A stretch of DNA of 64,000 nt. Source: Rhodobacteraceae bacterium REDSEA-S34_B6 (GTDB lineage Bacteria > Pseudomonadota > Alphaproteobacteria > Rhodobacterales > Rhodobacteraceae). The notes beneath the pieces are model-generated. The model saw only the letters and a program-made list of their open reading frames with translations. It ran no database searches and was not told the DNA's origin. Of this stretch, positions 1 to 64,000 are shown piece after piece. The translations under genes and the position numbers were made by a program. How positions within the stretch are numbered: the stretch's first letter is position 1; the number at the start of each line of letters is the position of its first letter. The stretch lies in contig LUQC01000108.1 of NCBI GenBank assembly GCA_001627925.1, positions 1 to 64,000 on the forward strand. Reading direction: 5' to 3'.

Positions 1-110
1 GGGTGAGGTTACCTGTGGACTAGTGGACCATTCGAAGAAGTAGGGGGGGTCAAAAGTCGAGGCAGTGATATAGGCAAATATCCTGCTCTGACATTTTTTC
101 TGAAAAAGGT
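1..110. repeat. Imperfect ~115-bp direct repeat, copy A (possible IS/MITE end)
   Basis: This stretch shares its whole length, with small indels, with 1827-1946. Both copies contain a TGAGGT-ACCT-TGGACTAGT core, a GGACCAT, a run of six or seven G, an ATATAGG-AAATAT block and a CATTTTTT-GAAA end. The copies are in the same orientation. The repeat may continue left of the window. It looks like the left end of a mobile element, but no transposase is present. Confidence 0.6.
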
Positions 111-424
111 TCAGTTATGATCCGATCATGATTTCAGTGCGTACATACTATGTGTCACGACATAAATAGTGCGAGTTAACCAAGGTCAGTTAACATCTCC
201 CAAGAATTCCTAAGCATTGGGATGGGGCATGGAAAGCGTTACTTCTGTGCCCCACTTCATTAAGTGGAAATTTTTATTTATGATAACACTCTGTTAGAAA
301 TTACTAAGTGATAAAGACACCAAATAAAACTTTGAGACTAGACCTAGACGCACTCATCGGCAGCACATGAAAATGTTAGGCCAAGGGGTGTGATGAGGCA
401 TTGGAGTTTGACACAAAACTGAAT

Positions 425-508
425 ATGATACAGACGTTTTTATTTATAATCTTGCTTATCGTCGGCGTTACCCCAGGTAACGCTTTTATTCGCTGTTTTA
501 CTAGTTAA
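425..508 (+). CDS. Possible 27-aa signal-peptide-like microprotein
   Basis: ATG at 425 opens 27 codons ending TAA at 506-508. The product is a hydrophobic stretch (TFLFIILLIVGV) followed by a possible signal peptidase site (GNA-F) and only a few further residues. It could be a remnant of a secreted protein or a chance frame. The terminator-like hairpin at 465-487 lies inside it, which argues against a real gene. Low confidence. Confidence 0.15.
   Translation: MIQTFLFIILLIVGVTPGNAFIRCFTS
465..487 (+). terminator. Rho-independent terminator-like hairpin
   Basis: An 8-bp perfect stem (GCGTTACC / GGTAACGC) closes a 3-nt loop and is followed by TTTT. No annotated gene ends just upstream, so it would end an unidentified transcript running from the repeat at the left edge. 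Otherwise I see nothing coding in 111-543. Confidence 0.5.
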
Positions 509-543
509 TCTTTTAAAAGTTTATAAATTTGAAGAGGTAAACT

Positions 544-966
544 ATGGCTGATGACGGTGTAAGATTGGTAAAACCAGGTAGGCAATATGAAGGAGCTCAA
601 GGGGTCACATACGATGCTGGTGTGTCAAGGAAAACCGTTGGAGCAGAAAAGGTTTGTATGAACATTTTGCCTATGCCTCCTGGTGTTAAATCTAAGCCAC
701 ACATACATAGAGGCATTGAAACTATAGCCTATATGCTAGAAGGCGAATGCACACTATTTCATGGTAAGCAGCTTGAAAACCAAACTTTAGTCAAGCAGGG
801 TGAACAGATATTTATTCCCGATAACGTACCCCACGCACCTTATAATCTGAGTGACAAAAAGTGTGTGTGGGTTGTTGTACATTCATCAGGTGATGATCAA
901 GATGAACTTATCCGAACAGAAGAGTTAGACTATGTTCTCGAGAGCTATGAACAAAGAGAGCCATAA
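544..966 (+). CDS. Cupin-domain protein
   Basis: The 140-aa single cupin has a clear GAGG ribosome site at 533-536 before the ATG. The central part shows cupin motif 1 (KPHIHRGIETIAYMLEG, about residues 51-67) and a motif 2-like stretch (GEQIFIPDNVPHAPYNL) with the second metal-binding histidine. It is a likely metal-binding cytosolic small-molecule enzyme or sensor, and the substrate cannot be read from the sequence. It is followed after about 20 nt by an NTF2-like gene, so the two probably share a transcript. Confidence 0.75.
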   Translation: MADDGVRLVKPGRQYEGAQGVTYDAGVSRKTVGAEKVCMNILPMPPGVKSKPHIHRGIETIAYMLEGECTLFHGKQLENQTLVKQGEQIFIPDNVPHAPYNLSDKKCVWVVVHSSGDDQDELIRTEELDYVLESYEQREP

Positions 967-987
967 AGATGTAAAGGTTTGTTGGTG

Positions 988-1320
988 ATGGTATTAGAGA
1001 AATTTATCGAAGGCATAACCAATCAAGATTTGGTTCTTCTAGAAAGTCTTTTGCATGAGGATATGCTCTTCGTACAAGAAACAACTTTAGAGACAAAAGA
1101 AGAGTGGATGAAAGATACCAAAGAACAGTTTAAAAATGGTATGCTTGATGCAACTAAAATGGAAGTCACAAAAAAATTTGAAACAAAAGATATGGGCGCA
1201 CTTGAGGTTACCATGAAGAAGGATGGCCACTTGATAAGATTTTCAAACGTATTTTTGTATAAAGATAATAAAATTTACAGGCATCTGATAAATGTGGTTA
1301 CAGATCATTTTACAGAATGA
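988..1320 (+). CDS. NTF2/SnoaL-like small protein
   Basis: A 110-aa protein starts at ATG 988 with AAAGG at 973-977. An in-frame TTG at 979 is a less likely start. The N-terminal helix pattern (LEKFIEGITNQDLVLLESLLHEDMLF) and later strands resemble the NTF2/SnoaL ketosteroid-isomerase-like fold of many small ligand-binding or isomerase proteins. No catalytic residues can be assigned. It lies directly behind the cupin, probably co-transcribed. The fold assignment is inference from pattern. Confidence 0.5.
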   Translation: MVLEKFIEGITNQDLVLLESLLHEDMLFVQETTLETKEEWMKDTKEQFKNGMLDATKMEVTKKFETKDMGALEVTMKKDGHLIRFSNVFLYKDNKIYRHLINVVTDHFTE

Positions 1321-1379
1321 ATAAATCAAAAATAACTAGGCCATTCTATTGAGTAGGATAGGGTAAAAGTTGATGGTGT

Positions 1380-1721
1380 TTAATCTTGGAACTCATCTGA
1401 GACAAATTCGTGAAGAACAACTCCTCGTGAACCAAACACTTGAGTAGCCAGACCTTCAACTGCTGAAAGGTAGTGTTTCTCTAGGAGAGGTTTGCAGGCT
1501 TCAAAAGCAGCTTGATCACGGTACTCAAATACTATGCCAACCCGAAAAGTGTGTTTTTTATTCCAAATCCGAGTTACAACCCTACGCAACATACCTGCTT
1601 CTGTAAAAAGTTTTGTAACATCTGGAGAGAACGCTGCATCTTGTCGCTCCAGATATAGTTCCAAGTCTTCTTTACTGGCAAAGTCTCGTGTCGAGTAATT
1701 TATAAGCGTAGTAGCTGTCAT
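1380..1721 (-). CDS. Hypothetical small alpha/beta-barrel-like protein
   Basis: The 113-aa soluble protein has no signal peptide. Its alternating strand/helix pattern, with VGIVFEYRDQAAFEACKPLLEKHY in the middle, is like dimeric ferredoxin-like (antibiotic biosynthesis monooxygenase / NIPSNAP) proteins. No specific family was recognised. It points toward the plus-strand cupin pair from the other side and lies inside the segment bounded by the two repeat copies. Confidence 0.5.
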   Translation of the reverse strand: MTATTLINYSTRDFASKEDLELYLERQDAAFSPDVTKLFTEAGMLRRVVTRIWNKKHTFRVGIVFEYRDQAAFEACKPLLEKHYLSAVEGLATQVFGSRGVVLHEFVSDEFQD

Positions 1722-1826
1722 TTAACGATCTATATGTTGTTTTAACTTATTCGACCATAGGTTCACAGAAACTCGACTGTCAACTATCAAACCTTTAGAA
1801 TTAGGTATTTCTCAGAATGCCAGTTT

Positions 1827-1946
1827 GGGTTGAGGTCACCTTTGGACTAGTAGACTATGTGGACCATCCTGAGATGTAGGGGGGAGTTAAAATGTTGAGA
1901 CAATTATATAGGTAAATATCGTACTCTCACATTTTTTGAAAGAGGT
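1827..1946. repeat. Imperfect ~115-bp direct repeat, copy B
   Basis: This is the second copy of the repeat at 1-110, in direct orientation. It is followed by an ATG reading only 14 codons (MPTDAALVKTVRCY) to TAA at 1978, perhaps the start of a lost transposase or passenger gene. The same point in copy A reads a different sequence, so the homology stops at the end of the repeat. Confidence 0.6.
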
Positions 1947-2009
1947 CCTTTACATGCCCACCGATGCTGCTTTAGTTAAAACTGTACGATGTTATTAATC
2001 ACCCAAACA

Positions 2010-3557
2010 CTACTCAGCGGGCATCATTGAAGTCGATGAGAAAATCCTTGGATCCATAATTGAAATTTTATCGATTAAGGGCTCAAAGTCCATAAATGCC
2101 AAGATTTGTTTTTCCAAATCAATACCGGGCGCTATCTCTATGAGGTGAACTTTACCTTCTTTAAGTTCGAATACTGCCCTCTCTGTTACATATTTTACTG
2201 ATTGTCCACTTGTCTCAGCACGTTCACCGCTGAAGGTTATCTGATCAACCTTATTTGTAAATTTTATTATTTTACCTTCATTTAAAATATTTATCTTTTC
2301 ATCTTCCACCTGCAGCTGTAATCCACCCGAAGTAAAGGTTCCACAAAAAACAATATTTTCAGAAGAACTACTAATGTTTACGAAGCCTCCTGCTCCAGCA
2401 AGTCTACCAGAAAATCTTGAAACGTTCACGTTACCCATTTTGTCAATTTGTGCCATTCCCAGAAAAGCAGTGTGAATTCCACCACCATCATAAAAATCAA
2501 ACTGCTGGTTTTGACTTATAATAGCATCTGTGTTGACAGCGGTTCCAAAACTAAGACCCCCAGAAGGCAGACCACCATGCACTCCGGCTTCAGTGGTTAA
2601 AATTAACTTGTCAATTTGATTTTCTTCTTTGGCAACTTCAGCTATAACTTCTGGTGTGCCAATACCAAGATTAACTACTTGTTTTGAGTCTGTTAATTCC
2701 AAAAAAGCCCGTCTCGCAATTATTTTTTTCTGGTCAAGCGCGTGTTGTGAATTCTCCCAGTCAATTTTCCGTTTGGATCCATCTAAGTAATTTGAATACC
2801 GACAAGCATATGTTTGCAGATGATTATCTGCTTTACCAACTACTATAAAATCTACCAGACCTGAAGGTATATCAACTTGGCGGCTCGGTAAGAGCTCTTG
2901 AATAACTTGTTCAACTTGAACTATTACAGTACCTCCTGAGTTCTTTACTGCCATGGCTTGTGCCAAGTTATCAATTATCAAGGCCTCATTGCGCATTGAT
3001 ATGGACCCATTTTTATCAGCCACACTCCCTCGCAATATTGCAATGTCTAAAGGAAACGTTGGTATAAACAGATACTCTTCTTCCTTGATGTTTATCAGTT
3101 CAATTAAATTTTCTTTAGATGACTTGTTTACCTTTCCCCCTTCAATACGTGGATCAGCAAAAGTTCCTAGACCAACTTTAGTGAATACGCCTGGTTTGCC
3201 AGAAGCAATATCGCGATAAAGATGGCTAATTATGCCCTGTGGAATATTATATGCTTCAATCTCATCATTAAGTGCTAATTCCGCGATCCTCGGTATCAAG
3301 CCGAAATGGCCTCCGACTACTCTCTTAAGCAGCTTTGGGAATGCTAAAAGGTTTATCCCTCTTACATCACCGTCTCCCGGTCCAGCGGAAAAAAGTAGTG
3401 TAAGGTTATTAGGAGTGTTTTCTTTGAGAAACCGATCCTTAAGCGCATTCAGAAGTTCGTCAGGAACACCAGTTCCGACAAATCCTGCGATTGTTATTGT
3501 ATCTGAACTTTTAATTTTCTTAACTGCCTCAGCAGCTGAAATCAATTTATTGTTCAC
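2010..3557 (-). CDS. Family I acyl-CoA:acetate / 3-oxoacid CoA-transferase (YdiF-like)
   Basis: The 515-aa protein has alpha and beta halves fused in one chain, as in YdiF/propionate CoA-transferase. It starts at GTG 3557 behind an AGGGGG ribosome site. N-terminal IAGFVGTGVPDELL and FSAGPGDGD, and C-terminal LTTEAGVHGGLP with the catalytic Glu near residue 323, fit family I, which transfers CoA between carboxylic acids through a glutamyl-CoA thioester. It is last in the amide/urea cluster, so activating the acid freed by the amidase (acetate, propionate, acrylate type) is a reasonable inference. Confidence 0.85.
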   Translation of the reverse strand: MNNKLISAAEAVKKIKSSDTITIAGFVGTGVPDELLNALKDRFLKENTPNNLTLLFSAGPGDGDVRGINLLAFPKLLKRVVGGHFGLIPRIAELALNDEIEAYNIPQGIISHLYRDIASGKPGVFTKVGLGTFADPRIEGGKVNKSSKENLIELINIKEEEYLFIPTFPLDIAILRGSVADKNGSISMRNEALIIDNLAQAMAVKNSGGTVIVQVEQVIQELLPSRQVDIPSGLVDFIVVGKADNHLQTYACRYSNYLDGSKRKIDWENSQHALDQKKIIARRAFLELTDSKQVVNLGIGTPEVIAEVAKEENQIDKLILTTEAGVHGGLPSGGLSFGTAVNTDAIISQNQQFDFYDGGGIHTAFLGMAQIDKMGNVNVSRFSGRLAGAGGFVNISSSSENIVFCGTFTSGGLQLQVEDEKINILNEGKIIKFTNKVDQITFSGERAETSGQSVKYVTERAVFELKEGKVHLIEIAPGIDLEKQILAFMDFEPLIDKISIMDPRIFSSTSMMPAE

Positions 3558-3609
3558 TTTTTCAAAGCCCCCTTGCTTGTTTCCGGGTCACACAAAAATA
3601 TATTCTTTT

Positions 3610-5778
3610 CTATGATGTCAATTTAACGTATAAATTTGTGAGTTTTGTTGGCAGACTTGATAAATTGTTTATAGATACACAGCCTGATTTTCCAAAAATT
3701 TGTTCTGCGTGTTTACCTGCTTGTTCCCCTAGCGCGACGCAGAAAACATCCACTTGCACGTTTTTTAATTCGCTTACCGCTCGTTTAGTATCAAATTTCA
3801 GGTACTTTGCGTCGTTCACATCAATGTCTGAAGGCTCACCATCTGTTACTAATAAGATTAGTTTCCTATCTGTAAGTGTTTTATTAAAAGAAGTCCCACA
3901 ATATCTGAGTGCCGCACCCATTCGAGTTGAATATCCAGATGCTAATCCAGCTAGGCTCATTTCATTGCTCATACCAAATTCTTCATCAAATTGTTTAACG
4001 GTTTGAATCCTCACATCATGCCGTCCATTTGATGAAAAACCTGTAATAGCAAATGGATCACGAGTCTTATTAAATGATTTTACTAAGATAGCAGCTGCTT
4101 CTCGCTCCAATTCTAGTATCGATTTTGAAGAATTTGGAACTAATGCGCGAGTTGACTCCGAAGTATCAAGTAAAAGATGGATAGCTAGACTACGTGATGG
4201 CTTAGACCTATTTTCAAAAATATTTTGTTCTGGGGCTGTTTTAGTCCTAATCGAAATCAATGCGTCAACTGAGGCGTCCAGATCAAGGTTTTCGCCCTCA
4301 GCTTGTCTCTTTAGCTTTTTACTGGGTCCCAAAGATAATGAGCTGAATAATCGTTCGGACTTTTGTATTACTTCAGAATACTCATCTTCGATATAATCTA
4401 GATATTTTGATGAGCCAAGTCTATTTCGGTACTCGAGAATGCTAACCCAGTCTTTTCGTAATTTGTTCGCTGTGTAATCAAATTCTGGTAATTTTGCAAT
4501 TAAACGTCCCGATTTTTCATCTACGGTTGATGGTTTCGCAATGCCATATTTTTCGTTCTCATTTTCCGACGTCTCTTCTTGCATCTTCGAATTTTTTTTA
4601 TTGCCTCTGGTTGTCCTGCGTGCCTCAACTAAATCTACGTTTAAATCGTGTGCTTGCATATCTTCTGACGGAGCCTCAGGAAAGGTCCAAAGTCCATTAT
4701 TGTCATCCCTATAAACTGGGTTTGGAACATAATCCTTAGCGTTAAATTGAACGCGAAGTTGACCAAGTTCGTTACCCAAGATGTTTCCAATTGCACGACT
4801 AATCCTGGGATCATCCCAACTATCCCGCGCCTGATAAAACATCCGTTTACCCTTCGCAGCCCAGCCGTCATCCGTGTGAAAATTGGGATCAATTAATGCT
4901 CTAGATAATCTTTCGAACATTCTTTGTGCCGTATTTATTCCAGAAGAGGGCGCATCATGAAATTCAGTCCATAACCTGTTTAGCCCGGGTAGCTCAAGGC
5001 CAGCAAGCATCTCAACTCTTGCGTCTTCGATTATTGAGACAATGGCAACTTGCATCGGCTTTAACTGATCAACTTCAAAAGATTTTTTCCCGTAACGCAG
5101 ATGTGCTCCCATATGAAAAACAGCTGCCTGATAAGTCTTGAGTGCCCGTTTGCTGGATCCAATATAAGTTGGAGGTAAAAGGAAAACGCGATCTGAAAAA
5201 GAAGATCTCTGTTTTGCCGCACTCTGAAATTTTATTTTATTAGGAATTAAATCAGGCGAAATATTGAATAATGATTTTAATTCTAATTTAAGCTGCTCCT
5301 TTATGTTAGCAAACATCAGTGTGCCAGAATGTTCATTAAAAAAGCTTAAACTGACCTGATTTGTTAAGGAAAAATAATCTGCCATATTGTCGATACTGTT
5401 CGCGCCATATCTAAGACCTGTATCAATCCAATCAAGCCAACTAGATAAATCTAAACTGCCTGTGGTTGTAGAGTTATTGTCGAGCAATACTTTGCATGCC
5501 TTTGGAGAAATTTTGGCAACATCGTTAATCTTTCTCTGCCACTCAAAAAACATTTTATCAGTTAAATTCTTGAAGCGTAGTTCCGCAGCGCACTTGCAAA
5601 ATAATACTGCGTCAGCTTTGCCACCTTTTATACACAAGTATGAGACTGTATTAGTAAACTCTTGAAGAAACGCTGAGCCAATTTGAATTGTAATCTTATC
5701 AACTGCGTCTTCATACGCCTTGAAAACATTTTGACCATATCCAGCGTATTTAATCCGATTTTTATGATGTATTGACAT
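3610..5778 (-). CDS. NorD/CbbO-type VWA-domain protein
   Basis: The ~722-aa cytosolic protein starts at ATG 5778 (GGA about 8 nt upstream); an in-frame GTG sits at 5790. The middle has the NorD/CbbO block LKPMQVAIVSIIEDARVE followed by LPGLNRLWTEFH. The last ~195 residues form a von Willebrand A domain with MIDAS motif LLLDTSEST and LVTDGEPSD. In NorQD and CbbQO such proteins work with a MoxR-type ATPase to activate a partner enzyme. Here the partner ATPase is next door, but neither nitric oxide reductase nor Rubisco is present. Confidence 0.88.
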   Translation of the reverse strand: MSIHHKNRIKYAGYGQNVFKAYEDAVDKITIQIGSAFLQEFTNTVSYLCIKGGKADAVLFCKCAAELRFKNLTDKMFFEWQRKINDVAKISPKACKVLLDNNSTTTGSLDLSSWLDWIDTGLRYGANSIDNMADYFSLTNQVSLSFFNEHSGTLMFANIKEQLKLELKSLFNISPDLIPNKIKFQSAAKQRSSFSDRVFLLPPTYIGSSKRALKTYQAAVFHMGAHLRYGKKSFEVDQLKPMQVAIVSIIEDARVEMLAGLELPGLNRLWTEFHDAPSSGINTAQRMFERLSRALIDPNFHTDDGWAAKGKRMFYQARDSWDDPRISRAIGNILGNELGQLRVQFNAKDYVPNPVYRDDNNGLWTFPEAPSEDMQAHDLNVDLVEARRTTRGNKKNSKMQEETSENENEKYGIAKPSTVDEKSGRLIAKLPEFDYTANKLRKDWVSILEYRNRLGSSKYLDYIEDEYSEVIQKSERLFSSLSLGPSKKLKRQAEGENLDLDASVDALISIRTKTAPEQNIFENRSKPSRSLAIHLLLDTSESTRALVPNSSKSILELEREAAAILVKSFNKTRDPFAITGFSSNGRHDVRIQTVKQFDEEFGMSNEMSLAGLASGYSTRMGAALRYCGTSFNKTLTDRKLILLVTDGEPSDIDVNDAKYLKFDTKRAVSELKNVQVDVFCVALGEQAGKHAEQIFGKSGCVSINNLSSLPTKLTNLYVKLTS

Positions 5779-5832
5779 CTTAATTTCCACTAAGGTCTCC
5801 AGATCCTGTTCTATTTTGATAGTTGACCAAAA

Positions 5833-6630
5833 TTAAATACAGGCGGATATAGTGGTTCTGAGAGCTTTCCGTACTTCCTGATCATCGGTTATCGCATTTA
5901 CCAACGCTACCTCGCACGCAGAAAGTAGGCTTAGACCATTTTTACTCAATTTAGCAGCGTGGATAAGCATCCTGGTTGAAACTCCTTCGTTCAAACCTGC
6001 ACCTTTCAAATTCCTGGATTTATCAGCTATCTTCACGAGTGAAGATGCAATTTCGAGTTCAACATCTGCTTCAGAGCAAACTATATTGGTTTCTACTTCA
6101 TTAGCTGGATATTCAAAATCAAGCGCACAAAATCTCTGCTTGGTAGACTCTTTAAGATCTTTAACGACACTTTGATAGCCAGGGTTATAAGATACAACGA
6201 GGTGAAAATCGTCATCAGCTTTTAAAAGTTCACCTTTCTTTTCAATAGGCAGAACACGTCGGTCGTCAGTAATCGAATGAATTACGACTGTAGTATCCTG
6301 TCTAGCTTCAACCACCTCGTCTAGATAGCAAATAGCACCATTTCGAGCAGCGATTGTGAGGGGCCCATCATGCCAGAAAGTACCATCATTATTAAGCAAA
6401 TACCTGCCCACTAAATCTGCGGCTGTCATATCTTCATGGCATGACACTGTAACCAAAGGTTTTTTAAGAAACCAAGCCATATACTCCACAAACCTAGTTT
6501 TACCACACCCGGTAGGGCCCTTTAGCATTACTGGTATTTTATTAGTGAACGCTGCCTCGAATAAATCTGTTTCGTCACCCACGTTAATATAATTCGGTTT
6601 TTGAGTGATAAGAAATTCGGCTATATCCAT
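5833..6630 (-). CDS. NorQ/CbbQ/GvpN-type MoxR AAA+ ATPase
   Basis: The 265-aa ATPase has Walker A GPTGCGKT at residues 38-45, Walker B ICYLDEV near 100-106, and the arginine-rich second half typical of CbbQ/NorQ (STKQRFCALDFEYP). The family forms hexameric remodelling motors that work with a VWA adaptor, encoded just downstream. The ATG is preceded only by CATAAAAA. No Shine-Dalgarno is visible, and a 10-bp hairpin ends 7 nt upstream. The likely target is an enzyme of the amide/urea pathway, but this is inference. Confidence 0.9.
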   Translation of the reverse strand: MDIAEFLITQKPNYINVGDETDLFEAAFTNKIPVMLKGPTGCGKTRFVEYMAWFLKKPLVTVSCHEDMTAADLVGRYLLNNDGTFWHDGPLTIAARNGAICYLDEVVEARQDTTVVIHSITDDRRVLPIEKKGELLKADDDFHLVVSYNPGYQSVVKDLKESTKQRFCALDFEYPANEVETNIVCSEADVELEIASSLVKIADKSRNLKGAGLNEGVSTRMLIHAAKLSKNGLSLLSACEVALVNAITDDQEVRKALRTTISACI

Positions 6631-6637
6631 TTTTTAT

Positions 6638-6664
6638 GCCGAGTAGCTATAATCGCTACTCGGC
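6638..6664 (-). promoter_or_regulatory. Intercistronic hairpin between amiE and the AAA ATPase
   Basis: Perfect 10-bp arms GCCGAGTAGC / GCTACTCGGC surround a 7-nt loop. On the minus strand it follows the amiE stop and is followed by ATAAAAAATGG, not a T-run. mRNA stabilisation, partial termination or control of the downstream start are therefore better readings than full termination. Confidence 0.6.
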
Positions 6665-6671
6665 CTCCACT

Positions 6672-7712
6672 TTAGCTATGTTTTATATCTTCTTGATTGG
6701 GTACCCCGTCAATTGGGCATTCATCAACACCAACGGTGGGTCGCGTCATAGCCTCAACCATCTCTCGGGTTCCTTCGGGATCTTCCGCCCATTTTTTGTA
6801 GAACTCGTATGGACATTCTGCGAGACCCTTATCACCGTCACCAGAATTTATCATACCAGTATAGCCTCTATGCACCAATTTAAATAAGTGATTGTTACTC
6901 TGTGCGTTTCTTCGTGCATCACGTATTCCGGAAACGGAAAGTTGTGCATACTGAATTCCATTCTCCTCTTCTGCGCATTCTCCTAATGTACGTCCATCAA
7001 AACCTACAATAGCAGAATGGCCAAAGTATGAGTACACTCCATCAAAACCTGCTGCATTCGCTACAGCGACATAGCTGTTATTGGCCCAAGCCATAGCCTT
7101 AGCCATGACAATTTGTTGTTCCTTAGCCGGATACATATATCCCTGACATCGAACAATTAATTCGGCCCCTTTCATTGCACAATCGCGCCAAATCTCTGGA
7201 TAGTTACCATCGTCACATATGATGAGACTTATTTTCAAACCTTTTGGGCCATCAGAAACGTATGTGCAGTTACCTGGATACCATCCTTCAATTGGGACCC
7301 ATGGCATAATCTTTCTATATTTTTGCACAATTTCACCTTCATTATTCATTAATATCAAGGTATTGTACGGTGCCTTGTTTGGATGTTGCTCGTGCCTTTC
7401 GCCGGTTAATGAAAACACACCCCAAACGTTAGCTTCGCGACATGCTGCAGCAAAGATTTCCGTTTCATCTCCTGGTATTGCAGAGGCTGTTTCGTACATC
7501 TCTGCTTCATCATACATTATACCTTGTGTGGAATATTCAGGAAAGATTACAAGGTCCATCCCCGGTAAGCCACGCTTCATTCCTTTCAACATATTTGCAA
7601 TGTTTTTTGCATTCTCAAGCACCTCTGCTTTAGTATGCAATCTCGGCATTTTATAATTTACGACTGCCACACCTACGGTGTCATTACTACTACCTATGTC
7701 TCCATGATACAT
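6672..7712 (-). CDS. amiE: Aliphatic amidase
   Basis: At 346 residues this has the same length as the Pseudomonas aliphatic amidase and matches it over nearly its whole length (starts [18 protein letters not shown]). The nitrilase-family triad sits at the classical numbers: Glu59 (FPEYS), Lys134 (YRKIMPW) and Cys166 (IICDDGNYP). The enzyme hydrolyses short aliphatic amides (acetamide, propionamide, acrylamide) to the acid and ammonia in the cytosol. It lies downstream of an ABC importer, which fits uptake followed by hydrolysis. Minus-strand context suggests one operon with urtA-E. Confidence 0.95.
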
Positions 7713-7751
7713 TGAATTTCCTTTCTCTTAAAGCTACTTCCTTCTTCTTTT

Positions 7752-7765
7752 CGGGACTGCTCCCG
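7752..7765 (-). other. Small hairpin upstream of amiE
   Basis: 5-bp arms CGGGA / TCCCG with a 4-nt loop lie between the 100-aa unknown gene and amiE. It may be a minor mRNA structure and is not a convincing terminator, because only AAAA follows on the minus strand. Confidence 0.25.
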
Positions 7766-7773
7766 TAATACCC

Positions 7774-8076
7774 TCACGAGCCTAAGCCCAAGTGGATTCT
7801 GTTATGCGCAATAGTATTAAAGATTTTTGCGCAAATTTTAAAATATAGCCAGAAAATTTTTTCTAAAATAATATCATCGTCAAATAATTTTAACGATCTA
7901 GGTAACCCAATACCGACGTTTGCAAAAAAAATAGTTTTTAAAAGAAAACGCCCACTATAAAGATCATCATTTTTCAAACGAATGGTGTCTACCGCGTGCT
8001 TGTACTCTAGTTTATGTTTGAGGCCGTTAAAAGGTCCATTGGTAGGATCTGAAAATTGACCGTATATCTTCATCAT
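7774..8076 (-). CDS. Unknown 100-aa protein coupled to urtE
   Basis: The start overlaps the urtE stop in an ATGA arrangement (8073-8076), the usual sign of translational coupling, so I take it as a real gene. The sequence begins MMKIYGQFSDPTNGPFNG and is mixed hydrophobic/basic without a clear signal peptide. It has no motif I know and could be a truncated or fast-evolving gene. Its place between the transporter ATPase and the amidase suggests a role in the same pathway. Confidence 0.5.
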   Translation of the reverse strand: MMKIYGQFSDPTNGPFNGLKHKLEYKHAVDTIRLKNDDLYSGRFLLKTIFFANVGIGLPRSLKLFDDDIILEKIFWLYFKICAKIFNTIAHNRIHLGLGS

Positions 8077-8765
8077 ATTGTCATGTACTGCGAGACAATT
8101 TTCGCAGTAAGTGCTTCAATTTTGCCATCGACCTTGCATGTACCATTTTCGATCATCGCAAAGTGTGATGCGGCTTTTCTGGCAAAATCCACATTTTGTT
8201 CTACCAAAACGATGGTTAATTTTAATTCCCTATTAAGACGAGTTATGCATTCTTCAATTTGTTCTACAATATTTGGTTGGATGCCTTCTGTTGGTTCATC
8301 CATTAGTAATAATTTAGGATCAGAGGCGAGAGCACGAGCAATAGCTAACTGCTGTTGTTGGCCTCCTGACAAAACACCACCAGGCCGCTCTAGATTTTCC
8401 ATAAGATATGGAAAAAGCTCTGCCACAAGATCAGGAATTCTTCTTCCTTTAGAAGATGCAAAACCTCCCATCAAAATATTATCTTTTATAGAAAAATCTG
8501 GAATGATCATTCTTCCCTGAGGGACATAGGCAACTCCTGCCCTGGCTCTTTCAAAAGTAGGTTTATCAGTAATTTCAGTACCATTCAGTTTTATAGAGCC
8601 TTCGCATTTGTCGGTGAGACCCAATATCGTTCGAAGAAGCGTCGTTTTTCCAACCCCATTTCTGCCTAAAACGGCGAACACTGCGCCGTCTAAAACTTTA
8701 ATCGAAAGATCTTGAATCGCTTTGCTACGGCCATAGAAACTATTCAAGTTTTTAACATCTAGCAT
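8073..8765 (-). CDS. urtE: Urea/amide ABC transporter ATP-binding protein UrtE
   Basis: The 230-aa ATPase is of the LivF/UrtE kind: Walker A GRNGVGKTTL (about residues 34-43), signature LSGGQQQQLAIARAL and Walker B LLMDEPTEGIQP. It energises import through the UrtB/UrtC channel at the inner membrane. The start codon abuts the urtD stop. UrtE-like subunits cannot be told from LivF by sequence alone; the urease and amidase neighbours support urea or short-chain amides over branched amino acids. Confidence 0.85.
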   Translation of the reverse strand: MLDVKNLNSFYGRSKAIQDLSIKVLDGAVFAVLGRNGVGKTTLLRTILGLTDKCEGSIKLNGTEITDKPTFERARAGVAYVPQGRMIIPDFSIKDNILMGGFASSKGRRIPDLVAELFPYLMENLERPGGVLSGGQQQQLAIARALASDPKLLLMDEPTEGIQPNIVEQIEECITRLNRELKLTIVLVEQNVDFARKAASHFAMIENGTCKVDGKIEALTAKIVSQYMTI

Positions 8766-9517
8766 TAATGAATACCCCCTGATCCGAGATATGCTTCTCT
8801 TACTGCTTCGTCTTTCTCAATTGTGTCGATATCGCCCTCTGCTAGCAGTTTGCCAAGGTGCATAACGGTAATTCGTTCCGCAATATCTCTTACAAAAGCC
8901 ATATCGTGTTCTACGACAAGTATAGTATGTTTTCCTTTTAATTTTTTTATAATATCGGCTGTTTTCATGGTTTCTTGCTTTGTCATTCCTGCTGTTGGCT
9001 CATCCAGCAGAATTACCTTTGCATCTTGAGTAATTAGCATTCCCAATTCCAACCATTGCATTTGACCATGAGACAAGTCGCCGGCTGACGATTTAAGAAC
9101 ATCAGATAAATCCGTTAGCTCAATAACTTCTTCTATTTTCTGCTTCTCCTCTTGTGTGATAGAGTATTTTAGGTTTTTGAAAACAGATGGTTCACCGCTG
9201 GCCGAAACCTCCAGGTTCTGCATTACCGAAAGATCTCTGAAAATACTTGGTATTTGAAACTTCCGTCCGATACCAGCTCTCGCTATTTGATGTTCGTTTA
9301 GCCTGGTTATCTCCCGCCCAAAAAGCTTTACTTCCCCACTAGTGGAGGTGGTTTTCCCGCTTATCAGATCCATCAAAGTCGTCTTTCCAGCACCATTTGG
9401 ACCTAGTATTACCCTTAGCTCCCCCGTATCAATTGTGGTTGTAAAATTATCAACAGCTTTGAAGCCATTAAAATCTACGGTCAGGCCATCTACAGTTAAT
9501 GCATAACTCATGTTCAA
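8765..9517 (-). CDS. urtD: Urea/amide ABC transporter ATP-binding protein UrtD
   Basis: The 250-aa LivG/UrtD-type ATPase has Walker A GPNGAGKTTL, signature LSHGQMQWLELG and Walker B VILLDEPTAGM. The LSHGQ-QWLE form of the signature is typical of UrtD. It overlaps urtC by 4 nt and touches urtE, so it belongs to one transcript and forms the ATPase pair with UrtE. Confidence 0.88.
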   Translation of the reverse strand: MNMSYALTVDGLTVDFNGFKAVDNFTTTIDTGELRVILGPNGAGKTTLMDLISGKTTSTSGEVKLFGREITRLNEHQIARAGIGRKFQIPSIFRDLSVMQNLEVSASGEPSVFKNLKYSITQEEKQKIEEVIELTDLSDVLKSSAGDLSHGQMQWLELGMLITQDAKVILLDEPTAGMTKQETMKTADIIKKLKGKHTILVVEHDMAFVRDIAERITVMHLGKLLAEGDIDTIEKDEAVREAYLGSGGIH

Positions 9518-10653
9518 CCCCTCTTAGATGTAGACAGTAGGTGTTTGTCTTCTAACCAACGCGCAAAATCGCGAGCTACCCCAGCAATACCCCGTGGTAA
9601 AAGCAAAACTACAAAGATAAAAATAACGCCGATAATCAGTTTCCATGCCTCTTTAAAAATTTCAGTCTCACTTACTGACGCCTCTATAGAGTTTATTAGA
9701 ACTGCTCCGATCACAGCTCCAATAAGTGAACTCCTGCCTCCAACTGCCGCCCAAACCACCATTGAAATAGAAAATGAAATGTCTAAAAAAGTTGGAGAAG
9801 CAAACTCGGCTGCTACAACATATAGCATTCCTGCAAAGCCAGCAATTGCTGCAGATACAACGAAAAAGAAGATCTGGTAAGCAGCTACATCATAGCCCAA
9901 ATAACGTGATCGATTTGCATCGTCCCTAGTAGACTGCAGTATAAGGCCAGCGCGTGTGCTCACCAACCATCGCGCTGCAAGCATAATTAAGCAGCAAGAA
10001 ACAGCGACTAAATAGTAGGTCTCATACATGTAAGGGTCAAACTCAATTCCAAAAAGCTCTAACCATCCAAGATCAGTCAACCCGTTAAAACCATTTGTAA
10101 TTGGTTGTGCGTCGATAATTAACAGCCTAACCAACAAAACCAAAGCTAACGTTATTATCGCGACATAGACGCCTGAAACGCGAAGTCTAAAGATTGCTGA
10201 TCCAACTACGAAAGCCACAACGATAGGTAGAACAATGGCCATTATCATTCCAAAAGTTTGAGATTGAAATGGAAGCCAAAGCCATGAACCTGGTACAATA
10301 CAGCACAACTCCGTTGGTGATCCAGGTTCAGCATTCCAAACCATAAAATCCGGAACAGGTTTGTCAGAGCCTTGTTGCAAACTTGTGGTACTTTTTAATT
10401 TCAAAGACATTGCAAACATGTAAGCGCCAAGACCAAAAAAAAGCCCCTGACCAAGATTTAACACACCGGCATATCCCCAACTCAGGGCAATAGCTAAGCC
10501 TAGCAGACCAAATACCAAGAACTTTGAAATTCTGTTCAGCCAGAAGACATCGTCCGTAAGCAATGGGAGACAAAGGACCACCACAAAAAATGTAATATAG
10601 ACAGCCCAATCAAGCTTTTGACCAAGAGAACGATTTTCAACCATTGATTTCAC
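9514..10653 (-). CDS. urtC: Urea/amide ABC transporter permease UrtC
   Basis: The 379-aa inner-membrane permease is of the LivM/UrtC type, with the conserved GYAGVLNLGQGLFFGLGAY segment. A UrtC-like soluble insertion (about residues 95-135, with PDFMVW) makes it longer than LivM. About ten membrane spans are visible. It overlaps urtB and urtD by 4 nt each, indicating coupled translation. It forms the channel with UrtB. Confidence 0.88.
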   Translation of the reverse strand: MKSMVENRSLGQKLDWAVYITFFVVVLCLPLLTDDVFWLNRISKFLVFGLLGLAIALSWGYAGVLNLGQGLFFGLGAYMFAMSLKLKSTTSLQQGSDKPVPDFMVWNAEPGSPTELCCIVPGSWLWLPFQSQTFGMIMAIVLPIVVAFVVGSAIFRLRVSGVYVAIITLALVLLVRLLIIDAQPITNGFNGLTDLGWLELFGIEFDPYMYETYYLVAVSCCLIMLAARWLVSTRAGLILQSTRDDANRSRYLGYDVAAYQIFFFVVSAAIAGFAGMLYVVAAEFASPTFLDISFSISMVVWAAVGGRSSLIGAVIGAVLINSIEASVSETEIFKEAWKLIIGVIFIFVVLLLPRGIAGVARDFARWLEDKHLLSTSKRG

Positions 10654-11543
10654 CTTGATTTGAACCCAAACAACCCATTAGGCCTTAAAAGAATGAGGAA
10701 AATAACGACCCCAAACACAATTGCTCGTGCAACGATATCATTTGTAAGTATGGCAAATACACCATTAATCTGCCCCAGCACAGCAGCAGACAACAGCGTT
10801 CCAAACAGACTACCTACCCCGCCAACGACCACTACCAAAAAGCCATCAACAACAACAGACTCGCCCATATCAGGGATAACGGCCTTAAACCCTGCTAAAA
10901 GTACGCCCGCTACTCCTGCCAACCCTGAACCATATGCAAATGTCCATGCTGATATCCTATTCACATCTATCCCACACGCAGCAGCCATTTGAGGGTTTCT
11001 CATGATCGCACGAACCTGAGTACCCAGTGAAGTTCGGTACATCAAGAACCAAGTGAGAAAAGTTAGAGCTATTGTGAGCACGATTATGAAGCTTCGGTAA
11101 GGTTGCACGGTGAAGCCAAATATGTCAAAATTCTCACTCAAAAAGGCTGGTATCGGAAAACTTTGAAATCCCGGACCTAAGCCATCCACGTGAATATTGA
11201 AAAAACTGAGACCAAACTCCAATCGTATCAATTGTTGAAGCAAGATAGCGACACCCCAAGTCGCCAATAGAGTATCGATTATTCGTCCATATAATCGCCG
11301 GATTATCACCCTTTCTACTGCTAATCCCACTCCCGCAGAGACTAAAAACGCCAGTGGTAAAGCAAGAAAGAGATTGAGATTTAAATATAAGCCTGACAAA
11401 ACTGCTGTATAGGCTCCTATCATCACCAATTCGCCATGGGCCATGTTAATTACGCCCATAGCACCATAAGTAATTGATAAACCCAACGCGATTAATAGTA
11501 ATATTGAAGATAGAGATAAGCCGATAAATAAGATATTTGACAT
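10650..11543 (-). CDS. urtB: Urea/amide ABC transporter permease UrtB
   Basis: The 297-aa LivH/UrtB-type permease has SITYGAMGVINMAHGELVMIGAY near the N-terminus and a central ATWGVAILLQQLIRLEFG. I place the start at ATG 11543; an in-frame TTG at 11570 would lie inside the hairpin after urtA. It is the short form, without the long periplasmic N-terminal domain of some UrtB proteins. It pairs with UrtC in the inner membrane. Confidence 0.86.
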   Translation of the reverse strand: MSNILFIGLSLSSILLLIALGLSITYGAMGVINMAHGELVMIGAYTAVLSGLYLNLNLFLALPLAFLVSAGVGLAVERVIIRRLYGRIIDTLLATWGVAILLQQLIRLEFGLSFFNIHVDGLGPGFQSFPIPAFLSENFDIFGFTVQPYRSFIIVLTIALTFLTWFLMYRTSLGTQVRAIMRNPQMAAACGIDVNRISAWTFAYGSGLAGVAGVLLAGFKAVIPDMGESVVVDGFLVVVVGGVGSLFGTLLSAAVLGQINGVFAILTNDIVARAIVFGVVIFLILLRPNGLFGFKSR

Positions 11544-11559
11544 TTCACGCACCGTTAAA

Positions 11560-11581
11560 GGGGCGAGCAATTGCTCGCCCC
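11560..11581 (-). promoter_or_regulatory. 22-nt perfect palindrome between urtA and urtB
   Basis: The arms GGGGCGAGCAA / TTGCTCGCCCC are exactly complementary, giving a strong hairpin that begins about 10 nt after the urtA stop and is followed on the minus strand by TTTAACGG. It is a likely partial terminator or 3'-end stabiliser that lets the binding protein be made in excess over the permeases, a common arrangement in importer operons. Confidence 0.7.
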
Positions 11582-11590
11582 ACTAAAAAG

Positions 11591-12838
11591 TTAAAGTTTT
11601 GATGTATCCAGCCCAGACTCTTTGCAATACATATCATTTGCTGTCTCACCGTAAGCAGAATAAGGAAGCGGCTGAAGAGGCTCTGAATACTCGTCCACAA
11701 TAGTCCCTTGGCCATCATCTTTATACTGGCAAATACGAGGGGTTAAATACGTGTGAAGATTGTCAGGATCGACTGTTACACGACCATTGGGAGCATCGAA
11801 TACTTGTCCTTTTATACCTTCACGTATGGCATCAGGGGTCGCTTCGCCCGCTTTCTCAACGGCTTGTTTCCACAAATACACCTGAAAATAACTTGATTCG
11901 AGAGCATGGTGCGTGGGTGCGTTGGGGTCGTTAACGAACTTTCTGTACCGCTCTACAAACGAGTTATTGGCGTCTGTGTTAATAGCCTGAAAGTAAGGAA
12001 ATGACGCATAACTGCCTACCGCAAACTCTGCCCCCATCGCAGCGACTTCAAGCTCGGATGTAACCGAGGCGCAGATCGGTAATTTATCATGGGTCATACC
12101 CTGATTTTTCCATTCTCTGTAAAATGAAATTACAGATCCTCCGACAACGTTCGACAGAACAACGTCACAACCGGAATTCTTAATTTTAGAGACCATTGCA
12201 CCCCATTCAGAGTGGCCCAGCTCCAAATACTCATCCCCGACAGTTTCACCGCCATTTTGTTCAATTAATATCTTACAAACTTTCGCCATTTCGCGCGGAT
12301 ATACATAATTTGAACCAACAATGAAAAACTTTTTCTTGTTCAGATTTTTAAATATCCATGGAATGAAGTTTGACAATTGTTGATTGGGAACAGCTCCCGT
12401 ATAAACGACGTTTTTACTACACTCATATCCTTCATAGTATGTTGGATAAAAGTACATATTATTCCGCTTTTCAAAGACAGGTAGTACCGCTTTTCGGCTC
12501 GCAGAAGTATACGACCCAAAAACAGTAGGAACTCTATCTCTGATTACCAATTTACTTGCTTTCTCGTTATAAGTTTTTGGATCAGATGCACCATCTTCCA
12601 AAATAGGCTTTATCATCATACCATTGACGCCACCTGCAGCATTGATTTCCTCAATAGCCATGAGGGTTGCATCTGACAGTGATTTTTCTATCATTGCCAA
12701 ACCGCCGGATAGGGAGAAAAGCACGCCTACTTCTAATTCGCTCGCGCCCGCAGCTGTTCCAGCATATATAGAAGGAGCTAAAAACGAAGCAGCACCTAGA
12801 GCCGAGGATTCTTTTAAAAATTGTCTTCTGTTCTTCAT
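11591..12838 (-). CDS. urtA: Urea/amide ABC transporter substrate-binding protein UrtA
   Basis: The 415-aa periplasmic binding protein of the LivJ/UrtA/AmiC class has a Tat-like leader (RRQFLKESSALGAASFLAPS) ending near residue 28. The mature part starts ELEVGVLFSLSGGLAMIE and contains the UrtA-like GSYTSASRKAVLPVFE and FYPTYYEGYECS segments. A ribosome site AAAGGA precedes the ATG. It delivers ligand to UrtBC. Urea and short amides are both possible ligands: the urease next to it favours urea and amiE in the same operon favours amides. Confidence 0.87.
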   Translation of the reverse strand: MKNRRQFLKESSALGAASFLAPSIYAGTAAGASELEVGVLFSLSGGLAMIEKSLSDATLMAIEEINAAGGVNGMMIKPILEDGASDPKTYNEKASKLVIRDRVPTVFGSYTSASRKAVLPVFEKRNNMYFYPTYYEGYECSKNVVYTGAVPNQQLSNFIPWIFKNLNKKKFFIVGSNYVYPREMAKVCKILIEQNGGETVGDEYLELGHSEWGAMVSKIKNSGCDVVLSNVVGGSVISFYREWKNQGMTHDKLPICASVTSELEVAAMGAEFAVGSYASFPYFQAINTDANNSFVERYRKFVNDPNAPTHHALESSYFQVYLWKQAVEKAGEATPDAIREGIKGQVFDAPNGRVTVDPDNLHTYLTPRICQYKDDGQGTIVDEYSEPLQPLPYSAYGETANDMYCKESGLDTSKL

Positions 12839-13895
12839 GTCTATTCCTTTCGGATTTTATTGCCAGCTGCCGTCAAATCAATCACATTAAACTATACACA
12901 TGACAGGCCGGGAGCCGATTAAAGTTGTAAGTATTTGTTGGGACCTTTACGATGGCCAGGCCTTAATTCTTCTGTTGTTATAATTGATTCTGCAATGTTT
13001 ATTATAGCCGTTACATTGCTAATCGGATGTTTTTTGATCAATTTTTACGCATTTTCTGTGGTCAGATTATAAATATTCATCACTATAAAAAATAATTTAT
13101 CACTGACAATAAAATTTTATCACTAGTAATATAACTTTTTTTGAACGCATCTAATAGTGTAGTAACAACCGTTTACGGTGGTTCAATGGTAGTTTCTGTT
13201 GGTGGCGAGACTCCTGCCTCAAATCCAGCAGCGAGGGCAATGTCTGATTTTCATAACATGGTAAAATTGGGTATGTGCATATCGACTGCTATCTTAATAC
13301 TGCTCCTAACTAATAAGGCATTAAGAATACTAAATGCTTGTCAGTTGCGCGTTTGGTAGGTTTATAAAATTTCGATAATTCGCACATTTTATATCGGATT
13401 ACGTAACGGTCTTAATCCGAACGATTGACCTAGGCACACCAATGAGTATACGCTTTCACCAAACATCTGAGCTGCAAGGTTGCGCTATTGAAGAAACTGT
13501 ATGGGAGGCTATTAACGAAGCATGACTGGGCATGGGCGGTAAGTATTTGAGCTTTAAGCTCAACGCTATGGAGGCTTCAGACGTATCTCGCGTGACCTAA
13601 ACTGAAACAGGCGGATTTGAGTCACGTAAGATGATAAAGATTTCTAGGAATTTGAATTGACGTATTGCTGTAAATGTCATCTAAATTTTCGAGGTTTGTC
13701 CGATTTTTGATGTCAGCGGCACATCTTCATGTTTGAAGGTTTGTATAATTCCTTGTGTTATTGCGCCCTTAAAACGGGCAAGGGGGAAGAGTAGATCCAA
13801 AGCAAAGACAGCTAATTGACTAATAGTACGGTCTTGCGTTTATCAGAATTCCTAACCTTATAGGGTCTTTAGAAGCAACAAATGGTTAAGATAAC
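12839..13895. other. Divergent intergenic region between urtA and urease operons
   Basis: About 1.05 kb, AT-rich near 13,060-13,140. It holds the three phased repeats at 13079-13124, an inverted repeat with 7-bp arms CGGATTA / TAATCCG at 13395-13419, and a small stem GCCC/GGGC near 13,770. Short frames at 13141-13359 and 13443-13525 lack ribosome sites or recognisable products and may be remnants. Promoters for both operons must lie here; I could not assign them with confidence. Confidence 0.5.
13079..13124. promoter_or_regulatory. Three direct repeats ATCACT with exact 20-bp period
   Basis: ATCACT occurs at 13079, 13099 and 13119, each preceded by TT or TC and followed by a similar A/T-rich stretch. 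The 20-bp spacing is about two helical turns, so a regulator could bind all three on one face of the DNA. It is placed about 240-285 bp upstream of urtA and 770 bp upstream of ureE. Confidence 0.5.
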
Positions 13896-14348
13896 ATGCA
13901 AATATTAAATTCGATACTTGGGTACGCAGCTGACGAACCTTTTGACTCAGCACTTCACGATCTGAGTCACGCTGGTAAGGTAGAATATCTCACTATATCG
14001 CCAGAAGACACCTCTAGAAGGCGTATGAAAGTAATAACCAATAAAGGAACGGAGTGTGCGATTGCACTCAACCGTGACCAGCAGCTTTCGGATGGAGCGG
14101 TGCTAAATATCAGTGCTGACCGTGCTATTGTAGTGCGTCTGGCCCAACAAAAATGGCTTTTACTTGAGGCACAAAATCATGCAGCAGCGCTTGAAGTGGG
14201 GTATTTCATAGGGAACTTACATTGGAAAGTTGAATTTGAGGGTGAAAGGCTCAAAGTAGCTTTGCAAGGCCCACTGCAAACGTATTTAGATCGCTTAGAA
14301 CTGCTCATTAAAGCTGGCAAAATAAGGACTCTAACTGAGGATGACTAA
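13896..14348 (+). CDS. ureE: Urease accessory protein UreE (nickel chaperone)
   Basis: The 150-aa protein has an N-terminal UreE beta-domain (DTSRRRMKVITNKG, LNRDQQLSDGAVL) and a C-terminal metal-binding domain in which GNLHWKVEFEG keeps the conserved histidine. The C-terminal His-rich tail found in some UreE proteins is absent. It delivers Ni(II) to apo-urease with UreG. First gene of the operon, it overlaps ureF by 8 nt. Confidence 0.9.
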   Translation: MQILNSILGYAADEPFDSALHDLSHAGKVEYLTISPEDTSRRRMKVITNKGTECAIALNRDQQLSDGAVLNISADRAIVVRLAQQKWLLLEAQNHAAALEVGYFIGNLHWKVEFEGERLKVALQGPLQTYLDRLELLIKAGKIRTLTEDD

Positions 14349-15027
14349 AGATAATAAGATTATACCGTTGATGCTTCTGCAACACAGCGACAGTGCCTTT
14401 CCAAGTGGAGCGGTCAGTTTTAGTTGGGGGCTTGAAACGCTAGTTAACCGTGGAATAGTTAATAAGGCTGATGATGTACAAGCATTTTTAAACGCGCACC
14501 TGACCGCAAGATGGGCTAGTTTAGATCGAATTATGCTAGTACATGCACACCAATCCTGGAATGATCCCGATCGAATTGCTTGGCTGGACACGCTTACAGA
14601 AGCTCAATCATTGAGTGCTGAGCAACGCCAAGGTTCGCGACAGATGGGTGCTGCAATGCTACAAATGCACTGTAAGTTGGGCACTAAAAGAGCGAAAGAA
14701 ATAAGCACTGCGATTTCAGAAGGTAAGCTTTATGGTCACGTGTCTGTTGTACAAGGAGTACTGTGGCGAGCGCTAAATTTCGATTCTTATCAGGCTCAGT
14801 CTATGGCGGCACATGGTCTGAGTACTGCAGTACTGAGTGCCGCTGTGCGGCTTTCGGTGATTGGCCATGAGGACGCACAGCGTATTCATTCGGTTTTGCT
14901 TCCTGCTGTTGCCGCGGCCCTGCAAAAACCAGTCTCAGAACCGGAAGAAGCCCATAGCTTCGCACCACAAATTGAAATTGCATCAATGATGCACGAGATG
15001 GACGAAATGCGTTTGTTTATGAATTGA
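14341..15027 (+). CDS. ureF: Urease accessory protein UreF
   Basis: The 228-aa all-helical protein has the UreF landmarks LLQHSDSAFPSGAVSFSWGLETLV at the N-terminus and QMGAAMLQM, GHVSVVQGVLWRALN and SMMHEMDEMRLFMN later. UreF bridges UreD and UreG and gates GTP hydrolysis during urease maturation. It overlaps ureE and is separated from the structural gene by about 20 nt with a GGAG ribosome site. Confidence 0.92.
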   Translation: MTKDNKIIPLMLLQHSDSAFPSGAVSFSWGLETLVNRGIVNKADDVQAFLNAHLTARWASLDRIMLVHAHQSWNDPDRIAWLDTLTEAQSLSAEQRQGSRQMGAAMLQMHCKLGTKRAKEISTAISEGKLYGHVSVVQGVLWRALNFDSYQAQSMAAHGLSTAVLSAAVRLSVIGHEDAQRIHSVLLPAVAAALQKPVSEPEEAHSFAPQIEIASMMHEMDEMRLFMN

Positions 15028-15046
15028 TAAAATAAAGGAGTAATAT

Positions 15047-15739
15047 ATGCTGCTAACACCTACGGAAATGGAACGGCTGACGATTTTCACCGCGGCCGAA
15101 TTATCCCGAAAGCGAAAAGCTAAAGGGCTGAAATTGAACCATCCAGAGGCTATTGCCTTTATAACGGACGAAATTCTTGAAGGAGCGCGTGAAGGGCGAT
15201 CCGTTGCTGATTTGATTTCATTTGGCTCAACGCTGCTAAGCACGGATGATGTATTGCCAGGTGTGAGCGACCTGATTTCAATGATCCAGGTTGAGGGTAC
15301 CTTCCCGGATGGTACCAAACTGGTTACTGTCCATGACCCAATCCGCCCCGGCAAGAAAAAAGTTGGTGGAGTAAGTCCTGGCGAACTTGACTGTGAAGAA
15401 GGTGAGATCGAGATTAATGCCGGTCGCCGCTCTGTTACAATTAAAGTGGTCAATACTGGAGACCGTCCAGTTCAGATTGGAAGCCATTACCACTTTTTTG
15501 AAACTAATAAAGCACTTGAATTTAATCGCGCATCTGCTTTCGGTTTGAGACTGGACATTCCCGCTGGTACCGCGGTGCGTTTTGAACCTGGCGAAGCCAA
15601 AGAAGTGGTTTTGACTGAATTCGGCGGTACTCAAGAGCTTTATGGTTTGAATAACCTAACGAATGGGCAGATCAATAGTCAAGATATTAAGGATCAGGCA
15701 ATGAACCGCGCGCGCGCGCGTGGATTCAAGGGAGCATAA
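15047..15739 (+). CDS. ureA: Urease gamma/beta fusion subunit (UreAB)
   Basis: In this 230-aa fusion, residues 1-100 are the gamma subunit ([36 protein letters not shown]) and about 106-225 the beta subunit ([57 protein letters not shown]). Fused gamma-beta subunits are known in some bacteria (e.g. Helicobacter UreA) but most proteobacteria encode them apart. It forms the (AB-C)3 enzyme with UreC. Confidence 0.92.
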
Positions 15740-15741
15740 TA

Positions 15742-17454
15742 ATGAGTAAGATGAAACGAAGAGATTACGCGCATATGTACGGCCCTACTAAAGGAGATGC
15801 AGTGAGGTTAGGTGATACTAACCTTTTCGCGGAAGTAGAACATGATTTTATTACCTATGGAGATGAATGCCTGCATGGCGGCGGGAAAACACTGCGCGAC
15901 GGTCTTGGTTTAACTCCGGGCTATGATAGTGCCATGGGTGCGCTGGACATGCTTTTGTGCAATGCTACTGTGATTGATCCAGTAATGGGCATTGTTAAGG
16001 GCGATATAGGGATAAAGGACGGTAAAATCGTAGGGATTGGTAAAGCCGGCAATCCAGGCACAATGGACGGAGTGCATTCTGATCTAATTTGTGGAGTGGC
16101 GACAACTGTTCGAGATGCAGAAGGTTTAATTGCAACTCCCGGTGGCATCGACGTGCACGTACATTTTGACAGTGCGCAATTGTGCGATCATGCTATTGCC
16201 GCAGGTATTACGAGCTTGATGGGGGGCTCTTTAGGCCCAATTACCGTTGGTATCGACTGTGGTGGTGCTTTCAATGTGGGTAAGATGATCCAAGCGTCAG
16301 AGGATTTTCCCGTGAATTTTGGATTTCTCGGTCGAGGAAATACCTCAAAGCCCAAGTCAATCTATGACCAAATAAAGGGTGGAGCTGTCGGGTTGAAAAT
16401 CCATGAGGACTGGGGGTCAATGCCCGCAGCAATCGATACGTGTCTGAGCGTGGCAGACGAGTTGGATTTTCAAGTTCAGATACATACAGACACCCTCAAT
16501 GAAAGCGGTTTCCTGGAGAGTACTCTTGAAGCAATCGCAAACCGGACGATCCACATGTATCATACCGAAGGTGCTGGTGGCGGTCATGCCCCAGACGTGA
16601 TCAGGGTAGCAGGCGAAATGAACTGTCTGCCATCCTCTACCAACCCAACGAATCCCTTCACTGTAAATACTTTTGATGAGCATCTCGATATGACTATGGT
16701 TTGTCACCATCTGAGCCCATCAATCCCCGAGGATGTAGCATTTGCTGAAAGCCGTATTCGGGCACAAACAATTGCGGCCGAAGACATCCTACATGATTTG
16801 GGTGCAATTTCGATGCTTGGTTCTGATAGTCAGGGAATGGGTCGAATTAATGAGGTGATAACTCGGACTTGGCAGCTAGCTTCTAAAATGAAAGATCAAC
16901 GCGGGCGGCTTTCAACTGAAAAGACGAAGAAAGGTGATAACGAGAGGATAAAGCGCTACATAGCCAAATACACTATCAATGCAGCAAAAAGTTTTGGCAT
17001 CGAAAAGCATGTGGGCTCTCTCGAAAAAGGAAAAATGGCTGACGTAGTTTTATGGAAGCCAGGTTTTTTTGGGATCAAACCTGAGATCGTAGTTAAGGGA
17101 GGCTTTATTGCCTACGGTGCGATGGGAGACTCTGCAGCGTCGCTGATGACCTGTGAGCCAGTTCAAATGCGCCCGCAATGGGGAGGGTTTGGCGAGGCTA
17201 AGAAAGCAATCTCAGCGTGTTTCGTTCATCCCTCTGCGATTGAAGATAATCTGTCGGACAAGCTTAATATTTCTAAATCTCTACTACCCGCAAGTGGCAC
17301 GCGACAACTTAAAAAGAGTGATATGTTACACAATGATCTTTGCCCAGATATCCGTGTAGACGCTCAGACTTTCGATGTATTTGTTGATGGTGATCTTGCT
17401 TGGTGTGAACCAGCAAAAAAACTGCCATTAACACAGTTGTATATGTTTCGATGA
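15742..17454 (+). CDS. ureC: Urease subunit alpha (catalytic)
   Basis: The 570-aa Ni-dependent hydrolase turns urea into ammonia and carbamate. Nickel ligands are all visible: HVH in GGIDVHVHF, the carbamylated Lys and His in [31 protein letters not shown], the flap CHHL and the Asp in [10 protein letters not shown]. The stretch between the HVH motif and the lysine ([19 protein letters not shown]) is unlike the usual PATG-TTCTPG form, so this is a divergent urease subclass. The gap to ureAB is 2 nt. Confidence 0.94.
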
Positions 17455-17464
17455 GGGCGACCAA

Positions 17465-18121
17465 ATGAACGATACAGGTCTAAGACTTCAAGCAAGCGGT
17501 GGGTTACAAAAGTCTGCAGCTCGTATAGGCATAGGTGGGCCAGTCGGATCTGGAAAGACAGCATTGATTGAGTGTTTGATCCCTGACTTGGTTTCTCGCG
17601 GTATCGAGGTGGCGGTTGTTACTAACGACCTTGTAACCAAAGAAGATGCAAAGAGATTACAGAATAGTGGTTTAATCTCCCCTGACCGCGTTCTACCCGT
17701 AGAGGCGGGAGCTTGCCCCCATACGATTATTCGTGAAGATCCATCACTAAATATCGCAGCTGCAGATAAGCTTAATTCAAGTTTTCCCGAGCTTGATGTA
17801 ATATTTATTGAAAGCGGTGGTGACAATCTTGCGTCTACCTTCTCTCTTGACCTAGTAGACTATTGGATGTTTGTAATTGATACAGGTGCAGGTGATGACA
17901 TTCCGCGCAAGAAAGGACCAGGAATCATCCGAAGCGATTTGCTAGTTGTTAACAAAATTGACATTGGACCATACGTGGGTGCGAATGTGGATTTGATTAA
18001 ACAAGAGGCTGTTGAGGTGCGAAATCATCGTCCTACTTTGCTCACAGATTGCAAACGAAAAATTGGGATTGACCTTTTAGTAGAGCAATTAATTCAAGAC
18101 GTTTTGTTTACTGATGTCTAA
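17465..18121 (+). CDS. ureG: Urease accessory protein UreG (GTPase)
   Basis: The 218-aa SIMIBI GTPase has P-loop [21 protein letters not shown], the nickel-binding Cys-Pro-His in [26 protein letters not shown] and the base-specific VVNKID. It couples GTP hydrolysis to nickel transfer into urease. The last 8 nt overlap ureD. Confidence 0.95.
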
Positions 18122-18989
18122 TCATATCAATACTGGTAATAATAATAAGACCTTCGGATCCTCGACCGGAAAGTTGCATTTAACATTTGCACTGGATCCA
18201 CATGGAAAGACTTGCATCAACAAGCAGTATTCTTCCTATCCTTTTCATATCTGTCGCCCCTTCTACCTTGATGACGAAGAGGCTAAAGGAATGGCTACTA
18301 TTTATACCCAGTCGTGCTCTGGGGGTTTATACTCTAAAGATCATTTGCAGACGGTTATTGAAGCCACTCCCGGTGCGCAGGCACAACTAACAACTCAAGC
18401 TTCGACGATAGTCCATCGTAGCAAGCAGACGCCGGCTAGTCAGGCTGGTTTTATTCGGGCCGGCGATCGTGCTTTGGTCGAGTATCTTCCGGATCCCGCA
18501 ATCCTTTTCCCAGGCTCCTATCTTAAGTCAGAAATTCGGGTGAAGATAAGTCCAACAGCATCTATAGCTCTTTGTGATAGCTTCATGGCCCATGACTATG
18601 ATGGAACTGGTGGTGTTTTTGAGCGTATGGAAAGCCTTATCTATCTTTCGGATTGGAACGGGAAACCATTGGTAATTGATCGAATAAACCTAACCGGTCA
18701 CGACTTTATTTCGGGTAAGGTAGGAATAATGGGGAGCTTCGCTTGCCACGGGAGCTTTATCACGATAGCTCCGTCAGTCAATATTTCCAGTCTTCGTGAG
18801 GCCTACCGTGCATCTTTCTCTAATAACGAAAGTATTATGGCAGGGGTATCAGAACTACCAAATGGAAATGGTCTTTCAGCCCGGATCCTTGCCAAAGATG
18901 CAGTAGAAATGAAGAAGGCTATGAATAGTTTAACTATTCTCTCACGCAAATTTGTAGTTGGCTCTGAACCCGGACGACGGCCGAAGTAA
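18114..18989 (+). CDS. ureD: Urease accessory protein UreD/UreH
   Basis: The 291-aa scaffold protein that carries nickel to urease with UreF and UreG. It shows the family's [47 protein letters not shown] and LCDSFMAH segments. It is last in the operon; ureD is first in the common ureDABCEFG order, so this cluster has a rearranged order. No clear terminator follows in 18990-19207, and nothing else is seen there. Confidence 0.9.
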
Positions 18990-19207
18990 CTCCAATAGTT
19001 GAGAAATTATTAATGCACAAAGTTAATACAAAAATTAATAGAGCAAACCTTGTGCACTATAAATACCTCAGATATGTCAGTGTTACTGGGTTAGAAATAT
19101 TAGTTTAAAGATAAATGCAATATGTTACTAATGTTTATAAAGCTTTATCAAAAGTTTCTACTCAATTACTGACAAATGAAAGAGCTAGTTTTAAACCGTA
19201 AAAACTG

Positions 19208-20500
19208 TTAAGAAATTCTGTTTTCAACTTGTACTTTTGAGACCATAATGAAGCTAACCGCCGCTACAAAGCATACAAGGCCTGCGAAAGTAAAAGCAGG
19301 AATATAAGAACCTATCAAGTCACGGCTTATACCTGTAAATACTGTCATTAAACCTGCAGCAACATGATGCGCGGCGAATACCCATGCAAATATGGCTGGG
19401 CCCATTTCAGTCCCAAATTTGGCAATCGACAGTTTAACGGTTGGAGGTACAGTTGCAATGAAGTCAAGCCCATAGACTACAGCAAAAATTGTTAATCCCA
19501 CAAAGGTTGGATCAGTCGAAACCAACCAAATAAGTGCCACTCCACGGAATCCATAGTAAATCAATAGGAGTAATCGATTGTCATACCGATCGGACAACCA
19601 TCCTGAGCAAATTGTACCGATCAAGTCGCAAATACCTATCACTGCAAGTAACCATGCAGCTGCTGCGAAAGGTACTCCCAAGTCTCCACAAAACGGTACT
19701 AGATGTGCCTGAGTTAAACCGAAACTAGATATGCCGCAAATTGCAAAGCTTAAAGCAAGTATCCAGAAAATGTATGATCTGCTGCCAATTTCTAAGGCCC
19801 TAAAACTTAGAAGAACAAAATTTTCAGTATAAGCCGGTGGGGTCGGTTTTATTTCGTCTTCGCCGTAGGCAGGTAAATTGATTTCTTGAGGCCGATCAAA
19901 ACCAAAGAAAAGGAAAGCACTTAATGACAGTAATGATCCGGCGGTTGGTAGTGCAAGTGCTACTCGCCAATTCCACACATCGCTTATCCATGCTGCAAGC
20001 GGCATAAATATAAGTGTCCCGGTTGCCACTGCACCGCTAAGTATGCCGATTACAAGACCTTGGCGTTCAGCAAACCAGCGAGATGCAATTACAGAACCTA
20101 ACTGCATTGCAATCAAGCCGGGGGCAACTCCTAAGAATACTCCCATTCCCAGCCAAAGATGCCACTTTTCTGTAGTAAAAATGGAGATAAATAGACCTAG
20201 TATAAGTAAAAAACCTGAGAATTTGACCATTTTAAGAGGGCCATAACGTAACATAAGGCCGCCTGCCAGAGGAGCGCAAAGTCCAAATAAGGCTAGTCTT
20301 AACCCCTGTGGAGCGGATAATTCGCCAATCGTCCAGCCCAGGTCTTCTGCCATTGGAACAATTAATACACTGGGCACTCCCATCGCCGCAGCAGAAAACA
20401 TACTGTGTGTGAAAGCAAGGATCACCATCAACCAACCATAGTGTATTTCTTTTCTATTAAAGAACGCGGTTAGTTGATGTCTTGGTGTATTAATTAGCAT
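19208..20500 (-). CDS. MFS transporter (monocarboxylate/oxalate-type)
   Basis: The 430-aa inner-membrane protein has twelve predicted spans. It has the MCT/OFA-like N-terminal pattern (HYGWLMVILAFTHSMFSAAAMGVPSVLIVPM, GLRLALFGLCAPLAGGLMLRYG) and the cytoplasmic loop motif SRWFAERQGLVIG between spans 4 and 5. It probably moves a small carboxylate; the exact substrate is not readable. It is followed by three minus-strand genes for small redox-like proteins, possibly one unit. Confidence 0.8.
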   Translation of the reverse strand: MLINTPRHQLTAFFNRKEIHYGWLMVILAFTHSMFSAAAMGVPSVLIVPMAEDLGWTIGELSAPQGLRLALFGLCAPLAGGLMLRYGPLKMVKFSGFLLILGLFISIFTTEKWHLWLGMGVFLGVAPGLIAMQLGSVIASRWFAERQGLVIGILSGAVATGTLIFMPLAAWISDVWNWRVALALPTAGSLLSLSAFLFFGFDRPQEINLPAYGEDEIKPTPPAYTENFVLLSFRALEIGSRSYIFWILALSFAICGISSFGLTQAHLVPFCGDLGVPFAAAAWLLAVIGICDLIGTICSGWLSDRYDNRLLLLIYYGFRGVALIWLVSTDPTFVGLTIFAVVYGLDFIATVPPTVKLSIAKFGTEMGPAIFAWVFAAHHVAAGLMTVFTGISRDLIGSYIPAFTFAGLVCFVAAVSFIMVSKVQVENRIS

Positions 20501-20541
20501 GAGTATTATTGGACAGTGTTAACACCTAGCTTGAAGTTATT

Positions 20542-20940
20542 CTATCGAGGTGCCACGATTTCTCTATTATATCCAGAGTGATGTGAGCGAAATCGAGCAC
20601 CCCAAGCACTCAATGCCTCTACTGCGTTAGGTTTCGCATTACCTAAACATAAGACGTCAGTTATATCGATTAGCTCGAGAACTTCAGAGGCTAATGGGCT
20701 TGCAGCATGATTTCCTAAACGCACCATCATTGCATCACTGTCCTTAAAGGCCTCTATAAGTGTGGCTTCACTTCCGTCCTCTGAGATGTGCCATTCATAA
20801 CTAATGCTATTTTCTTCTTTTAGTTCGTAGACATACCTCGCAGCACGATCTCTAGCCCAAGTTTTAAATCCCTCTATATTTTTTACTTTGCAATCAATTA
20901 TAAAAACCATCCGATTGGATGCAGCATTTAATTCAGTCAT
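20542..20940 (-). CDS. Small ABM-like (quinol monooxygenase-type) protein
   Basis: The 132-aa protein starts at ATG 20940 (MTELNAASNRMVF); a longer in-frame start at 20985 is possible. The body shows IIDCKVKNIEGFKTWARDRA, ISYEWHISEDGSEATLIEAFKDSDAMMVRL and LIDITDVLCLGN, the arrangement of antibiotic-biosynthesis-monooxygenase-like dimeric barrels. The function is unknown; members range from quinol oxygenation to haem or ligand binding. Confidence 0.6.
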   Translation of the reverse strand: MTELNAASNRMVFIIDCKVKNIEGFKTWARDRAARYVYELKEENSISYEWHISEDGSEATLIEAFKDSDAMMVRLGNHAASPLASEVLELIDITDVLCLGNAKPNAVEALSAWGARFRSHHSGYNREIVAPR

Positions 20941-21073
20941 TACCCTCTCCCAATTTTCCAAAGAGTATCTCATCACTAAAAGCATGCAAGATAAGACGTT
21001 ACGTATGTAGCAAATGATAATATCTAAATAAACTAATTTGAAGCTTTTTGGCGGTTAAAAATACCTGATGTTT

Positions 21074-21775
21074 TTACATACTACGCGTAACTCCTCCATC
21101 ACTACGAATGCTTTGACCGGTTATGTAATTACTATCCTCAGTGAGTAGAAATGCTGCCGCTCGAGCTTGCTCTTCGGCACTGGCGAGGCGTTTAAACACA
21201 GACATGTCTGCAAATTTTTGAGGTAAATCTAAGCTGTCAGTGAATCCGGGTAATAAGCAGTTCATGCGTATATTATCTGCTCCATAGCGATCCGAATAAA
21301 GCTTAGTGAATGATGATACACCCACGCGATAAACACTTGAGGTCGGAAAAGTCAGGCTAGGTTCAAAAGCTGAAAATGTTGTAATGTTTACTATAGAACC
21401 ACCGCCCTGAGATTGCATTACTGATGTCACTAATTTTGACATGCGTATCACTGGTAATAAAACCATTTCATTTGCTGTTATCCAGTCTTCATCTGAGATT
21501 TCTAGCAAGTCTCCTTTAGGAGGCCCACCAACATGAATTAACAAGCTATCAATACGTCCATATTTCTCCATGGTGATGTTGAATAGTTTCTGTAAATCTA
21601 TGGACTTCTCTGCTTTACCGCGAACAGCTATACCTCCGAGTTCATTAGCAAGTATTTTGCAATTTTTTGATGGTGACATCAAAGCTAGGTTGTAATTTCG
21701 TTTATTCATCTCTTTAGCAACAGCGGCACCCATTCCGCTACCGCCGCCAATAATTACACACACCTTATTTGTCAT
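21074..21775 (-). CDS. SDR-family oxidoreductase with atypical active site
   Basis: The 233-aa Rossmann protein has the nucleotide motif IIGGGSGMGAAVA (residues 8-20). The catalytic region reads SSVYRVGVSSFTKLYSDRYG, so the YxxxK lysine spacing is not met although a Lys lies nine residues after the Tyr. The end LTEDSNYITGQSIRSDGG is normal for SDRs. It may be an enzyme with a shifted lysine or a non-classical SDR; the NAD(P) preference is not clear. Confidence 0.82.
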   Translation of the reverse strand: MTNKVCVIIGGGSGMGAAVAKEMNKRNYNLALMSPSKNCKILANELGGIAVRGKAEKSIDLQKLFNITMEKYGRIDSLLIHVGGPPKGDLLEISDEDWITANEMVLLPVIRMSKLVTSVMQSQGGGSIVNITTFSAFEPSLTFPTSSVYRVGVSSFTKLYSDRYGADNIRMNCLLPGFTDSLDLPQKFADMSVFKRLASAEEQARAAAFLLTEDSNYITGQSIRSDGGVTRSM

Positions 21776-21874
21776 AATTGCTCCATAGTAATAAATGTAT
21801 TTCGCTTTTACTAACTCTTTAGCAAATCGAGCGAGTCCAATAAACGCCTTATTGGGATATGGTCTAATATGATC

Positions 21875-22483
21875 TCAGGAGTGCCCCCAGTCGTTTGGAT
21901 CATCATTATTGTTCGGTGATAAACCCAGGATATCACCCTTAGTAGAACAACCAAGTCCAAGAACGGTTCTATTGGCGTAGCTGAAATACGCACACACTTG
22001 ATTGATTTCTAGGATCTCACCATCTGTATATCCATCAGCACGTAGTTTCTCTATACTTTCTTCACGTATACTTCCTGGATTATGAGTGAGCTTGCGGGCA
22101 TATTCCATTGCGGTTTTCTGGCAATTTTCTAGAGGAGCCTCTTCAATTTTATTGGTATAGATGGCAGACCGTATTTGGGTTGCCTTTTCGTCATCATTTA
22201 ATAAACGTTTTAGTCCGGCAAAATGATGTTCGATGCAGTATTCGCATTTATTCAACGTGGAGACCCAGACACCAAGGGTTTCGAGGAACCATTTATCGAT
22301 TGTATTGTCACGGTGATGTAAAACGTATTTGTATATTGCCATATGACCTTCCATTGTGTGAGGTCTTAAAGAGTGCATCATCATTATGTTATCTACGTTG
22401 TTGTTAGGTCCTTTTACTCGATCATAAAGAGCCTTCAATTTTGCATCAGCTTTTTCATAGGCAATTGTGTCAATCCAAGACAT
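21875..22483 (-). CDS. Carboxymuconolactone decarboxylase / AhpD-like protein
   Basis: This all-helical protein of about 202 aa begins at ATG 22483 with GGAG just upstream. It carries the AhpD-like redox motif LNKCEYCIEHH (CxxC plus His) near the middle, and the HNPGSIREESIEKLRADGYTDGEILEI repeat typical of the CMD/peroxidase-related family. It is a likely thiol peroxidase or its partner. The next upstream gene is a GFA-family thiol/zinc protein. Confidence 0.85.
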   Translation of the reverse strand: MSWIDTIAYEKADAKLKALYDRVKGPNNNVDNIMMMHSLRPHTMEGHMAIYKYVLHHRDNTIDKWFLETLGVWVSTLNKCEYCIEHHFAGLKRLLNDDEKATQIRSAIYTNKIEEAPLENCQKTAMEYARKLTHNPGSIREESIEKLRADGYTDGEILEINQVCAYFSYANRTVLGLGCSTKGDILGLSPNNNDDPNDWGHS

Positions 22484-22524
22484 ATGCACTCCTTTTGTGA
22501 AAGTTAATAATTATGAATAAGAAT

Positions 22525-22977
22525 TCATCTACTTTCCAAATTTTCTAATAATGCATTCAAACGTTCTGCAATGCCACTATCTTCAAAACTCTCTGATACG
22601 CAGTCGTCAGTTTTTAGAAAAGGCAACTTTTCAGATGTCCATATCTCTACTTTAGGTGATAAATTTTTGGCTGTATCAAAAATTCCTAGAGGAATACCAA
22701 CCATTCCTTCCATCACTTCAGGGGCTGGGTGGGTTTTGCAACGAACATGACATTGAGTGCAGAAATGCACTGTATTAATAAAGCCGCTTCCACCTTCAAA
22801 TTCGTAAGTTGTTGTTGCACCTTTTTCTTCAATTTCTTCCACTGAGTAAAGACATCCGATTTGGTAGCTGCCGGATAATTTTCGGCATTTTGTACAATTA
22901 CACTGAATGACAAGCATTGGGTCTAGTTCAGTTGCAAAGCTATATTGCCCGCAGAGGCAGCCACCAGTATGTTTCAT
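22525..22977 (-). CDS. GFA-family protein (first of six)
   Basis: The 150-aa protein starts at MKHTGGCLCG (ATG 22977); an upstream in-frame ATG at 23043 adds 22 residues unlike the family. Zinc ligands of the GFA fold are present: CLC at the N-terminus, CNCTKC and FCTQC. The family is named for glutathione-dependent formaldehyde activation, although most members have no proven reaction. A long C-terminal tail (WTSEKLPFLKTDD, ERLNALLENLE) is shared with the member at 35033. Confidence 0.85.
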   Translation of the reverse strand: MKHTGGCLCGQYSFATELDPMLVIQCNCTKCRKLSGSYQIGCLYSVEEIEEKGATTTYEFEGGSGFINTVHFCTQCHVRCKTHPAPEVMEGMVGIPLGIFDTAKNLSPKVEIWTSEKLPFLKTDDCVSESFEDSGIAERLNALLENLESR

Positions 22978-23139
22978 AATCAACCCTTTTAATTTATCCG
23001 AACAGCAACAATTTGATATTATCGAAATTGCAGAATTTTTCAAAAAACATTTAGTTAAATATATTTCTATCTTTTAATTAAATTATAAATTATTTGATAA
23101 AGGCAATATAATAGTTAAAATTGGTAAAAGGCGGTTGGT

Positions 23140-23328
23140 ATGGACAATCATCAGCATCCCTCCAATAAAAATATTCAGAGATGCCCACGTTGTTCAGCTC
23201 CTCTGAACACAATTGTAGTTCATGGACATGAAGCTTGTGCACTTTGTAAATCAAATATATTTGAGTGTTGTACTGGCGATGTTGTCGGAACGGATGCAAA
23301 TCTTGATACAGGTTACAAGCGTGCTTAA
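23140..23328 (+). CDS. Small zinc-ribbon protein
   Basis: The 62-aa soluble protein has CPRCSAPLNTIVVHGHEACALC (two CxxC knuckles) followed by a further CC pair in IFECCTGD. It is probably a free-standing zinc ribbon; function unknown. It starts 59 nt before the 3' edge of an otherwise non-coding stretch and precedes a second GFA gene on the same strand. Confidence 0.6.
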   Translation: MDNHQHPSNKNIQRCPRCSAPLNTIVVHGHEACALCKSNIFECCTGDVVGTDANLDTGYKRA

Positions 23329-23387
23329 TGCTTTATTTTCTTTCGGCCTTATACAACTTGGAACAGCACTAGTATGGAAGCTGCAAT

Positions 23388-23810
23388 ATGGGAAAGCTAA
23401 TAAAAGGCGGGTGCCTTTGTAAAAAAATACGATATGAAGCAGCCGTAGAGCCTAAATGGATCTCAATTTGTCATTGCCGTATGTGCCAAAAAGCGTATGG
23501 TAACACCTCTGCAATTTTCGTAGCTTTTGAGCCAGGGCAATTGGAATTTACAAGCGGGTTTCCAAAATACTTCAAATCCTCAGACATCGCAAAAAGAGGT
23601 TTTTGTTCTGAATGTGGAAGCCCTATTGTTTTTAGTTACCAATCATTAGATGCAGTTTTTCTCGGAACTCTTGATGATCCGGAAAATTGGCAACCAAATG
23701 GTGTCCATTTAGGCATTGAAAGTCAGATTCCGTGGGACATTATACACGATGACTTGCCGCAGTATCGAACAGAAGATGATCCTGAGTTTATTGATGCTAG
23801 TTCAGTATAA
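23388..23810 (+). CDS. GFA-family protein (second)
   Basis: The 140-aa protein has GGCLCKKIRY, CHCRMCQKAYG and FCSECGSPI, giving all zinc-binding cysteines of the GFA fold. The C-terminus LPQYRTEDDPEF resembles the member at 40261. It may act on glutathione or formaldehyde adducts, but no substrate can be inferred. Opposite in strand to the GFA gene 400 bp away, so the two are separately transcribed. Confidence 0.87.
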   Translation: MGKLIKGGCLCKKIRYEAAVEPKWISICHCRMCQKAYGNTSAIFVAFEPGQLEFTSGFPKYFKSSDIAKRGFCSECGSPIVFSYQSLDAVFLGTLDDPENWQPNGVHLGIESQIPWDIIHDDLPQYRTEDDPEFIDASSV

Positions 23811-23836
23811 CAATTTGCGCTATGCTAGTTAGATTT

Positions 23837-24100
23837 CTAACCTGGCATTTCTTCCATGCCGTAAACTGTGTATTCGCATCCGTTATCTTTATCCCACTGT
23901 AACTCCTCCGGGCTGCTCATGAATGCTCCCATTGCTTCCATATCAGTCACGTTCATACATGCCATAAATTCTTTTTCGTTTACTTCAGCAAACCTCCAAT
24001 CGGTAACAAATTCTTCGGCGCCCCTTTTCATATCTTCTTTAATTTTTTCGTGAAGAACACGTGCTCCAGTGGCTACGGTTCCGCGAACAAATACATTCAT
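23837..24100 (-). CDS. Hypothetical small ABM/DUF3764-like protein
   Basis: The 87-aa soluble protein begins MNVFVRGTVATGARVLHEKIKEDM. The strand-helix-strand pattern with a C-terminal HMEAMGAF-like helix (TDMEAMGAFMSSPEEL) resembles the small ferredoxin-like barrels elsewhere in this window (28535, 32183). A ribosome site GGAG lies upstream (TTAAGGAG). Function unknown. Confidence 0.5.
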   Translation of the reverse strand: MNVFVRGTVATGARVLHEKIKEDMKRGAEEFVTDWRFAEVNEKEFMACMNVTDMEAMGAFMSSPEELQWDKDNGCEYTVYGMEEMPG

Positions 24101-24173
24101 GATTTTTTCTCCTTAAATTAATTCTTTAAGCTTTAATAATCGAGTTTTTAGTTCAAATTTTTTGAGAGAGTAA

Positions 24174-24530
24174 TCAGTTGTCTGCAATTCCCCCAAGTTT
24201 ACGTTCAGAGCAGTCTGCGATAAGCTTCATTTTCTTTTTTGCAGAGACTGCATTCCCTTCGAAAATTACATGTTTTACTGATGGTGATAGTTGTAATTGC
24301 AAAGACGAATTTACCTTTGTGTTCAATTTAGCTACCCCATTTTTAAAGGATGCACTTTTCCCTGTTTTAAGGTCACGAACAATGAAGTAGCGAGATTCTA
24401 GCTCGCATTTATTGATTAAAGTAACTTCGGCCTTTATTTCCTTGCCAGAACTGAATAACCAAGAAAAAAGACCGTCTGACTTTGCCTGAGAGGCTAAGGT
24501 CAAAAACACTATAGTTGCTACAGTTCGCAA
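24174..24530 (-). CDS. Secreted hypothetical protein
   Basis: A 118-aa protein with a signal peptide (TVATIVFLTLASQAKSDG, cleavage near residue 19) and an acidic/basic mature part with two cysteines (NKCELES, ADCSERK) that could form a disulfide. It starts at TTG 24530, one base after the stop of the upstream gene at 24532, so translation is probably coupled. Periplasmic, function unknown. Confidence 0.5.
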   Translation of the reverse strand: MRTVATIVFLTLASQAKSDGLFSWLFSSGKEIKAEVTLINKCELESRYFIVRDLKTGKSASFKNGVAKLNTKVNSSLQLQLSPSVKHVIFEGNAVSAKKKMKLIADCSERKLGGIADN

Positions 24531-24531
24531 T

Positions 24532-24825
24532 TTAAACTTCAGACATTATGGATAAAACTGGTCCCATTGTTTCTTCGACCATTTTATGCCCTGTTTCATT
24601 AATTGACTGCTCACGCTGCTTTTGACGCATTTCTAATTCCGATTTAGCGTCTGCCTCAGATGAAAATATAATTACTGATTGATGCGTATTTTCATCGATC
24701 TGAAACCAGATTATATCTTCAGCCTTTGTTTGAGATTTAAACTCACGATGCCAACCTTGCATGGTATCTGCGCTGGGCACACCGTCAGGCCACTCCCATT
24801 TAGTATGAATTGCATATTTTCCCAT
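24532..24825 (-). CDS. Hypothetical 97-aa barrel-like protein
   Basis: Starts MGKYAIHTKWEWPDGVPSADTMQGW, continues with DIIWFQIDENTHQSVIIFSSEADAKSELEMRQKQR and ends in a helix. The pattern fits a small dimeric alpha/beta barrel in which the helix DAKSEL follows the third strand. GGAGG ribosome site upstream. No known family is certain. Confidence 0.5.
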   Translation of the reverse strand: MGKYAIHTKWEWPDGVPSADTMQGWHREFKSQTKAEDIIWFQIDENTHQSVIIFSSEADAKSELEMRQKQREQSINETGHKMVEETMGPVLSIMSEV

Positions 24826-25140
24826 TTCAAACCTCCCTAACAGTCTATTTAGAGGAAAACAAAAATGGACGTTTATGACAACAATTAAAAACTTTCAGAC
24901 CACTTTAAAGCCAAAATTTTATGTTTTTGCTAAAAAAATGGAACGAATGGAATGTCGCATCCTGATAATGGCAATATCAATGTTAGTGTAAGTAATCGCA
25001 TTAGGGCCTCTATTTTAATTGCCAAAATATAATAACTTAAAAATTTAAAAATTTGGAATAATTTTTTAACCGTAAAAATTCAATCCAAATATTCCTATCT
25101 GAAAATTACATAGCCTCTGTTATCATTAAAGGATTTTCAA

Positions 25141-25234
25141 AGGGTGGATCAGTTAATGGGGTTAAACTGATCCATAGTGGGGTGATAAGCAAGGGTGGAT
25201 CAGTCAAACTGGGAGGTTAAAAGCTGATCCATAG
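25141..25234. ncRNA. Tandem hairpin repeats, possible anti-Shine-Dalgarno small RNA
   Basis: Two related units (25141-25177 and 25192-25234) each open with AGGGTGGATCAG, contain GGTTAAA and close with CTGATCCATAG, so each folds by a 7-bp stem GGATCAG / CTGATCC. Read on the minus strand the loops carry AACCTCCCAG and AACCCCATT, C-rich like the CCUCC loops of alphaproteobacterial CcsR-type small RNAs. No gene lies within 300 bp. Strand and transcription are unknown. Confidence 0.4.
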
Positions 25235-25404
25235 AACCCTTGCGTTAGTGGAAATTAGGCTTTTATCTAAGTACTTCAACGCATAAATTGTCGCAGTTTC
25301 TGTGCACATTCTTTTTTCCTTTAGTTTTTGGTGTAAACAAAGTGAGTAATGTGTCGTTGCTATTAATGTAACACATATTCATTTTAAGCTCCCTAATTTA
25401 ATTA

Positions 25405-25430
25405 CCCCTCTCTCTTGAGGGGTTTTTTTT
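25405..25430 (+). terminator. Strong orphan rho-independent terminator
   Basis: Stem CCCCTC / GAGGGG, 6-nt loop and eight T. The nearest plus-strand gene end is at 23810, so it most likely ends an untranslated RNA starting somewhere in 25,240-25,380. The rest of 24826-25646 shows no coding frame and is very AT-rich up to 25,140. Confidence 0.7.
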
Positions 25431-25646
25431 GCTGGAATCATGGGTCTCTTTTTGTGTAAATATAACTGGTTTGGAATGCGTAATTTAACATGAAGATAAT
25501 TTGGCGGTAAAATTATGTTTGAGCACTTTCAATAGCCGAACTGTTATGGCATGGGGTGATTATTCAGTGTAATAAATTATTTTAGTACCACGAAATAATT
25601 TAATTATTAGGTATAAAGCCATTAGTATCATAGAGAGGAATTAATA

Positions 25647-26030
25647 ATGAAAAGTTTTCCAGAGTTGATTAAGGAAGCAAATGATCAAATAAATACTGTT
25701 TCAGTGGAAGAGCTTCAGTCTGTAATTGATGATCCCAATCTTATACTTGTAGATGTTCAATCAAAAGATGCGGTGGAGGAAAACGGTATGATAAAGAATG
25801 CAATACATGCCAACCGTGGTTTCCTAGAATTTTATTTCGATCAAAGAGCAGATAATCCATTTAAGAAAATAGATGTGAAATCCGATAGTAAAATAGTGAT
25901 TTATTGTGGAGCGGGCGGGCAAGGTGCTCTCGCGACAAAAACGCTAATAGATATGGGCTTTAATAACGTCAGTAATTTAGAAGGCGGGTCTGCGGCGTGG
26001 CTTGAGGCAGGAAATATCCTCTACTCATAA
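25647..26030 (+). CDS. Rhodanese-like domain protein
   Basis: The 127-aa single-domain protein has the persulfide-forming loop IYCGAGGQGALA (Cys near residue 91) and LEGGSAAWLEAGN at the end, both standard for rhodaneses. A GAGGA ribosome site is upstream. It would carry sulfane sulfur to an acceptor in the cytosol. There is no sulfur-metabolism gene beside it. Confidence 0.88.
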   Translation: MKSFPELIKEANDQINTVSVEELQSVIDDPNLILVDVQSKDAVEENGMIKNAIHANRGFLEFYFDQRADNPFKKIDVKSDSKIVIYCGAGGQGALATKTLIDMGFNNVSNLEGGSAAWLEAGNILYS

Positions 26031-26069
26031 TTGGATTATGATTTAATTCATCTTCCAATAATTTCGGTT

Positions 26070-26534
26070 CTAGCAATCTCGATAACTAGTGTTGGCATCA
26101 GGAAGAACAGTTTTGCATAATTTAGCATTATTTAGCTGCTCCTCAGATATCGCAGCATGAAGAAGATACGCTCCAACTAGATTCACATTAATGAAAATTG
26201 CTTGGTTAAAGTTTGCCAACTCTAGTTCTGCACCCTCGAAATCAGTTTCCACTAGTTTGGTGGCTGAGAGGTTTGCGCCATTCATATAGGTGTTGCTTAA
26301 ATCACTATTTGAGAGATTTGCATTGCTTAGATCAACATTAACCAGATAACTATCGCTGAGATTCGCACCGCTTAAGTCGACTCTCTGAAGATCATGCAAA
26401 CCCAGGTTCAATCTTGATAAATTACATTCAATACAGGACCGGTTTTCCATTAAAGATTTTAGCGTGTTGCTTTCGTTAGCATAGCTATGGCCAGCTGAAA
26501 GGCAAAAGATTATTACGGGCAAGAGTTTGATCAT
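26070..26534 (-). CDS. Secreted pentapeptide-repeat protein
   Basis: The 154-aa protein has a signal peptide (LLPVIIFCLSAGHSYA) followed by about twelve A(D/N)LxN-type pentapeptides (LSGANLSDSYLVNVDLSNANL) that form a right-handed beta-helix. Cysteines CIEC near the start and single Cys at the end may be disulfide-linked. Periplasmic or secreted; such proteins have no single function. Confidence 0.8.
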   Translation of the reverse strand: MIKLLPVIIFCLSAGHSYANESNTLKSLMENRSCIECNLSRLNLGLHDLQRVDLSGANLSDSYLVNVDLSNANLSNSDLSNTYMNGANLSATKLVETDFEGAELELANFNQAIFINVNLVGAYLLHAAISEEQLNNAKLCKTVLPDANTSYRDC

Positions 26535-26666
26535 GAAAATACAATAGCAAAGTAGTTGGCTGCAATAAATGTGTTAGTAAAGTTTTTAAGAGATATCAGT
26601 CAAATTATCATCTGTTTAACAAGATAAATTATCATACTGACTTTCTAATTAATGAGAGGAAAAATA

Positions 26667-26763
26667 ATGTGGACCCTATTTATCGTTTTTTAAGTTCGGG
26701 CTGGAACGAGTCTGTACAATACAAAGAACGAAATAGCTTTAAAATCCATCTAATTAATAGAGT
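26667..26763 (+). pseudogene. Frameshifted remnant of the MWTLF small secreted protein
   Basis: After a good AGAGGA ribosome site the frame reads MWTLFIVF and stops at TAA, with six T in the run. One more T, as in the gene at 33017 (MWTLFLVFLSAAG), would let it continue LSSGWNESVQYKERNS to a stop at 26763. It looks like a decayed paralogue broken at a homopolymer; only the first ten codons are alike. Confidence 0.45.
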
Positions 26764-27381
26764 TTATCCGTAAACTAATTTAATACTGGATCGAGCGCTT
26801 GCTTGCTTTGCAACCCGTTTCACATTCGGAAAATTACTCAGTTTTGGATGCCCTCGTGAGGGCTCAAGCCAAGTGGTAAGCATATACAAATAGATATCTA
26901 CGGCGCTAAAGGTTTTACCCAGAATCCATTTTTTGTTGTCAATTTGATTGTCGATTATCTGAAGTGTCTCCATTAGCCTCCTGTGACCACGTCTTTGTGA
27001 ACCTGGTTCATCTTTTATTGTATCTGCAAATCGATATGGGTGATAATCCTGCTGAAATGCAGTTTGAACAGAACTAGAGAAATAAACGAGTGTTTGAAGA
27101 AAAAGGCCACGCAAGGGCGAATTAGGTGCTGGTGCTAGATTTGCATTTTTATGACGATCGCAAAGAAATATTGTAATGGCCGCGCACTCGTACATTGCGC
27201 CGTCTTCCCAGATAAGTACCGGAACCCACCCATTTGGATTAATTTTTAATTGCTCTGTCGGTCTTGGCTGGCCTCGGCGAGTTGTCGTCGGTATGAGTTC
27301 GTAAGGGGCTCCTATCTCCTCTAGAAGTACTCTAACACCCATTGATGCAGTACGATCTGCGTAGTATAATTGATAGGTCAT
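26764..27381 (-). CDS. Glutathione S-transferase family protein
   Basis: The 205-aa protein has a thioredoxin-like N-domain (YQLYYADRTASMGVRVLLEEIGAPYEL, NPNGWVPVLIWEDGAMYECAAI with the cis-Pro and glutathione-contact residues) and a helical C-domain (LGKTFSAVDIYLYMLTTW). It probably conjugates or reduces with glutathione. It fits with the many GFA proteins nearby, which may also use glutathione. Confidence 0.87.
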   Translation of the reverse strand: MTYQLYYADRTASMGVRVLLEEIGAPYELIPTTTRRGQPRPTEQLKINPNGWVPVLIWEDGAMYECAAITIFLCDRHKNANLAPAPNSPLRGLFLQTLVYFSSSVQTAFQQDYHPYRFADTIKDEPGSQRRGHRRLMETLQIIDNQIDNKKWILGKTFSAVDIYLYMLTTWLEPSRGHPKLSNFPNVKRVAKQASARSSIKLVYG

Positions 27382-27435
27382 TGAGTTCCCTTTTTTATAT
27401 AAAGGCTACAGAGCATTGAGGATAGGTTACCGTAT

Positions 27436-27705
27436 TTATTTCTTATCACAAAATACATTGTAAATTGTTGTACAATTTGCAGCCACATCCAGTGCCCACT
27501 TAATCTTTGCAGTATGTTCAATGAAATCCGGTGTTCCCTCTTGATTGGTTTCTAACGCTTTCCAATTTTCATCAGCGACTGTAAGCAATTAAAGTACACC
27601 GCCTTTTATTTCGTTACAGTCTTTTTGGGATAGAATCTTTTGGTTGTCTGCTACGGTAAAAGTTGCCCAAAAAACAAATGCTAGCAAAGGCATCAATTTT
27701 TTCAT
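27436..27705 (-). pseudogene. Small secreted protein split by an in-frame TAA
   Basis: ATG 27705 opens a signal peptide (LMPLLAFVFWATFTVADN) and runs 38 codons to TAA at 27589-27591. The same frame then continues open for 50 more codons (starting LLTVADENWKALETNQEG and ending NCTTIYNVFCDKK) to TAA at 27436. The reading frame is unbroken apart from this one codon, so it is a nonsense mutation, a sequencing error or, less likely, readthrough. The cysteines C30, C79 and C86 would suit a small disulfide-bonded periplasmic protein. Confidence 0.6.
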
Positions 27706-27744
27706 CTCTGATTACTTTCGTAGGAAGTGCGTGAGACTTACAAA

Positions 27745-28176
27745 TTAGGGTTTCATTTCGTCACTGTCTGGACCAGCTACATGCCATTTGCCCTCAAAAA
27801 TTGTTTTAATCCATGCTACTTTTGACTGTCCAAAAATGTGCTTCGCTGGGGTTAGTGTGTGATGCTGTTTCAAAAAACCCGTTCGAACGTTGAACACTGA
27901 TTTATCGGGAGCTCTTGCATAAAGTTGACATCCACAAGTGCCGCAAAAGCCTTGAATTCGCTCGTTTCCACTATCGGCAATTTTGGAATACTCGGTAACC
28001 TGCCCTTCTACTATTATATCGTCCTTTTTTATAATAACCACTGGCCTAAAGGGAGCACCACTAAATTGCTGACAATCGGTACAATGACAGGCAATAACCA
28101 TGCCTGGCTCAACTTTAGCGCTAATTTTAATTTTTCCGCAGTGGCAGTTTCCATTTACGTTTATAGGGTCTGACAT
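27745..28176 (-). CDS. GFA-family protein (third)
   Basis: The 143-aa protein has GNCHCGKIKISA, CHCTDCQQFSG and FCGTCGCQL, i.e. all zinc sites of the GFA fold. VFNVRTGFLKQHHTLTPAKHIF near the C-terminus is the common ending of the shorter GFA members. Located 31 nt upstream on the same strand is a DUF4242-like gene. No substrate assigned. Confidence 0.87.
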   Translation of the reverse strand: MSDPINVNGNCHCGKIKISAKVEPGMVIACHCTDCQQFSGAPFRPVVIIKKDDIIVEGQVTEYSKIADSGNERIQGFCGTCGCQLYARAPDKSVFNVRTGFLKQHHTLTPAKHIFGQSKVAWIKTIFEGKWHVAGPDSDEMKP

Positions 28177-28207
28177 GTTAATCGCATTTCTTTCGAGTTC
28201 GGATGAA

Positions 28208-28510
28208 TTAGCTTACGAACGAAGTGTTATGTTTGATTACAGTACTTACTTCTGAGATCTCACTAGCAGGCACGCCAGCGCGCTCGGCATGTTCTCGAAC
28301 AAGTTCCGCACTATCAGCATTGTAGACGCAGTAAATTGCATCACCAATTACGTAACTCTGTTCTTGCATAATATTTTTGCCCTCTGATCGCATAGCCTCG
28401 AGTACTTCTTCTGATCCTTTGCCTGCGTTATTTAAGTCGTTTTTTGCGAGGCTTCCCGCGCCCGCCATTTCTCTCTTAATCAAAAATTTTTTCACCTTAA
28501 TTTCTCCCAT
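28208..28510 (-). CDS. DUF4242-family protein
   Basis: The 100-aa protein matches the DUF4242/SCO4226-like pattern: KFLIKREMAGAGSLAKNDL at the start, then EQSYVIGDAIYCVYNADSAELVREHAERAGVPASEISEV. The family is a dimeric ferredoxin-like barrel, and one member binds nickel. The physiological role is unknown. It lies 31 nt from a GFA gene and 24 nt from another barrel-like gene on the same strand. Confidence 0.8.
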   Translation of the reverse strand: MGEIKVKKFLIKREMAGAGSLAKNDLNNAGKGSEEVLEAMRSEGKNIMQEQSYVIGDAIYCVYNADSAELVREHAERAGVPASEISEVSTVIKHNTSFVS

Positions 28511-28534
28511 TCGTTTCTGATTAACTAGAATTAA

Positions 28535-28810
28535 TTAATCTGATGCAATTGACATTGACATTGTTTCTGGATCTGTATCACCCCCAGCTGAAGCGATGAG
28601 TTCTGCTTCATTTTCCATATGTTCCTGTATTACGTCCATATTGGGAGTATACATTACAACATGAATGGTATCATTATCATTTACATCCTGACCCCTGTAA
28701 ATTGTTTTTATTCCATATTTACTATTTCTTAAACCTTCAGCACCATCGAATGCCGCGAGCCAGTGATCATACCCTTTCGTAATTTTTTGTTTTAGAATGA
28801 GTGTTGGCAT
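28535..28810 (-). CDS. DUF3764-like small protein
   Basis: The 91-aa protein is taken from ATG 28810 (MPTLILKQKITKGYDHW) because an AGGAG-like site precedes it; the upstream ATG at 28849 is less likely. FDGAEGLRNSKYGIKTIYRGQDVND and MYTPNMDVIQEHME give a strand-helix-strand pattern typical of small dimeric barrels that respond to or bind unknown ligands. Function unknown. Confidence 0.55.
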   Translation of the reverse strand: MPTLILKQKITKGYDHWLAAFDGAEGLRNSKYGIKTIYRGQDVNDNDTIHVVMYTPNMDVIQEHMENEAELIASAGGDTDPETMSMSIASD

Positions 28811-29063
28811 TTTATTACTCCTATAGCTTTGCATTAAAAAAGCATACATTCAGAATGGACTTTTTTATAGTACAGCTTTTGTAGTATTTTATATTTTTGG
28901 GCTCGCATTATTATTCCTAAATTAGTAATTAATATTGTGAAAAAGATATTTGTTGAAAATCTGATCCAGGATAGTCAGATCGAGAAAAAAATACTGGCAG
29001 GAAAATACAAACTATAACAAGAAACCAGTAAAAATCTTAGCAGTAAAAGATCGGATTTTTTAA

Positions 29064-29741
29064 ATGTTAAAACTTGTTTATTTTAAAATGAGAGCGTTGG
29101 CTGAAGCTCCACAATTACTGTTGAATTACTGCGAAATAAATTATGAGTATATAATGTCTTGGGATCACTTTGATGATGAGTGGTCTAACGTCAAGCCAAA
29201 GCTTGCTTTCAAACAACTGCCGATGATGGAAGTTGAGGATGGGACTCAAATTTGCCAGAGTATCGCTATACTTCAATATATTGAAAATTTAGGTGGGTTA
29301 AAAATTAGTGATCCGGTAAAGGCTGCTGAAGCTACGGCCGTGTTGCAAAGCGCTCAAGAATTATTCGCACCACTAAATCCAACAGTAAATTTTGCGGTTG
29401 GCCAAGATTTTATTAACAAAAGAGATAGCATGAGGATTAACTTAGAAAGCCGGTTTTCTGATTTGGCTCGCTATCTTGACAAACATGAGGGCAGGTACTT
29501 TATCGATGATACTCCAAGGGCTGCGGAATTTGCCTGCTTTCATCACCTTGATTTATCCCGGGAGCTTGACCCAGAAACCCTTGAAAAGTTTCCTCGTTTA
29601 ATAAAATTTGTGAAAGACATTGAGGGTATTGATGCAGTTTCAAATTATTTGAAAAAAAGACCTAAATTAGTGGGTGTAGGAACAGAACCTAGGTTAGTTA
29701 TTAACGGAACTGAGCATCCTACAGGCGTCAATAAAACCTGA
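29064..29741 (+). CDS. Glutathione S-transferase (sigma-like)
   Basis: The 225-aa protein has KLVYFKMRALAEAPQLLLNYCEINYE, the catalytic-Tyr type N-terminus seen in sigma-class and related GSTs, LAFKQLPMMEVEDGTQICQSIAILQYIENLGG with the QSxAI glutathione contact, and a helical C-domain. It lies in 28850-29741 after a 250-bp gap with no other feature. Probably a cytosolic glutathione transferase or isomerase; the substrate is unknown. Confidence 0.85.
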   Translation: MLKLVYFKMRALAEAPQLLLNYCEINYEYIMSWDHFDDEWSNVKPKLAFKQLPMMEVEDGTQICQSIAILQYIENLGGLKISDPVKAAEATAVLQSAQELFAPLNPTVNFAVGQDFINKRDSMRINLESRFSDLARYLDKHEGRYFIDDTPRAAEFACFHHLDLSRELDPETLEKFPRLIKFVKDIEGIDAVSNYLKKRPKLVGVGTEPRLVINGTEHPTGVNKT

Positions 29742-29757
29742 TTGATAACTGCGGGTT

Positions 29758-29982
29758 TTAGAACCATCCTAATCCATGCTTCATAACAAATAGGTTAGGT
29801 AAAAGAAGGAAAAAAGTTACGCCTAGCACCTGTGCCCTGCGACCCCACTTTAGAAAGCTTGAATTGTTATTAGCCAAAACCAATGCACCTGCCGCATATC
29901 CGTTAGCCTCAACTTTTCTCCGCCTAGATTCTAATGATTTCATTGCGGCTTCAAACTTTTCATCGTTTCTTTTATATTTCAT
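29758..29982 (-). CDS. Small single-span membrane protein
   Basis: The 74-aa protein (start ATG 29982, MKYKRNDEKFEAAM) has a basic N-terminal helix (KSLESRRRKVEANG) and one membrane span (VLGVTFFLLLPNLFVM) near the end. It is probably inner-membrane with the charged part in the cytosol. Function unknown. It lies downstream of the 43-aa CDGSH-like gene. Confidence 0.45.
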   Translation of the reverse strand: MKYKRNDEKFEAAMKSLESRRRKVEANGYAAGALVLANNNSSFLKWGRRAQVLGVTFFLLLPNLFVMKHGLGWF

Positions 29983-30037
29983 ACATTCGTCCCTGTGTGA
30001 AAGGAGGTTGAAGCGACCCAACCTCCCAAACTATATA

Positions 30038-30169
30038 TTAATCGGTGACCGACTTTGCGGTTTGTCTAGCGTCATAAACCGATTTCTTTTCCTGATATTG
30101 CTCTTCCGATAGGCTATGCCAGCCCACGCATTTACCTGTAGGGCTTCGACCACAACTACAATCTGCCAT
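30038..30169 (-). CDS. 43-aa CDGSH-like microprotein
   Basis: ATG 30169 to TAA at 30038, preceded by AGAGGAAGC. The sequence MADCSCGRSPTGKCVGWH matches the CDGSH [2Fe-2S] ligand set (Cys-x-Cys, Cys, His four after the last Cys) with one residue missing between second and third ligands. The rest is a charged helix. It could hold a Zn or Fe-S centre. Inference; no known gene name. Confidence 0.55.
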   Translation of the reverse strand: MADCSCGRSPTGKCVGWHSLSEEQYQEKKSVYDARQTAKSVTD

Positions 30170-30204
30170 GTTCTGCTTCCTCTATAATTTAATAAGTTAC
30201 TTTG

Positions 30205-30354
30205 TTAAAACATGGGGTTCATTAAGCTGAAGGCCTGATACCATTCGGAGCCTTCTATTGCTAAAAGCATTACCACTGGCATTCCAACTATAAAAAATAC
30301 GCAGCTTAAAAATGCCCAGCCCAACCCACTATTGTCTGACGTAGTCTCATTCAT
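30205..30354 (-). CDS. 49-aa single-span membrane microprotein
   Basis: ATG 30354 overlaps the TGA of the upstream secreted microprotein (ATGA), so translation is coupled. The product has one span (GWAFLSCVFFIVGMPVVMLLA) and short tails (N-terminus MNETTSDNS). Role unknown. Confidence 0.5.
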   Translation of the reverse strand: MNETTSDNSGLGWAFLSCVFFIVGMPVVMLLAIEGSEWYQAFSLMNPMF

Positions 30355-30509
30355 GCATTGGTGTCCATACACATGCCTAATTCAGCATTCCACTCTTGAC
30401 CAACTTCACACGTCATCGCTGTATCGGTGCCATGTTTGTTACAACCGTCTGCAAAGCTAACTGAAGTTGAGAGAAGTATTGCTACTAATGTTGTACCTAA
30501 ATATTTCAT
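30351..30509 (-). CDS. 52-aa secreted microprotein
   Basis: ATG 30509 with a GGAGA site upstream. Signal peptide LGTTLVAILLSTSVSFA, then a 31-residue mature part with four Cys in the pattern C-(x)n-MTCEVGQEWNAELGMC, a small disulfide-rich motif (CxxGxxWxxxxxxC) seen in many tiny marine-bacterial exports. Function unknown. Confidence 0.5.
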   Translation of the reverse strand: MKYLGTTLVAILLSTSVSFADGCNKHGTDTAMTCEVGQEWNAELGMCMDTNA

Positions 30510-30629
30510 AATGATCTCCTTGTTTCTGATAAATAAATAGGATCAGAAAAACTCACTTCAATGCGACTTTCTGTCAATAATGATGGTAATTTAGTGGGGC
30601 TCCTATATTTATTAGGTGTGACGTAATTA

Positions 30630-31055
30630 TTATATGTCCAGGCTTTTGATTGTATCGACAAGTATATCTATTTCGTCAATTGTCTTGTCGATCATTCCTT
30701 CTACAAACAAATTCCGAAAACGTCTTTCTGAAGCAGTAATTGCAATTATTGGTTTTTTATTTGCATAACTAAAGCCAATTTCGGCCGCCGTTCCAGAATC
30801 TATATCCTGACCAGTTAGTAGAGCTACAGTTAAGTCGGAGGTCTTTAATGCATTGAGATCGTTATTGAAAATTTTTTCTTTTGTTGCGTTGGACATATTA
30901 AGCTGTTTCAGCTCTTCCTCCGTTACGTCTTTTTGGTCTCTGTGAGGAAGAAAACATTCAAACTCATTACTTTCCAGTTCTATTGCAATTTTTTCTAAGT
31001 ATCCTTTTTCGTGAGTATTAAATAGAGGTCCAGCTATGTAGATTTTCTTTGTCAA
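30630..31055 (-). CDS. Nucleoside 2-deoxyribosyltransferase-like protein
   Basis: The 141-aa protein starts KKIYIAGPLFNTHEKGYLEKI and shows NDLNALKTSDLTVALLTGQDIDSGTAAEIGFSYANKKPIIA, the fold and motif order of the 2-deoxyribosyltransferase/LOG-like family with a Glu (AAEIG) in the catalytic position. It may break or transfer the N-glycosidic bond of deoxynucleosides. It overlaps no neighbour; the upstream gene ends at 31070. Confidence 0.85.
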   Translation of the reverse strand: MTKKIYIAGPLFNTHEKGYLEKIAIELESNEFECFLPHRDQKDVTEEELKQLNMSNATKEKIFNNDLNALKTSDLTVALLTGQDIDSGTAAEIGFSYANKKPIIAITASERRFRNLFVEGMIDKTIDEIDILVDTIKSLDI

Positions 31056-31069
31056 ATATTGGCCCTTCC

Positions 31070-31291
31070 TTAATTATTTGTGGTGCTTACAATCGTTTCA
31101 TCATTTTCCCCAATTGACCCAATATCCATTCTTGCAAGTTCATTAGTGAGGCGATTTTTATACCGCCTTTGTCTGCGTCTTGCTTTGCTTGCATTAGCTC
31201 TCCAGCTTTCTCTTTTATCCTGAACCAATTCTTCTAGGTCATCGACTGTTTCGATTAGCTCAGCATCTGCTTCACGTGTTCTTCGAGCCAT
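31070..31291 (-). CDS. Hypothetical basic protein
   Basis: The 73-aa protein (start ATG 31291, MARRTREADAEL) is rich in Arg/Lys (SKARRRQRRYKNRL), so could bind nucleic acid or fold as a charged helix. It overlaps the preceding membrane-associated gene by 20 nt. Nothing else is recognised. Confidence 0.4.
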   Translation of the reverse strand: MARRTREADAELIETVDDLEELVQDKRESWRANASKARRRQRRYKNRLTNELARMDIGSIGENDETIVSTTNN

Positions 31292-31436
31292 TGCGAAGCT
31301 TATCAGCACATTCTTTTAATTTATCTCGACACTTTGGGTCAGATAAAGCAGCCGCCGCAAGAACAGTTCCGGCTGTAAGAAAGACTGCACCGGTGAGTAA
31401 AATTTTAGTAGCAATTAATTTATGGGCTATAAACAT
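31272..31436 (-). CDS. Hypothetical short membrane/secreted protein
   Basis: The 54-aa protein starts at ATG 31436 (MFIAHKLIATKILL) with a GGAGA site. The hydrophobic segment ILLTGAVFLTAGTVLAAAAL could be an anchor or signal. The polar tail CRDKLKECADKLRNGS has two Cys. Function unknown. Confidence 0.45.
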   Translation of the reverse strand: MFIAHKLIATKILLTGAVFLTAGTVLAAAALSDPKCRDKLKECADKLRNGSKNT

Positions 31437-31539
31437 AGAAATCTCCTTTACATAAACCGTAGACTGGCTACGTAAGTTTTCAAGAAACAAAACTACGCAG
31501 TTTGAGAATTTCTAAAAGTTTAAAATCAAAGTTTCATTT

Positions 31540-32118
31540 TCACTTAGCTGGATCGGTTAGTTCTGATAAATCTATCCATTCCGGTTGGACGCCAACTTTA
31601 TTCAAAAACTTTACTAAATTGTCGGGTGAAATTCCCAACGTTCTGTCATTTACCAAAGGATGAACATATATTTGAGCGCAGTTTTTTAGTTCATGGTCGA
31701 TAAATAAAGTTACACCTTGCTGAGCTCCAGTAATCATTGCGAGCGGCGTAACCGCACCAGGTCTAACACCTAGGTTATCCATTAACCGTTCTGCGGAACC
31801 AAAGTAGAGTCTGCCCACACCTAGCCTCGAGGAAAGTAGTTTGAGATTAATTCCGCGATCTTGCTCAGCAACTATCAGAATATTGCGTTTTTTATTGTCT
31901 CTGAGGTAGAGATTTTTAATATGACCTCCACCTTCATCTGAAGATAAAAACTGATGCTGTATTTTTTTAGAGTCCTCTACGGTTTGAAGAGGCACGTGGT
32001 CAGTGCGACTGTAAATGATACCCCATTCATCCAACAGCTTTATAAAATCATCAGATGAGACTGGCAGTGTTTCTTGATATTCTGAAGAGGCATCAGGAAT
32101 GAGCGTCATTGGTTCCAA
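31540..32118 (-). CDS. ProX-type aminoacyl-tRNA editing deacylase
   Basis: The 192-aa YbaK/ProXp-ala-like protein. HIKNLYLRDNKKRNILIVAEQDRGINLKLL and GVRPGAVTPLAMITGAQQGVTLFIDHEL match the free-standing prolyl-tRNA editing enzymes, which hydrolyse mischarged Ala-tRNA(Pro). The conserved Lys (IKNLYL) and GVRPGAVTP loop are intact. It belongs to housekeeping translation quality control and stands alone here. Confidence 0.88.
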   Translation of the reverse strand: MEPMTLIPDASSEYQETLPVSSDDFIKLLDEWGIIYSRTDHVPLQTVEDSKKIQHQFLSSDEGGGHIKNLYLRDNKKRNILIVAEQDRGINLKLLSSRLGVGRLYFGSAERLMDNLGVRPGAVTPLAMITGAQQGVTLFIDHELKNCAQIYVHPLVNDRTLGISPDNLVKFLNKVGVQPEWIDLSELTDPAK

Positions 32119-32182
32119 TTATGAAAATAATAAAAAGTTTATATAACTAAAAAGGTTTTCCGTTCAGTTTTAGGCACATTTT

Positions 32183-32509
32183 TTATTTTGTAAGGTCTGC
32201 AGGATTTACCATGGGCTGTCCAGTAAGAGTGTCATACGATACATACCTTTGTGTTTCGGTCGGTAGCGTCACCATAACGTCATTCATTCCCATTTGTTCT
32301 AAAGCCGAAAATATAGCATCTTCGTCTTCAGCATACCAATGACAATAAAAGAAATCTTCTGTGCCCATCCAATGCTGAAGCAGTTCTGCTTTTTCAGTTT
32401 TCATCCCATCAAAAAGTTCTTTGTCAGTTAAGTTTTTTGTGTCCTCGAAGAATTTGTCCTTTATTTCATCACTCATGTAAGTATGAGTACATATGAAATG
32501 CTTTTTCAT
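32183..32509 (-). CDS. Hypothetical 108-aa barrel-like protein
   Basis: Begins MKKHFICTHTYMSDEIKDKFFEDTKNLTDKELFDGM, continues FFYCHWYAEDEDAIFSALEQMGMNDVMVTLPTETQRYVSY. This strand-helix-strand layout is that of a dimeric ferredoxin-like protein with a ligand-binding pocket. GGGG ribosome site upstream. Same strand and 120 nt from the next barrel-like gene at 32632; no function known. Confidence 0.5.
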   Translation of the reverse strand: MKKHFICTHTYMSDEIKDKFFEDTKNLTDKELFDGMKTEKAELLQHWMGTEDFFYCHWYAEDEDAIFSALEQMGMNDVMVTLPTETQRYVSYDTLTGQPMVNPADLTK

Positions 32510-32631
32510 TTTAAGCCCCCCACATTTATTGTGCTGCTGAAACGATTTCTAGTATGATGCGTCTTCTCTTTTCCATCATTTTTAAGCTAATTGCATCCAT
32601 TTTTTTACTCTGCATTATTTCACAGACATCT

Positions 32632-32940
32632 TCAGATTTCGCCAAAATCAGACTGGGATGAAGTAATAGCTTTTTGAGCGTCGGCTTTTGCCTCAAACTT
32701 CCCAGCAACATTTTGCTGAAATTCTCTTAATGATTTGAAAGCATTATTTAGGTTTTCATTCGTATCAAAATAGCAAATGCTCATACCTCTATCCGGGGCT
32801 ATATGAAAGGAACGCATGGCAACCAAACCTTTCGGTTGCGGCGGCATATGCTTATCGATGTAATCGTGAGCACTATGCATTAACGATTTGTTGGTGTATC
32901 GCATCGTGAGAATTGCACAAAATTTAACTGGCTGATTCAT
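32632..32940 (-). CDS. Hypothetical 102-aa small protein
   Basis: Starts MNQPVKFCAILTMRYTNKSLMHSAHDYIDKHM with a GGGAG site upstream. It includes PKGLVAMRSFHIAPDRGMSICYFDTNENLNNAFKSL, like the ABM group. Just past its stop a +1 frame stays open to 32526 (29 codons from a second ATG), so a short C-terminal extension may have been lost by frameshift, but this cannot be shown. Function unknown. Confidence 0.5.
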   Translation of the reverse strand: MNQPVKFCAILTMRYTNKSLMHSAHDYIDKHMPPQPKGLVAMRSFHIAPDRGMSICYFDTNENLNNAFKSLREFQQNVAGKFEAKADAQKAITSSQSDFGEI

Positions 32941-33016
32941 GAATTAATCTCCCATAAAAATTTATGTAAGCAGAAGTATAGAAGTTTAATTATCAACACC
33001 AAGTAAGGAATTTAAA

Positions 33017-33223
33017 ATGTGGACACTTTTTTTAGTTTTTTTAAGCGCTGCTGGCGACCCCATTCAATTCGAACCACTAACGTCATATCCTGAAAAAATG
33101 ATGTGCAATTGGGATGCTAGCCGCTTGTCTCAAGATAAAGCTGAGATATTAACTCCAAATACAGAGAGGGATTTTGTAGAACTTCCAGTCCAGTATGCTT
33201 GTGTTATGACACAACAAAAGTAG
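33017..33223 (+). CDS. 68-aa small protein (MWTLF family)
   Basis: ATG 33017 behind AAGGAAT. N-terminus MWTLFLVFLSAAGDPIQF is a short signal-like segment; two Cys in the mature part (MMCNWD, YACVMTQ). A broken relative lies at 26667. Possibly exported; function unknown. It lies just upstream of the ceramidase-like gene. Confidence 0.5.
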   Translation: MWTLFLVFLSAAGDPIQFEPLTSYPEKMMCNWDASRLSQDKAEILTPNTERDFVELPVQYACVMTQQK

Positions 33224-33253
33224 TTTTCTTTTAAAGTTTTTAGGTGCAACTTA

Positions 33254-33907
33254 GTGAATTGGTTCGAAACCATCGATGGTTATTGTGAGAGAATTGATGC
33301 TTCGTTTTGGTCTGAACCCTTAAACGCAGTTACCAACGTTATTTTTTTGATGACTGCTATTTGGGTTTTGCGAAGAGACGGGCTCAACAATAAAGCGCGT
33401 GCTCTGGCTTTTATTCTTGGAATGATTGGTATTGCCTCTTTTCTTTTTCATTCCGTTGCCACTGCATGGGCTGGAGCGTTAGATGTATTATTCATTTTGC
33501 TATTTACCCTTGTATATATTTTTGTTGCTACAGAAGATTTTTTGGGCCTTTCAAGACGTAGCGCGCTGGGTGTTACATTAGGATATTTTCCATTTTCAGT
33601 TGTTGTGGAATGGTTGACGTTGCCTTTAAGCTTTCTTGGTTCAACCCGAATTTACATACCCATACTGGTACTCATTTCACTGTATTCACTTATTTTAAAC
33701 AAAAGACTCCCGGATGTATCGAAGGGTCTTGCAATGGGTGCCTTATTGTTGACGATATCAATGTTTGCGCGCTCCGTGGATTTGCCGTTATGCGAGATAA
33801 TCCCGACAGGCACTCACTTTTTGTGGCATATAACTAACGCCATCATGCTGGCTTGGATGATTGAAGTTTATCGTCGGCACGTAATATCTCGAACCTTCGA
33901 CTTTTAA
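33254..33907 (+). CDS. Ceramidase-family membrane hydrolase
   Basis: The 217-aa, seven-span protein has a GTG start. Motifs CERIDASFWSEPLNAVTNVIF at the N-terminus, FLFHSVATAWAGALDVLF in span 3 and DLPLCEIIPTGTHFLWHITNA near the end place three His and the Asp/Ser of the CREST/alkaline-ceramidase superfamily. Bacterial members are membrane metallo-hydrolases of unknown lipid substrate; many alphaproteobacteria have one. No partner nearby. Confidence 0.85.
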   Translation: MNWFETIDGYCERIDASFWSEPLNAVTNVIFLMTAIWVLRRDGLNNKARALAFILGMIGIASFLFHSVATAWAGALDVLFILLFTLVYIFVATEDFLGLSRRSALGVTLGYFPFSVVVEWLTLPLSFLGSTRIYIPILVLISLYSLILNKRLPDVSKGLAMGALLLTISMFARSVDLPLCEIIPTGTHFLWHITNAIMLAWMIEVYRRHVISRTFDF

Positions 33908-33912
33908 GATAG

Positions 33913-34791
33913 TCATTTTTTTACATTTTTTATGTTTCGTTCCCTTAAAACAATAAAATACCCAGAAAATACAACTATAAGGGCTCCCAACCATGTAAGA
34001 AGATCGGGACGTTCACCTAAAATCAGTATCGATAATAACAGCGCAAATACGAGTCTTGAATACCTAAATGGGGCAACCAAAGAAGCATCACCGTAACGAG
34101 TCGCTCCTACTAGCAGGTAGTATGCAGCTACGCCTGATGCAATACCCACCATTAATATTGTTATCTCACGAAAACTTAGCCAAATAAAGTCACCATAAAA
34201 TGGAATAGCCAACATACCTGCCGCCGCCATTGCTCCAAACCCGTAGACGGAGATTGTTAGGGTTGGTAAAGTCGTTTTTATTGCTCGCGTCGCTAGATCA
34301 CGAGCAGATAGACAGATAACGGCTATAACTGCCAGTAAGCTTAAAGGATTAAAATCTGCTAATCCGGGTTTGACAATTAAAATTATACCAAAAAAACCTA
34401 TGAGAACCGCTAGCCAACGTCTGATCCCAACGGTTTCTCCTAAGAAAATAGCCGCCCCAGCAGTAATAGCCAATGGAGTTCCCTGTAGAATGGCTGAAGC
34501 TGACGACAAGGGCGTTAGTACTATTGCCCCTACGAAAAATAATGCGCCAAATAAGTCAGCTAATGTCCTTGTAATGACGTGCTTGTCTAGCAGGTCTCGG
34601 CTAAAGACTGGTTGCTTTGAAACAATAGCGAAAAACAAAAAGATTATTGAGCCACTTAATCCCATGATTAGCATTATTTGAGAGGCTGGCATGGTACTTG
34701 ATAAAAGTTTTATAAAAAAATCTTCCAAAGAAAAAAGAGCCATGGAGCCAACCATAAATAATACGGGTTGGAATTCAGAATTTTTCAACAC
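33913..34791 (-). CDS. DMT/EamA-family transporter
   Basis: The 292-aa protein has ten predicted spans in two EamA halves: SMALFSLEDFFIKLLSS and SASAILQGTPLAITAGAAIFLGE, then GFFGIILIVKPG and LVAPFRYSRLVFALLLSILILGERPD. It belongs to the drug/metabolite exporter superfamily, S-adenosylmethionine-transporter-like branch (VAPFRYSRLVFA). The substrate is not evident. It converges with the ceramidase-like gene. Confidence 0.85.
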   Translation of the reverse strand: MLKNSEFQPVLFMVGSMALFSLEDFFIKLLSSTMPASQIMLIMGLSGSIIFLFFAIVSKQPVFSRDLLDKHVITRTLADLFGALFFVGAIVLTPLSSASAILQGTPLAITAGAAIFLGETVGIRRWLAVLIGFFGIILIVKPGLADFNPLSLLAVIAVICLSARDLATRAIKTTLPTLTISVYGFGAMAAAGMLAIPFYGDFIWLSFREITILMVGIASGVAAYYLLVGATRYGDASLVAPFRYSRLVFALLLSILILGERPDLLTWLGALIVVFSGYFIVLRERNIKNVKK

Positions 34792-35032
34792 ACTGTCCTT
34801 AGTAAGAGCTTTAACTGTAAATGGCGTATAGATAGAAGTAAGCTTTGGCTATACATTGTTTGAGGAGGTTTTTTTGGCGATAATTGATCCGGATCGATTA
34901 TTTGCATTTCGAATAGTACCCGGATTATAAAAATTATTGATTTTTTAATTGCCAGCATGTCTAATTTCATTATTGGCTATGCAACTTATCCCAAGACCAT
35001 GCAAGAGGTTTGGAAGCTAAGAGGTGAAAAAT

Positions 35033-35482
35033 ATGAAGTATTCGGGAAATTGCTTATGTGGTGAGGTTAGCTTTAAATTTCCATACGACCCAATGATGCA
35101 ATTTAAATGTCATTGTAATGTTTGTCAGAAAGTCTTTGGGAATACTTTGCATGCCTTGGCTATGCCACAGGACGAATTGGAGATTTCTGGGTCTCTTTCA
35201 AATTATTATATAACTGGCGGAAGTGGGAACAAACTACATTATAACTTTTGCCCAACTTGTGGTACTTTTATATATAACAAACCAGATCTTTTAGATCCTA
35301 TGATTTACGTACCCGCGGGATTACTTGATGGTCAAATAGAGTTCACTCCAACTGTTGAATTATGGACGTCACAAAAACCTAATAATATTCCCCAGGCCAC
35401 TTCAACTAAAGCGGCATTTGAGGATAACGGGACAACAGATCGGCTGATGGATATGCTCGAAAACTTAGACCAGAGGGGATAA
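35033..35482 (+). CDS. GFA-family protein (fourth)
   Basis: The 149-aa protein is taken from ATG 35033; a GTG at 35024 sits inside the ribosome site. GNCLCGEVSF, CHCNVCQKVFG and FCPTCGTFIYN supply the zinc cysteines. The C-terminal WTSQKPNNIPQATSTKAAFEDNG and LMDMLENLD resemble the first GFA protein here (22525), so those two are the closest pair in the set. Confidence 0.87.
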   Translation: MKYSGNCLCGEVSFKFPYDPMMQFKCHCNVCQKVFGNTLHALAMPQDELEISGSLSNYYITGGSGNKLHYNFCPTCGTFIYNKPDLLDPMIYVPAGLLDGQIEFTPTVELWTSQKPNNIPQATSTKAAFEDNGTTDRLMDMLENLDQRG

Positions 35483-35562
35483 AAACTTTTAAAATCAATT
35501 CTGGCCGTAACAAGGCCATTATATTTTCATATATCTACATTTACTATATTACACCCTGCGGT

Positions 35563-35934
35563 TTATCTGATAGAATGATAGATTTCCCCACCAAGGCTGA
35601 TCACTTTCCCATAGCTACCGAGTATTTCGGCAAATTGAGGGAAGTAATCATTTTGTGACGCATTTTCGACGTGACGCTGAATACTTGCCATCCCGGTAAA
35701 ACGCTCATTGATTGTGAATAATGTATTACCAGTCACACCTTTTTCTGGATCAGTAGGGTCGATGAACTCGGGGGCTTTAGTAAAGTAAGCATTAAGTAAA
35801 TGTTCGCTCCCATTATTTGCCTCTGAGTAAAAATCAGTCATCCAAGCAGCATGTTTCCGGAATACTTCTTCGACAGATGCGGCCTCAGCATTGGAGCAGA
35901 CATAGCCAAGGTTAATACATTTAATTTCAGACAT
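35563..35934 (-). CDS. Hypothetical 123-aa ABM-like protein
   Basis: Begins MSEIKCINLGYVCSNAEAASVEEVFRKHAAWMTDFY and includes NERFTGMASIQRHVENASQNDYFPQFAEIL, a His-containing helix typical of dimeric barrels. GGGAGAA site upstream. No family certain, no obvious catalytic residue. It points toward the GFA gene at 35033. Confidence 0.55.
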   Translation of the reverse strand: MSEIKCINLGYVCSNAEAASVEEVFRKHAAWMTDFYSEANNGSEHLLNAYFTKAPEFIDPTDPEKGVTGNTLFTINERFTGMASIQRHVENASQNDYFPQFAEILGSYGKVISLGGEIYHSIR

Positions 35935-36043
35935 ATTGTTCTCCCATAATGATTCACCTTAAGCTTAAATGGCCAAGTTGCTTGAGACTAGTACAGCTTT
36001 TGGACCCAAATAAATTTTGGTTCGGTACACTATGGAAGTAAAT

Positions 36044-36352
36044 CTAATTAAAATCCTTATAAACTGCCATAACCCCTGTAAACACGTTTTCCGATGGATT
36101 TGATTTGCAGAACTTGAGTAATGCCATCCCAAAAACAGTTTCATCCGCATGGATTGATTTTTTTGATATCCAATTAGCCCCACCTACAAAACCGGTCACC
36201 CAAGCATCAAAAAAGTTTTTATCAAAAAAGCTACCTCCCTCCCATGCTTTTACGAGCGCCGAGCATGGTTTATTGCCTGGGCCATAGATTACCTGAGCCT
36301 CAGCCTGGCTCAAATTTAGAGACAAAATTAGTCCAAATATTAGAATTCTCAT
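36044..36352 (-). CDS. Secreted HdeA/Rap1a-like small protein
   Basis: A 102-aa protein with a signal peptide (ILIFGLILSLNLSQAEA) and a mature domain with a Cys pair (KPCSALVKAW, LLKFCKSNP) about 50 residues apart, GFVGGANWISKK and a helix FTGVMAVY. This resembles the HdeA/Rap1a acid-stress or immunity protein fold. It probably resides in the periplasm; no partner nearby. Confidence 0.55.
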   Translation of the reverse strand: MRILIFGLILSLNLSQAEAQVIYGPGNKPCSALVKAWEGGSFFDKNFFDAWVTGFVGGANWISKKSIHADETVFGMALLKFCKSNPSENVFTGVMAVYKDFN

Positions 36353-36496
36353 TATTCACTACTTATAAAATTATCAAATCGAGTAAATTTTAAGCTGCTA
36401 ACATAATATGAAAAATATGAGGCGGCTAAAATGACAAAGAGTATGATAAGTTTTGATTTTTTTTTCATTTTTATTGTACCATAAACATTCTAATGG

Positions 36497-36799
36497 CTAG
36501 GTATTATCTATTTCATTTTGATGCAGAACTATGCCTGAGAATGCGTTGGTGCGGCTACCGTTTTCATATAGTTCTAAAATAGGGGTAATGCTATCTAGCC
36601 AATCTAAGCCCGAAACCACATCCATGCTTCTATCTTCGATACTGTCGTAGGTATTTAAAGCTGCATACTCACTATCTCCTAAGCTTAGTATCTGCCAAGA
36701 TATAGAGTTGGAATTGTCAAATTTTCTGAGTGCATCTATTAGCTGATCTTCAAATCCGATCTTGGCTTTGAATCTCGTGATAGTTGTGACCAATGTCAT
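36497..36799 (-). CDS. Hypothetical 100-aa ABM-like protein
   Basis: Start taken at ATG 36799 (MTLVTTITRFKAKIGFEDQLIDALRKF). The alternating layout and central WQILSLGDSEYAALNTYDSIEDRSMDV fit a small monooxygenase-like barrel. The 38-aa gene at 36831 lies just upstream on the same strand. Function unknown. Confidence 0.5.
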   Translation of the reverse strand: MTLVTTITRFKAKIGFEDQLIDALRKFDNSNSISWQILSLGDSEYAALNTYDSIEDRSMDVVSGLDWLDSITPILELYENGSRTNAFSGIVLHQNEIDNT

Positions 36800-36830
36800 A
36801 AAGATTTTCCTATTCATTTACAGTAAACGT

Positions 36831-36947
36831 TTATTTACCAAGTTTATCTAAAATTGCTTTTAGAAGCTCGTTGCTGTCTTCCTTAAGCTTATTTTGCAGC
36901 TTAAGCTGCTCGACTATTTGACGTAAGTAAACTTCTTCAAGGTCCAT
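36831..36947 (-). CDS. 38-aa helical microprotein
   Basis: ATG 36947, GGAAG upstream, TAA at 36831. MDLEEVYLRQIVEQLKLQNKLKEDSN is a strongly amphipathic/coiled-coil helix with nothing else. It sits 31 nt ahead of the ABM-like gene and could be its leader or a partner. Confidence 0.4.
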   Translation of the reverse strand: MDLEEVYLRQIVEQLKLQNKLKEDSNELLKAILDKLGK

Positions 36948-37070
36948 TTTGTTTCCTTCCAAATTAACTAAGTGAAACATTCTATCTCGTGTAGCTTCAC
37001 ATTGCTATCTAAATTACTTTTGTTAAAGTTCATGGTAATAAAGAAGAGAATTGTAGAAAGAAGTTTTGTT

Positions 37071-37448
37071 ATGCGGTTAGTAGTTCTAGCTTTTTTGATG
37101 TCACTCTCTACGGGTGCCTTTGGTGAAATTAGTGATAATCGTTTGCGTGTCTTGTTAAATATTTGTGATGCGGCTCAAAAGTCAGCTGATTTAGGGACGG
37201 TTAGAAATATTGCTTCGCAGATACAGAGTACAAAACTACCAGAAAATGAGCAATTAGCTGCTTCGTTTGAGAAGTGTCTATACACTGCATTTGGGGAAAC
37301 GACGAAAAAACCAAATGTTAATCAATTAATTGAGGAAGTAGAAAACACATATTCAAAACTTGAAGCAGTTTGTCGTGCATTGCTGAGAGTTGGACCTGAG
37401 GTCGCAATTGCCCATCCTATTTGCAAGCCTGTACTAACTAAGCCTTAA
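37071..37448 (+). CDS. Secreted hypothetical helical protein
   Basis: The 125-aa protein starts at ATG 37071 with AGAAAGAAG upstream; longer in-frame starts at 36972 and 37032 would bury the signal peptide. Signal LVVLAFLMSLSTGAFG, then a helical mature part (LRVLLNICDAAQKSADLG) with three or four Cys. Periplasmic; function unknown. Confidence 0.5.
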   Translation: MRLVVLAFLMSLSTGAFGEISDNRLRVLLNICDAAQKSADLGTVRNIASQIQSTKLPENEQLAASFEKCLYTAFGETTKKPNVNQLIEEVENTYSKLEAVCRALLRVGPEVAIAHPICKPVLTKP

Positions 37449-37465
37449 CAAAGGCGTGTTCGCTG

Positions 37466-37798
37466 TCAGTTCTTATTAATTTGTTCTCCATTGTCGTAGT
37501 TAGTTTTATGGCATTCGATACTTACAATATCTGCTGACCCTAAACTTATTGAAGGAAGCCGGTTGTGTAGGCAAAAATAGATCTCATTATAATGCAACAC
37601 AGTCATACGCAAATTGGTATCCCTGTTAGTCCCGCTAACTACAACCTTACCCTCTGAAATTATTGCTTTGGCTTCAGTTTCATCAGCAATGGATTTGGTG
37701 CTGAGCGAAAATATAATGAATATGAACAAATATTTTAGGAGTATTTTGAGCTTAATGTTTTTTCTAATTGCCCTAGATTCTCTGATCCAACTTATCAA
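37466..37798 (-). CDS. Hypothetical secreted protein, start uncertain
   Basis: The frame stays open through a hydrophobic segment (LLKYLFIFIIFSLSTKSIA) and a beta-rich tail (GKVVVSGTNRDTNLRMTVLHY) with two Cys. At 37798 only an ATT-type start is available and no ATG follows until well inside the mature part, so the true start may be non-canonical, or the gene may be 5'-truncated. Low confidence. Confidence 0.35.
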   Translation of the reverse strand: MISWIRESRAIRKNIKLKILLKYLFIFIIFSLSTKSIADETEAKAIISEGKVVVSGTNRDTNLRMTVLHYNEIYFCLHNRLPSISLGSADIVSIECHKTNYDNGEQINKN

Positions 37799-38056
37799 TT
37801 ACCCTATCTGGTGGGTATGCAGAAAATTTTCATTTAAGTTTCATTACTATTTATATTCGCAATGATTATTTTTAATTTCAAATCCAAATTAAAGCTCCAA
37901 TTAACTTTATCAGCTAAAGACTCCAAAGATTGAAAATAAATAACAATTGCAAAAATATTGTTGAGTTAATTAGTTGAAGCAAAAATAACAAGAAACTTGA
38001 AAAAAACTTAACAACTTACCATCTAAATCCGAGGGGCATTTAACGTATACTAGCAG

Positions 38057-38188
38057 ATGAAACTTGTGCAGGTAAATTGGCGCCACGGCGTACGTTACAT
38101 TTTATATGATGAACAGGGTAAAGTTGTAATTATTACCCGAAACAAGAAGGTGGCCCTACATTATGCGAATACTAATGAAACTGTTTAA
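38057..38188 (+). CDS. 43-aa small basic protein
   Basis: ATG 38057, TAA 38186-38188. MKLVQVNWRHGVRYILYDEQ and GKVVIITRNKKVALHYAN give two short beta-hairpins, a compact fold for a microprotein. No clear ribosome site is seen (TAGCAG). It is the only frame in 37799-38223, which otherwise shows only AT-rich DNA. Confidence 0.3.
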   Translation: MKLVQVNWRHGVRYILYDEQGKVVIITRNKKVALHYANTNETV

Positions 38189-38223
38189 CTTTTTTCAGTT
38201 AGATTTAACCAATTGATGTAGGT

Positions 38224-39330
38224 TTAACTTAAGCCTTTCCACTCACTGACTTCTGGATAGAATTGTGCGCGCCATTTAATTACTTTTGGGTTCATTACCT
38301 TGCGCCAAATAAATGGTACCAAGCTAAATACAACCATAATCGGGTATCCAAATGGTAACTGGGGTGCGCTGTCAGCATCATGTGCACTCAGAGTTGGATA
38401 TGTTTGTGATGGCCTAGAATGATGATCCGAATGTTTTTGTAAGTTAATAAGTAGTAAGTTGCTGGCTGCATGATTGGCATTCCAGCTATGGTGTGGCTTT
38501 GTGGGTTCATACTTATTATCTGATATTTTTTTTCTGGAGAGACCATAATGCTCTATATAATTTACAACTTCCAAGTGAAGTACGGCGACGAGTGCTTGAA
38601 TGAAAAATAATGCAATACCCCATGCGCCGCCCACTACGAATGACAAGAACACAAAGAAACATGCCAATGCGGCATAAATGTAAAACGGGTTCGAAATATT
38701 AAGGATAGATTTATTTTTGGAAGCGAGCTTTTGCGCTTCCACTGACCAAGCAGAAATTAGACACTGGGGGATGACCCGAAGGAAAAAAGTATAGAAACTT
38801 TCGTTGAAACGGGCAGTGACCGCATCCTTCTTGGTGCCTACATACCTGTGGTGTACAAAGACATGTTCAGTTCTAAAGTGACCATAAAAAGCCATGGCCA
38901 TTAAGATATCTGAGAAAAATCGCTCTAGCTTTGTTTTTTGATGCATTAATTCGTGAGCAAAGGTAATTCCGACGGCCCCAGTAATCATTCCCTGCACAAG
39001 CATTAAACAAATAGCCTCGAAAGTTGTGAGGTGATTAAACCAACAGATAGAGACAAGAGATCCAAACAGTAAGAAGAATTGGATCAAGGGCCAGGCAAAT
39101 AGAATTAGTTTGTAACTACTTGTGTCGTTCGAGACATCTATTTGGTTTTTTTTGTTTTCACCGATAATAAAATCAATGATTGAGATGATTACGTAACCAA
39201 AAACTGGGGCGAGAATTAATATAATTCCGCCGTAAACCCACGCTGATATAAGTAATGGACAAAACAATAACGGAAGGGCAAACGCGATGGGCGGCTCAGG
39301 TTTACTAAAATTTTGACTTTTGTCGGACAC
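38224..39330 (-). CDS. alkB: AlkB-type membrane di-iron hydroxylase
   Basis: The ~368-aa inner-membrane non-haem di-iron oxygenase shows the alkane hydroxylase/XylM histidine boxes: HELMH, EHVFVHHRYVGT, NYIEHYGL and LQKHSDHH. Start taken at GTG 39330 behind GAGAG; the TTG at 39366 is also in frame. It hydroxylates the end carbon of alkanes, fatty acids or aromatic methyl groups. No rubredoxin or rubredoxin reductase is adjacent, so electrons must come from elsewhere. Confidence 0.9.
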   Translation of the reverse strand: MSDKSQNFSKPEPPIAFALPLLFCPLLISAWVYGGIILILAPVFGYVIISIIDFIIGENKKNQIDVSNDTSSYKLILFAWPLIQFFLLFGSLVSICWFNHLTTFEAICLMLVQGMITGAVGITFAHELMHQKTKLERFFSDILMAMAFYGHFRTEHVFVHHRYVGTKKDAVTARFNESFYTFFLRVIPQCLISAWSVEAQKLASKNKSILNISNPFYIYAALACFFVFLSFVVGGAWGIALFFIQALVAVLHLEVVNYIEHYGLSRKKISDNKYEPTKPHHSWNANHAASNLLLINLQKHSDHHSRPSQTYPTLSAHDADSAPQLPFGYPIMVVFSLVPFIWRKVMNPKVIKWRAQFYPEVSEWKGLS

Positions 39331-39374
39331 CTTTAAAAACTCTCTAGCTTGAAAATCAACAATCAATTACCTTT

Positions 39375-39851
39375 TTAATTTGTAGCACCTTCTGGTTCGT
39401 TTTCCAGCATTTCTCGCAACCAGTTACTCATGGCCACTTGATAGTTTAGCCCTTCTAAGTCTATTGGTTGTTTTGATACCCACCACTGATACGGGTCATC
39501 TTCCATTCGAATTGCAAGTCTGTCATTTTCATTTGCAATCTTCATAAAATCAGGATTATTTTTATTTTCTTTTTTAACGTAATGCCACTTCTGCACGTCA
39601 ATTGCATCAGAATCTAACATCAGCGCCATCTCATTTTTTACTTTTCCTGAAAAATTGTAAGATGGACTTTCAGTAAACCAAACAAAACGTCCACAGTAAT
39701 TATATTGGTCATCAAGCGCTCTTTGGTCAGCTATAGAATAACCCTCCCGAAGCCCTGCCATATATTCAGTTCCCTCGAGCTCAAGTTTCTTGCTCGCCAA
39801 GATCAATTTCATCGCGTCTCGCGAAGTCCAATGATAAAGTGTTGTGCCCAT
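39375..39851 (-). CDS. Hypothetical protein with ART-like N-terminus
   Basis: The 158-aa protein begins TLYHWTSRDAMKLILASKKLELEG and contains GRFVWFTESPSYNFSG, reminiscent of the LYHxT and FWFT strands of ADP-ribosyltransferase-like DUFs (RES/DarT-type). No catalytic Glu can be pinned. It is directly upstream of alkB on the same strand with about 8 nt to the TTG start, but a functional link is unproven. Confidence 0.5.
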   Translation of the reverse strand: MGTTLYHWTSRDAMKLILASKKLELEGTEYMAGLREGYSIADQRALDDQYNYCGRFVWFTESPSYNFSGKVKNEMALMLDSDAIDVQKWHYVKKENKNNPDFMKIANENDRLAIRMEDDPYQWWVSKQPIDLEGLNYQVAMSNWLREMLENEPEGATN

Positions 39852-40053
39852 TTTTAACCTTATTAAGTCAGAATTGACTTTAATATCCCTATTTTAGAAT
39901 GCAATGATAGCCTTCAGGTATTACAAACATTAATTATTAAATACGCGCAAAATCTATACGTAAAATTTTGATATTTATGATCTTAAAGGATACTATCAAA
40001 GCATAGACAGACCGAAATTTGATTTAATTTGCTTTTAATATTACACTCCTTAT

Positions 40054-40143
40054 ATGGGAGATTCTAAAATTACGATAATCCATTTGCTATCTGCTGTGGC
40101 AGTGTTAGCGGTTATAGCAACCCAAAGCTTTGCTTTAATCTAG
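40054..40143 (+). CDS. 29-aa possible membrane microprotein
   Basis: ATG 40054, TAG 40141-40143. GDSKITIIHLLSAVAVLAVIA is one hydrophobic span. There is no strong ribosome site (ACTCCTTAT). It may be a small membrane peptide or chance. The rest of 39852-40260 holds no gene. Confidence 0.2.
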   Translation: MGDSKITIIHLLSAVAVLAVIATQSFALI

Positions 40144-40260
40144 GTCGGTTAAATCAACGCAGTTAGTTGAAATCAGCTCACAAAAGCTCTGTTTACAAAT
40201 CATTAAAAAGTAGGAAGTGTATTTCCGTACTACTTTAAAGGTAAAATAAGGCTAAAGGAC

Positions 40261-40647
40261 ATGAGTGTAAAAGGTTCCTGTGAATGTCAGGGTGTTATGT
40301 TTGAACTTACTGGAGAGCTGCGAGATGTCGTCTTCTGCCACTGCTCTCAGTGCCGCAAAACATCTGGCCACTACTGGGCCGCCACACAGGTCTCAAAAGG
40401 GAATTTAAATTTGATAAAGGCTACGTCACTAAGCTGGTATGACTCATCAGATAAAGCTCGTCGTGGTTTTTGCAGTGTATGTGGCTCTAGCATGTTTTAT
40501 GAGAGAAAAGGTATTGATAAAATCTCTGTTTCAGCAGGTTCGCTGGAAATACCGACATCTCTTGATCGGATGCGCCATATCTACGTTGCAAGTAAAGGTG
40601 ACTATTATGATATTTCAGATGACTTACCACAATTCGAAGAATATTGA
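40261..40647 (+). CDS. GFA-family protein (fifth)
   Basis: The 128-aa compact member has GSCECQGVMFEL, CHCSQCRKTSG, FCSVCGSSMFYE and ends LPQFEEY. A ribosome site AAGGA is present. It has all zinc ligands. Its C-terminal LPQ(F/Y) motif links it with the member at 23388. Confidence 0.87.
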   Translation: MSVKGSCECQGVMFELTGELRDVVFCHCSQCRKTSGHYWAATQVSKGNLNLIKATSLSWYDSSDKARRGFCSVCGSSMFYERKGIDKISVSAGSLEIPTSLDRMRHIYVASKGDYYDISDDLPQFEEY

Positions 40648-40745
40648 CCCAACCATAGAGCTTGATCGACCATACCCCTAAATTTTGTCCCAAAGGCCTC
40701 AAATATTATTGAAATACCTATTTATCATAATGACGCGTGGTCCAC

Positions 40746-41258
40746 TCAATTCTCTGATTTTGCAAATGGAACCATAGCTGACCATACACCATCAGCTTTG
40801 AAGCGATGATAGACGGCGGCGAGGATGTGGATACCTACCAACCAATATGTAGCCGTAACAGAAAACTCGTGTATACTGATCACGGCTTCTATAATTAACC
40901 CTTCTTTTAATCCAATCCAATAAAGTCCGCCTATTCCCAGTCCTGTTAATGCAATGGATCCTAGGCTTATATACATTCCAAGGTGTACAAGTTTGGCTGC
41001 AATTTTTTGGATGTAACTCGTATTTTCGGGCAGTGCGCTTCGCTGTGTTTTTGTCATGTAAAAAAAACGTCCCAAAAGAAGAATTAAAAAGATACCAGCA
41101 AAAACTATTTCAAGTCTAAACAGCGAGGGGTCTGAGAGTTCTGCAATATCATCCACTTGTTTGAAAACTCCATATGCAAACAGAAGTACAAACCCCCAAT
41201 GCATTAGTTTGGCTATTATGCTATATCGAGTTTGATTAATGAGGTTTGTTTCTTCCAA
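40746..41258 (-). CDS. Cytochrome b561-type membrane haem protein
   Basis: The ~170-aa protein has four spans. The haem-ligand His are visible: KLMHWGFVLLFAYGVF (span 1), KLVHLGMYISL (span 3), and HEFSVTATYW/GIHILAAVYHRF (span 4). Start taken at TTG 41258 (GGAG upstream); a frame upstream to 41330 adds a non-family leader. It could pass electrons between quinol and the divergent cytochrome c genes. Confidence 0.87.
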   Translation of the reverse strand: MEETNLINQTRYSIIAKLMHWGFVLLFAYGVFKQVDDIAELSDPSLFRLEIVFAGIFLILLLGRFFYMTKTQRSALPENTSYIQKIAAKLVHLGMYISLGSIALTGLGIGGLYWIGLKEGLIIEAVISIHEFSVTATYWLVGIHILAAVYHRFKADGVWSAMVPFAKSEN

Positions 41259-41412
41259 ATAATTTCTCCAACTATTGAGAGTAGTAAATATAATATTTCC
41301 GAAAATTTCACACACACAAACAGGTATCATAAAAAGAACAATGAATTATAAATGTAAAGAACATTTTGCTTCCTATTGACCTTCCAGTAACTGGAGCCAC
41401 TACCTCAAAGCC

Positions 41413-42276
41413 ATGAAAGTGAAAATAATCATATCAACACTTATAACTAGTGCCTTTGGAATTTTTCTTTACCTGACAGTGACCGCCCCGAAGTCACTTG
41501 CCGTGCTTGATTATTCAGCGGAAACTTCGGATCTATCCAACGGTGAGTATATATTTACGGCTGCGGGTTGTAGTGGATGTCATATTGAAGAGGGCTCAAA
41601 AGACAAATATCTATTAGCTGGTGGGCAGAAATTTGAAACTGCGTTTGGTACATTTAAAGCTCCAAATATTTCCAATAGTGTTGAATTTGGAATCGGGGCA
41701 TGGGAATTTAAAGACTTTTATAACGCATTAAAGCTCGGCCAGAGCCCTGATGGCGAACATTATTTCCCTACATTTCCTTACACAGCATATTCCAAAATGA
41801 CAGATCAAGATATTATGGACTTATGGACGTTCTGGAAGACTCTGCCTAGCTCTGACGCATTTATCAGCGATCATGACTTACCATTTTTATTTTCTAGCAG
41901 GCGAAATATTGGCGTTTGGAAAACTCTTTACATGTCAGATAAATTTGTCAGCTCCGAGGTTGATAGGGGTACATATTTAGTTGAGGCACTTTCTCATTGC
42001 GCAGAGTGTCATAGTCCTAGAAACATACTCGGTGCATTAAAATTCTCTGAGTGGTTAGAAGGAGCCCAAGATCCGAGTGGTAAGGGAAGAATTCCTGGTA
42101 TTAGCACCGAGAAGCTTGCTTGGACAGGAGATGAAATTATAGAATATCTAAGTTCTGGTTTTACTCCTGATTATGACGTGGCCGGGGGTAAAATGGCTTC
42201 GGTAGTTGAAAACACGTCTAAGCTAAGTGCAGCGGATAGAAGCTCAATCGCGCAGTATCTTTTGAGGGTAAAATAA
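41413..42276 (+). CDS. Di-haem cytochrome c
   Basis: The 287-aa periplasmic or membrane-anchored protein has an N-terminal uncleaved-like signal (IIISTLITSAFGIFLYLTV) and two c-haem sites, CSGCH near residue 55 and CAECH near residue 196. Each domain has a downstream Met candidate (KMTDQDI, KMASVVE). It resembles the cytochrome c subunit of membrane dehydrogenases. It overlaps the next cytochrome gene by one base (ATG/TAA), so the two are co-translated. Confidence 0.87.
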   Translation: MKVKIIISTLITSAFGIFLYLTVTAPKSLAVLDYSAETSDLSNGEYIFTAAGCSGCHIEEGSKDKYLLAGGQKFETAFGTFKAPNISNSVEFGIGAWEFKDFYNALKLGQSPDGEHYFPTFPYTAYSKMTDQDIMDLWTFWKTLPSSDAFISDHDLPFLFSSRRNIGVWKTLYMSDKFVSSEVDRGTYLVEALSHCAECHSPRNILGALKFSEWLEGAQDPSGKGRIPGISTEKLAWTGDEIIEYLSSGFTPDYDVAGGKMASVVENTSKLSAADRSSIAQYLLRVK

Positions 42277-42710
42277 TGTGTAAAAACCATCTAATATTAT
42301 ACATTTTTCTTCTTATCATGGTCAATTTGCATACAGCAAATGCTCACCATGAACTCGAAGACCAAAACATCGTGAACGGAGAAGAAAATTATCAAGCACA
42401 TTGTGCCAGCTGTCACGGGGTTGACCTCGAGGGTCAACCTAATTGGAGGACAATGAAAGCTGACGGCAGTCTTCCGGCACCCCCTCATGATGAGACAGGG
42501 CATACATGGCATCATGATACAAAAATGTTATTTGATTACACTAAATATGGCGGTCAAAAAACGCTGGCTGCCGTAGGTATCAACGATTACAAAAGTGGTA
42601 TGCCGGGCTACGAAGACGTGCTTTCAGATTTACAAATATGGGAAATTTTAGCTTTTATTAGATCGACCTGGCCTAAAGAGATACAAGATCTACATGCCAC
42701 AAGACATTAG
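42276..42710 (+). CDS. Mono-haem class I cytochrome c
   Basis: A 144-aa exported protein with a signal peptide (ILYIFLLIMVNLHTANA) and haem site CASCHGVDLEG, followed by KSGMPGYEDVLSDLQIWEILAFI, where the Met is the probable axial ligand. It is a soluble electron carrier, translationally coupled with the di-haem protein and followed by a multicopper oxidase after 25 nt. Confidence 0.87.
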   Translation: MCKNHLILYIFLLIMVNLHTANAHHELEDQNIVNGEENYQAHCASCHGVDLEGQPNWRTMKADGSLPAPPHDETGHTWHHDTKMLFDYTKYGGQKTLAAVGINDYKSGMPGYEDVLSDLQIWEILAFIRSTWPKEIQDLHATRH

Positions 42711-42735
42711 TTGAAAGTTTGTAAAGGTTTTTTCG

Positions 42736-44118
42736 ATGATATCACGACGTGGTGTAATTAAAAATTGTTTGGCAAGTTTAGTAGCAGTGAAAGTTCCTAC
42801 AAGCGCATTTTCTGCAAACAATGTTTCTCGTTACCGCATCATTGCTCAGAAATCTGAGCATCAATTTTATGAGGGAGCTAATCTTTCGGACCTATTCCTT
42901 TACAACGGTAGCAGCCCCGGTCCACTCATTGTTGAAAACAAGGGTAATATACTGGAAGTAGAGTTTTTGAATCTTTTGGATGAGCCCAGTTCGATACATT
43001 GGCATGGTATCAAAAATTTGAATGATATGGATGGTGTGCCGGGTCTAACGCAAGCGCCTGTAGAGCCTGGAGAAACTTTCACTTACAGGTTTCCTCTGAA
43101 TGATGCTGGTACTTTTTGGTACCATTCTCACAGTCAGGCATGGAACCAAGTAGCAAGAGGACTTTGTGGCCCATTGATTGTGCTAGAAGATGAATCATCA
43201 ATGAGCGATAGGGATCTAATCATTGCTGTAGATGATTGGCTTTTAGACGAGAATGAGCAAATTCATACGGCTAGTTTAGGAAGCTTACATGATTGGTCGC
43301 ATGGAGGAAGGTTGGGAAATTTTCTTACGATAAACGGTAAGTCGGCACCCGAAATAAAAATCCCAAAGAGTGGAAAAGTACATTTAAGGTTTTTAAATTT
43401 TGCAAATGCTCGTGTGATGCAGTTTGAACTAAATGATAGGTTACCGATGCGGATTGTTGCTTTAGATGGGGCACCATGTGATCCTTTCATGAGGCAACGT
43501 TTAACTTTGGCTCCTGCACAAAGGGTTGATGTTCAGATCGATGATGTCTCATTTGTAAGAGAATTATTCGAGGTAAGTACAGGAGAGGAATATGGTGCAG
43601 CTACGTTTGTGCCAAATGAGGTAAATCAGAAACCTAATGCATTGCCACGATTTGTATTGCCAACAAATAATATGCTGAAAATGGATAATGCTGAGGTAAT
43701 AAACATTCATATGCAGGGTGGGGCCATGGGTAACCTATCTTCTGCTATTTTTGAGGGTGAGCAAAAGAGTTTGCGAGAGCTGGCAAGATCTGAAAAAAAA
43801 TTATGGGCTTTTAATGGAGAAATCGGTGGGTATGATCTGACGCTTGCAGAAGTGGATTTAGGCAAAACTGTCGTATTAAGGGTTTGGAACGATACACGAT
43901 GGCAACACGGGATGCATCTCCACGGACATCACTTTTGGGTTAAGTCTAAAGAATTCGGGGATGAAGCTAATTTAGTTCTTCGGGACACCTATCTAATGCA
44001 ACCGGGTGAACATGCTGAATTGGTCTTCGAAGCAAACAATCCTGGATCATGGTTATTTCATTGCCATATGCTTGAACATCACGTTTCAGGCATGGGAGGC
44101 ATTATAACCGTTGGATAG
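42736..44118 (+). CDS. Multicopper oxidase (laccase-like)
   Basis: The 460-aa exported enzyme has a Tat-type leader (SRRGVIKNCLASLV). The four copper motifs are all there: SIHWHGI, FWYHSHSQ, HGMHLHGHHFWV and HCHMLEHHVSGM (type-1 ligand Met at the end). No His/Met-rich loop as in CueO is seen. It would oxidise a phenol, metal or cytochrome and reduce O2 to water; with the two upstream cytochromes it may form a small periplasmic respiratory chain. Confidence 0.88.
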   Translation: MISRRGVIKNCLASLVAVKVPTSAFSANNVSRYRIIAQKSEHQFYEGANLSDLFLYNGSSPGPLIVENKGNILEVEFLNLLDEPSSIHWHGIKNLNDMDGVPGLTQAPVEPGETFTYRFPLNDAGTFWYHSHSQAWNQVARGLCGPLIVLEDESSMSDRDLIIAVDDWLLDENEQIHTASLGSLHDWSHGGRLGNFLTINGKSAPEIKIPKSGKVHLRFLNFANARVMQFELNDRLPMRIVALDGAPCDPFMRQRLTLAPAQRVDVQIDDVSFVRELFEVSTGEEYGAATFVPNEVNQKPNALPRFVLPTNNMLKMDNAEVINIHMQGGAMGNLSSAIFEGEQKSLRELARSEKKLWAFNGEIGGYDLTLAEVDLGKTVVLRVWNDTRWQHGMHLHGHHFWVKSKEFGDEANLVLRDTYLMQPGEHAELVFEANNPGSWLFHCHMLEHHVSGMGGIITVG

Positions 44119-44397
44119 AAAATTTAGCTTTTCTGATTTCCAAAAATTATCAGATTTATAAGTATAAAGCGCGCTTCTTAGTATAATAGCATTTTGCAGA
44201 ACAGTCTGTCGATCGTATCAATAGCGCCAAAAATTTATTGCATAATTTTTGCATTATAAACTCCATAATTTAAGGTATAGATAAAATGTTTTTTCTGTTT
44301 TGAATATTTGAAAAAAAGAATACCCGGCATGCAACGCTCGCAATGGTGGGCGTGCAAAATAGAACTGTTTAAAAATTTTTAGTCTTAAATCGCCAAT

Positions 44398-45072
44398 TTA
44401 ATTTGCTAGGAATTTGCTAATAAGGCTGGATGATATCGCAAAATTTACACCTGCATTAGTATCAGTATTTTTTGTAAAAATGCCGCTCATCATACCCAGT
44501 AATTCACCATTAAGATTGACTAAAGCTCCACCAGATGAACCAGGATTTGCCGCTGCATCAGTCTGCAGGAAATCTTCGATATCATTAAAACCAATGTTGC
44601 TCAATCCTGTAGCGGATATCACGCCGCAGGTTATCCCAATATTTAATCCAAAACTATTGCTTATTAGGCAAGCACTGCTGCCAATTTTAGGCTTTTCAGT
44701 TTCAATTGTTATTGGCCGTAATTCTAACTCGGTTTTAAGTAATGCAAGATCGGTAGAAATAGAGTTCTTAATTATCTTAGCTGAAAATAATTCACCTTTA
44801 ATATCTCGAACTTTTACATCAGTAGCTTTTGAAATTACATGCGATGCAGTAAGTATAAGTCCGTCTGACGAAACTATAATTCCCGTACCTTCTGGCGCTG
44901 TCCCAGGGGGTGCGCCAAATCCTGGTTTATCATAGCCGGGCCAAGTTGGTAATACAGATACTACAGTAAGTGAAGCTATTTCCCATGCGTTTATTGGGTC
45001 TGCAAAGATTGGTTTTGATATCAGCAGGACTATGATTTTTACTACAGAAAATATATAAAAAAAGTTCTTCAT
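44398..45072 (-). CDS. Trypsin-like S1C protease without PDZ domain
   Basis: The 224-aa protein has a signal peptide (FYIFSVVKIIVLLISKPIFA) and the HtrA/DegP-type catalytic triad: His in ILTASHVIS, Asp in STDLALLKTE, Ser in AANPGSSGGALVN. The PDZ domain of DegP is missing. Periplasmic serine protease; substrate unknown. No terminator is seen in 44119-44397, which contains no other gene. Confidence 0.85.
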   Translation of the reverse strand: MKNFFYIFSVVKIIVLLISKPIFADPINAWEIASLTVVSVLPTWPGYDKPGFGAPPGTAPEGTGIIVSSDGLILTASHVISKATDVKVRDIKGELFSAKIIKNSISTDLALLKTELELRPITIETEKPKIGSSACLISNSFGLNIGITCGVISATGLSNIGFNDIEDFLQTDAAANPGSSGGALVNLNGELLGMMSGIFTKNTDTNAGVNFAISSSLISKFLAN

Positions 45073-45199
45073 GAAAGTTTAGCCTTGCTAATAACATGCC
45101 TATTCTCTGGTTTTAGGATATAGATCTAACCAAATTTCCCTAAAATCTGTGACATCTAAAATCTACGATCTTAAATAAGGACCTAATTTGATAAAAATA

Positions 45200-45778
45200 T
45201 CAATTTAAAATTTCTATTTTGGACATGCTGTGAATTACTGATTTTAAAGTTTGCCCGTACCTTGGGCGATTTATTTCATTAAATGAGTTCGAAACTCTTT
45301 TGATCTCTCTAAACTCACGGGTTTCTATCTCAGAGAAGCTAAAAATTAGGGGAATATTCTCCAATTTGCTTATCTGACTGGCATCTTGCAAGTCATTTAA
45401 ATAGATTGCAGCCGAAGGTTCTATAGACAGGTCGCAATTTGTAGAACAGTGATATTTAAAAAACATAAACACATTATCCCGATAGCTTTTGTGGTCTACC
45501 CCAATTATTGAGAAGCACTTTTCACAGTATATGCGGGTAGACCGACCGGTTGATCGTAATTTAAATGCGTGCATGAATTCTTTGCCTTTGACGCTAAGAA
45601 TATCTGATTTGACATAAATTAATTCTGGCAAAGAGCTCGGCTCTGCACCGCCTTGTAGTGAGCACCACTCTAATGCGTGTCGGCAATCAGTGCATCCACA
45701 TAACAAGCTTAGGCAAGGTTTGCCGTCATTAATTTCGAAACCACATACTCCGCAGTGGCAGGTGATATTGGCGCTCAT
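45200..45778 (-). CDS. GFA-related protein (sixth), extended
   Basis: The 192-aa protein keeps a GFA-like zinc core: CHCGVC at the N-terminus, CGCTDCRHALEW, and YCEKCFSII. It has a ~65-residue extra C-terminal region (SEIETREFREIKRVSNSFNE) without cysteines. It is a divergent GFA/DUF6151-like member. GGAG site not seen; ATG 45778 follows weak AG-rich sequence. Confidence 0.75.
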   Translation of the reverse strand: MSANITCHCGVCGFEINDGKPCLSLLCGCTDCRHALEWCSLQGGAEPSSLPELIYVKSDILSVKGKEFMHAFKLRSTGRSTRIYCEKCFSIIGVDHKSYRDNVFMFFKYHCSTNCDLSIEPSAAIYLNDLQDASQISKLENIPLIFSFSEIETREFREIKRVSNSFNEINRPRYGQTLKSVIHSMSKIEILN

Positions 45779-45858
45779 AAATGTGTAACTTTCTAAAATA
45801 CTGTTTGGAGGTTAGGCATATCAAAGTGGCTGAACAAATAAGTCAGCCACTTTAAAAT

Positions 45859-46284
45859 TTAAACAGCAGCAGAAGTACTATAAAGTATATCGCCCATGTT
45901 GAAGAGTAAAATAGTATTGAGTATTAGAAAACCTAATGGAGCGATATATCCTTCAGGTGTAACTTTAACACCCTCAACTTCAGCCCACTCACTGTTTACT
46001 GTATTATAGCCAAAGATTGCCGCAAGAAGTGCCTGTATCCATCCGTAAACGACGAATGCCCAAGCTCCTTGAGGCCCGATAAATAAAAGTACAATTGCAA
46101 CCGCAGTGGAAGCTCCAACACACGTACCCACAAGTCGTGTCATGAATACTGCTCCATCGCCAAAACCATATTGATCAATAAATCCCTTTGTTTGTAAAAG
46201 GCAGCGGTATGCATAGTATCCGCCTGCAACAATTAGTAATAACCAAATAATGAGATTTAATACCCCACCAAAAGCTTCCACCAT
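45859..46284 (-). CDS. Hypothetical four-span membrane protein
   Basis: 141 aa with spans at about 8-30, 49-68, 73-94 and 111-133, and a loop EWAEVEGVKVTPEGYIAPLG. GGGAGAA ribosome site. It resembles small DUF-type integral membrane proteins of marine bacteria; function unknown. Confidence 0.55.
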   Translation of the reverse strand: MVEAFGGVLNLIIWLLLIVAGGYYAYRCLLQTKGFIDQYGFGDGAVFMTRLVGTCVGASTAVAIVLLFIGPQGAWAFVVYGWIQALLAAIFGYNTVNSEWAEVEGVKVTPEGYIAPLGFLILNTILLFNMGDILYSTSAAV

Positions 46285-46469
46285 TTTATTCTCCCGTGAT
46301 AATTAGCTACTCAAAAATACTTTTGATAGGTCAATTTGTTAATTTAATGAGACATTAAATCAAGTACAGTTTTTGTATTAATCTATAAGAATTTTATTAT
46401 CTGGCGCCAAAACACAAAGATATGATTTATTTTACAAGAAGCTTCAAAAATATCCAACTAAGCCAATAT

Positions 46470-46835
46470 TTATTGTTGAATTATGAAAAGTTTTTTTACT
46501 TTCTCGTGTATTGTCCATTCACCCTTCCAGCCTTTTGGAAGTACAAGTAGATCTCCTCCAGCCATTACACGTTGACCATTTCCATCATAGTTTGTTATCG
46601 ACGCTTTTCCTGATAAAATATGACAAAATTCAGCGGCACCCGTTCGGTCTGCGGTGAAAGTTCCTTCTGTACATTCCCAGATACCAATTTTTGTCTTGCC
46701 ATCATCGGATTCCCAAAGAATATCGGATGCCTCTACTTGTCCGGGTGTTTTTGTTGTTGGTTTAGGATTGAAATCCGTTAATTTTATCTTTGCAAACTTC
46801 GCAAAAGTTTTCAGTGCTATCATTTGTTTGCTCAA
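46470..46835 (-). CDS. Cupin (DUF861 / (S)-ureidoglycine aminohydrolase-like)
   Basis: The 121-aa Cupin_3 protein has DILWESDDGKTKIGIWECTEGTF, AAEFCHILSGKASITNYDGN and GDLLVLPKGWKGEW, the standard DUF861 pattern. A TTG start at 46835 or ATG at 46823 is possible. The family contains ureidoglycine-type enzymes and many sugar/amino acid binding proteins, so I do not assign a reaction. Confidence 0.75.
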   Translation of the reverse strand: MSKQMIALKTFAKFAKIKLTDFNPKPTTKTPGQVEASDILWESDDGKTKIGIWECTEGTFTADRTGAAEFCHILSGKASITNYDGNGQRVMAGGDLLVLPKGWKGEWTIHEKVKKLFIIQQ

Positions 46836-47049
46836 TGCCTAAAGTCCTATTTACTATATGAACATATTTTTATTTTTCAAAAGAATATGTATTATTTAAA
46901 TCAATAATTGAATTTGGATAATCAGCGAGGGAAATTGCCTGATGATTTTTAAGGATAAAAGTTACATTTATCTTAACCGGCGAACTGGTATGGAATACAT
47001 AATAACTAAACATCAACGGAACTAAGCCGTTGGTATTTCTATGGGTGTT

Positions 47050-47244
47050 ATGTTTGATATCAAAAATTTAGAATATGCGCGAGTTTTAGATAATCGTGCT
47101 GCTCTTTCCGTGACCAAAGATAAAGACAAAGAGCAGAGGAAGCGTCGTCAAAAAGGAATGTTGAAAAACAGTTTAAAGCAAGCGACAAAAAAAAGTAGAA
47201 AATATCCATGCAAGAATATAAATATATTAGATCTGACGGTTTAA
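47050..47244 (+). CDS. Hypothetical basic 64-aa protein
   Basis: ATG 47050 (MFDIKNLEYARVLDNRAAL); an in-frame ATG at 47041 is also possible. Highly basic second half (KEQRKRRQKGMLKNSLKQATKKSRK). No good ribosome site is seen. A possible DNA/RNA-binding peptide, or a chance frame. Confidence 0.3.
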   Translation: MFDIKNLEYARVLDNRAALSVTKDKDKEQRKRRQKGMLKNSLKQATKKSRKYPCKNINILDLTV

Positions 47245-47525
47245 ATGATTTAGGATATGGTTCTCGAATTTAGCTATTAAATGATGAAATTGCATTTAAT
47301 ATGCCTATGCCACACTCATACAAGAAAAATTTAGGCCAATTTTTAAGCACAAAAGGTAATTCACTGGTGAAGAGATAACCCTTGTTTGACTCCGAGGGTT
47401 TTCCATTTCGATTATACCAACTTGACAGATGCTTAGTCATTTTTATGGCTTTTCATCTAAGTTAAAATAGCAGGCTCTGAGTTTGTCAGCGACTCTTAGA
47501 GCGCAGCAGTATAATATTCTTATGT

Positions 47526-47753
47526 TTGGAGTTTGAAACATTGGCCGAGATTGATCATTTTTACATCAAGGAAAGAATTCTTAAATTTTGTGAGTATCAG
47601 ATGTTTGATGCAGACATTAGTGATTTGATAAGGTACGCCAAGGGCAAGGGTTTTCTTAACCGTGACGAGAGTGTTACCACCGAGGGAATAAAATTGGCTC
47701 ACTCTATGAACAAAAGCGATACCTGGATACCCGTGGAATGGCAAATGATTTGA
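47526..47753 (+). CDS. Small winged-helix-like protein
   Basis: 75 aa from TTG 47526. DISDLIRYAKGKGFLNRDESVTTEGIKLAHSMNKSDTW has the helix-turn-strand pattern seen in small winged-helix or DNA-tethering proteins (compare the gene at 49904 with GYIDSSGRVTPEGRRF). Function unknown. 47245-47525 upstream contains nothing I recognise except a weak stem AACCCT / AGGGTT near 47375. Confidence 0.4.
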   Translation: MEFETLAEIDHFYIKERILKFCEYQMFDADISDLIRYAKGKGFLNRDESVTTEGIKLAHSMNKSDTWIPVEWQMI

Positions 47754-47801
47754 TAAACGTTAAGCTATTAAATGTTTTAGCGTACTGATTATTTAAATTA
47801 A

Positions 47802-47954
47802 TCAAAGAGTGCCTACTAAGTACACTAATAATAAAAGTGAATAAAACAAAGTCCCAAATAGTAGTTTTGGATCGGCATCTATCATTTCAATTAATTTTAA
47901 AAGCCTTGTGACAAGGTTTAAAATGTTAGGATCTGTTGTTTTATAAATTTTCAT
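47802..47954 (-). CDS. Possible 50-aa membrane microprotein
   Basis: From ATG 47954 (MKIYKTTDPNILNLV) to TAG at 47802-47804, with a hydrophobic end (LLFGTLFYSLLLLVYLVGTL). No good ribosome site; the region is AT-rich. It might be a tail-anchored peptide or chance. Confidence 0.25.
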   Translation of the reverse strand: MKIYKTTDPNILNLVTRLLKLIEMIDADPKLLFGTLFYSLLLLVYLVGTL

Positions 47955-48040
47955 ACTTTTAGTACGAACAAAGATAAAATTTGGATTAAATTTCGTTTTC
48001 AACAAATCCCAGAACTAATTGGAAAATTGAAATACTCTAG

Positions 48041-48211
48041 TTATGGAGATAATACAGTCATTGGTTGACAATAAACCTTATCATCTTCCTCTTCATTAAA
48101 ATCGATTACCATACCGCCTATGGGATGCCATCCGTTTTCTATGTATTTTGAAACGTGTTCACATAGGTTTGCACGACTATATCCCGTTGCGATTACATAC
48201 TTATTATCCAT
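48041..48211 (-). CDS. DUF1737-like 56-aa protein
   Basis: ATG 48211 behind GGAAAGAT, stop at 48041. MDNKYVIATGYSRANLCEHV-SKYIENGWHPIGGMVID matches the DUF1737 pattern (Y-V-TG-S---L---V--YI--GW-P-GG) with the terminal Q-M. It is a small beta-alpha-beta fold of unknown function. It is too short for most automatic callers and easy to miss. Confidence 0.7.
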   Translation of the reverse strand: MDNKYVIATGYSRANLCEHVSKYIENGWHPIGGMVIDFNEEEDDKVYCQPMTVLSP

Positions 48212-48400
48212 TATTTATCTTTCCTATTGTTTGAACAGCTAGATGAATCTTTTTAACAATTTGATTAAGATTATCAGATTTAAGAAATATGAGCTTCCAA
48301 TACTTTTTATAATCTTATAGCAGATTTTGCATTCAGAAATTTTGGATTAGCTTCGTTTATCAATTTAGAAGTTGGGCTTTATAAAAGGATCTGGAAAGCT

Positions 48401-48464
48401 GTGTAACTTGGTTGTCGTTGTAGGAAGAGAAGAATGATTATTCACACGATCTACCAAGTTACAC
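48401..48464. repeat. Inverted repeat with 12-bp perfect arms
   Basis: GTGTAACTTGGT at 48401-48412 is complementary to ACCAAGTTACAC at 48453-48464, with 40 nt between and further partial match outward. Between them is a GGAAGAGAAG-ATG that reads only 23 codons. It may be an RNA structure or a remnant of a mobile-element end. Confidence 0.5.
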
Positions 48465-48693
48465 TTATTGAAGATAATTATCTATTATTTCTGTTCATAG
48501 TATAGAAAGTGTATCTGCCGATTATTTGTCAATTTTTGATATATAGTTAGCAATATTCAAAAAAATATGTTAACGTACTTATGTATCGGTAAGATGCACA
48601 AGCGGATAAAGATATCCTCCCAAATCTTTTTATTCGCTAAAGATATAAATAATGAGCAGTCAGATTTTCTGTCTTGATTGTAGGTTTGGGACA

Positions 48694-48730
48694 GGGCCAG
48701 CTATACTCTCCCATATGGCTGGTCCCTTTT
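48694..48730 (+). terminator. Hairpin with CTCTCCC loop and T-run, possible sRNA end
   Basis: GGGCCAGC pairs with GGCTGGTCCC (with a bulge) and TTTT follows. The loop TATACTCTCCCATAT includes CTCTCCC, complementary to Shine-Dalgarno-like GGGAGAG, which occurs at 48842-48848. It is 480 bp from any plus-strand gene end, so it probably terminates a small RNA. Confidence 0.5.
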
Positions 48731-48797
48731 ATTGGGGCTACATTTTTTCGGCAACTGAACTCATACGTTCATTTTACTATATAAAATCAATTAGTTG

Positions 48798-48828
48798 TTG
48801 ACTCTTGCGCTATCTTTAGCACTATTAG
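48798..48828 (+). promoter_or_regulatory. Putative promoter of a small RNA
   Basis: TTGACT at 48798-48803 and TATTAG at 48823-48828 (19-nt spacer, or CTATTA with 18) lie upstream of the terminator at 48853-48902. A transcript starting near 48,835 and ending at the terminator would be only about 70 nt. Consensus match is imperfect. Confidence 0.35.
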
Positions 48829-48852
48829 ACTAATCTTTCTGGGGAGAGATTG

Positions 48853-48902
48853 AAAAAGCGGATCCAGTAGGTTTGGGAGGAGCTACTGTCGATCCGCTTT
48901 TT
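48853..48902 (+). terminator. Strong hairpin terminator, possible ~70-nt sRNA
   Basis: AAAAAGCGGATC pairs with GATCCGCTTTTT, and AGTAG with CTACT inside. The T-run on the plus strand and the matching A-run before it let it work for both strands. The loop GTTTGGGAGGAG is purine-rich; its complement is CTCCTCCCAAAC. It shares GTAGGTTTGGGA with 48,681-48,692. It could also end the minus-strand DMT gene's opposite neighbour, but no gene ends here on either strand. Confidence 0.6.
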
Positions 48903-48932
48903 ACTTCAGAGTGATAAATCATAATCTCTATT

Positions 48933-49850
48933 TTATTTTTTCGTAAACCTTAGCGCACCTGACGCAAAAACAACTCCTATAGTTACAAGACAGATTCCGA
49001 GTAATTTTACGGGCGTAATTATTTCATCCAGCAAAAATATGCCGCCCAACATGGATAAAATTGGTGTAAGTGCACCGAAAGCAGCCGTTTGGGCTGCCCC
49101 TAAAATTTTTACTGCATAGGTAAATAATAGCATCGCTAGAATTCCTACAATGAAGCTATGCAAAATTATCATAAGGAAAATATTTGAAAGGTTGGCGTGT
49201 TGAAAGCTTACTTCTCCAAAAATCAAGAGAATTGGAACAAAGACGATACTTCCCCAAAACAAGCCAATTACAAGTCCATGAAGCGGAGCTATCCCACTTT
49301 GACGAAATAAAACTGAATAAATTGCCCAAAGAGCAGCTCCGAGCAAAAAAAGTATGTTTCCAACCCATGTTAGATTGGCAATATCTGCATCAAGCTTTAA
49401 AATTCCAATCAATAAGGCCCCAAACAAAATTATAAACAGCCCAATTTGCCTAGAGAATTCTGGTTTTTCGTGAACAATCAAATAAGCAATTAATGCTGTC
49501 CAAAAAGGAAGTGTTCCGGGAGCCAATGCACCTGCGTTGGACGCAGGTGAGTAATAAAGTCCTACTGATAAAACCCATGGGAACAAGGCGCTGGCCCCTA
49601 ACGCAAAAATGAGCCTAGTAATTAGATTATTCCCAGGCGGTAGAATACCAAGTTGCAACATAAGTGGTGCCATTATTATAGCTGCTGGCAGAAGCCTGAG
49701 TATTAATATTTCTTCAACAGAAAAGTTTTTGGTTATCGCAAAACGAGTTCCAACTAAGAAGGCTGCCCAAATGGATACTGTTATTATGGCAGCTAAATAA
49801 CCTAAGAGCTTTGCACTTAACAGAGCAGAAGGTCGTGGGCCACTCATCAA
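48933..49850 (-). CDS. DMT/EamA-family transporter (second)
   Basis: The 305-aa protein has ten spans in two EamA halves; LILRLLPAAIIMAPLM and SPASNAGALAPGTLPFWTALIAYLIVHEKP in the first, WVGNILFLLGAALWAIYSVLFRQSG opening the second, and FGALTPILSMLGGIFLLDEI at the end. An inner-membrane exporter or importer of unknown small molecule. It is distinct from the one at 33913 in its Ala/Gly pattern. Confidence 0.85.
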   Translation of the reverse strand: MMSGPRPSALLSAKLLGYLAAIITVSIWAAFLVGTRFAITKNFSVEEILILRLLPAAIIMAPLMLQLGILPPGNNLITRLIFALGASALFPWVLSVGLYYSPASNAGALAPGTLPFWTALIAYLIVHEKPEFSRQIGLFIILFGALLIGILKLDADIANLTWVGNILFLLGAALWAIYSVLFRQSGIAPLHGLVIGLFWGSIVFVPILLIFGEVSFQHANLSNIFLMIILHSFIVGILAMLLFTYAVKILGAAQTAAFGALTPILSMLGGIFLLDEIITPVKLLGICLVTIGVVFASGALRFTKK

Positions 49851-49903
49851 GGTAACAAGTCTTGTTTAGACCAAGAAAGTAACTCATATATTATCGGCAA
49901 GTA

Positions 49904-50101
49904 CTAAGTACCACGTACTGTGAGCGACGAATTTTCTATTCGTTTTTGGAGAAATCTTCTACCTTCTGGCGTTACTCTCCCACTACTATCGATATATCCT
50001 CTTTCCTTGGCAATATCGATAATGCCTATACTCGCTCTTTTATTTTGTCTCTCTGTTTTTTTAAGAACGGTCTTTATTGTATTATAATCACTAACATTCA
50101 T
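49904..50101 (-). CDS. Small winged-helix-like protein
   Basis: 65 aa from ATG 50101 (MNVSDYNTIKTVLKKTE), ending LTVRGT. SIGIIDIAKERGYIDSSGRVTPEGRRFLQKRI is the typical GxV(T)PEGR turn of small winged-helix proteins. It shares layout with the gene at 47526. A regulator role is possible, but the DNA-binding helix is short. Confidence 0.4.
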   Translation of the reverse strand: MNVSDYNTIKTVLKKTERQNKRASIGIIDIAKERGYIDSSGRVTPEGRRFLQKRIENSSLTVRGT

Positions 50102-50193
50102 CAGAAACCTCGTTGTAAGTCATTAAAGCTTCTGTTGGCTACGGAAAGTAAATTAATTTGCCTTTCGATAAAGTCAAAGAGTTTTAAAGTATT

Positions 50194-50541
50194 TTATTCG
50201 CCCCACATACCCGCAAACTCATAAACTACGGCCGGTTTACCTCCGACAACCCATGCATCGTGACCTGGTGAAATCGCATATGCATCGCCAGCCGTGTAGG
50301 TCGCTTCGCTACCATCATCACATACGCAATGTACAGTACCCTCTACGATTATTCCGGTGTGGGTCGCTTGGCAAGTATCAGTTCCTATTATTGGCTTTAT
50401 ATCTTTTGACCATTTCCAATCTGGACTTAATGTCAACTTCATAACACGTTGGTTCAGTACATTTACTGCTTCCATACGTGCATTAGGCATATCTTTGGCC
50501 TCATCAGCAGCAGATGAAAAATTCTTTACTTCGATCGGCAT
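50194..50541 (-). CDS. Cupin-domain protein
   Basis: 115 aa with VMKLTLSPDWKWSKDIKPIIGTDTCQATHTGIIVEGTVHCVCDDGSEATYTAGDAYAI in cupin order and a His in SPGHDAWVVGG. A GGGAGAA ribosome site is upstream. It belongs to the small single-cupin group seen repeatedly in this window. Substrate unknown. Confidence 0.75.
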   Translation of the reverse strand: MPIEVKNFSSAADEAKDMPNARMEAVNVLNQRVMKLTLSPDWKWSKDIKPIIGTDTCQATHTGIIVEGTVHCVCDDGSEATYTAGDAYAISPGHDAWVVGGKPAVVYEFAGMWGE

Positions 50542-50591
50542 ATTTTTTCTCCCTTATAAATAACAAAACTCTAACAGAATTAATTTTCAAA

Positions 50592-51215
50592 TTATTTTAT
50601 CATCATTATTAGTCTTGAGTGTTTTAATGTTCCAAGTTCATTGGCCGCATCGACTAATTCAGAAAAACTAGGATTAGCGATCACTGCATCAGTAGCGCTG
50701 CCCCAGTGTTTTAAATCTTTAAACCTGTATATAATTCGCATCATTTCATGATCTGAAGCAATTACAGGCACTCCTACACCCATTTCTACATCATTTTCAT
50801 CACAAATTGCTTGCAAGTTTGGTACTAATTCCATTGCCTTAGCAATATTTTTTCGTGGCATATGATAATCGCGAGCAAGCACTATTTTTCTCGGATCAGT
50901 ACTTTTAGAATTATGCAGCATTCTTCCCAGCCAGGGACCTCGCATTTCTGCAACGGGAGTCAGGGCTCGTTCCTCAAATATCTTTTTTAGGTCAGGATCA
51001 TTTGAGAAACCGTCCATTGCACTGGCTCCGGCTGCCACGGTTTCATACCAATTATAAAGCTCGTAATCACCAGCCCTGTGACCTCCAATAACTTTACCTA
51101 CTCTGGAAACTGCACCGTACTTTTCTATTACATCCGATGTCCTAAGGATGCGATCCTCTAATACCACATCTTTTCCAATCATGGGTGTGAATTCTCTGAC
51201 AGCTACATATGACAT
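50592..51215 (-). CDS. Two-domain dimeric-barrel (NIPSNAP-like) protein
   Basis: 207 aa from MSYVAVREFTPMIGKDVVLEDRIL (GGAG site). The protein repeats a small alpha/beta-barrel unit: first half to about residue 100, second from KIVLARDYHMPRKNIAKAMELV to the end, HSRLIMMIK. It contains GGHRAGDYELYNWYETV and GVPVIASDHEMMRIIYRF. This is reminiscent of NIPSNAP/ABM tandem domains. Function unknown. Confidence 0.55.
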   Translation of the reverse strand: MSYVAVREFTPMIGKDVVLEDRILRTSDVIEKYGAVSRVGKVIGGHRAGDYELYNWYETVAAGASAMDGFSNDPDLKKIFEERALTPVAEMRGPWLGRMLHNSKSTDPRKIVLARDYHMPRKNIAKAMELVPNLQAICDENDVEMGVGVPVIASDHEMMRIIYRFKDLKHWGSATDAVIANPSFSELVDAANELGTLKHSRLIMMIK

Positions 51216-51400
51216 TTTTTATTCTCCTAGCTTTATAAAAAGATTGCATCATTATTAGATGGATCAAGTACAAAAAATGTATCACACGAACTTAAAATAA
51301 TTAATTATTTTTAAAAGCTGCGGGATATACAAAAATAGTTAGAAGCGGATAATATCAGCTTCGCAAAAATTAATAATTGAAAGTAGTTAAGAACTTAAAA

Positions 51401-52459
51401 CTAAAATATGTGAGCCTTTTGTCGGTCATAACTGAAACATACTTGGCTACCTATTTCTAAATCTAGAGTTTCTGGTGAAGCAAATCTAAAAGGGAAACCG
51501 TTTTGTGAGAGAAGTTCTACAACAGTTTCCGTGCCAAGGCGTTCGACTAATGTAACCTTACCCGCTATAGCACCATTAGATTTGATTTTTAGGTCCTGCG
51601 GTCGAATTCCTAAATGTACTGCGTCACCAGCGCCTTTTTCTCGTGAAACAAGTCTGATATAGTTCGAGGTATGGCCATCAAATTCCACTTTCCCTTGCGT
51701 TTTTGCACCATTTTCCGAAACCAGCGTGCATTCGAAAAAATTCATCTTTGGAGAACCGAAAAAGCCCGCCACAAATTTGTTTTCAGGATAATTGAATAAA
51801 TCCATTGGTGCGCCCACCTGCATAACTTCTCCGTCCTTTAAGACAACGATTTTGTCTGCAAGTGTCATTGCTTCTACCTGATCGTGAGTAACATATACAG
51901 TTGTGGCCCCCAATTGACGATGCAATTTTGCTATTTCCACCCGGGTGTCATGACGTAGAGCAGCGTCTAAATTTGAAAGAGGTTCATCGAACAAGAAAAC
52001 TTCGGGGTTTCTTACTATTGCACGTCCAATTGCAACGCGTTGACGCTGACCACCAGAAAGTGCAGCGGGGCGCCTTTCTAGGAGATCTTCCATCTGTAAA
52101 ATTTTTGCAGCCTCTTCTACTCGCTGTTTAATTTCGAGCTTCGGCATCTTTTGTAAATCGAGAGAAAAAGCCATATTCTGGTAAACGCTCATATGAGGAT
52201 AGAGCGCGTATGACTGAAAAACCATCGCAATGCCTCTTTCTGACGGGGGAAGATCCATTACTTCTTTATTTGCAATAATGATTTCACCACTACTTAGTTT
52301 TTCAAGTCCAGATATTAATCTCAATAGTGTTGACTTGCCACAGCCGGAGGGCCCAACGAAAACTACGAATTCGCCTTTGTTTATTTCCAATTCAACATCA
52401 CGAATAACTTCTGTATTCCCAAAAGTCTTTGTCACACCCTTTAACTCTACATGTGCCAT
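51401..52459 (-). CDS. aglK: Alpha-glucoside ABC transporter ATP-binding protein AglK
   Basis: The 352-aa MalK/UgpC-type ATPase has GPSGCGKSTLL (about residues 37-47), LSGGQRQRVAIGRAI, LFDEPLSNLDA and a C-terminal TOBE/OB regulatory domain (LGIRPQDLKI). It is the last gene of the agl operon and energises sugar import by AglF/AglG. The upstream hydrolase is broken, so AglK is likely still translated from its own ribosome site (AAGGAG at 52469-52474 on the minus strand). Confidence 0.9.
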   Translation of the reverse strand: MAHVELKGVTKTFGNTEVIRDVELEINKGEFVVFVGPSGCGKSTLLRLISGLEKLSSGEIIIANKEVMDLPPSERGIAMVFQSYALYPHMSVYQNMAFSLDLQKMPKLEIKQRVEEAAKILQMEDLLERRPAALSGGQRQRVAIGRAIVRNPEVFLFDEPLSNLDAALRHDTRVEIAKLHRQLGATTVYVTHDQVEAMTLADKIVVLKDGEVMQVGAPMDLFNYPENKFVAGFFGSPKMNFFECTLVSENGAKTQGKVEFDGHTSNYIRLVSREKGAGDAVHLGIRPQDLKIKSNGAIAGKVTLVERLGTETVVELLSQNGFPFRFASPETLDLEIGSQVCFSYDRQKAHIF

Positions 52460-53946
52460 TTAAATCTCCTTAAAGGACGCCGTTAACGTTTTAAAATTGA
52501 AGTTACAGTGAAGGGTTTGATCATCGCTTTGACGATCAAAACTTATTTGCGCGTCGTCGCCATCTATATTTAGAATGCAATTTGCATTCATCATTGCAGA
52601 CTGCTTCTTGCGCCATTTTAAAAATTTCGACAATTCACTGTAAATTGAGTTTGGATTTAGTGCACTATCGATTGCTGCCCTATCTAAATGCTTATCCGAA
52701 ATTGGTAGCCAAGTGGTATTTGCCTTTGAAAATCCACCGTTTGGTAGTAGTTTATTCCACACCATAGGGGTTCGACATGTGTCTCTGCCAAGAAAAGTTG
52801 GTGCAAACTCTATACCCCATGGGTCTTGCATTTTTTCCCTCGGTATATCTTTTACATCCTCCAAACCCAGCTCCTCTCCCTGATAAATACAGCTAGAACC
52901 GATGAGGCTGATTTGGAGTTTCAATAATAATATTTGCATTTTATCACTATCTTTGGAACTTAAATGCAATGCTTTAAGTTGTCTTGTAGCTACGCGAGGG
53001 ACGCTTCTTTTATTTCATTTACAGTAAGGCCATCCCATTCCAGCAGATCAAAATTGTAAGTTGCATGCAATCTTCCTGCTTCGGTAAACGTCTCACTTAC
53101 ACTCATTGCGTTGTCATTATCACCATCTACTTCTCCCATTAAAAACCGGTCATTGTCATACGAATCTGCGATCCTACGATATGACTCACAAAATTCCTGA
53201 ATGCCTGGTTGGTTTAATTGTGCTGCATCATGTAGTTGCCGAAAAAATGGTTGTTGATCCTGTGGAAGAGGCCCCAGTTTGAATGTCGGATTCGCAGGAT
53301 TATTTTTATAAGGAAAAGAGTCGGCATTTATTGTGTGCACTGCGTCTAAACGGAAACCATCTACACCTTTATCAAACCAAAATTTAGCTATTTGGTTAAA
53401 TTCTTCAATAACTTCGGGGTTTGCATAATTTAAGTTAGGTTGGTCAGGTAAAAAATTGTGCAAGTAGTACTGTTGTCGTCTTGGTTCCCAGGTCCAAGCT
53501 TGACCACCAAAAAATGATAGCCAGTTTGTGGGGGCGCTTCCATCATTTTGGGGTTCAACCCAATGGAACCAGTCTGCTTTGGGGTTTGTGGTCGAAGATC
53601 TGCTTTCAACAAACCATGGATGCTCACTGGAGCAATGTGCTGGAACGATATCTAACATAACCCTCAATTTTAATTCATGTGCCTTGCTAATGAGTAAGTC
53701 GAAGTCTCTTAAAGTTCCATATTCTGGACTGATATCGTAATAATCTGAAACATCATAACCAAAGTCTTTTTGTGGGGATTTAAAAAATGGACTGATCCAG
53801 ATGGCGTCTATTCCGAGCTCAGACAAGTAGTTAATTCGGGTAGTAATTCCTTTTAAATCTCCTATCCCGTCGTCATTCGAGTCTTGAAAAGATCTTGGAT
53901 ATATTTGATATATCACAGCATTTTCCCACCATTTCAAAGAAGACAT
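52460..53946 (-). pseudogene. aglA: Alpha-glucosidase AglA (GH13), disrupted by deletion and frameshift
   Basis: The first part (53946 to stop TAG 52990) is a normal GH13 N-terminal domain with WWENAVIYQIYPRSFQDSNDDG, nucleophile Asp in GFRLDAVHT and acid Glu in FLMGEVDGD. It ends NEIKEASLA*. The 3' part resumes in another frame with PRVATRQLK (from codon at 52999) and ISLIGSSCIYQGEELGL. In AglA homologues the segment W-SWAF-NHDV with the third catalytic Asp comes just before PRVATR, and it is missing here. A deletion of about 60 nt with frameshift near 52,997 fits best. The enzyme should be inactive. Confidence 0.82.
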
Positions 53947-53949
53947 TCA

Positions 53950-55230
53950 CTAGCCTCCTTTAACAGATCCGGCTAACAAACCGCGAATGAAGTATTTTTG
54001 CATAGCTAGGAAAACAATAACCGGAACAATCATAGAAATTACCGCCGAAGCGTTCAGAAGATGGAGCTGATCTCCAAAAGTCCCTAACTGCCGTTCTAGC
54101 AGAATAGGAAAAACTATATCATCTGTGGCACTTGGCCCGACAAACATTGCAACGAGTAAATCGTTCCAGATCCATAGAAATTGAAATATACTAAACGATG
54201 CTAGAGCAGGCACAGATAAAGGAACAACTACTTTTACAAAAATTTGCATATGGTTGGCGCCATCGATCTTCGCGCTCTCAAGCAATTCACGAGGCAATCC
54301 CACGATGTAGTTGCGTAAAAGAAATATCGCCAAAGGAAGACCAAAGCCTGTATGGGTAAGCCATAAACCAGCGAAAGATTTTGTTGGGAATTGACAGGTA
54401 TTTGTTACCTCACAGTCAGTCATCCATTGTTTTAAGGAAGTTGCCCAAGATGCTAGACCGTTAAATCCCTGAAGAATAGGTAGAAATGCTAACTGTGTTG
54501 GGACAACCATCAACGAGACTACGAGTATAAATAACCAGTCACGTCCAGGGAATTGCATCCATGAAAAAGCATATGCTGCAAATGCAGCTACTGTGATAGG
54601 AATTATCGTTGCAGGAACCACTACAATAAATGAAGATATGAGTGCATTTGGTACGTCTTTGTTATCTAATAGGACCTCGAAATACGCTTCTGCACCAAAA
54701 ACAGGATCTTGATTTATAAATACGTCAAGATTTTTGGGTTTGGGAGCAACTTCCTCAGGGAATGACCATGTGAAGTCACCGTTTGCTTGGAAAACGAACT
54801 CGCCATCCCGAACATTCATAACTTCGCCCACAGGAACAAGCTTTCTAATTAACTTGGTCTTGCCAGGCTTCTCAGGATCTGGAACGCGACCTTTGAACAT
54901 AATAGAGTTGATCTCGCCAGATATTTTGAACCACTCTTCATCTTTATTAATTCGGTCAAAAATATTACCACGCATTTCCGTGATTTTTACTTTTTGTCCC
55001 TTATCATGAGTACTGAAGCGGTGTCCAAGTTCAGTAGGGGTAAATGCAGTCCAAAACCCAGATGTCTTAGAAGCAACCTCAGATCTAAATGAAGTGGTTA
55101 TAAGCGCGATAAATGGTACGACCCAAATTACTAAGATTATTGCAAGTATAATATGGGCAAATGAGCGACTATACATGACAGAGTAAATCCTTAGTGTCCG
55201 AGTTGTTTTTGTTCGCGTCTTATTCGCCAC
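53950..55230 (-). CDS. aglG: Alpha-glucoside ABC transporter permease AglG
   Basis: The 426-aa inner-membrane protein has MalG-like spans and the EAA motif LRELLESAKIDGANHMQIFVKVVVPL near the C-terminus. It has a large periplasmic insertion (about residues 60-180) as typical AglG has. It overlaps aglF by 40 nt; the aglA start lies only a few nt downstream (GGAGG). Confidence 0.9.
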   Translation of the reverse strand: MANKTRTKTTRTLRIYSVMYSRSFAHIILAIILVIWVVPFIALITTSFRSEVASKTSGFWTAFTPTELGHRFSTHDKGQKVKITEMRGNIFDRINKDEEWFKISGEINSIMFKGRVPDPEKPGKTKLIRKLVPVGEVMNVRDGEFVFQANGDFTWSFPEEVAPKPKNLDVFINQDPVFGAEAYFEVLLDNKDVPNALISSFIVVVPATIIPITVAAFAAYAFSWMQFPGRDWLFILVVSLMVVPTQLAFLPILQGFNGLASWATSLKQWMTDCEVTNTCQFPTKSFAGLWLTHTGFGLPLAIFLLRNYIVGLPRELLESAKIDGANHMQIFVKVVVPLSVPALASFSIFQFLWIWNDLLVAMFVGPSATDDIVFPILLERQLGTFGDQLHLLNASAVISMIVPVIVFLAMQKYFIRGLLAGSVKGG

Positions 55231-56444
55231 CCAAGAAAAATCATATGCGGTATAACGGTAAGCATGAGCATAATTGCAATGGCGGCAAACAAATTATCAA
55301 CATTGTTGCCTCCAATTGACCATGTATTCATCGCTGCCTCCATCATAGTGGCCAGCAATAGTTTGTCATCATCATTGGCCGATAACGCATAGGGAATATC
55401 AAAAACCTTTAATACATCGGTCACAAGGTAGGTCCAAACGACGACTACTGTTGAAAAAATTTGTGGTAATTTTACTCGGAAAAATAGTTGCATTGGGTTC
55501 GCCCCATCAATAATTGCAGCTTCGACAGTTTCCTGAGGCACACCTCTTAGAGCAGCAGAAAAAATTACCATTGCAAAACCAGTCTTAATCCAAACCATAA
55601 TCCACATCAGATAAAAGTTTCCCCAAAACTTCAGATTATATAAAGGCTCATTATATTCTGGAGTATGTCCTAGAAGTGCTTTTAGAAGACCGATTTGATA
55701 AGATGGTGTGGCTCCATTAATTGCTTGCTGAGGTTCAATTCCGCCGCCAGCAAAAATATTTCTCCATATAACAGCTGCTCCTACGAACGAGATAGCCAAA
55801 GGCACAAATATAAATGTTTTTGCTACAACACCCCAACTTACGGAGTCTGCTAGAACAGCAATTAATAAGCCAAAAATTATGCAAAGCGACGGTACAAGAA
55901 TAAGCCACATTAAACTATTTCTCATCGCCAACCTGAATTGAAGGTACCCCAAAGCGTCAGAATCCCAAAGAAATGCATAGTTATTTAACGAGGCGCCGCC
56001 GCCAGGTTCAGTGAATGAAATTTTTAAGGTTGTCAGCGCTGGTATAAGTAAAAATAGCAATAGCAGTACGAGTGCTGGTCCAACGAATATCCAAGGTTGT
56101 ATCGCTTCAATAACAACAGATCTTTTGGCAATTGACTTATTGGATCTAACTTTAGCTAATCCAAAATTTAGCCAATTGGAAATCCAATAGTACAAAAACG
56201 ATATAAATAGTGCGATAACTACGGAACGTAGGGCAAATCCAATCTTAGCAAATCTAAGCTCTGTGACGAAAGTTGAAACAGACCATCCGTAGCTATTATG
56301 AAGCCAAAGGCCAAATTTAGCAAAAGCCTCGTCTACCGGTGCCGTTAAGGAAAAAATGAAAACAGCCGTTATTGGTAATACACAAATAATAGTCAACACT
56401 ATAGCCAAGCTATTGCTAAATATCACGGATTGTATTGAGCGCAT
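55191..56444 (-). CDS. aglF: Alpha-glucoside ABC transporter permease AglF
   Basis: The 417-aa protein has EAA motif TVEAAIIDGANPMQLFFRVKLP. The core IQPWIFVGPALVLLLLFL starts only at about residue 115; the first ~110 residues form an extra membrane region (two or three spans) compared with the usual ~330-aa AglF, which starts about where the core does. The start near 56444 is supported by a long open hydrophobic frame. It pairs with AglG. Confidence 0.87.
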   Translation of the reverse strand: MRSIQSVIFSNSLAIVLTIICVLPITAVFIFSLTAPVDEAFAKFGLWLHNSYGWSVSTFVTELRFAKIGFALRSVVIALFISFLYYWISNWLNFGLAKVRSNKSIAKRSVVIEAIQPWIFVGPALVLLLLFLLIPALTTLKISFTEPGGGASLNNYAFLWDSDALGYLQFRLAMRNSLMWLILVPSLCIIFGLLIAVLADSVSWGVVAKTFIFVPLAISFVGAAVIWRNIFAGGGIEPQQAINGATPSYQIGLLKALLGHTPEYNEPLYNLKFWGNFYLMWIMVWIKTGFAMVIFSAALRGVPQETVEAAIIDGANPMQLFFRVKLPQIFSTVVVVWTYLVTDVLKVFDIPYALSANDDDKLLLATMMEAAMNTWSIGGNNVDNLFAAIAIMLMLTVIPHMIFLGWRIRREQKQLGH

Positions 56445-56521
56445 TTGGATATTTTACCTTAGAAAATATAATGAGAGCACAGGTTTACCCCGTGCTCTCA
56501 TGAATCGTGTTTAGGATACTA

Positions 56522-57862
56522 TTATTTAATAGCGTCCCATGCTGCCTGAATGTTGTCAGCCGTTGTATTTGCATCTTGCCCATTTGCAAAAGCAGTCATC
56601 TCACTCCAGAACGCACCAGCTCCGATTGCACCAGGCATTAAATCGGAAGCATCAAAACGGAAAGTTGTGGCATTTGCCAATATTTCGCCCTGTTTTCTAA
56701 GAAGTGGGGTCGCGTATGCTGATAAGTCAGCCCCTTTGTGGGCTGTTAAGAATACGCCCTGCTGCATCCATGCTTCGTGTGCAGAGGCTTCTTGTAAATA
56801 TTTGAAGAAGCCACGAGTTGCAGGGGAGTCTTTAGCCATAGTGTAAAGAGTGCCTGCTCCAAGAACTGGGTTACCTAAATTACCAGACGCAAACGGTGGG
56901 AAGTAAAAAGCATCCGCTTCGCCACGCGCTACTTCTTCACCTTTATCAGGGAAAAAACCTGTGATGAAAGATGCTTGACGATGCATCATGCAACTTGGTG
57001 GAGATGTAAACAAACCTTTTGGTGCATCACCAAAAGATGTCGTGGCAACTGATGCTGCCCCACCAGCCACATAATCATCATTTCGTGAAAACTTTCCATA
57101 AAGTTCCATTGCGTTGATAACTTCTTGGCTGTTGAATGCTAGGTCATTTGAAACCCAACGGTCATAATTTTCTGCTGAAGTCGTGCGCAACATGATGTCT
57201 TCCATCCAATCAGTTGCTGTCCATCCAGTAGCATTGCCGGATTCCACACCAATACACCAAGGGGTATTGCCATCCGCTACCATTTGGTCTGAAAGCTCGA
57301 TTAGTTCTTCCATTGTCGCAGGTATTTCATAGCCATTATCTTCAAATTGCTCAGGTGAGTACCAAACTAAAGATTTTAAATCCATTTTGAAGGCAAAACC
57401 ATAGAAGTGATCATTTCCATTTGCGTCGGCGTATGTTCCAAGATCAACCCATGATGATCCTGCGCCATAGTTATCTTTCATCCAAGCAGCTGCTTCATCT
57501 CCAATTGGGACCAAGTGACCTTCTGCTGCCATATCTGCAGCAAGACCTGGCTGTGGAAATATCGCAATATTCGGTGGGTTGTTTGAGCGCATGTCAGCTA
57601 CAACTAGGGCTGCGAAGTCTCGTGAGCCAGAGTACTGAATTTTAGCGCCAGTCGCTTTTTCAAAACAGCTCACGGTATTCAGAAACATTTCCTGGTCTGT
57701 GCCCAGTAGTGAGCCTTGAACGGTAATGACTTCACCGGGAAAACTTCCCATATCACCTAACTTTGACGGCGTATTGCAAACGTCGGCATTGGCTGCACTT
57801 CCGAAAGCGAATGAAGCAGCAACTAATACTGCTGTAGTGGTTATTTTTTTATTTATGGCCAT
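56522..57862 (-). CDS. aglE: Alpha-glucoside ABC transporter substrate-binding protein AglE
   Basis: The 446-aa periplasmic protein starts at ATG 57862 with GGGAGGG upstream; a longer frame to 57913 has no ribosome site. Signal KITTTAVLVAASFAFGSAANA, then KLGDMGSFPGEVITVQGSLLG and DFAALVVADMRSNNPPNIAIFPQPGL as in AglE homologues. Binds sucrose, maltose, trehalose or similar alpha-glucosides. It is the first gene of the operon. Confidence 0.92.
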   Translation of the reverse strand: MAINKKITTTAVLVAASFAFGSAANADVCNTPSKLGDMGSFPGEVITVQGSLLGTDQEMFLNTVSCFEKATGAKIQYSGSRDFAALVVADMRSNNPPNIAIFPQPGLAADMAAEGHLVPIGDEAAAWMKDNYGAGSSWVDLGTYADANGNDHFYGFAFKMDLKSLVWYSPEQFEDNGYEIPATMEELIELSDQMVADGNTPWCIGVESGNATGWTATDWMEDIMLRTTSAENYDRWVSNDLAFNSQEVINAMELYGKFSRNDDYVAGGAASVATTSFGDAPKGLFTSPPSCMMHRQASFITGFFPDKGEEVARGEADAFYFPPFASGNLGNPVLGAGTLYTMAKDSPATRGFFKYLQEASAHEAWMQQGVFLTAHKGADLSAYATPLLRKQGEILANATTFRFDASDLMPGAIGAGAFWSEMTAFANGQDANTTADNIQAAWDAIK

Positions 57863-57992
57863 AAATTCCCTCCCAAGAATAATTTTTTGCCTACAGTAAT
57901 ATTGTAGAAACAAATTGGCTATTTATTAGCATCTAAGTGCTAGGGGAAACGCTAACATTTGATTTTTGGTCCTGCAAGCATCAAATTTATTG

Positions 57993-58010
57993 AATGTTAC
58001 CGATAACATT
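57993..58010. promoter_or_regulatory. LacI-family operator (AglR-type) upstream of aglE
   Basis: Arms AATGTTA and TAACATT surround CCGA, a near-perfect 18-bp palindrome with the central C-G typical of LacI-family operators. It lies about 131 bp upstream of aglE, and aglR is not in this window. Likely the repressor site of the agl operon. Confidence 0.65.
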
Positions 58011-58085
58011 GACTGAATATGATTCAGGTAATTGAGTTCGAATTTAACTTTTTAAAATTTAACCAGTTAAATATCAGTAATGTTA

Positions 58086-58550
58086 CTATGTGTATTTCCC
58101 TTGGAGAAAAATCAGAGGCTCGCCTTTATCAATATTGAAGCTATCGACACGCCCTAAAAATATTGTGTGATCGCCACCTTCGTGTTTGGAGTAAAATGAA
58201 CACTCAAACAATGCCAAACAATCATTAATAATAGGAACTCCATGGGAATTATATTGCCAATCTATCTCTTCAAACCCCTGGGTGGGCTTAACAAACGCAG
58301 AACACAAATCGATTTGCTGTTTTTTTAAGACATGTATCACAAAATGATTTGAATTGGCAAAATAGTCGTGACGTTTTGAATCTTTAGCTGCAGACCAAAG
58401 CACCAAAGGAGGGTTTAACGAAACACTCGTAAAACTATTTACAGTAATTCCTACCGGCCCTTGCTCTGAGCCACAGGTCACTATGGTTACCCCCGTTGCA
58501 AACTGACTTAAGGCTTCTTTGTAAATACTGATATCGGTAACATCAGCCAA
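58086..58550 (-). CDS. Flavin reductase-like protein
   Basis: 154 aa with the FMN-binding flavin reductase fold: ALSQFATGVTIVTCGSEQGPVGITVNSFTSVSLNPPLVLWSAAKDSKRHD and EGGDHTIFLGRVDSF. The family supplies reduced flavin to two-component monooxygenases (HpaC). No oxygenase partner is adjacent. Probably cytosolic. Confidence 0.85.
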   Translation of the reverse strand: MADVTDISIYKEALSQFATGVTIVTCGSEQGPVGITVNSFTSVSLNPPLVLWSAAKDSKRHDYFANSNHFVIHVLKKQQIDLCSAFVKPTQGFEEIDWQYNSHGVPIINDCLALFECSFYSKHEGGDHTIFLGRVDSFNIDKGEPLIFLQGKYT

Positions 58551-58857
58551 AATATGTAAACTCCATCAATTATACCAATTAAAATGGATTAAAGTGAACC
58601 TTTTTAGTAAAAATACCTAGGAGGTTAGATTGCCTTAGTTTGGAATAACGGTATGAAATACTGCCGTCAACTCATAAAAAGTTGGGAATACGGTCCTAAT
58701 ATTTTTCAATTCATCGCTATTTTAAATAAGATCTTCTTATCGACTCAGCGGAGAATACTCCAAAGAGATTTTTTATATGCTAATAGTTAGCTCGGTAGTT
58801 TTTATATCATTAAGTCGATTTAGAATGACTTTTAGTTTACTTGAATTTAAGAGTATG

Positions 58858-58875
58858 AATTCAAGCGCTTGAATT
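58858..58875. promoter_or_regulatory. Perfect 18-bp palindrome upstream of the ABC exporter
   Basis: AATTCAAGC / GCTTGAATT is exactly self-complementary, centre at 58866/58867, 21 nt before the ATG at 58897. A classic length for a TetR/MarR-type operator; the regulator is not in the window. The rest of 58551-58896 is AT-rich with no gene. Confidence 0.55.
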
Positions 58876-58896
58876 AAAAGTTTTAAAGGCAAGATC

Positions 58897-60648
58897 ATGG
58901 AATCGGTTAATACACCAACTGGCGATGACGCATTAAAAACTGCTAAGCGTTTAATTAAAGAAACTATTCCAAAAAGAAAGAAGATTATTACTGCATCTAT
59001 TGTCTGTATGGTTGGTGTTTCCGTTTTTACAGCGGCGCTTGCCTATACAACCAAGTTAATTGTAAACGATGTTTTCGTTGCGAAAGATGCAGGAGCAGCG
59101 ATTGAAGTCGCAATCATAGTCATTTTTGTGTCATTCTCGAAAAGCCTATTTCACTATGGTAATGCTGTTCTTCAAACGGTGCTTAATCGATCCATTTCCA
59201 GTTTTTACCAAAAAGAAGCTTTTCAAAAAACGCTCAGAAGAGAAATAAGTTTTTTCAATGGAAAACATGCCTCTGATCATATGGCGCAGATCCGATTGTA
59301 CGGTATGGCCGCAGGCCAAGCAGTGACAGCTATCTGCTCTCGGTTTTTGACTGAAGTACTAACGCTCGTGGCGCTCTTTGTTGTTATGTTCCTTCAAGAT
59401 GCTCTGATGACGCTATATTCCATAGTTATAATTCCCATCATCTTTGGTTTGGTTTCGTTCCTTTCTCGTAAAATTAGAAAGGTTGCCAAGGAGGAAACGG
59501 ATCTATCTGGACATTATTTTGCAGCGGGTTCAGAAGCTCTAGCGGGTGTTCGTACTGTAAAAAGTTATAATTTGGAACGTAAATCTATAGAAAAATTTAA
59601 TTCTTCCGTAGATGCATTAGAAGATCGGATCTTTGGAATTAGCAAGGTAACCGCCGCGACCCATCCAATAATGGAGTTCCTGGGTGGTTTAGTACTAGGT
59701 GTATTTGTGATTTATGCAGCCTGGCAGACAATTACCTATGGGAAAACTCCAGGGGAATTTACAGCATTTATAACAGCGTTTCTTCTAGCTTATCAGCCAG
59801 CATCTAAAATTTCGAAACTTTGGGTCGAATTACAGAAATCGCTGACTCAATCATTTTTTATGTTCAGATTAATTGATACTAAGCCAAAAAGTGTCAGCTG
59901 CGGAAATAAATCATTACAAAGCGGAAATGGAAGCGTAAATTTCTCTAATGTTTCGTTTGGTTATGAAAATGATGAGGTATCAATCGACAAAGTGAGTTTT
60001 AATTTAGAACCCGGAGATAAAGTCGCAATTGTCGGAAAGTCTGGAGCTGGCAAATCAACGCTAGTCGACCTAATTCTTGGTTTCTATAGCCCCACTGATG
60101 GCATGATCGAAATCGGTTCGATGGATATTTCATCAATCTCACCTATGGATCTAAAAAATCATATTGCTTTTATAAGCCAGGATGTTTTCCTATTTGACGA
60201 TACAATTGAGGAAAATATTAAGGATGGTTTTGCCAGTGCTTCCCATGAGGAAATCATAGCCGCAGTACATAGTGCCCAGGTTGACGGTTTTGCAGAAGAC
60301 TTTCCATTAGGATTGCAAACTAGGGTAGGTGCTAATGGTTCAAATTTGTCCGGTGGTCAGAAACAAAGGGTTGCAATAGCACGGGGTCTATTAAAAAGAG
60401 CATCTATCTATATATTTGATGAAGCGACAAGTGCTTTAGATGTAGAAAATGAGCGTGAAATTATGACAGCTCTTTTGGAAACCCTAAAAAATGAAACAGT
60501 TATATTTGTCACCCACAGACCTGCACTATTTGAGTACGTGGACAAAGTCTTGATGCTTGAAAAGGGCAGAGTAGTTGGTTTTGATGAGCCGAGCAAGATA
60601 GACAAAACATCAACTGAATTTCGTGAATTGTTCGGGGTGCTCCAATAA
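58897..60648 (+). CDS. Type I ABC exporter, fused membrane and ATPase domains
   Basis: The 583-aa half-transporter has six spans over residues ~25-330 followed by an ATPase domain with GKSGAGKSTL, ISQDVFLFDDTIEENI, LSGGQKQRVAIARGL and IFDEATSALD. It is an MsbA/LmrA-like lipid or drug exporter, working as a homodimer. A palindrome just before the start suggests inducible control. Confidence 0.9.
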   Translation: MESVNTPTGDDALKTAKRLIKETIPKRKKIITASIVCMVGVSVFTAALAYTTKLIVNDVFVAKDAGAAIEVAIIVIFVSFSKSLFHYGNAVLQTVLNRSISSFYQKEAFQKTLRREISFFNGKHASDHMAQIRLYGMAAGQAVTAICSRFLTEVLTLVALFVVMFLQDALMTLYSIVIIPIIFGLVSFLSRKIRKVAKEETDLSGHYFAAGSEALAGVRTVKSYNLERKSIEKFNSSVDALEDRIFGISKVTAATHPIMEFLGGLVLGVFVIYAAWQTITYGKTPGEFTAFITAFLLAYQPASKISKLWVELQKSLTQSFFMFRLIDTKPKSVSCGNKSLQSGNGSVNFSNVSFGYENDEVSIDKVSFNLEPGDKVAIVGKSGAGKSTLVDLILGFYSPTDGMIEIGSMDISSISPMDLKNHIAFISQDVFLFDDTIEENIKDGFASASHEEIIAAVHSAQVDGFAEDFPLGLQTRVGANGSNLSGGQKQRVAIARGLLKRASIYIFDEATSALDVENEREIMTALLETLKNETVIFVTHRPALFEYVDKVLMLEKGRVVGFDEPSKIDKTSTEFRELFGVLQ

Positions 60649-60672
60649 TAGAAATAAGGACACCTCATGAAT

Positions 60673-61248
60673 TCACTTAGCTGTGTCGATTTCCACTGCT
60701 TTTTTAATAAAATCAATTGTTGCAGACTTAGACCAATCCGCATCGCCAATTAAACGACCTATCTCATAACCGTTTTTGTCTAATAATATTGTCAATGGAA
60801 GAGCCGCAACACCCGATGCGCGAGCAAGCTGGCCCTTCGGATCCCGGAATTTTGGAAGATTAATAATGTTGTTATCATCAAAGAAATTATCTATCGCTTC
60901 GCTGCTACTGCGCATTGTTGCGATTGTGAGAATTTGAAAAGCATCACCGTCAAGCTGGTTTGACAGAGTTTCAAGGCTTGGCATTTCTTTGCGGCAAGGT
61001 GCGCACCATGTTGCCCAAAAGTTTACGAGGGTTACGCGCCCCTGAAATTGTTTTAGTGTTATTTCTTTTCCATCTTGGTCAAAAAAAACGGTATTTGGTG
61101 CACTAAAAACGTTATTTGATAGTGCCATTTTTTTCATATCACCAAATTTAAGATTATTGAGTTCACCAAATTTTGTTTCATTTGCAGAAAGGACATTTGC
61201 GATCAATAAAAATGAGGTGTAAAGAACAGCATATTGAATTTTGTTCAT
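60673..61248 (-). CDS. TlpA-like thioredoxin-fold protein
   Basis: 191 aa from ATG 61248 (MNKIQYAVLY); earlier in-frame starts overlap argH and are rejected. Signal/anchor YAVLYTSFLLIANVLSA, then thioredoxin fold with NFWATWCAPCRKEMPSLETL, the WCAPC active site, and ALPLTILLDKNG with the cis-Pro. A periplasmic thiol-disulfide reductase for cytochrome maturation or protein folding. Divergent from argH by 22 nt, a conserved roseobacter arrangement. Confidence 0.9.
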   Translation of the reverse strand: MNKIQYAVLYTSFLLIANVLSANETKFGELNNLKFGDMKKMALSNNVFSAPNTVFFDQDGKEITLKQFQGRVTLVNFWATWCAPCRKEMPSLETLSNQLDGDAFQILTIATMRSSSEAIDNFFDDNNIINLPKFRDPKGQLARASGVAALPLTILLDKNGYEIGRLIGDADWSKSATIDFIKKAVEIDTAK

Positions 61249-61270
61249 ATAGACTCCGAAAGGTTCATTA

Positions 61271-62665
61271 ATGACGCAAGAAAAAGCTAACCTAATGTGG
61301 GGCGGTAGATTTGCCGGCGGACAAGATGCCCTTATGGAGGAAATTAATGCTTCAATTGACTTTGACAAGCGATTAGCAGAGCATGATATCTTCGCTTCTA
61401 AAGTCCATGCTAAAATGCTGTCAGATCAAGGCATAATTAGTGAAGAAGACTATAAATCTATAGTTGGTGGGCTTGATCAAATTAGTTTGCAGATCAAAAA
61501 AAACGAATTTATTTTTGATAGAGCTCTCGAGGACATTCATATGAATGTTGAGGCGCGCCTGAAAGAAATAATTGGAGAGCCAGCGGGAAGGCTTCACACC
61601 GCTCGGTCTCGAAATGATCAAGTTGCAACTGATTTTCGATTATGGGTTCGTGATCAAATTGATTTTTCACAAAAGTTAATCAAGTCGTTAATAGAAGCTC
61701 TCCTGGATCAGGCTGAATTGGGAGCTGATTGGGTAATGCCTGGATTTACTCATTTACAAATGGCGCAACCGGTTACTTGGGGCCATCATATGATGGCTTA
61801 TGTAGAAATGTTTAGCAGAGATTTGTCAAGATTTACTGATGCTAGAGATCGGATGAACGAATGTCCATTGGGCTCAGCTGCCCTGGCTGGAACGTCATTT
61901 CCAATAAATCGAGAAAAAACATCGTCGGCCCTACATTTTAAAGCTCCTTCAGCAAATTCTTTAGATGCAGTAAGTGACAGAGATTTTGCACTAGAATTTT
62001 TGTCAGTTTCATCGATTTGTGGCATGCATTTAAGTCGATTGGCTGAGGAATTGGTAATTTGGTCTTCGGCACAATTTAAATTAATTTCACTTTCCGATCG
62101 TTTTTCAACTGGGTCATCAATAATGCCTCAAAAGAAAAATCCTGATGCTGCAGAATTGATAAGAGCCAAAATAGGTAGAATTTTTGGTGCAAATGTAGCT
62201 CTTATGATTGTAATGAAAGGACTTCCTTTGGCTTACTCAAAAGACATGCAAGAGGATAAGGAGCAGGTATTTGATGCCGCCGATAATTTGATGGTTGCTC
62301 TAGCAGCCATGAGTGGGATGATTAAAGATCTCAAAGCAAATAAGGAAAATATGGAGGCAGCTGCACATTTTGGATTTTCTACTGCAACAGATTTGGCAGA
62401 CTGGCTGGTTCAAAAATTGAATTTGCCGTTTAGAGAAGCACATCATATCACTGGCCAAATAGTGCAAAGAGCAGAAGTAAAAAAATGTGATCTATGTGAT
62501 CTGGATTTAGCTGTAATACGAGAGGTAGATGATAGAATTACTGAAGATATCTACTCTGTTCTTTCAGTACAAAACTCGGTTGCCTCAAGGGCCTCATATG
62601 GAGGGACGGCCCCGTCTCAAGTAAGAAGTCAGATTGCCCGTTGGAGAAAGACCTTGGAGTTATGA
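61271..62665 (+). CDS. argH: Argininosuccinate lyase
   Basis: The 464-aa homotetramer of arginine biosynthesis: N-terminus [19 protein letters not shown] and [16 protein letters not shown], and the superfamily signature [15 protein letters not shown] with the catalytic Ser. It splits argininosuccinate to arginine and fumarate. The stop overlaps the start of a tiny lipoprotein gene (ATGA). Confidence 0.96.
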
Positions 62666-62757
62666 AATTTATATTGATTATAGTTTTCTCAGTTGCCTTA
62701 AACGGGTGTGGTATCGATGGAGCCCCGACACCTAAATCCCTAGAGATGACTGACTGA
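62662..62757 (+). CDS. 31-aa lipoprotein
   Basis: ATG 62662 overlaps the argH stop. [22 protein letters not shown] has the lipobox LNGC followed by a short tail. It is a LptM-like peptide commonly placed between argH and lysA in Rhodobacterales. It may be an outer- or inner-membrane lipopeptide assisting envelope assembly; function inferred. Confidence 0.7.
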
Positions 62758-62873
62758 GGCCTATTAAAAGATTAGTGGTTATTATTATATACTCTAACCT
62801 CATTTACATTTTCCAGAATTGTCTACAATATGTCTCGGAATTATTTTCCAAGCTTTCAATTAGGTGTTTTTAA

Positions 62874-64000
62874 ATGGATCATTTTTCTTATAAGGAGGAC
62901 ATTCTTCACGCCGAAGAAGTCTCAATACAAGAGATTGCGAAAGAAGTAGGAACACCATTTTATATTTATTCTACTGCAACCCTGCGTAGACATTTTGATT
63001 TATTTGAAAGCGCTCTAAGTGGTGTTGATCACTTGATATGTTATGCTGTTAAGGCTGCCTCAAATCAGGCTATTTTGAAAACGTTGGCAAAATTTGGTGC
63101 TGGAATGGACGTTGTTTCCGGTGGTGAATACAAACGAGCCAGAGACGCTGGTGTAGATGGTGGCCGTATCGTTTTTTCGGGAGTTGGAAAAACTGGTGCT
63201 GAGATGAAACTCGCCCTGCATGAGGGTGTGCGACAGTTCAATGTTGAGTCTGAGGAGGAACTATTAGTATTATCAGGCATAGCTCATGATATGAACCGAG
63301 TAGCGCCAATAAGTATAAGAGTAAATCCAGACGTTGACGCCAAAACTCACGAAAAAATTGCCACAGGTAAGGCCGAGAACAAATTTGGAATACCAATATC
63401 AAGGGCAAGAGAAGTTTATGCAAGAGCTGCTTCACTACCCGGTATACAGGTTGTGGGAATAGATCTCCACATAGGTAGTCAACTTACTCAACTTTTACCT
63501 TTTGAGAAAGCATATACGAAAATCGCTGATCTCACTGACGTCTTGAGGTCTGATGGACATGAAATCAAACGACTTGATTTGGGTGGTGGTTTGGGTATTC
63601 CATATGGATTGGAAGATGGCAGCCCTCCAACACCAAAAGAATATGGTGAAATGGTTAAAAGAGTATTAGGCCATCTAAATTGTGAAATAGAAATCGAGCC
63701 TGGAAGACTATTGGTCGGTAATGCTGGTTTGCTCGTTTCAGAGGTAATTTACGTTAAAAAAGGTCACGACAGGGAATTTTTAATTTTGGATGCAGCAATG
63801 AATGATTTATTACGTCCAGCCCTCTACGAAGCATATCATGATATAGTTCCAGTCAAAAAATCTTCTTCAAACCAAGAGAACGCGATTTATGATGTAGTTG
63901 GTCCAGTTTGCGAGACCGGGGACACTTTTGCTAAATCCCGCGCCATGAAAAAATGTAGTCCGGGTGATCTTGTGGCTTTTCGTTCTGCTGGAGCATACGG
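62874..64000 (+). CDS. lysA: Diaminopimelate decarboxylase, 3' end outside window
   Basis: 375 codons of a PLP-dependent fold III decarboxylase; starts MDHFSYKEDILHAEEVSIQEI. The PLP lysine lies in CYAVKAASN, and LGGGLGIPYGLEDG, EIEPGRLLVGNAG, CETGDTFAKSR and FRSAGAYG are all normal. It makes L-lysine from meso-diaminopimelate. Only about 45 residues should be missing at the end. Confidence 0.95.
   Translation, partial: MDHFSYKEDILHAEEVSIQEIAKEVGTPFYIYSTATLRRHFDLFESALSGVDHLICYAVKAASNQAILKTLAKFGAGMDVVSGGEYKRARDAGVDGGRIVFSGVGKTGAEMKLALHEGVRQFNVESEEELLVLSGIAHDMNRVAPISIRVNPDVDAKTHEKIATGKAENKFGIPISRAREVYARAASLPGIQVVGIDLHIGSQLTQLLPFEKAYTKIADLTDVLRSDGHEIKRLDLGGGLGIPYGLEDGSPPTPKEYGEMVKRVLGHLNCEIEIEPGRLLVGNAGLLVSEVIYVKKGHDREFLILDAAMNDLLRPALYEAYHDIVPVKKSSSNQENAIYDVVGPVCETGDTFAKSRAMKKCSPGDLVAFRSAGAY

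Follow-up and report, generated by a model that had tools for sequence, protein, structure and literature searches.

Six mutually distant GFA-family genes in an accessory block confined to one clade of small-genome marine Rhodobacteraceae

Why should a small bacterial genome hold six members of one protein family within some 23 kb? Genes of the GFA family are annotated as formaldehyde enzymes, and few of them have been tested. The window analysed here is the stretch of 64,000 nucleotides that opens contig C11 (C11:1-64000) in the draft genome of Rhodobacteraceae bacterium REDSEA-S34_B6 (G000; 2,413,873 bases, 95.5% complete). A first-pass annotation had noted six GFA-type genes on both strands between 22525 and 45778, and this was borne out by a profile search of the genome, which gave seven matches to PF04828, six of them inside 22.5-45.8 kb (Table 1). 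Counting GFA genes elsewhere in the genome, as the annotation had proposed, added just the seventh, a divergent match on contig C30. GFA1 to GFA5 pass the curated cut-off of PF04828 (24.3 bits) at 71-97 bits; GFA6 falls slightly under it and fails. The seven zinc-ligand cysteines (CxC ... CxCxxC ... CxxC) are invariant across a 17-sequence alignment with GFA1 to GFA5. In GFA6 all seven are in register and are invariant among the six orthologs of its own alignment, and a profile-to-profile comparison (hhalign) matched it to the other GFAs over 81 columns (78% probability, E 1.8e-5); its predicted structure (pLDDT 46) was too poor for use. The nearest solved relative of GFA3 by sequence is 8ajq, a CENP-V/GFA domain-containing protein (3e-11). 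For GFA1 an ATG start was favoured over a longer TTG option at 23043. The two GST genes and the AlkB gene said to be interleaved with the GFA genes were also recovered, the former as members of the GST_N/GST_C families and the latter as an AlkB-type protein of the FA_desaturase superfamily, not the DNA-repair AlkB. Because the same six GFA genes are syntenic in a close relative (G006), the cluster is not an assembly artefact.

Table 1. Positions in the window of the GFA-family genes, neighbouring genes and the accessory block
Feature	Position	Strand	Basis
GFA1, GFA-family protein	22525..22977	-	PF04828 73.5 bits
GFA2, GFA-family protein, solitary in window	23388..23810	+	PF04828 77 bits
GFA3, GFA-family protein	27745..28176	-	PF04828 96.6 bits
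GFA4, GFA-family protein, solitary	35033..35482	+	PF04828 94 bits
GFA5, GFA-family protein, solitary	40261..40647	+	PF04828 71.3 bits
GFA6, divergent GFA-like, extra C-terminal part	45200..45778	-	PF04828 22-22.9 bits
Short-chain dehydrogenase (SDR), end of GFA1 run	21074..21775	-	PF13561 116 bits
Carboxymuconolactone decarboxylase (CMD)/AhpD-like	21875..22489	-	PF02627 22.3 bits, just under 23-bit cut-off
Glutathione S-transferase GSTa	26764..27381	-	GST_N/GST_C families
SCO4226-like small protein	28208..28510	-	PF14026 59.9 bits
DUF3764 small protein, head of GFA3 run	28535..28849	-	PF12594 43.6 bits
Glutathione S-transferase GSTb	29064..29741	+	GST_N/GST_C_3
ABM/NIPSNAP-type small protein (p36497)	36497..36817	-	Predicted model pLDDT 69
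AlkB-type alkane monooxygenase-like membrane protein	38224..39366	-	PF00487 111 bits (FA_desaturase superfamily)
Clade-A accessory block, approximate extent	20542..51215		Gene order vs G003, G006, G008, G010, G012, G013 and clade B

When seven genes were placed at random 2,000,000 times, six never fell within 23.25 kb and five did so about once per million placements; the analytic estimate for six of seven is 3.5e-9. Together with a comparison against 60 genomes outside the genus, this upholds the earlier statement that the density is far above chance. Among the 217 GFA places listed for those genomes, the densest 25 kb held three GFA genes, a tandem run in G040, and pairs occurred on seven other contigs, a comparison that drew on the stronger matches listed and may miss weak neighbours. 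About 77 loci with GFA genes were taken from unrelated genomes, most of them with 10 kb on each side; a second GFA gene was present in five and a third in none. Within the same family, 56 of the 61 genomes sampled have GFA-family genes, with 0-14 per genome at E<=1e-10, both counted among the matches listed. What sets this genome apart is only the clustering, its count of GFA genes being ordinary for the family.

The physical closeness of the six genes is a point in favour of a local tandem array that arose from one ancestral GFA gene and then diverged, and the annotation had proposed a tree as the means of telling local duplication from separate gain. The outcome was mostly separate gain. Pairwise identity among the six is just 16-35%, and in a tree of 71 sequences every one of them clusters with the orthologs that the relatives carry in this block, no two being sisters, which gives six separate ortholog groups. 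Forcing one clade on all six groups cost 231 log-likelihood units and was rejected (AU p 5.06e-5). In addition, other members of the genus have their GFA2 orthologs at unrelated loci, as is the case for the relatives of GFA3. Holding GFA1 and GFA4 together as a pair (p 0.2), or GFA2 and GFA5 (p 0.09), was not rejected; these may be old duplicated pairs, and the separate gains may therefore number four to six. The same two pairs had been described as subtypes. The common WTS-K segment of GFA1 and GFA4 proved real, within a wider clade (support 95/96) that includes genes of other genus members; the LPQ(F/Y) pair, GFA2 and GFA5, is 33% identical and was borne out less well, as a weakly supported group in the tree. 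The tree contains long branches, and its deep joins are consequently unsure. Repeated recruitment is also favoured by G003, whose block has at its end one more GFA, from a different lineage. Recent tandem duplication is ruled out by the identities and the tree; tandem amplification is refuted for the whole set and could apply to at most two old pairs, and as an account of the cluster we hold it to be very unlikely.

The block might alternatively be a chromosomal integron or a fossil of one, with GFA and GST genes, both common in cassettes, mixed with many small unknown genes. We took this reading seriously because a survey of integron-associated genes ranks GFA (PF04828) and GST with the cassette functions found most often (PMC7370490), and the gene mix of the block resembles that of the surveyed cassettes. 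However, the attC-like scan, the repeat search and the integrase search were all negative. Across 31 kb, a simple scan of our own, which is neither IntegronFinder nor a curated attC model, picked up a single attC-like candidate, which falls within a cytochrome c gene (chance expectation 0.45); the repeat search found no repeat family between the genes; and the only two tyrosine recombinases of the genome are both XerC/XerD-like, a call made from their sequence and context and not from an IntI model. Gene orientation in the block is, moreover, mixed. An integron origin thus seems extremely improbable to us.

The block that contains the six genes ends beside a conserved sugar ABC operon (UgpC, 51401-52459), and its gene order is kept in G003, G006, G008, G010 and G012 at about 68-99% protein identity. 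Clade A was defined by ArgH identity of 86-97% (G003, G006, G012 and G013), compared with 70-71% for clade B; G008 and G010, for which no ArgH was found, were assigned to clade A by the block itself. The sugar ABC operon is conserved in both clades. In clade A the block lies next to it, whereas five clade-B genomes have core genes after it instead (enoyl-CoA hydratase, HMG-CoA lyase, hisD and murA, named by sequence). Being confined to one clade, with a junction that is conserved in the sister clade, the block is a lineage-specific genomic island, one in which neither an integrase nor a tRNA attachment site was found: the tRNA scan of the window found none, the Rfam scan of the window was empty and no phage integrase was found in the genome. 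Other genes between the GFAs encode a rhodanese, a pentapeptide protein, a nucleoside deoxyribosyltransferase, cytochromes c and a multicopper oxidase. The content is patchy among the relatives. GFA5 and the cytochrome c, multicopper oxidase and protease genes occur in the block of G000 and G006 only, GFA1 of G003 lies on a different contig from the block, and GFA4 of G012 is a pseudogene with a frameshift and an in-frame stop. Some of these absences may reflect gaps in the data, the drafts being fragmented and 53-96% complete.

Two observations concern the surroundings of the block. The amylase-type gene before UgpC (52460-53946) is broken into ORFs of 169 and 318 aa by a frameshift or an assembly error, the relatives having one ORF of 517-522 aa. 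G000 also encodes two urease alpha subunits that are 54% identical, one in the window (13896-18989) and one on another contig (G000:C31:19424-21115); the window copy, accompanied by the Urt transporter and CobS/CobT-like genes, is common to G012 and was not found in other genus members.

All six GFA genes are under purifying selection, with dN/dS between G000 and G006 of 0.04-0.22 (0.10 for GFA1, 0.04 for GFA3 and 0.22 for GFA4). A separate feature of this comparison is the dS of GFA1, GFA2 and GFA3 (22525-28176), which is 0.43-0.60 where most immediate neighbours have 0.16-0.32; it is likewise raised in EamA (0.51) and in a sugar-binding protein (0.84). Allele exchange is a possible cause of the higher values of GFA1 to GFA3.

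The first-pass annotation had suggested that the locus may be a thiol-based island for aldehyde detoxification, perhaps linked to AlkB products or methylated compounds. In its fuller form, this explanation holds that six GFAs and two GSTs were co-selected and jointly capture aldehydes or other electrophiles that AlkB, the multicopper oxidase and further oxidases in the block produce. It agrees with a GFA density far above chance, with the two GSTs and the rhodanese nearby, with purifying selection on all six GFAs, and with the operon in which the clade-B ortholog of GFA2 sits beside ALDH, Fe-ADH and an SBP56-family protein (see below). It does not agree with the place of the formaldehyde pathway in this genome. 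Against the Gfa equivalog model TIGR02820, whose cut-off is 234.55 bits, GFA3 scored 26.6 bits and GFA5 21.9 bits, and four of the six GFAs gave no match; by this model none of the six is the Gfa enzyme proper. AdhC (C18:46809-47912, 606 bits, cut-off 544) and FghA (C18:44200-45015, 378 bits, cut-off 282) are encoded together on contig C18, where no GFA match was found, and a gfa-adhC-fghA cluster is thus lacking there. Within the window the GFA genes are spread over both strands in separate short runs and none forms an operon with AlkB; individual GFAs have been freely lost by relatives, and the neighbours are not conserved outside the genus. The single island and its link to AlkB are accordingly not supported, and we judge the fuller form unlikely. 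The locus is a caution against taking the name "GFA" to mean formaldehyde detoxification, and the founding activity is itself disputed: on re-study, Gfa bound glutathione and did not catalyse the formation of S-hydroxymethylglutathione (PMC4682968).

The immediate neighbours point to more local roles. GFA1 is the first gene of a compact run in which the CMD/AhpD-like gene and then the SDR gene follow; the gap to the CMD/AhpD-like gene is 35 nt, the adjacency is also present in G006, and the two genes are likely co-transcribed. GFA3 is the last gene of a run that begins with the DUF3764 gene, and it is likely co-transcribed with the SCO4226-like gene, from which 31 nt separate it. GFA6 runs with a gene for a small membrane protein. 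The partners thus differ among the three GFA-containing runs, and GFA2, GFA4 and GFA5 stand alone; this variety suggests that GFA proteins are modular add-ons of different small operons. Outside the genus no neighbour family recurred in more than 3 of 54 operon neighbours of GFA genes. The island's own neighbours were not found beside GFA3 homologues in other lineages, in a scan of genome contigs that used the narrower GFA3 group, the broader GFA alignment being too diverse.

For the predicted model of p36497 the best Foldseek matches were putative antibiotic biosynthesis monooxygenases and NIPSNAP proteins. In clade-A relatives one or two small proteins (~95-108 aa) lie beside the GFA2 ortholog (L031:9022-10197, L036:13156-14314, L045:1965-3124 and L039:5231-6039), and paralogs of p36497 flank it in four relatives; the window has none beside GFA2. 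A GFA-ABM pairing was dismissed as a general rule: it was seen in this genus, ABM is absent from the 25 neighbour families listed elsewhere, and small ABM-type proteins are common across the block in any case. The AlkB-type protein contains NYIEHYGL, which we take to be a signature of the alkane monooxygenase AlkB; its gene has orthologs of 84-97% identity in four clade-A relatives and of 47-55% in clade B, elsewhere in the genome.

In clade B the ortholog of GFA2 belongs to a larger operon (L046 in G004:C42, 73-6700; L042 in G007:C66, 4569-8248) with the order Fe-ADH, AhpD-like, ALDH, GFA2 ortholog, HpcH/CitE-like lyase, SBP56-family, ferredoxin-like and CoA-binding-like, and with a LysR-type gene opposite; the ferredoxin-like, CoA-binding-like and LysR-type genes were named from sequence. 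This operon is possibly an aldehyde-producing pathway, and through its ALDH, Fe-ADH and SBP56-family genes the GFA2 lineage may have a link to aldehydes. As the SBP56-family protein reaches 150 bits against the methanethiol-oxidase equivalog cut-off of 650, we make no claim on methanethiol. A relative of GFA3 (L069 in G007:C6, 1069-3155) adjoins TmpB and TmpA, both above their NCBIfam cut-offs; these are phosphonate oxygenases of 2-trimethylaminoethylphosphonate degradation.

It seems probable to us that an accessory block of about 30 kb, specific to one clade, gathered separate GFA lineages, each of which probably serves its own small operon, and that they do not form one pathway. Over time, in one clade of a marine Rhodobacteraceae genus with small genomes, mutually distant GFA genes would have accumulated next to the conserved sugar ABC operon. 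Most would have come independently, either from other parts of the genome or through horizontal transfer; GSTs, small ABM-type proteins, cupins and redox proteins would have been gathered alongside, the clade members keeping different subsets. Searches for a vehicle (tRNA, phage integrase, attC) found none. Each GFA is a conserved zinc protein for which, judging by the family, glutathione binding is to be expected; it most likely deals with a reactive electrophile or a thiol adduct on behalf of its own operon, that of the AhpD-like protein and SDR in the case of GFA1 and that of two small proteins in the case of GFA3. Against this view of separate recruits, strong purifying selection and clustering beyond chance could mean an unseen shared function. 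The block might be a set of six glutathione-dependent zinc proteins that differ in substrate and were selected together, acting jointly against mixed reactive compounds and assembled with no mobile vehicle, which we think quite unlikely. Six distant and conserved GFAs in one small genome offer a compact test set for the function of the family, and the locus illustrates how members of one protein family can come together at a single chromosomal site with neither tandem duplication nor an integron or integrase.

Three known systems bear comparison with this block. With Gfa of Paracoccus denitrificans (1X6M/1XA8) the island GFAs share the PF04828 fold family and both cysteine zinc sites, which in Gfa are C31/C33/C99/C102 and C52/C54/C57 (PMC4682968), but they score far under the TIGR02820 cut-off. 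Environmental integron cassettes (PMC7370490) are alike in that GFA and GST families travel together as accessory genes, whereas no attC series was found in the block and no integron integrase in the genome, and the genes lie on both strands. The clade-specific variable islands of streamlined marine bacteria are similarly lineage-restricted, fixed in place beside conserved genes and patchy, with no mobile element found; compared with these, the block described here stands out by its six members of a single protein family.
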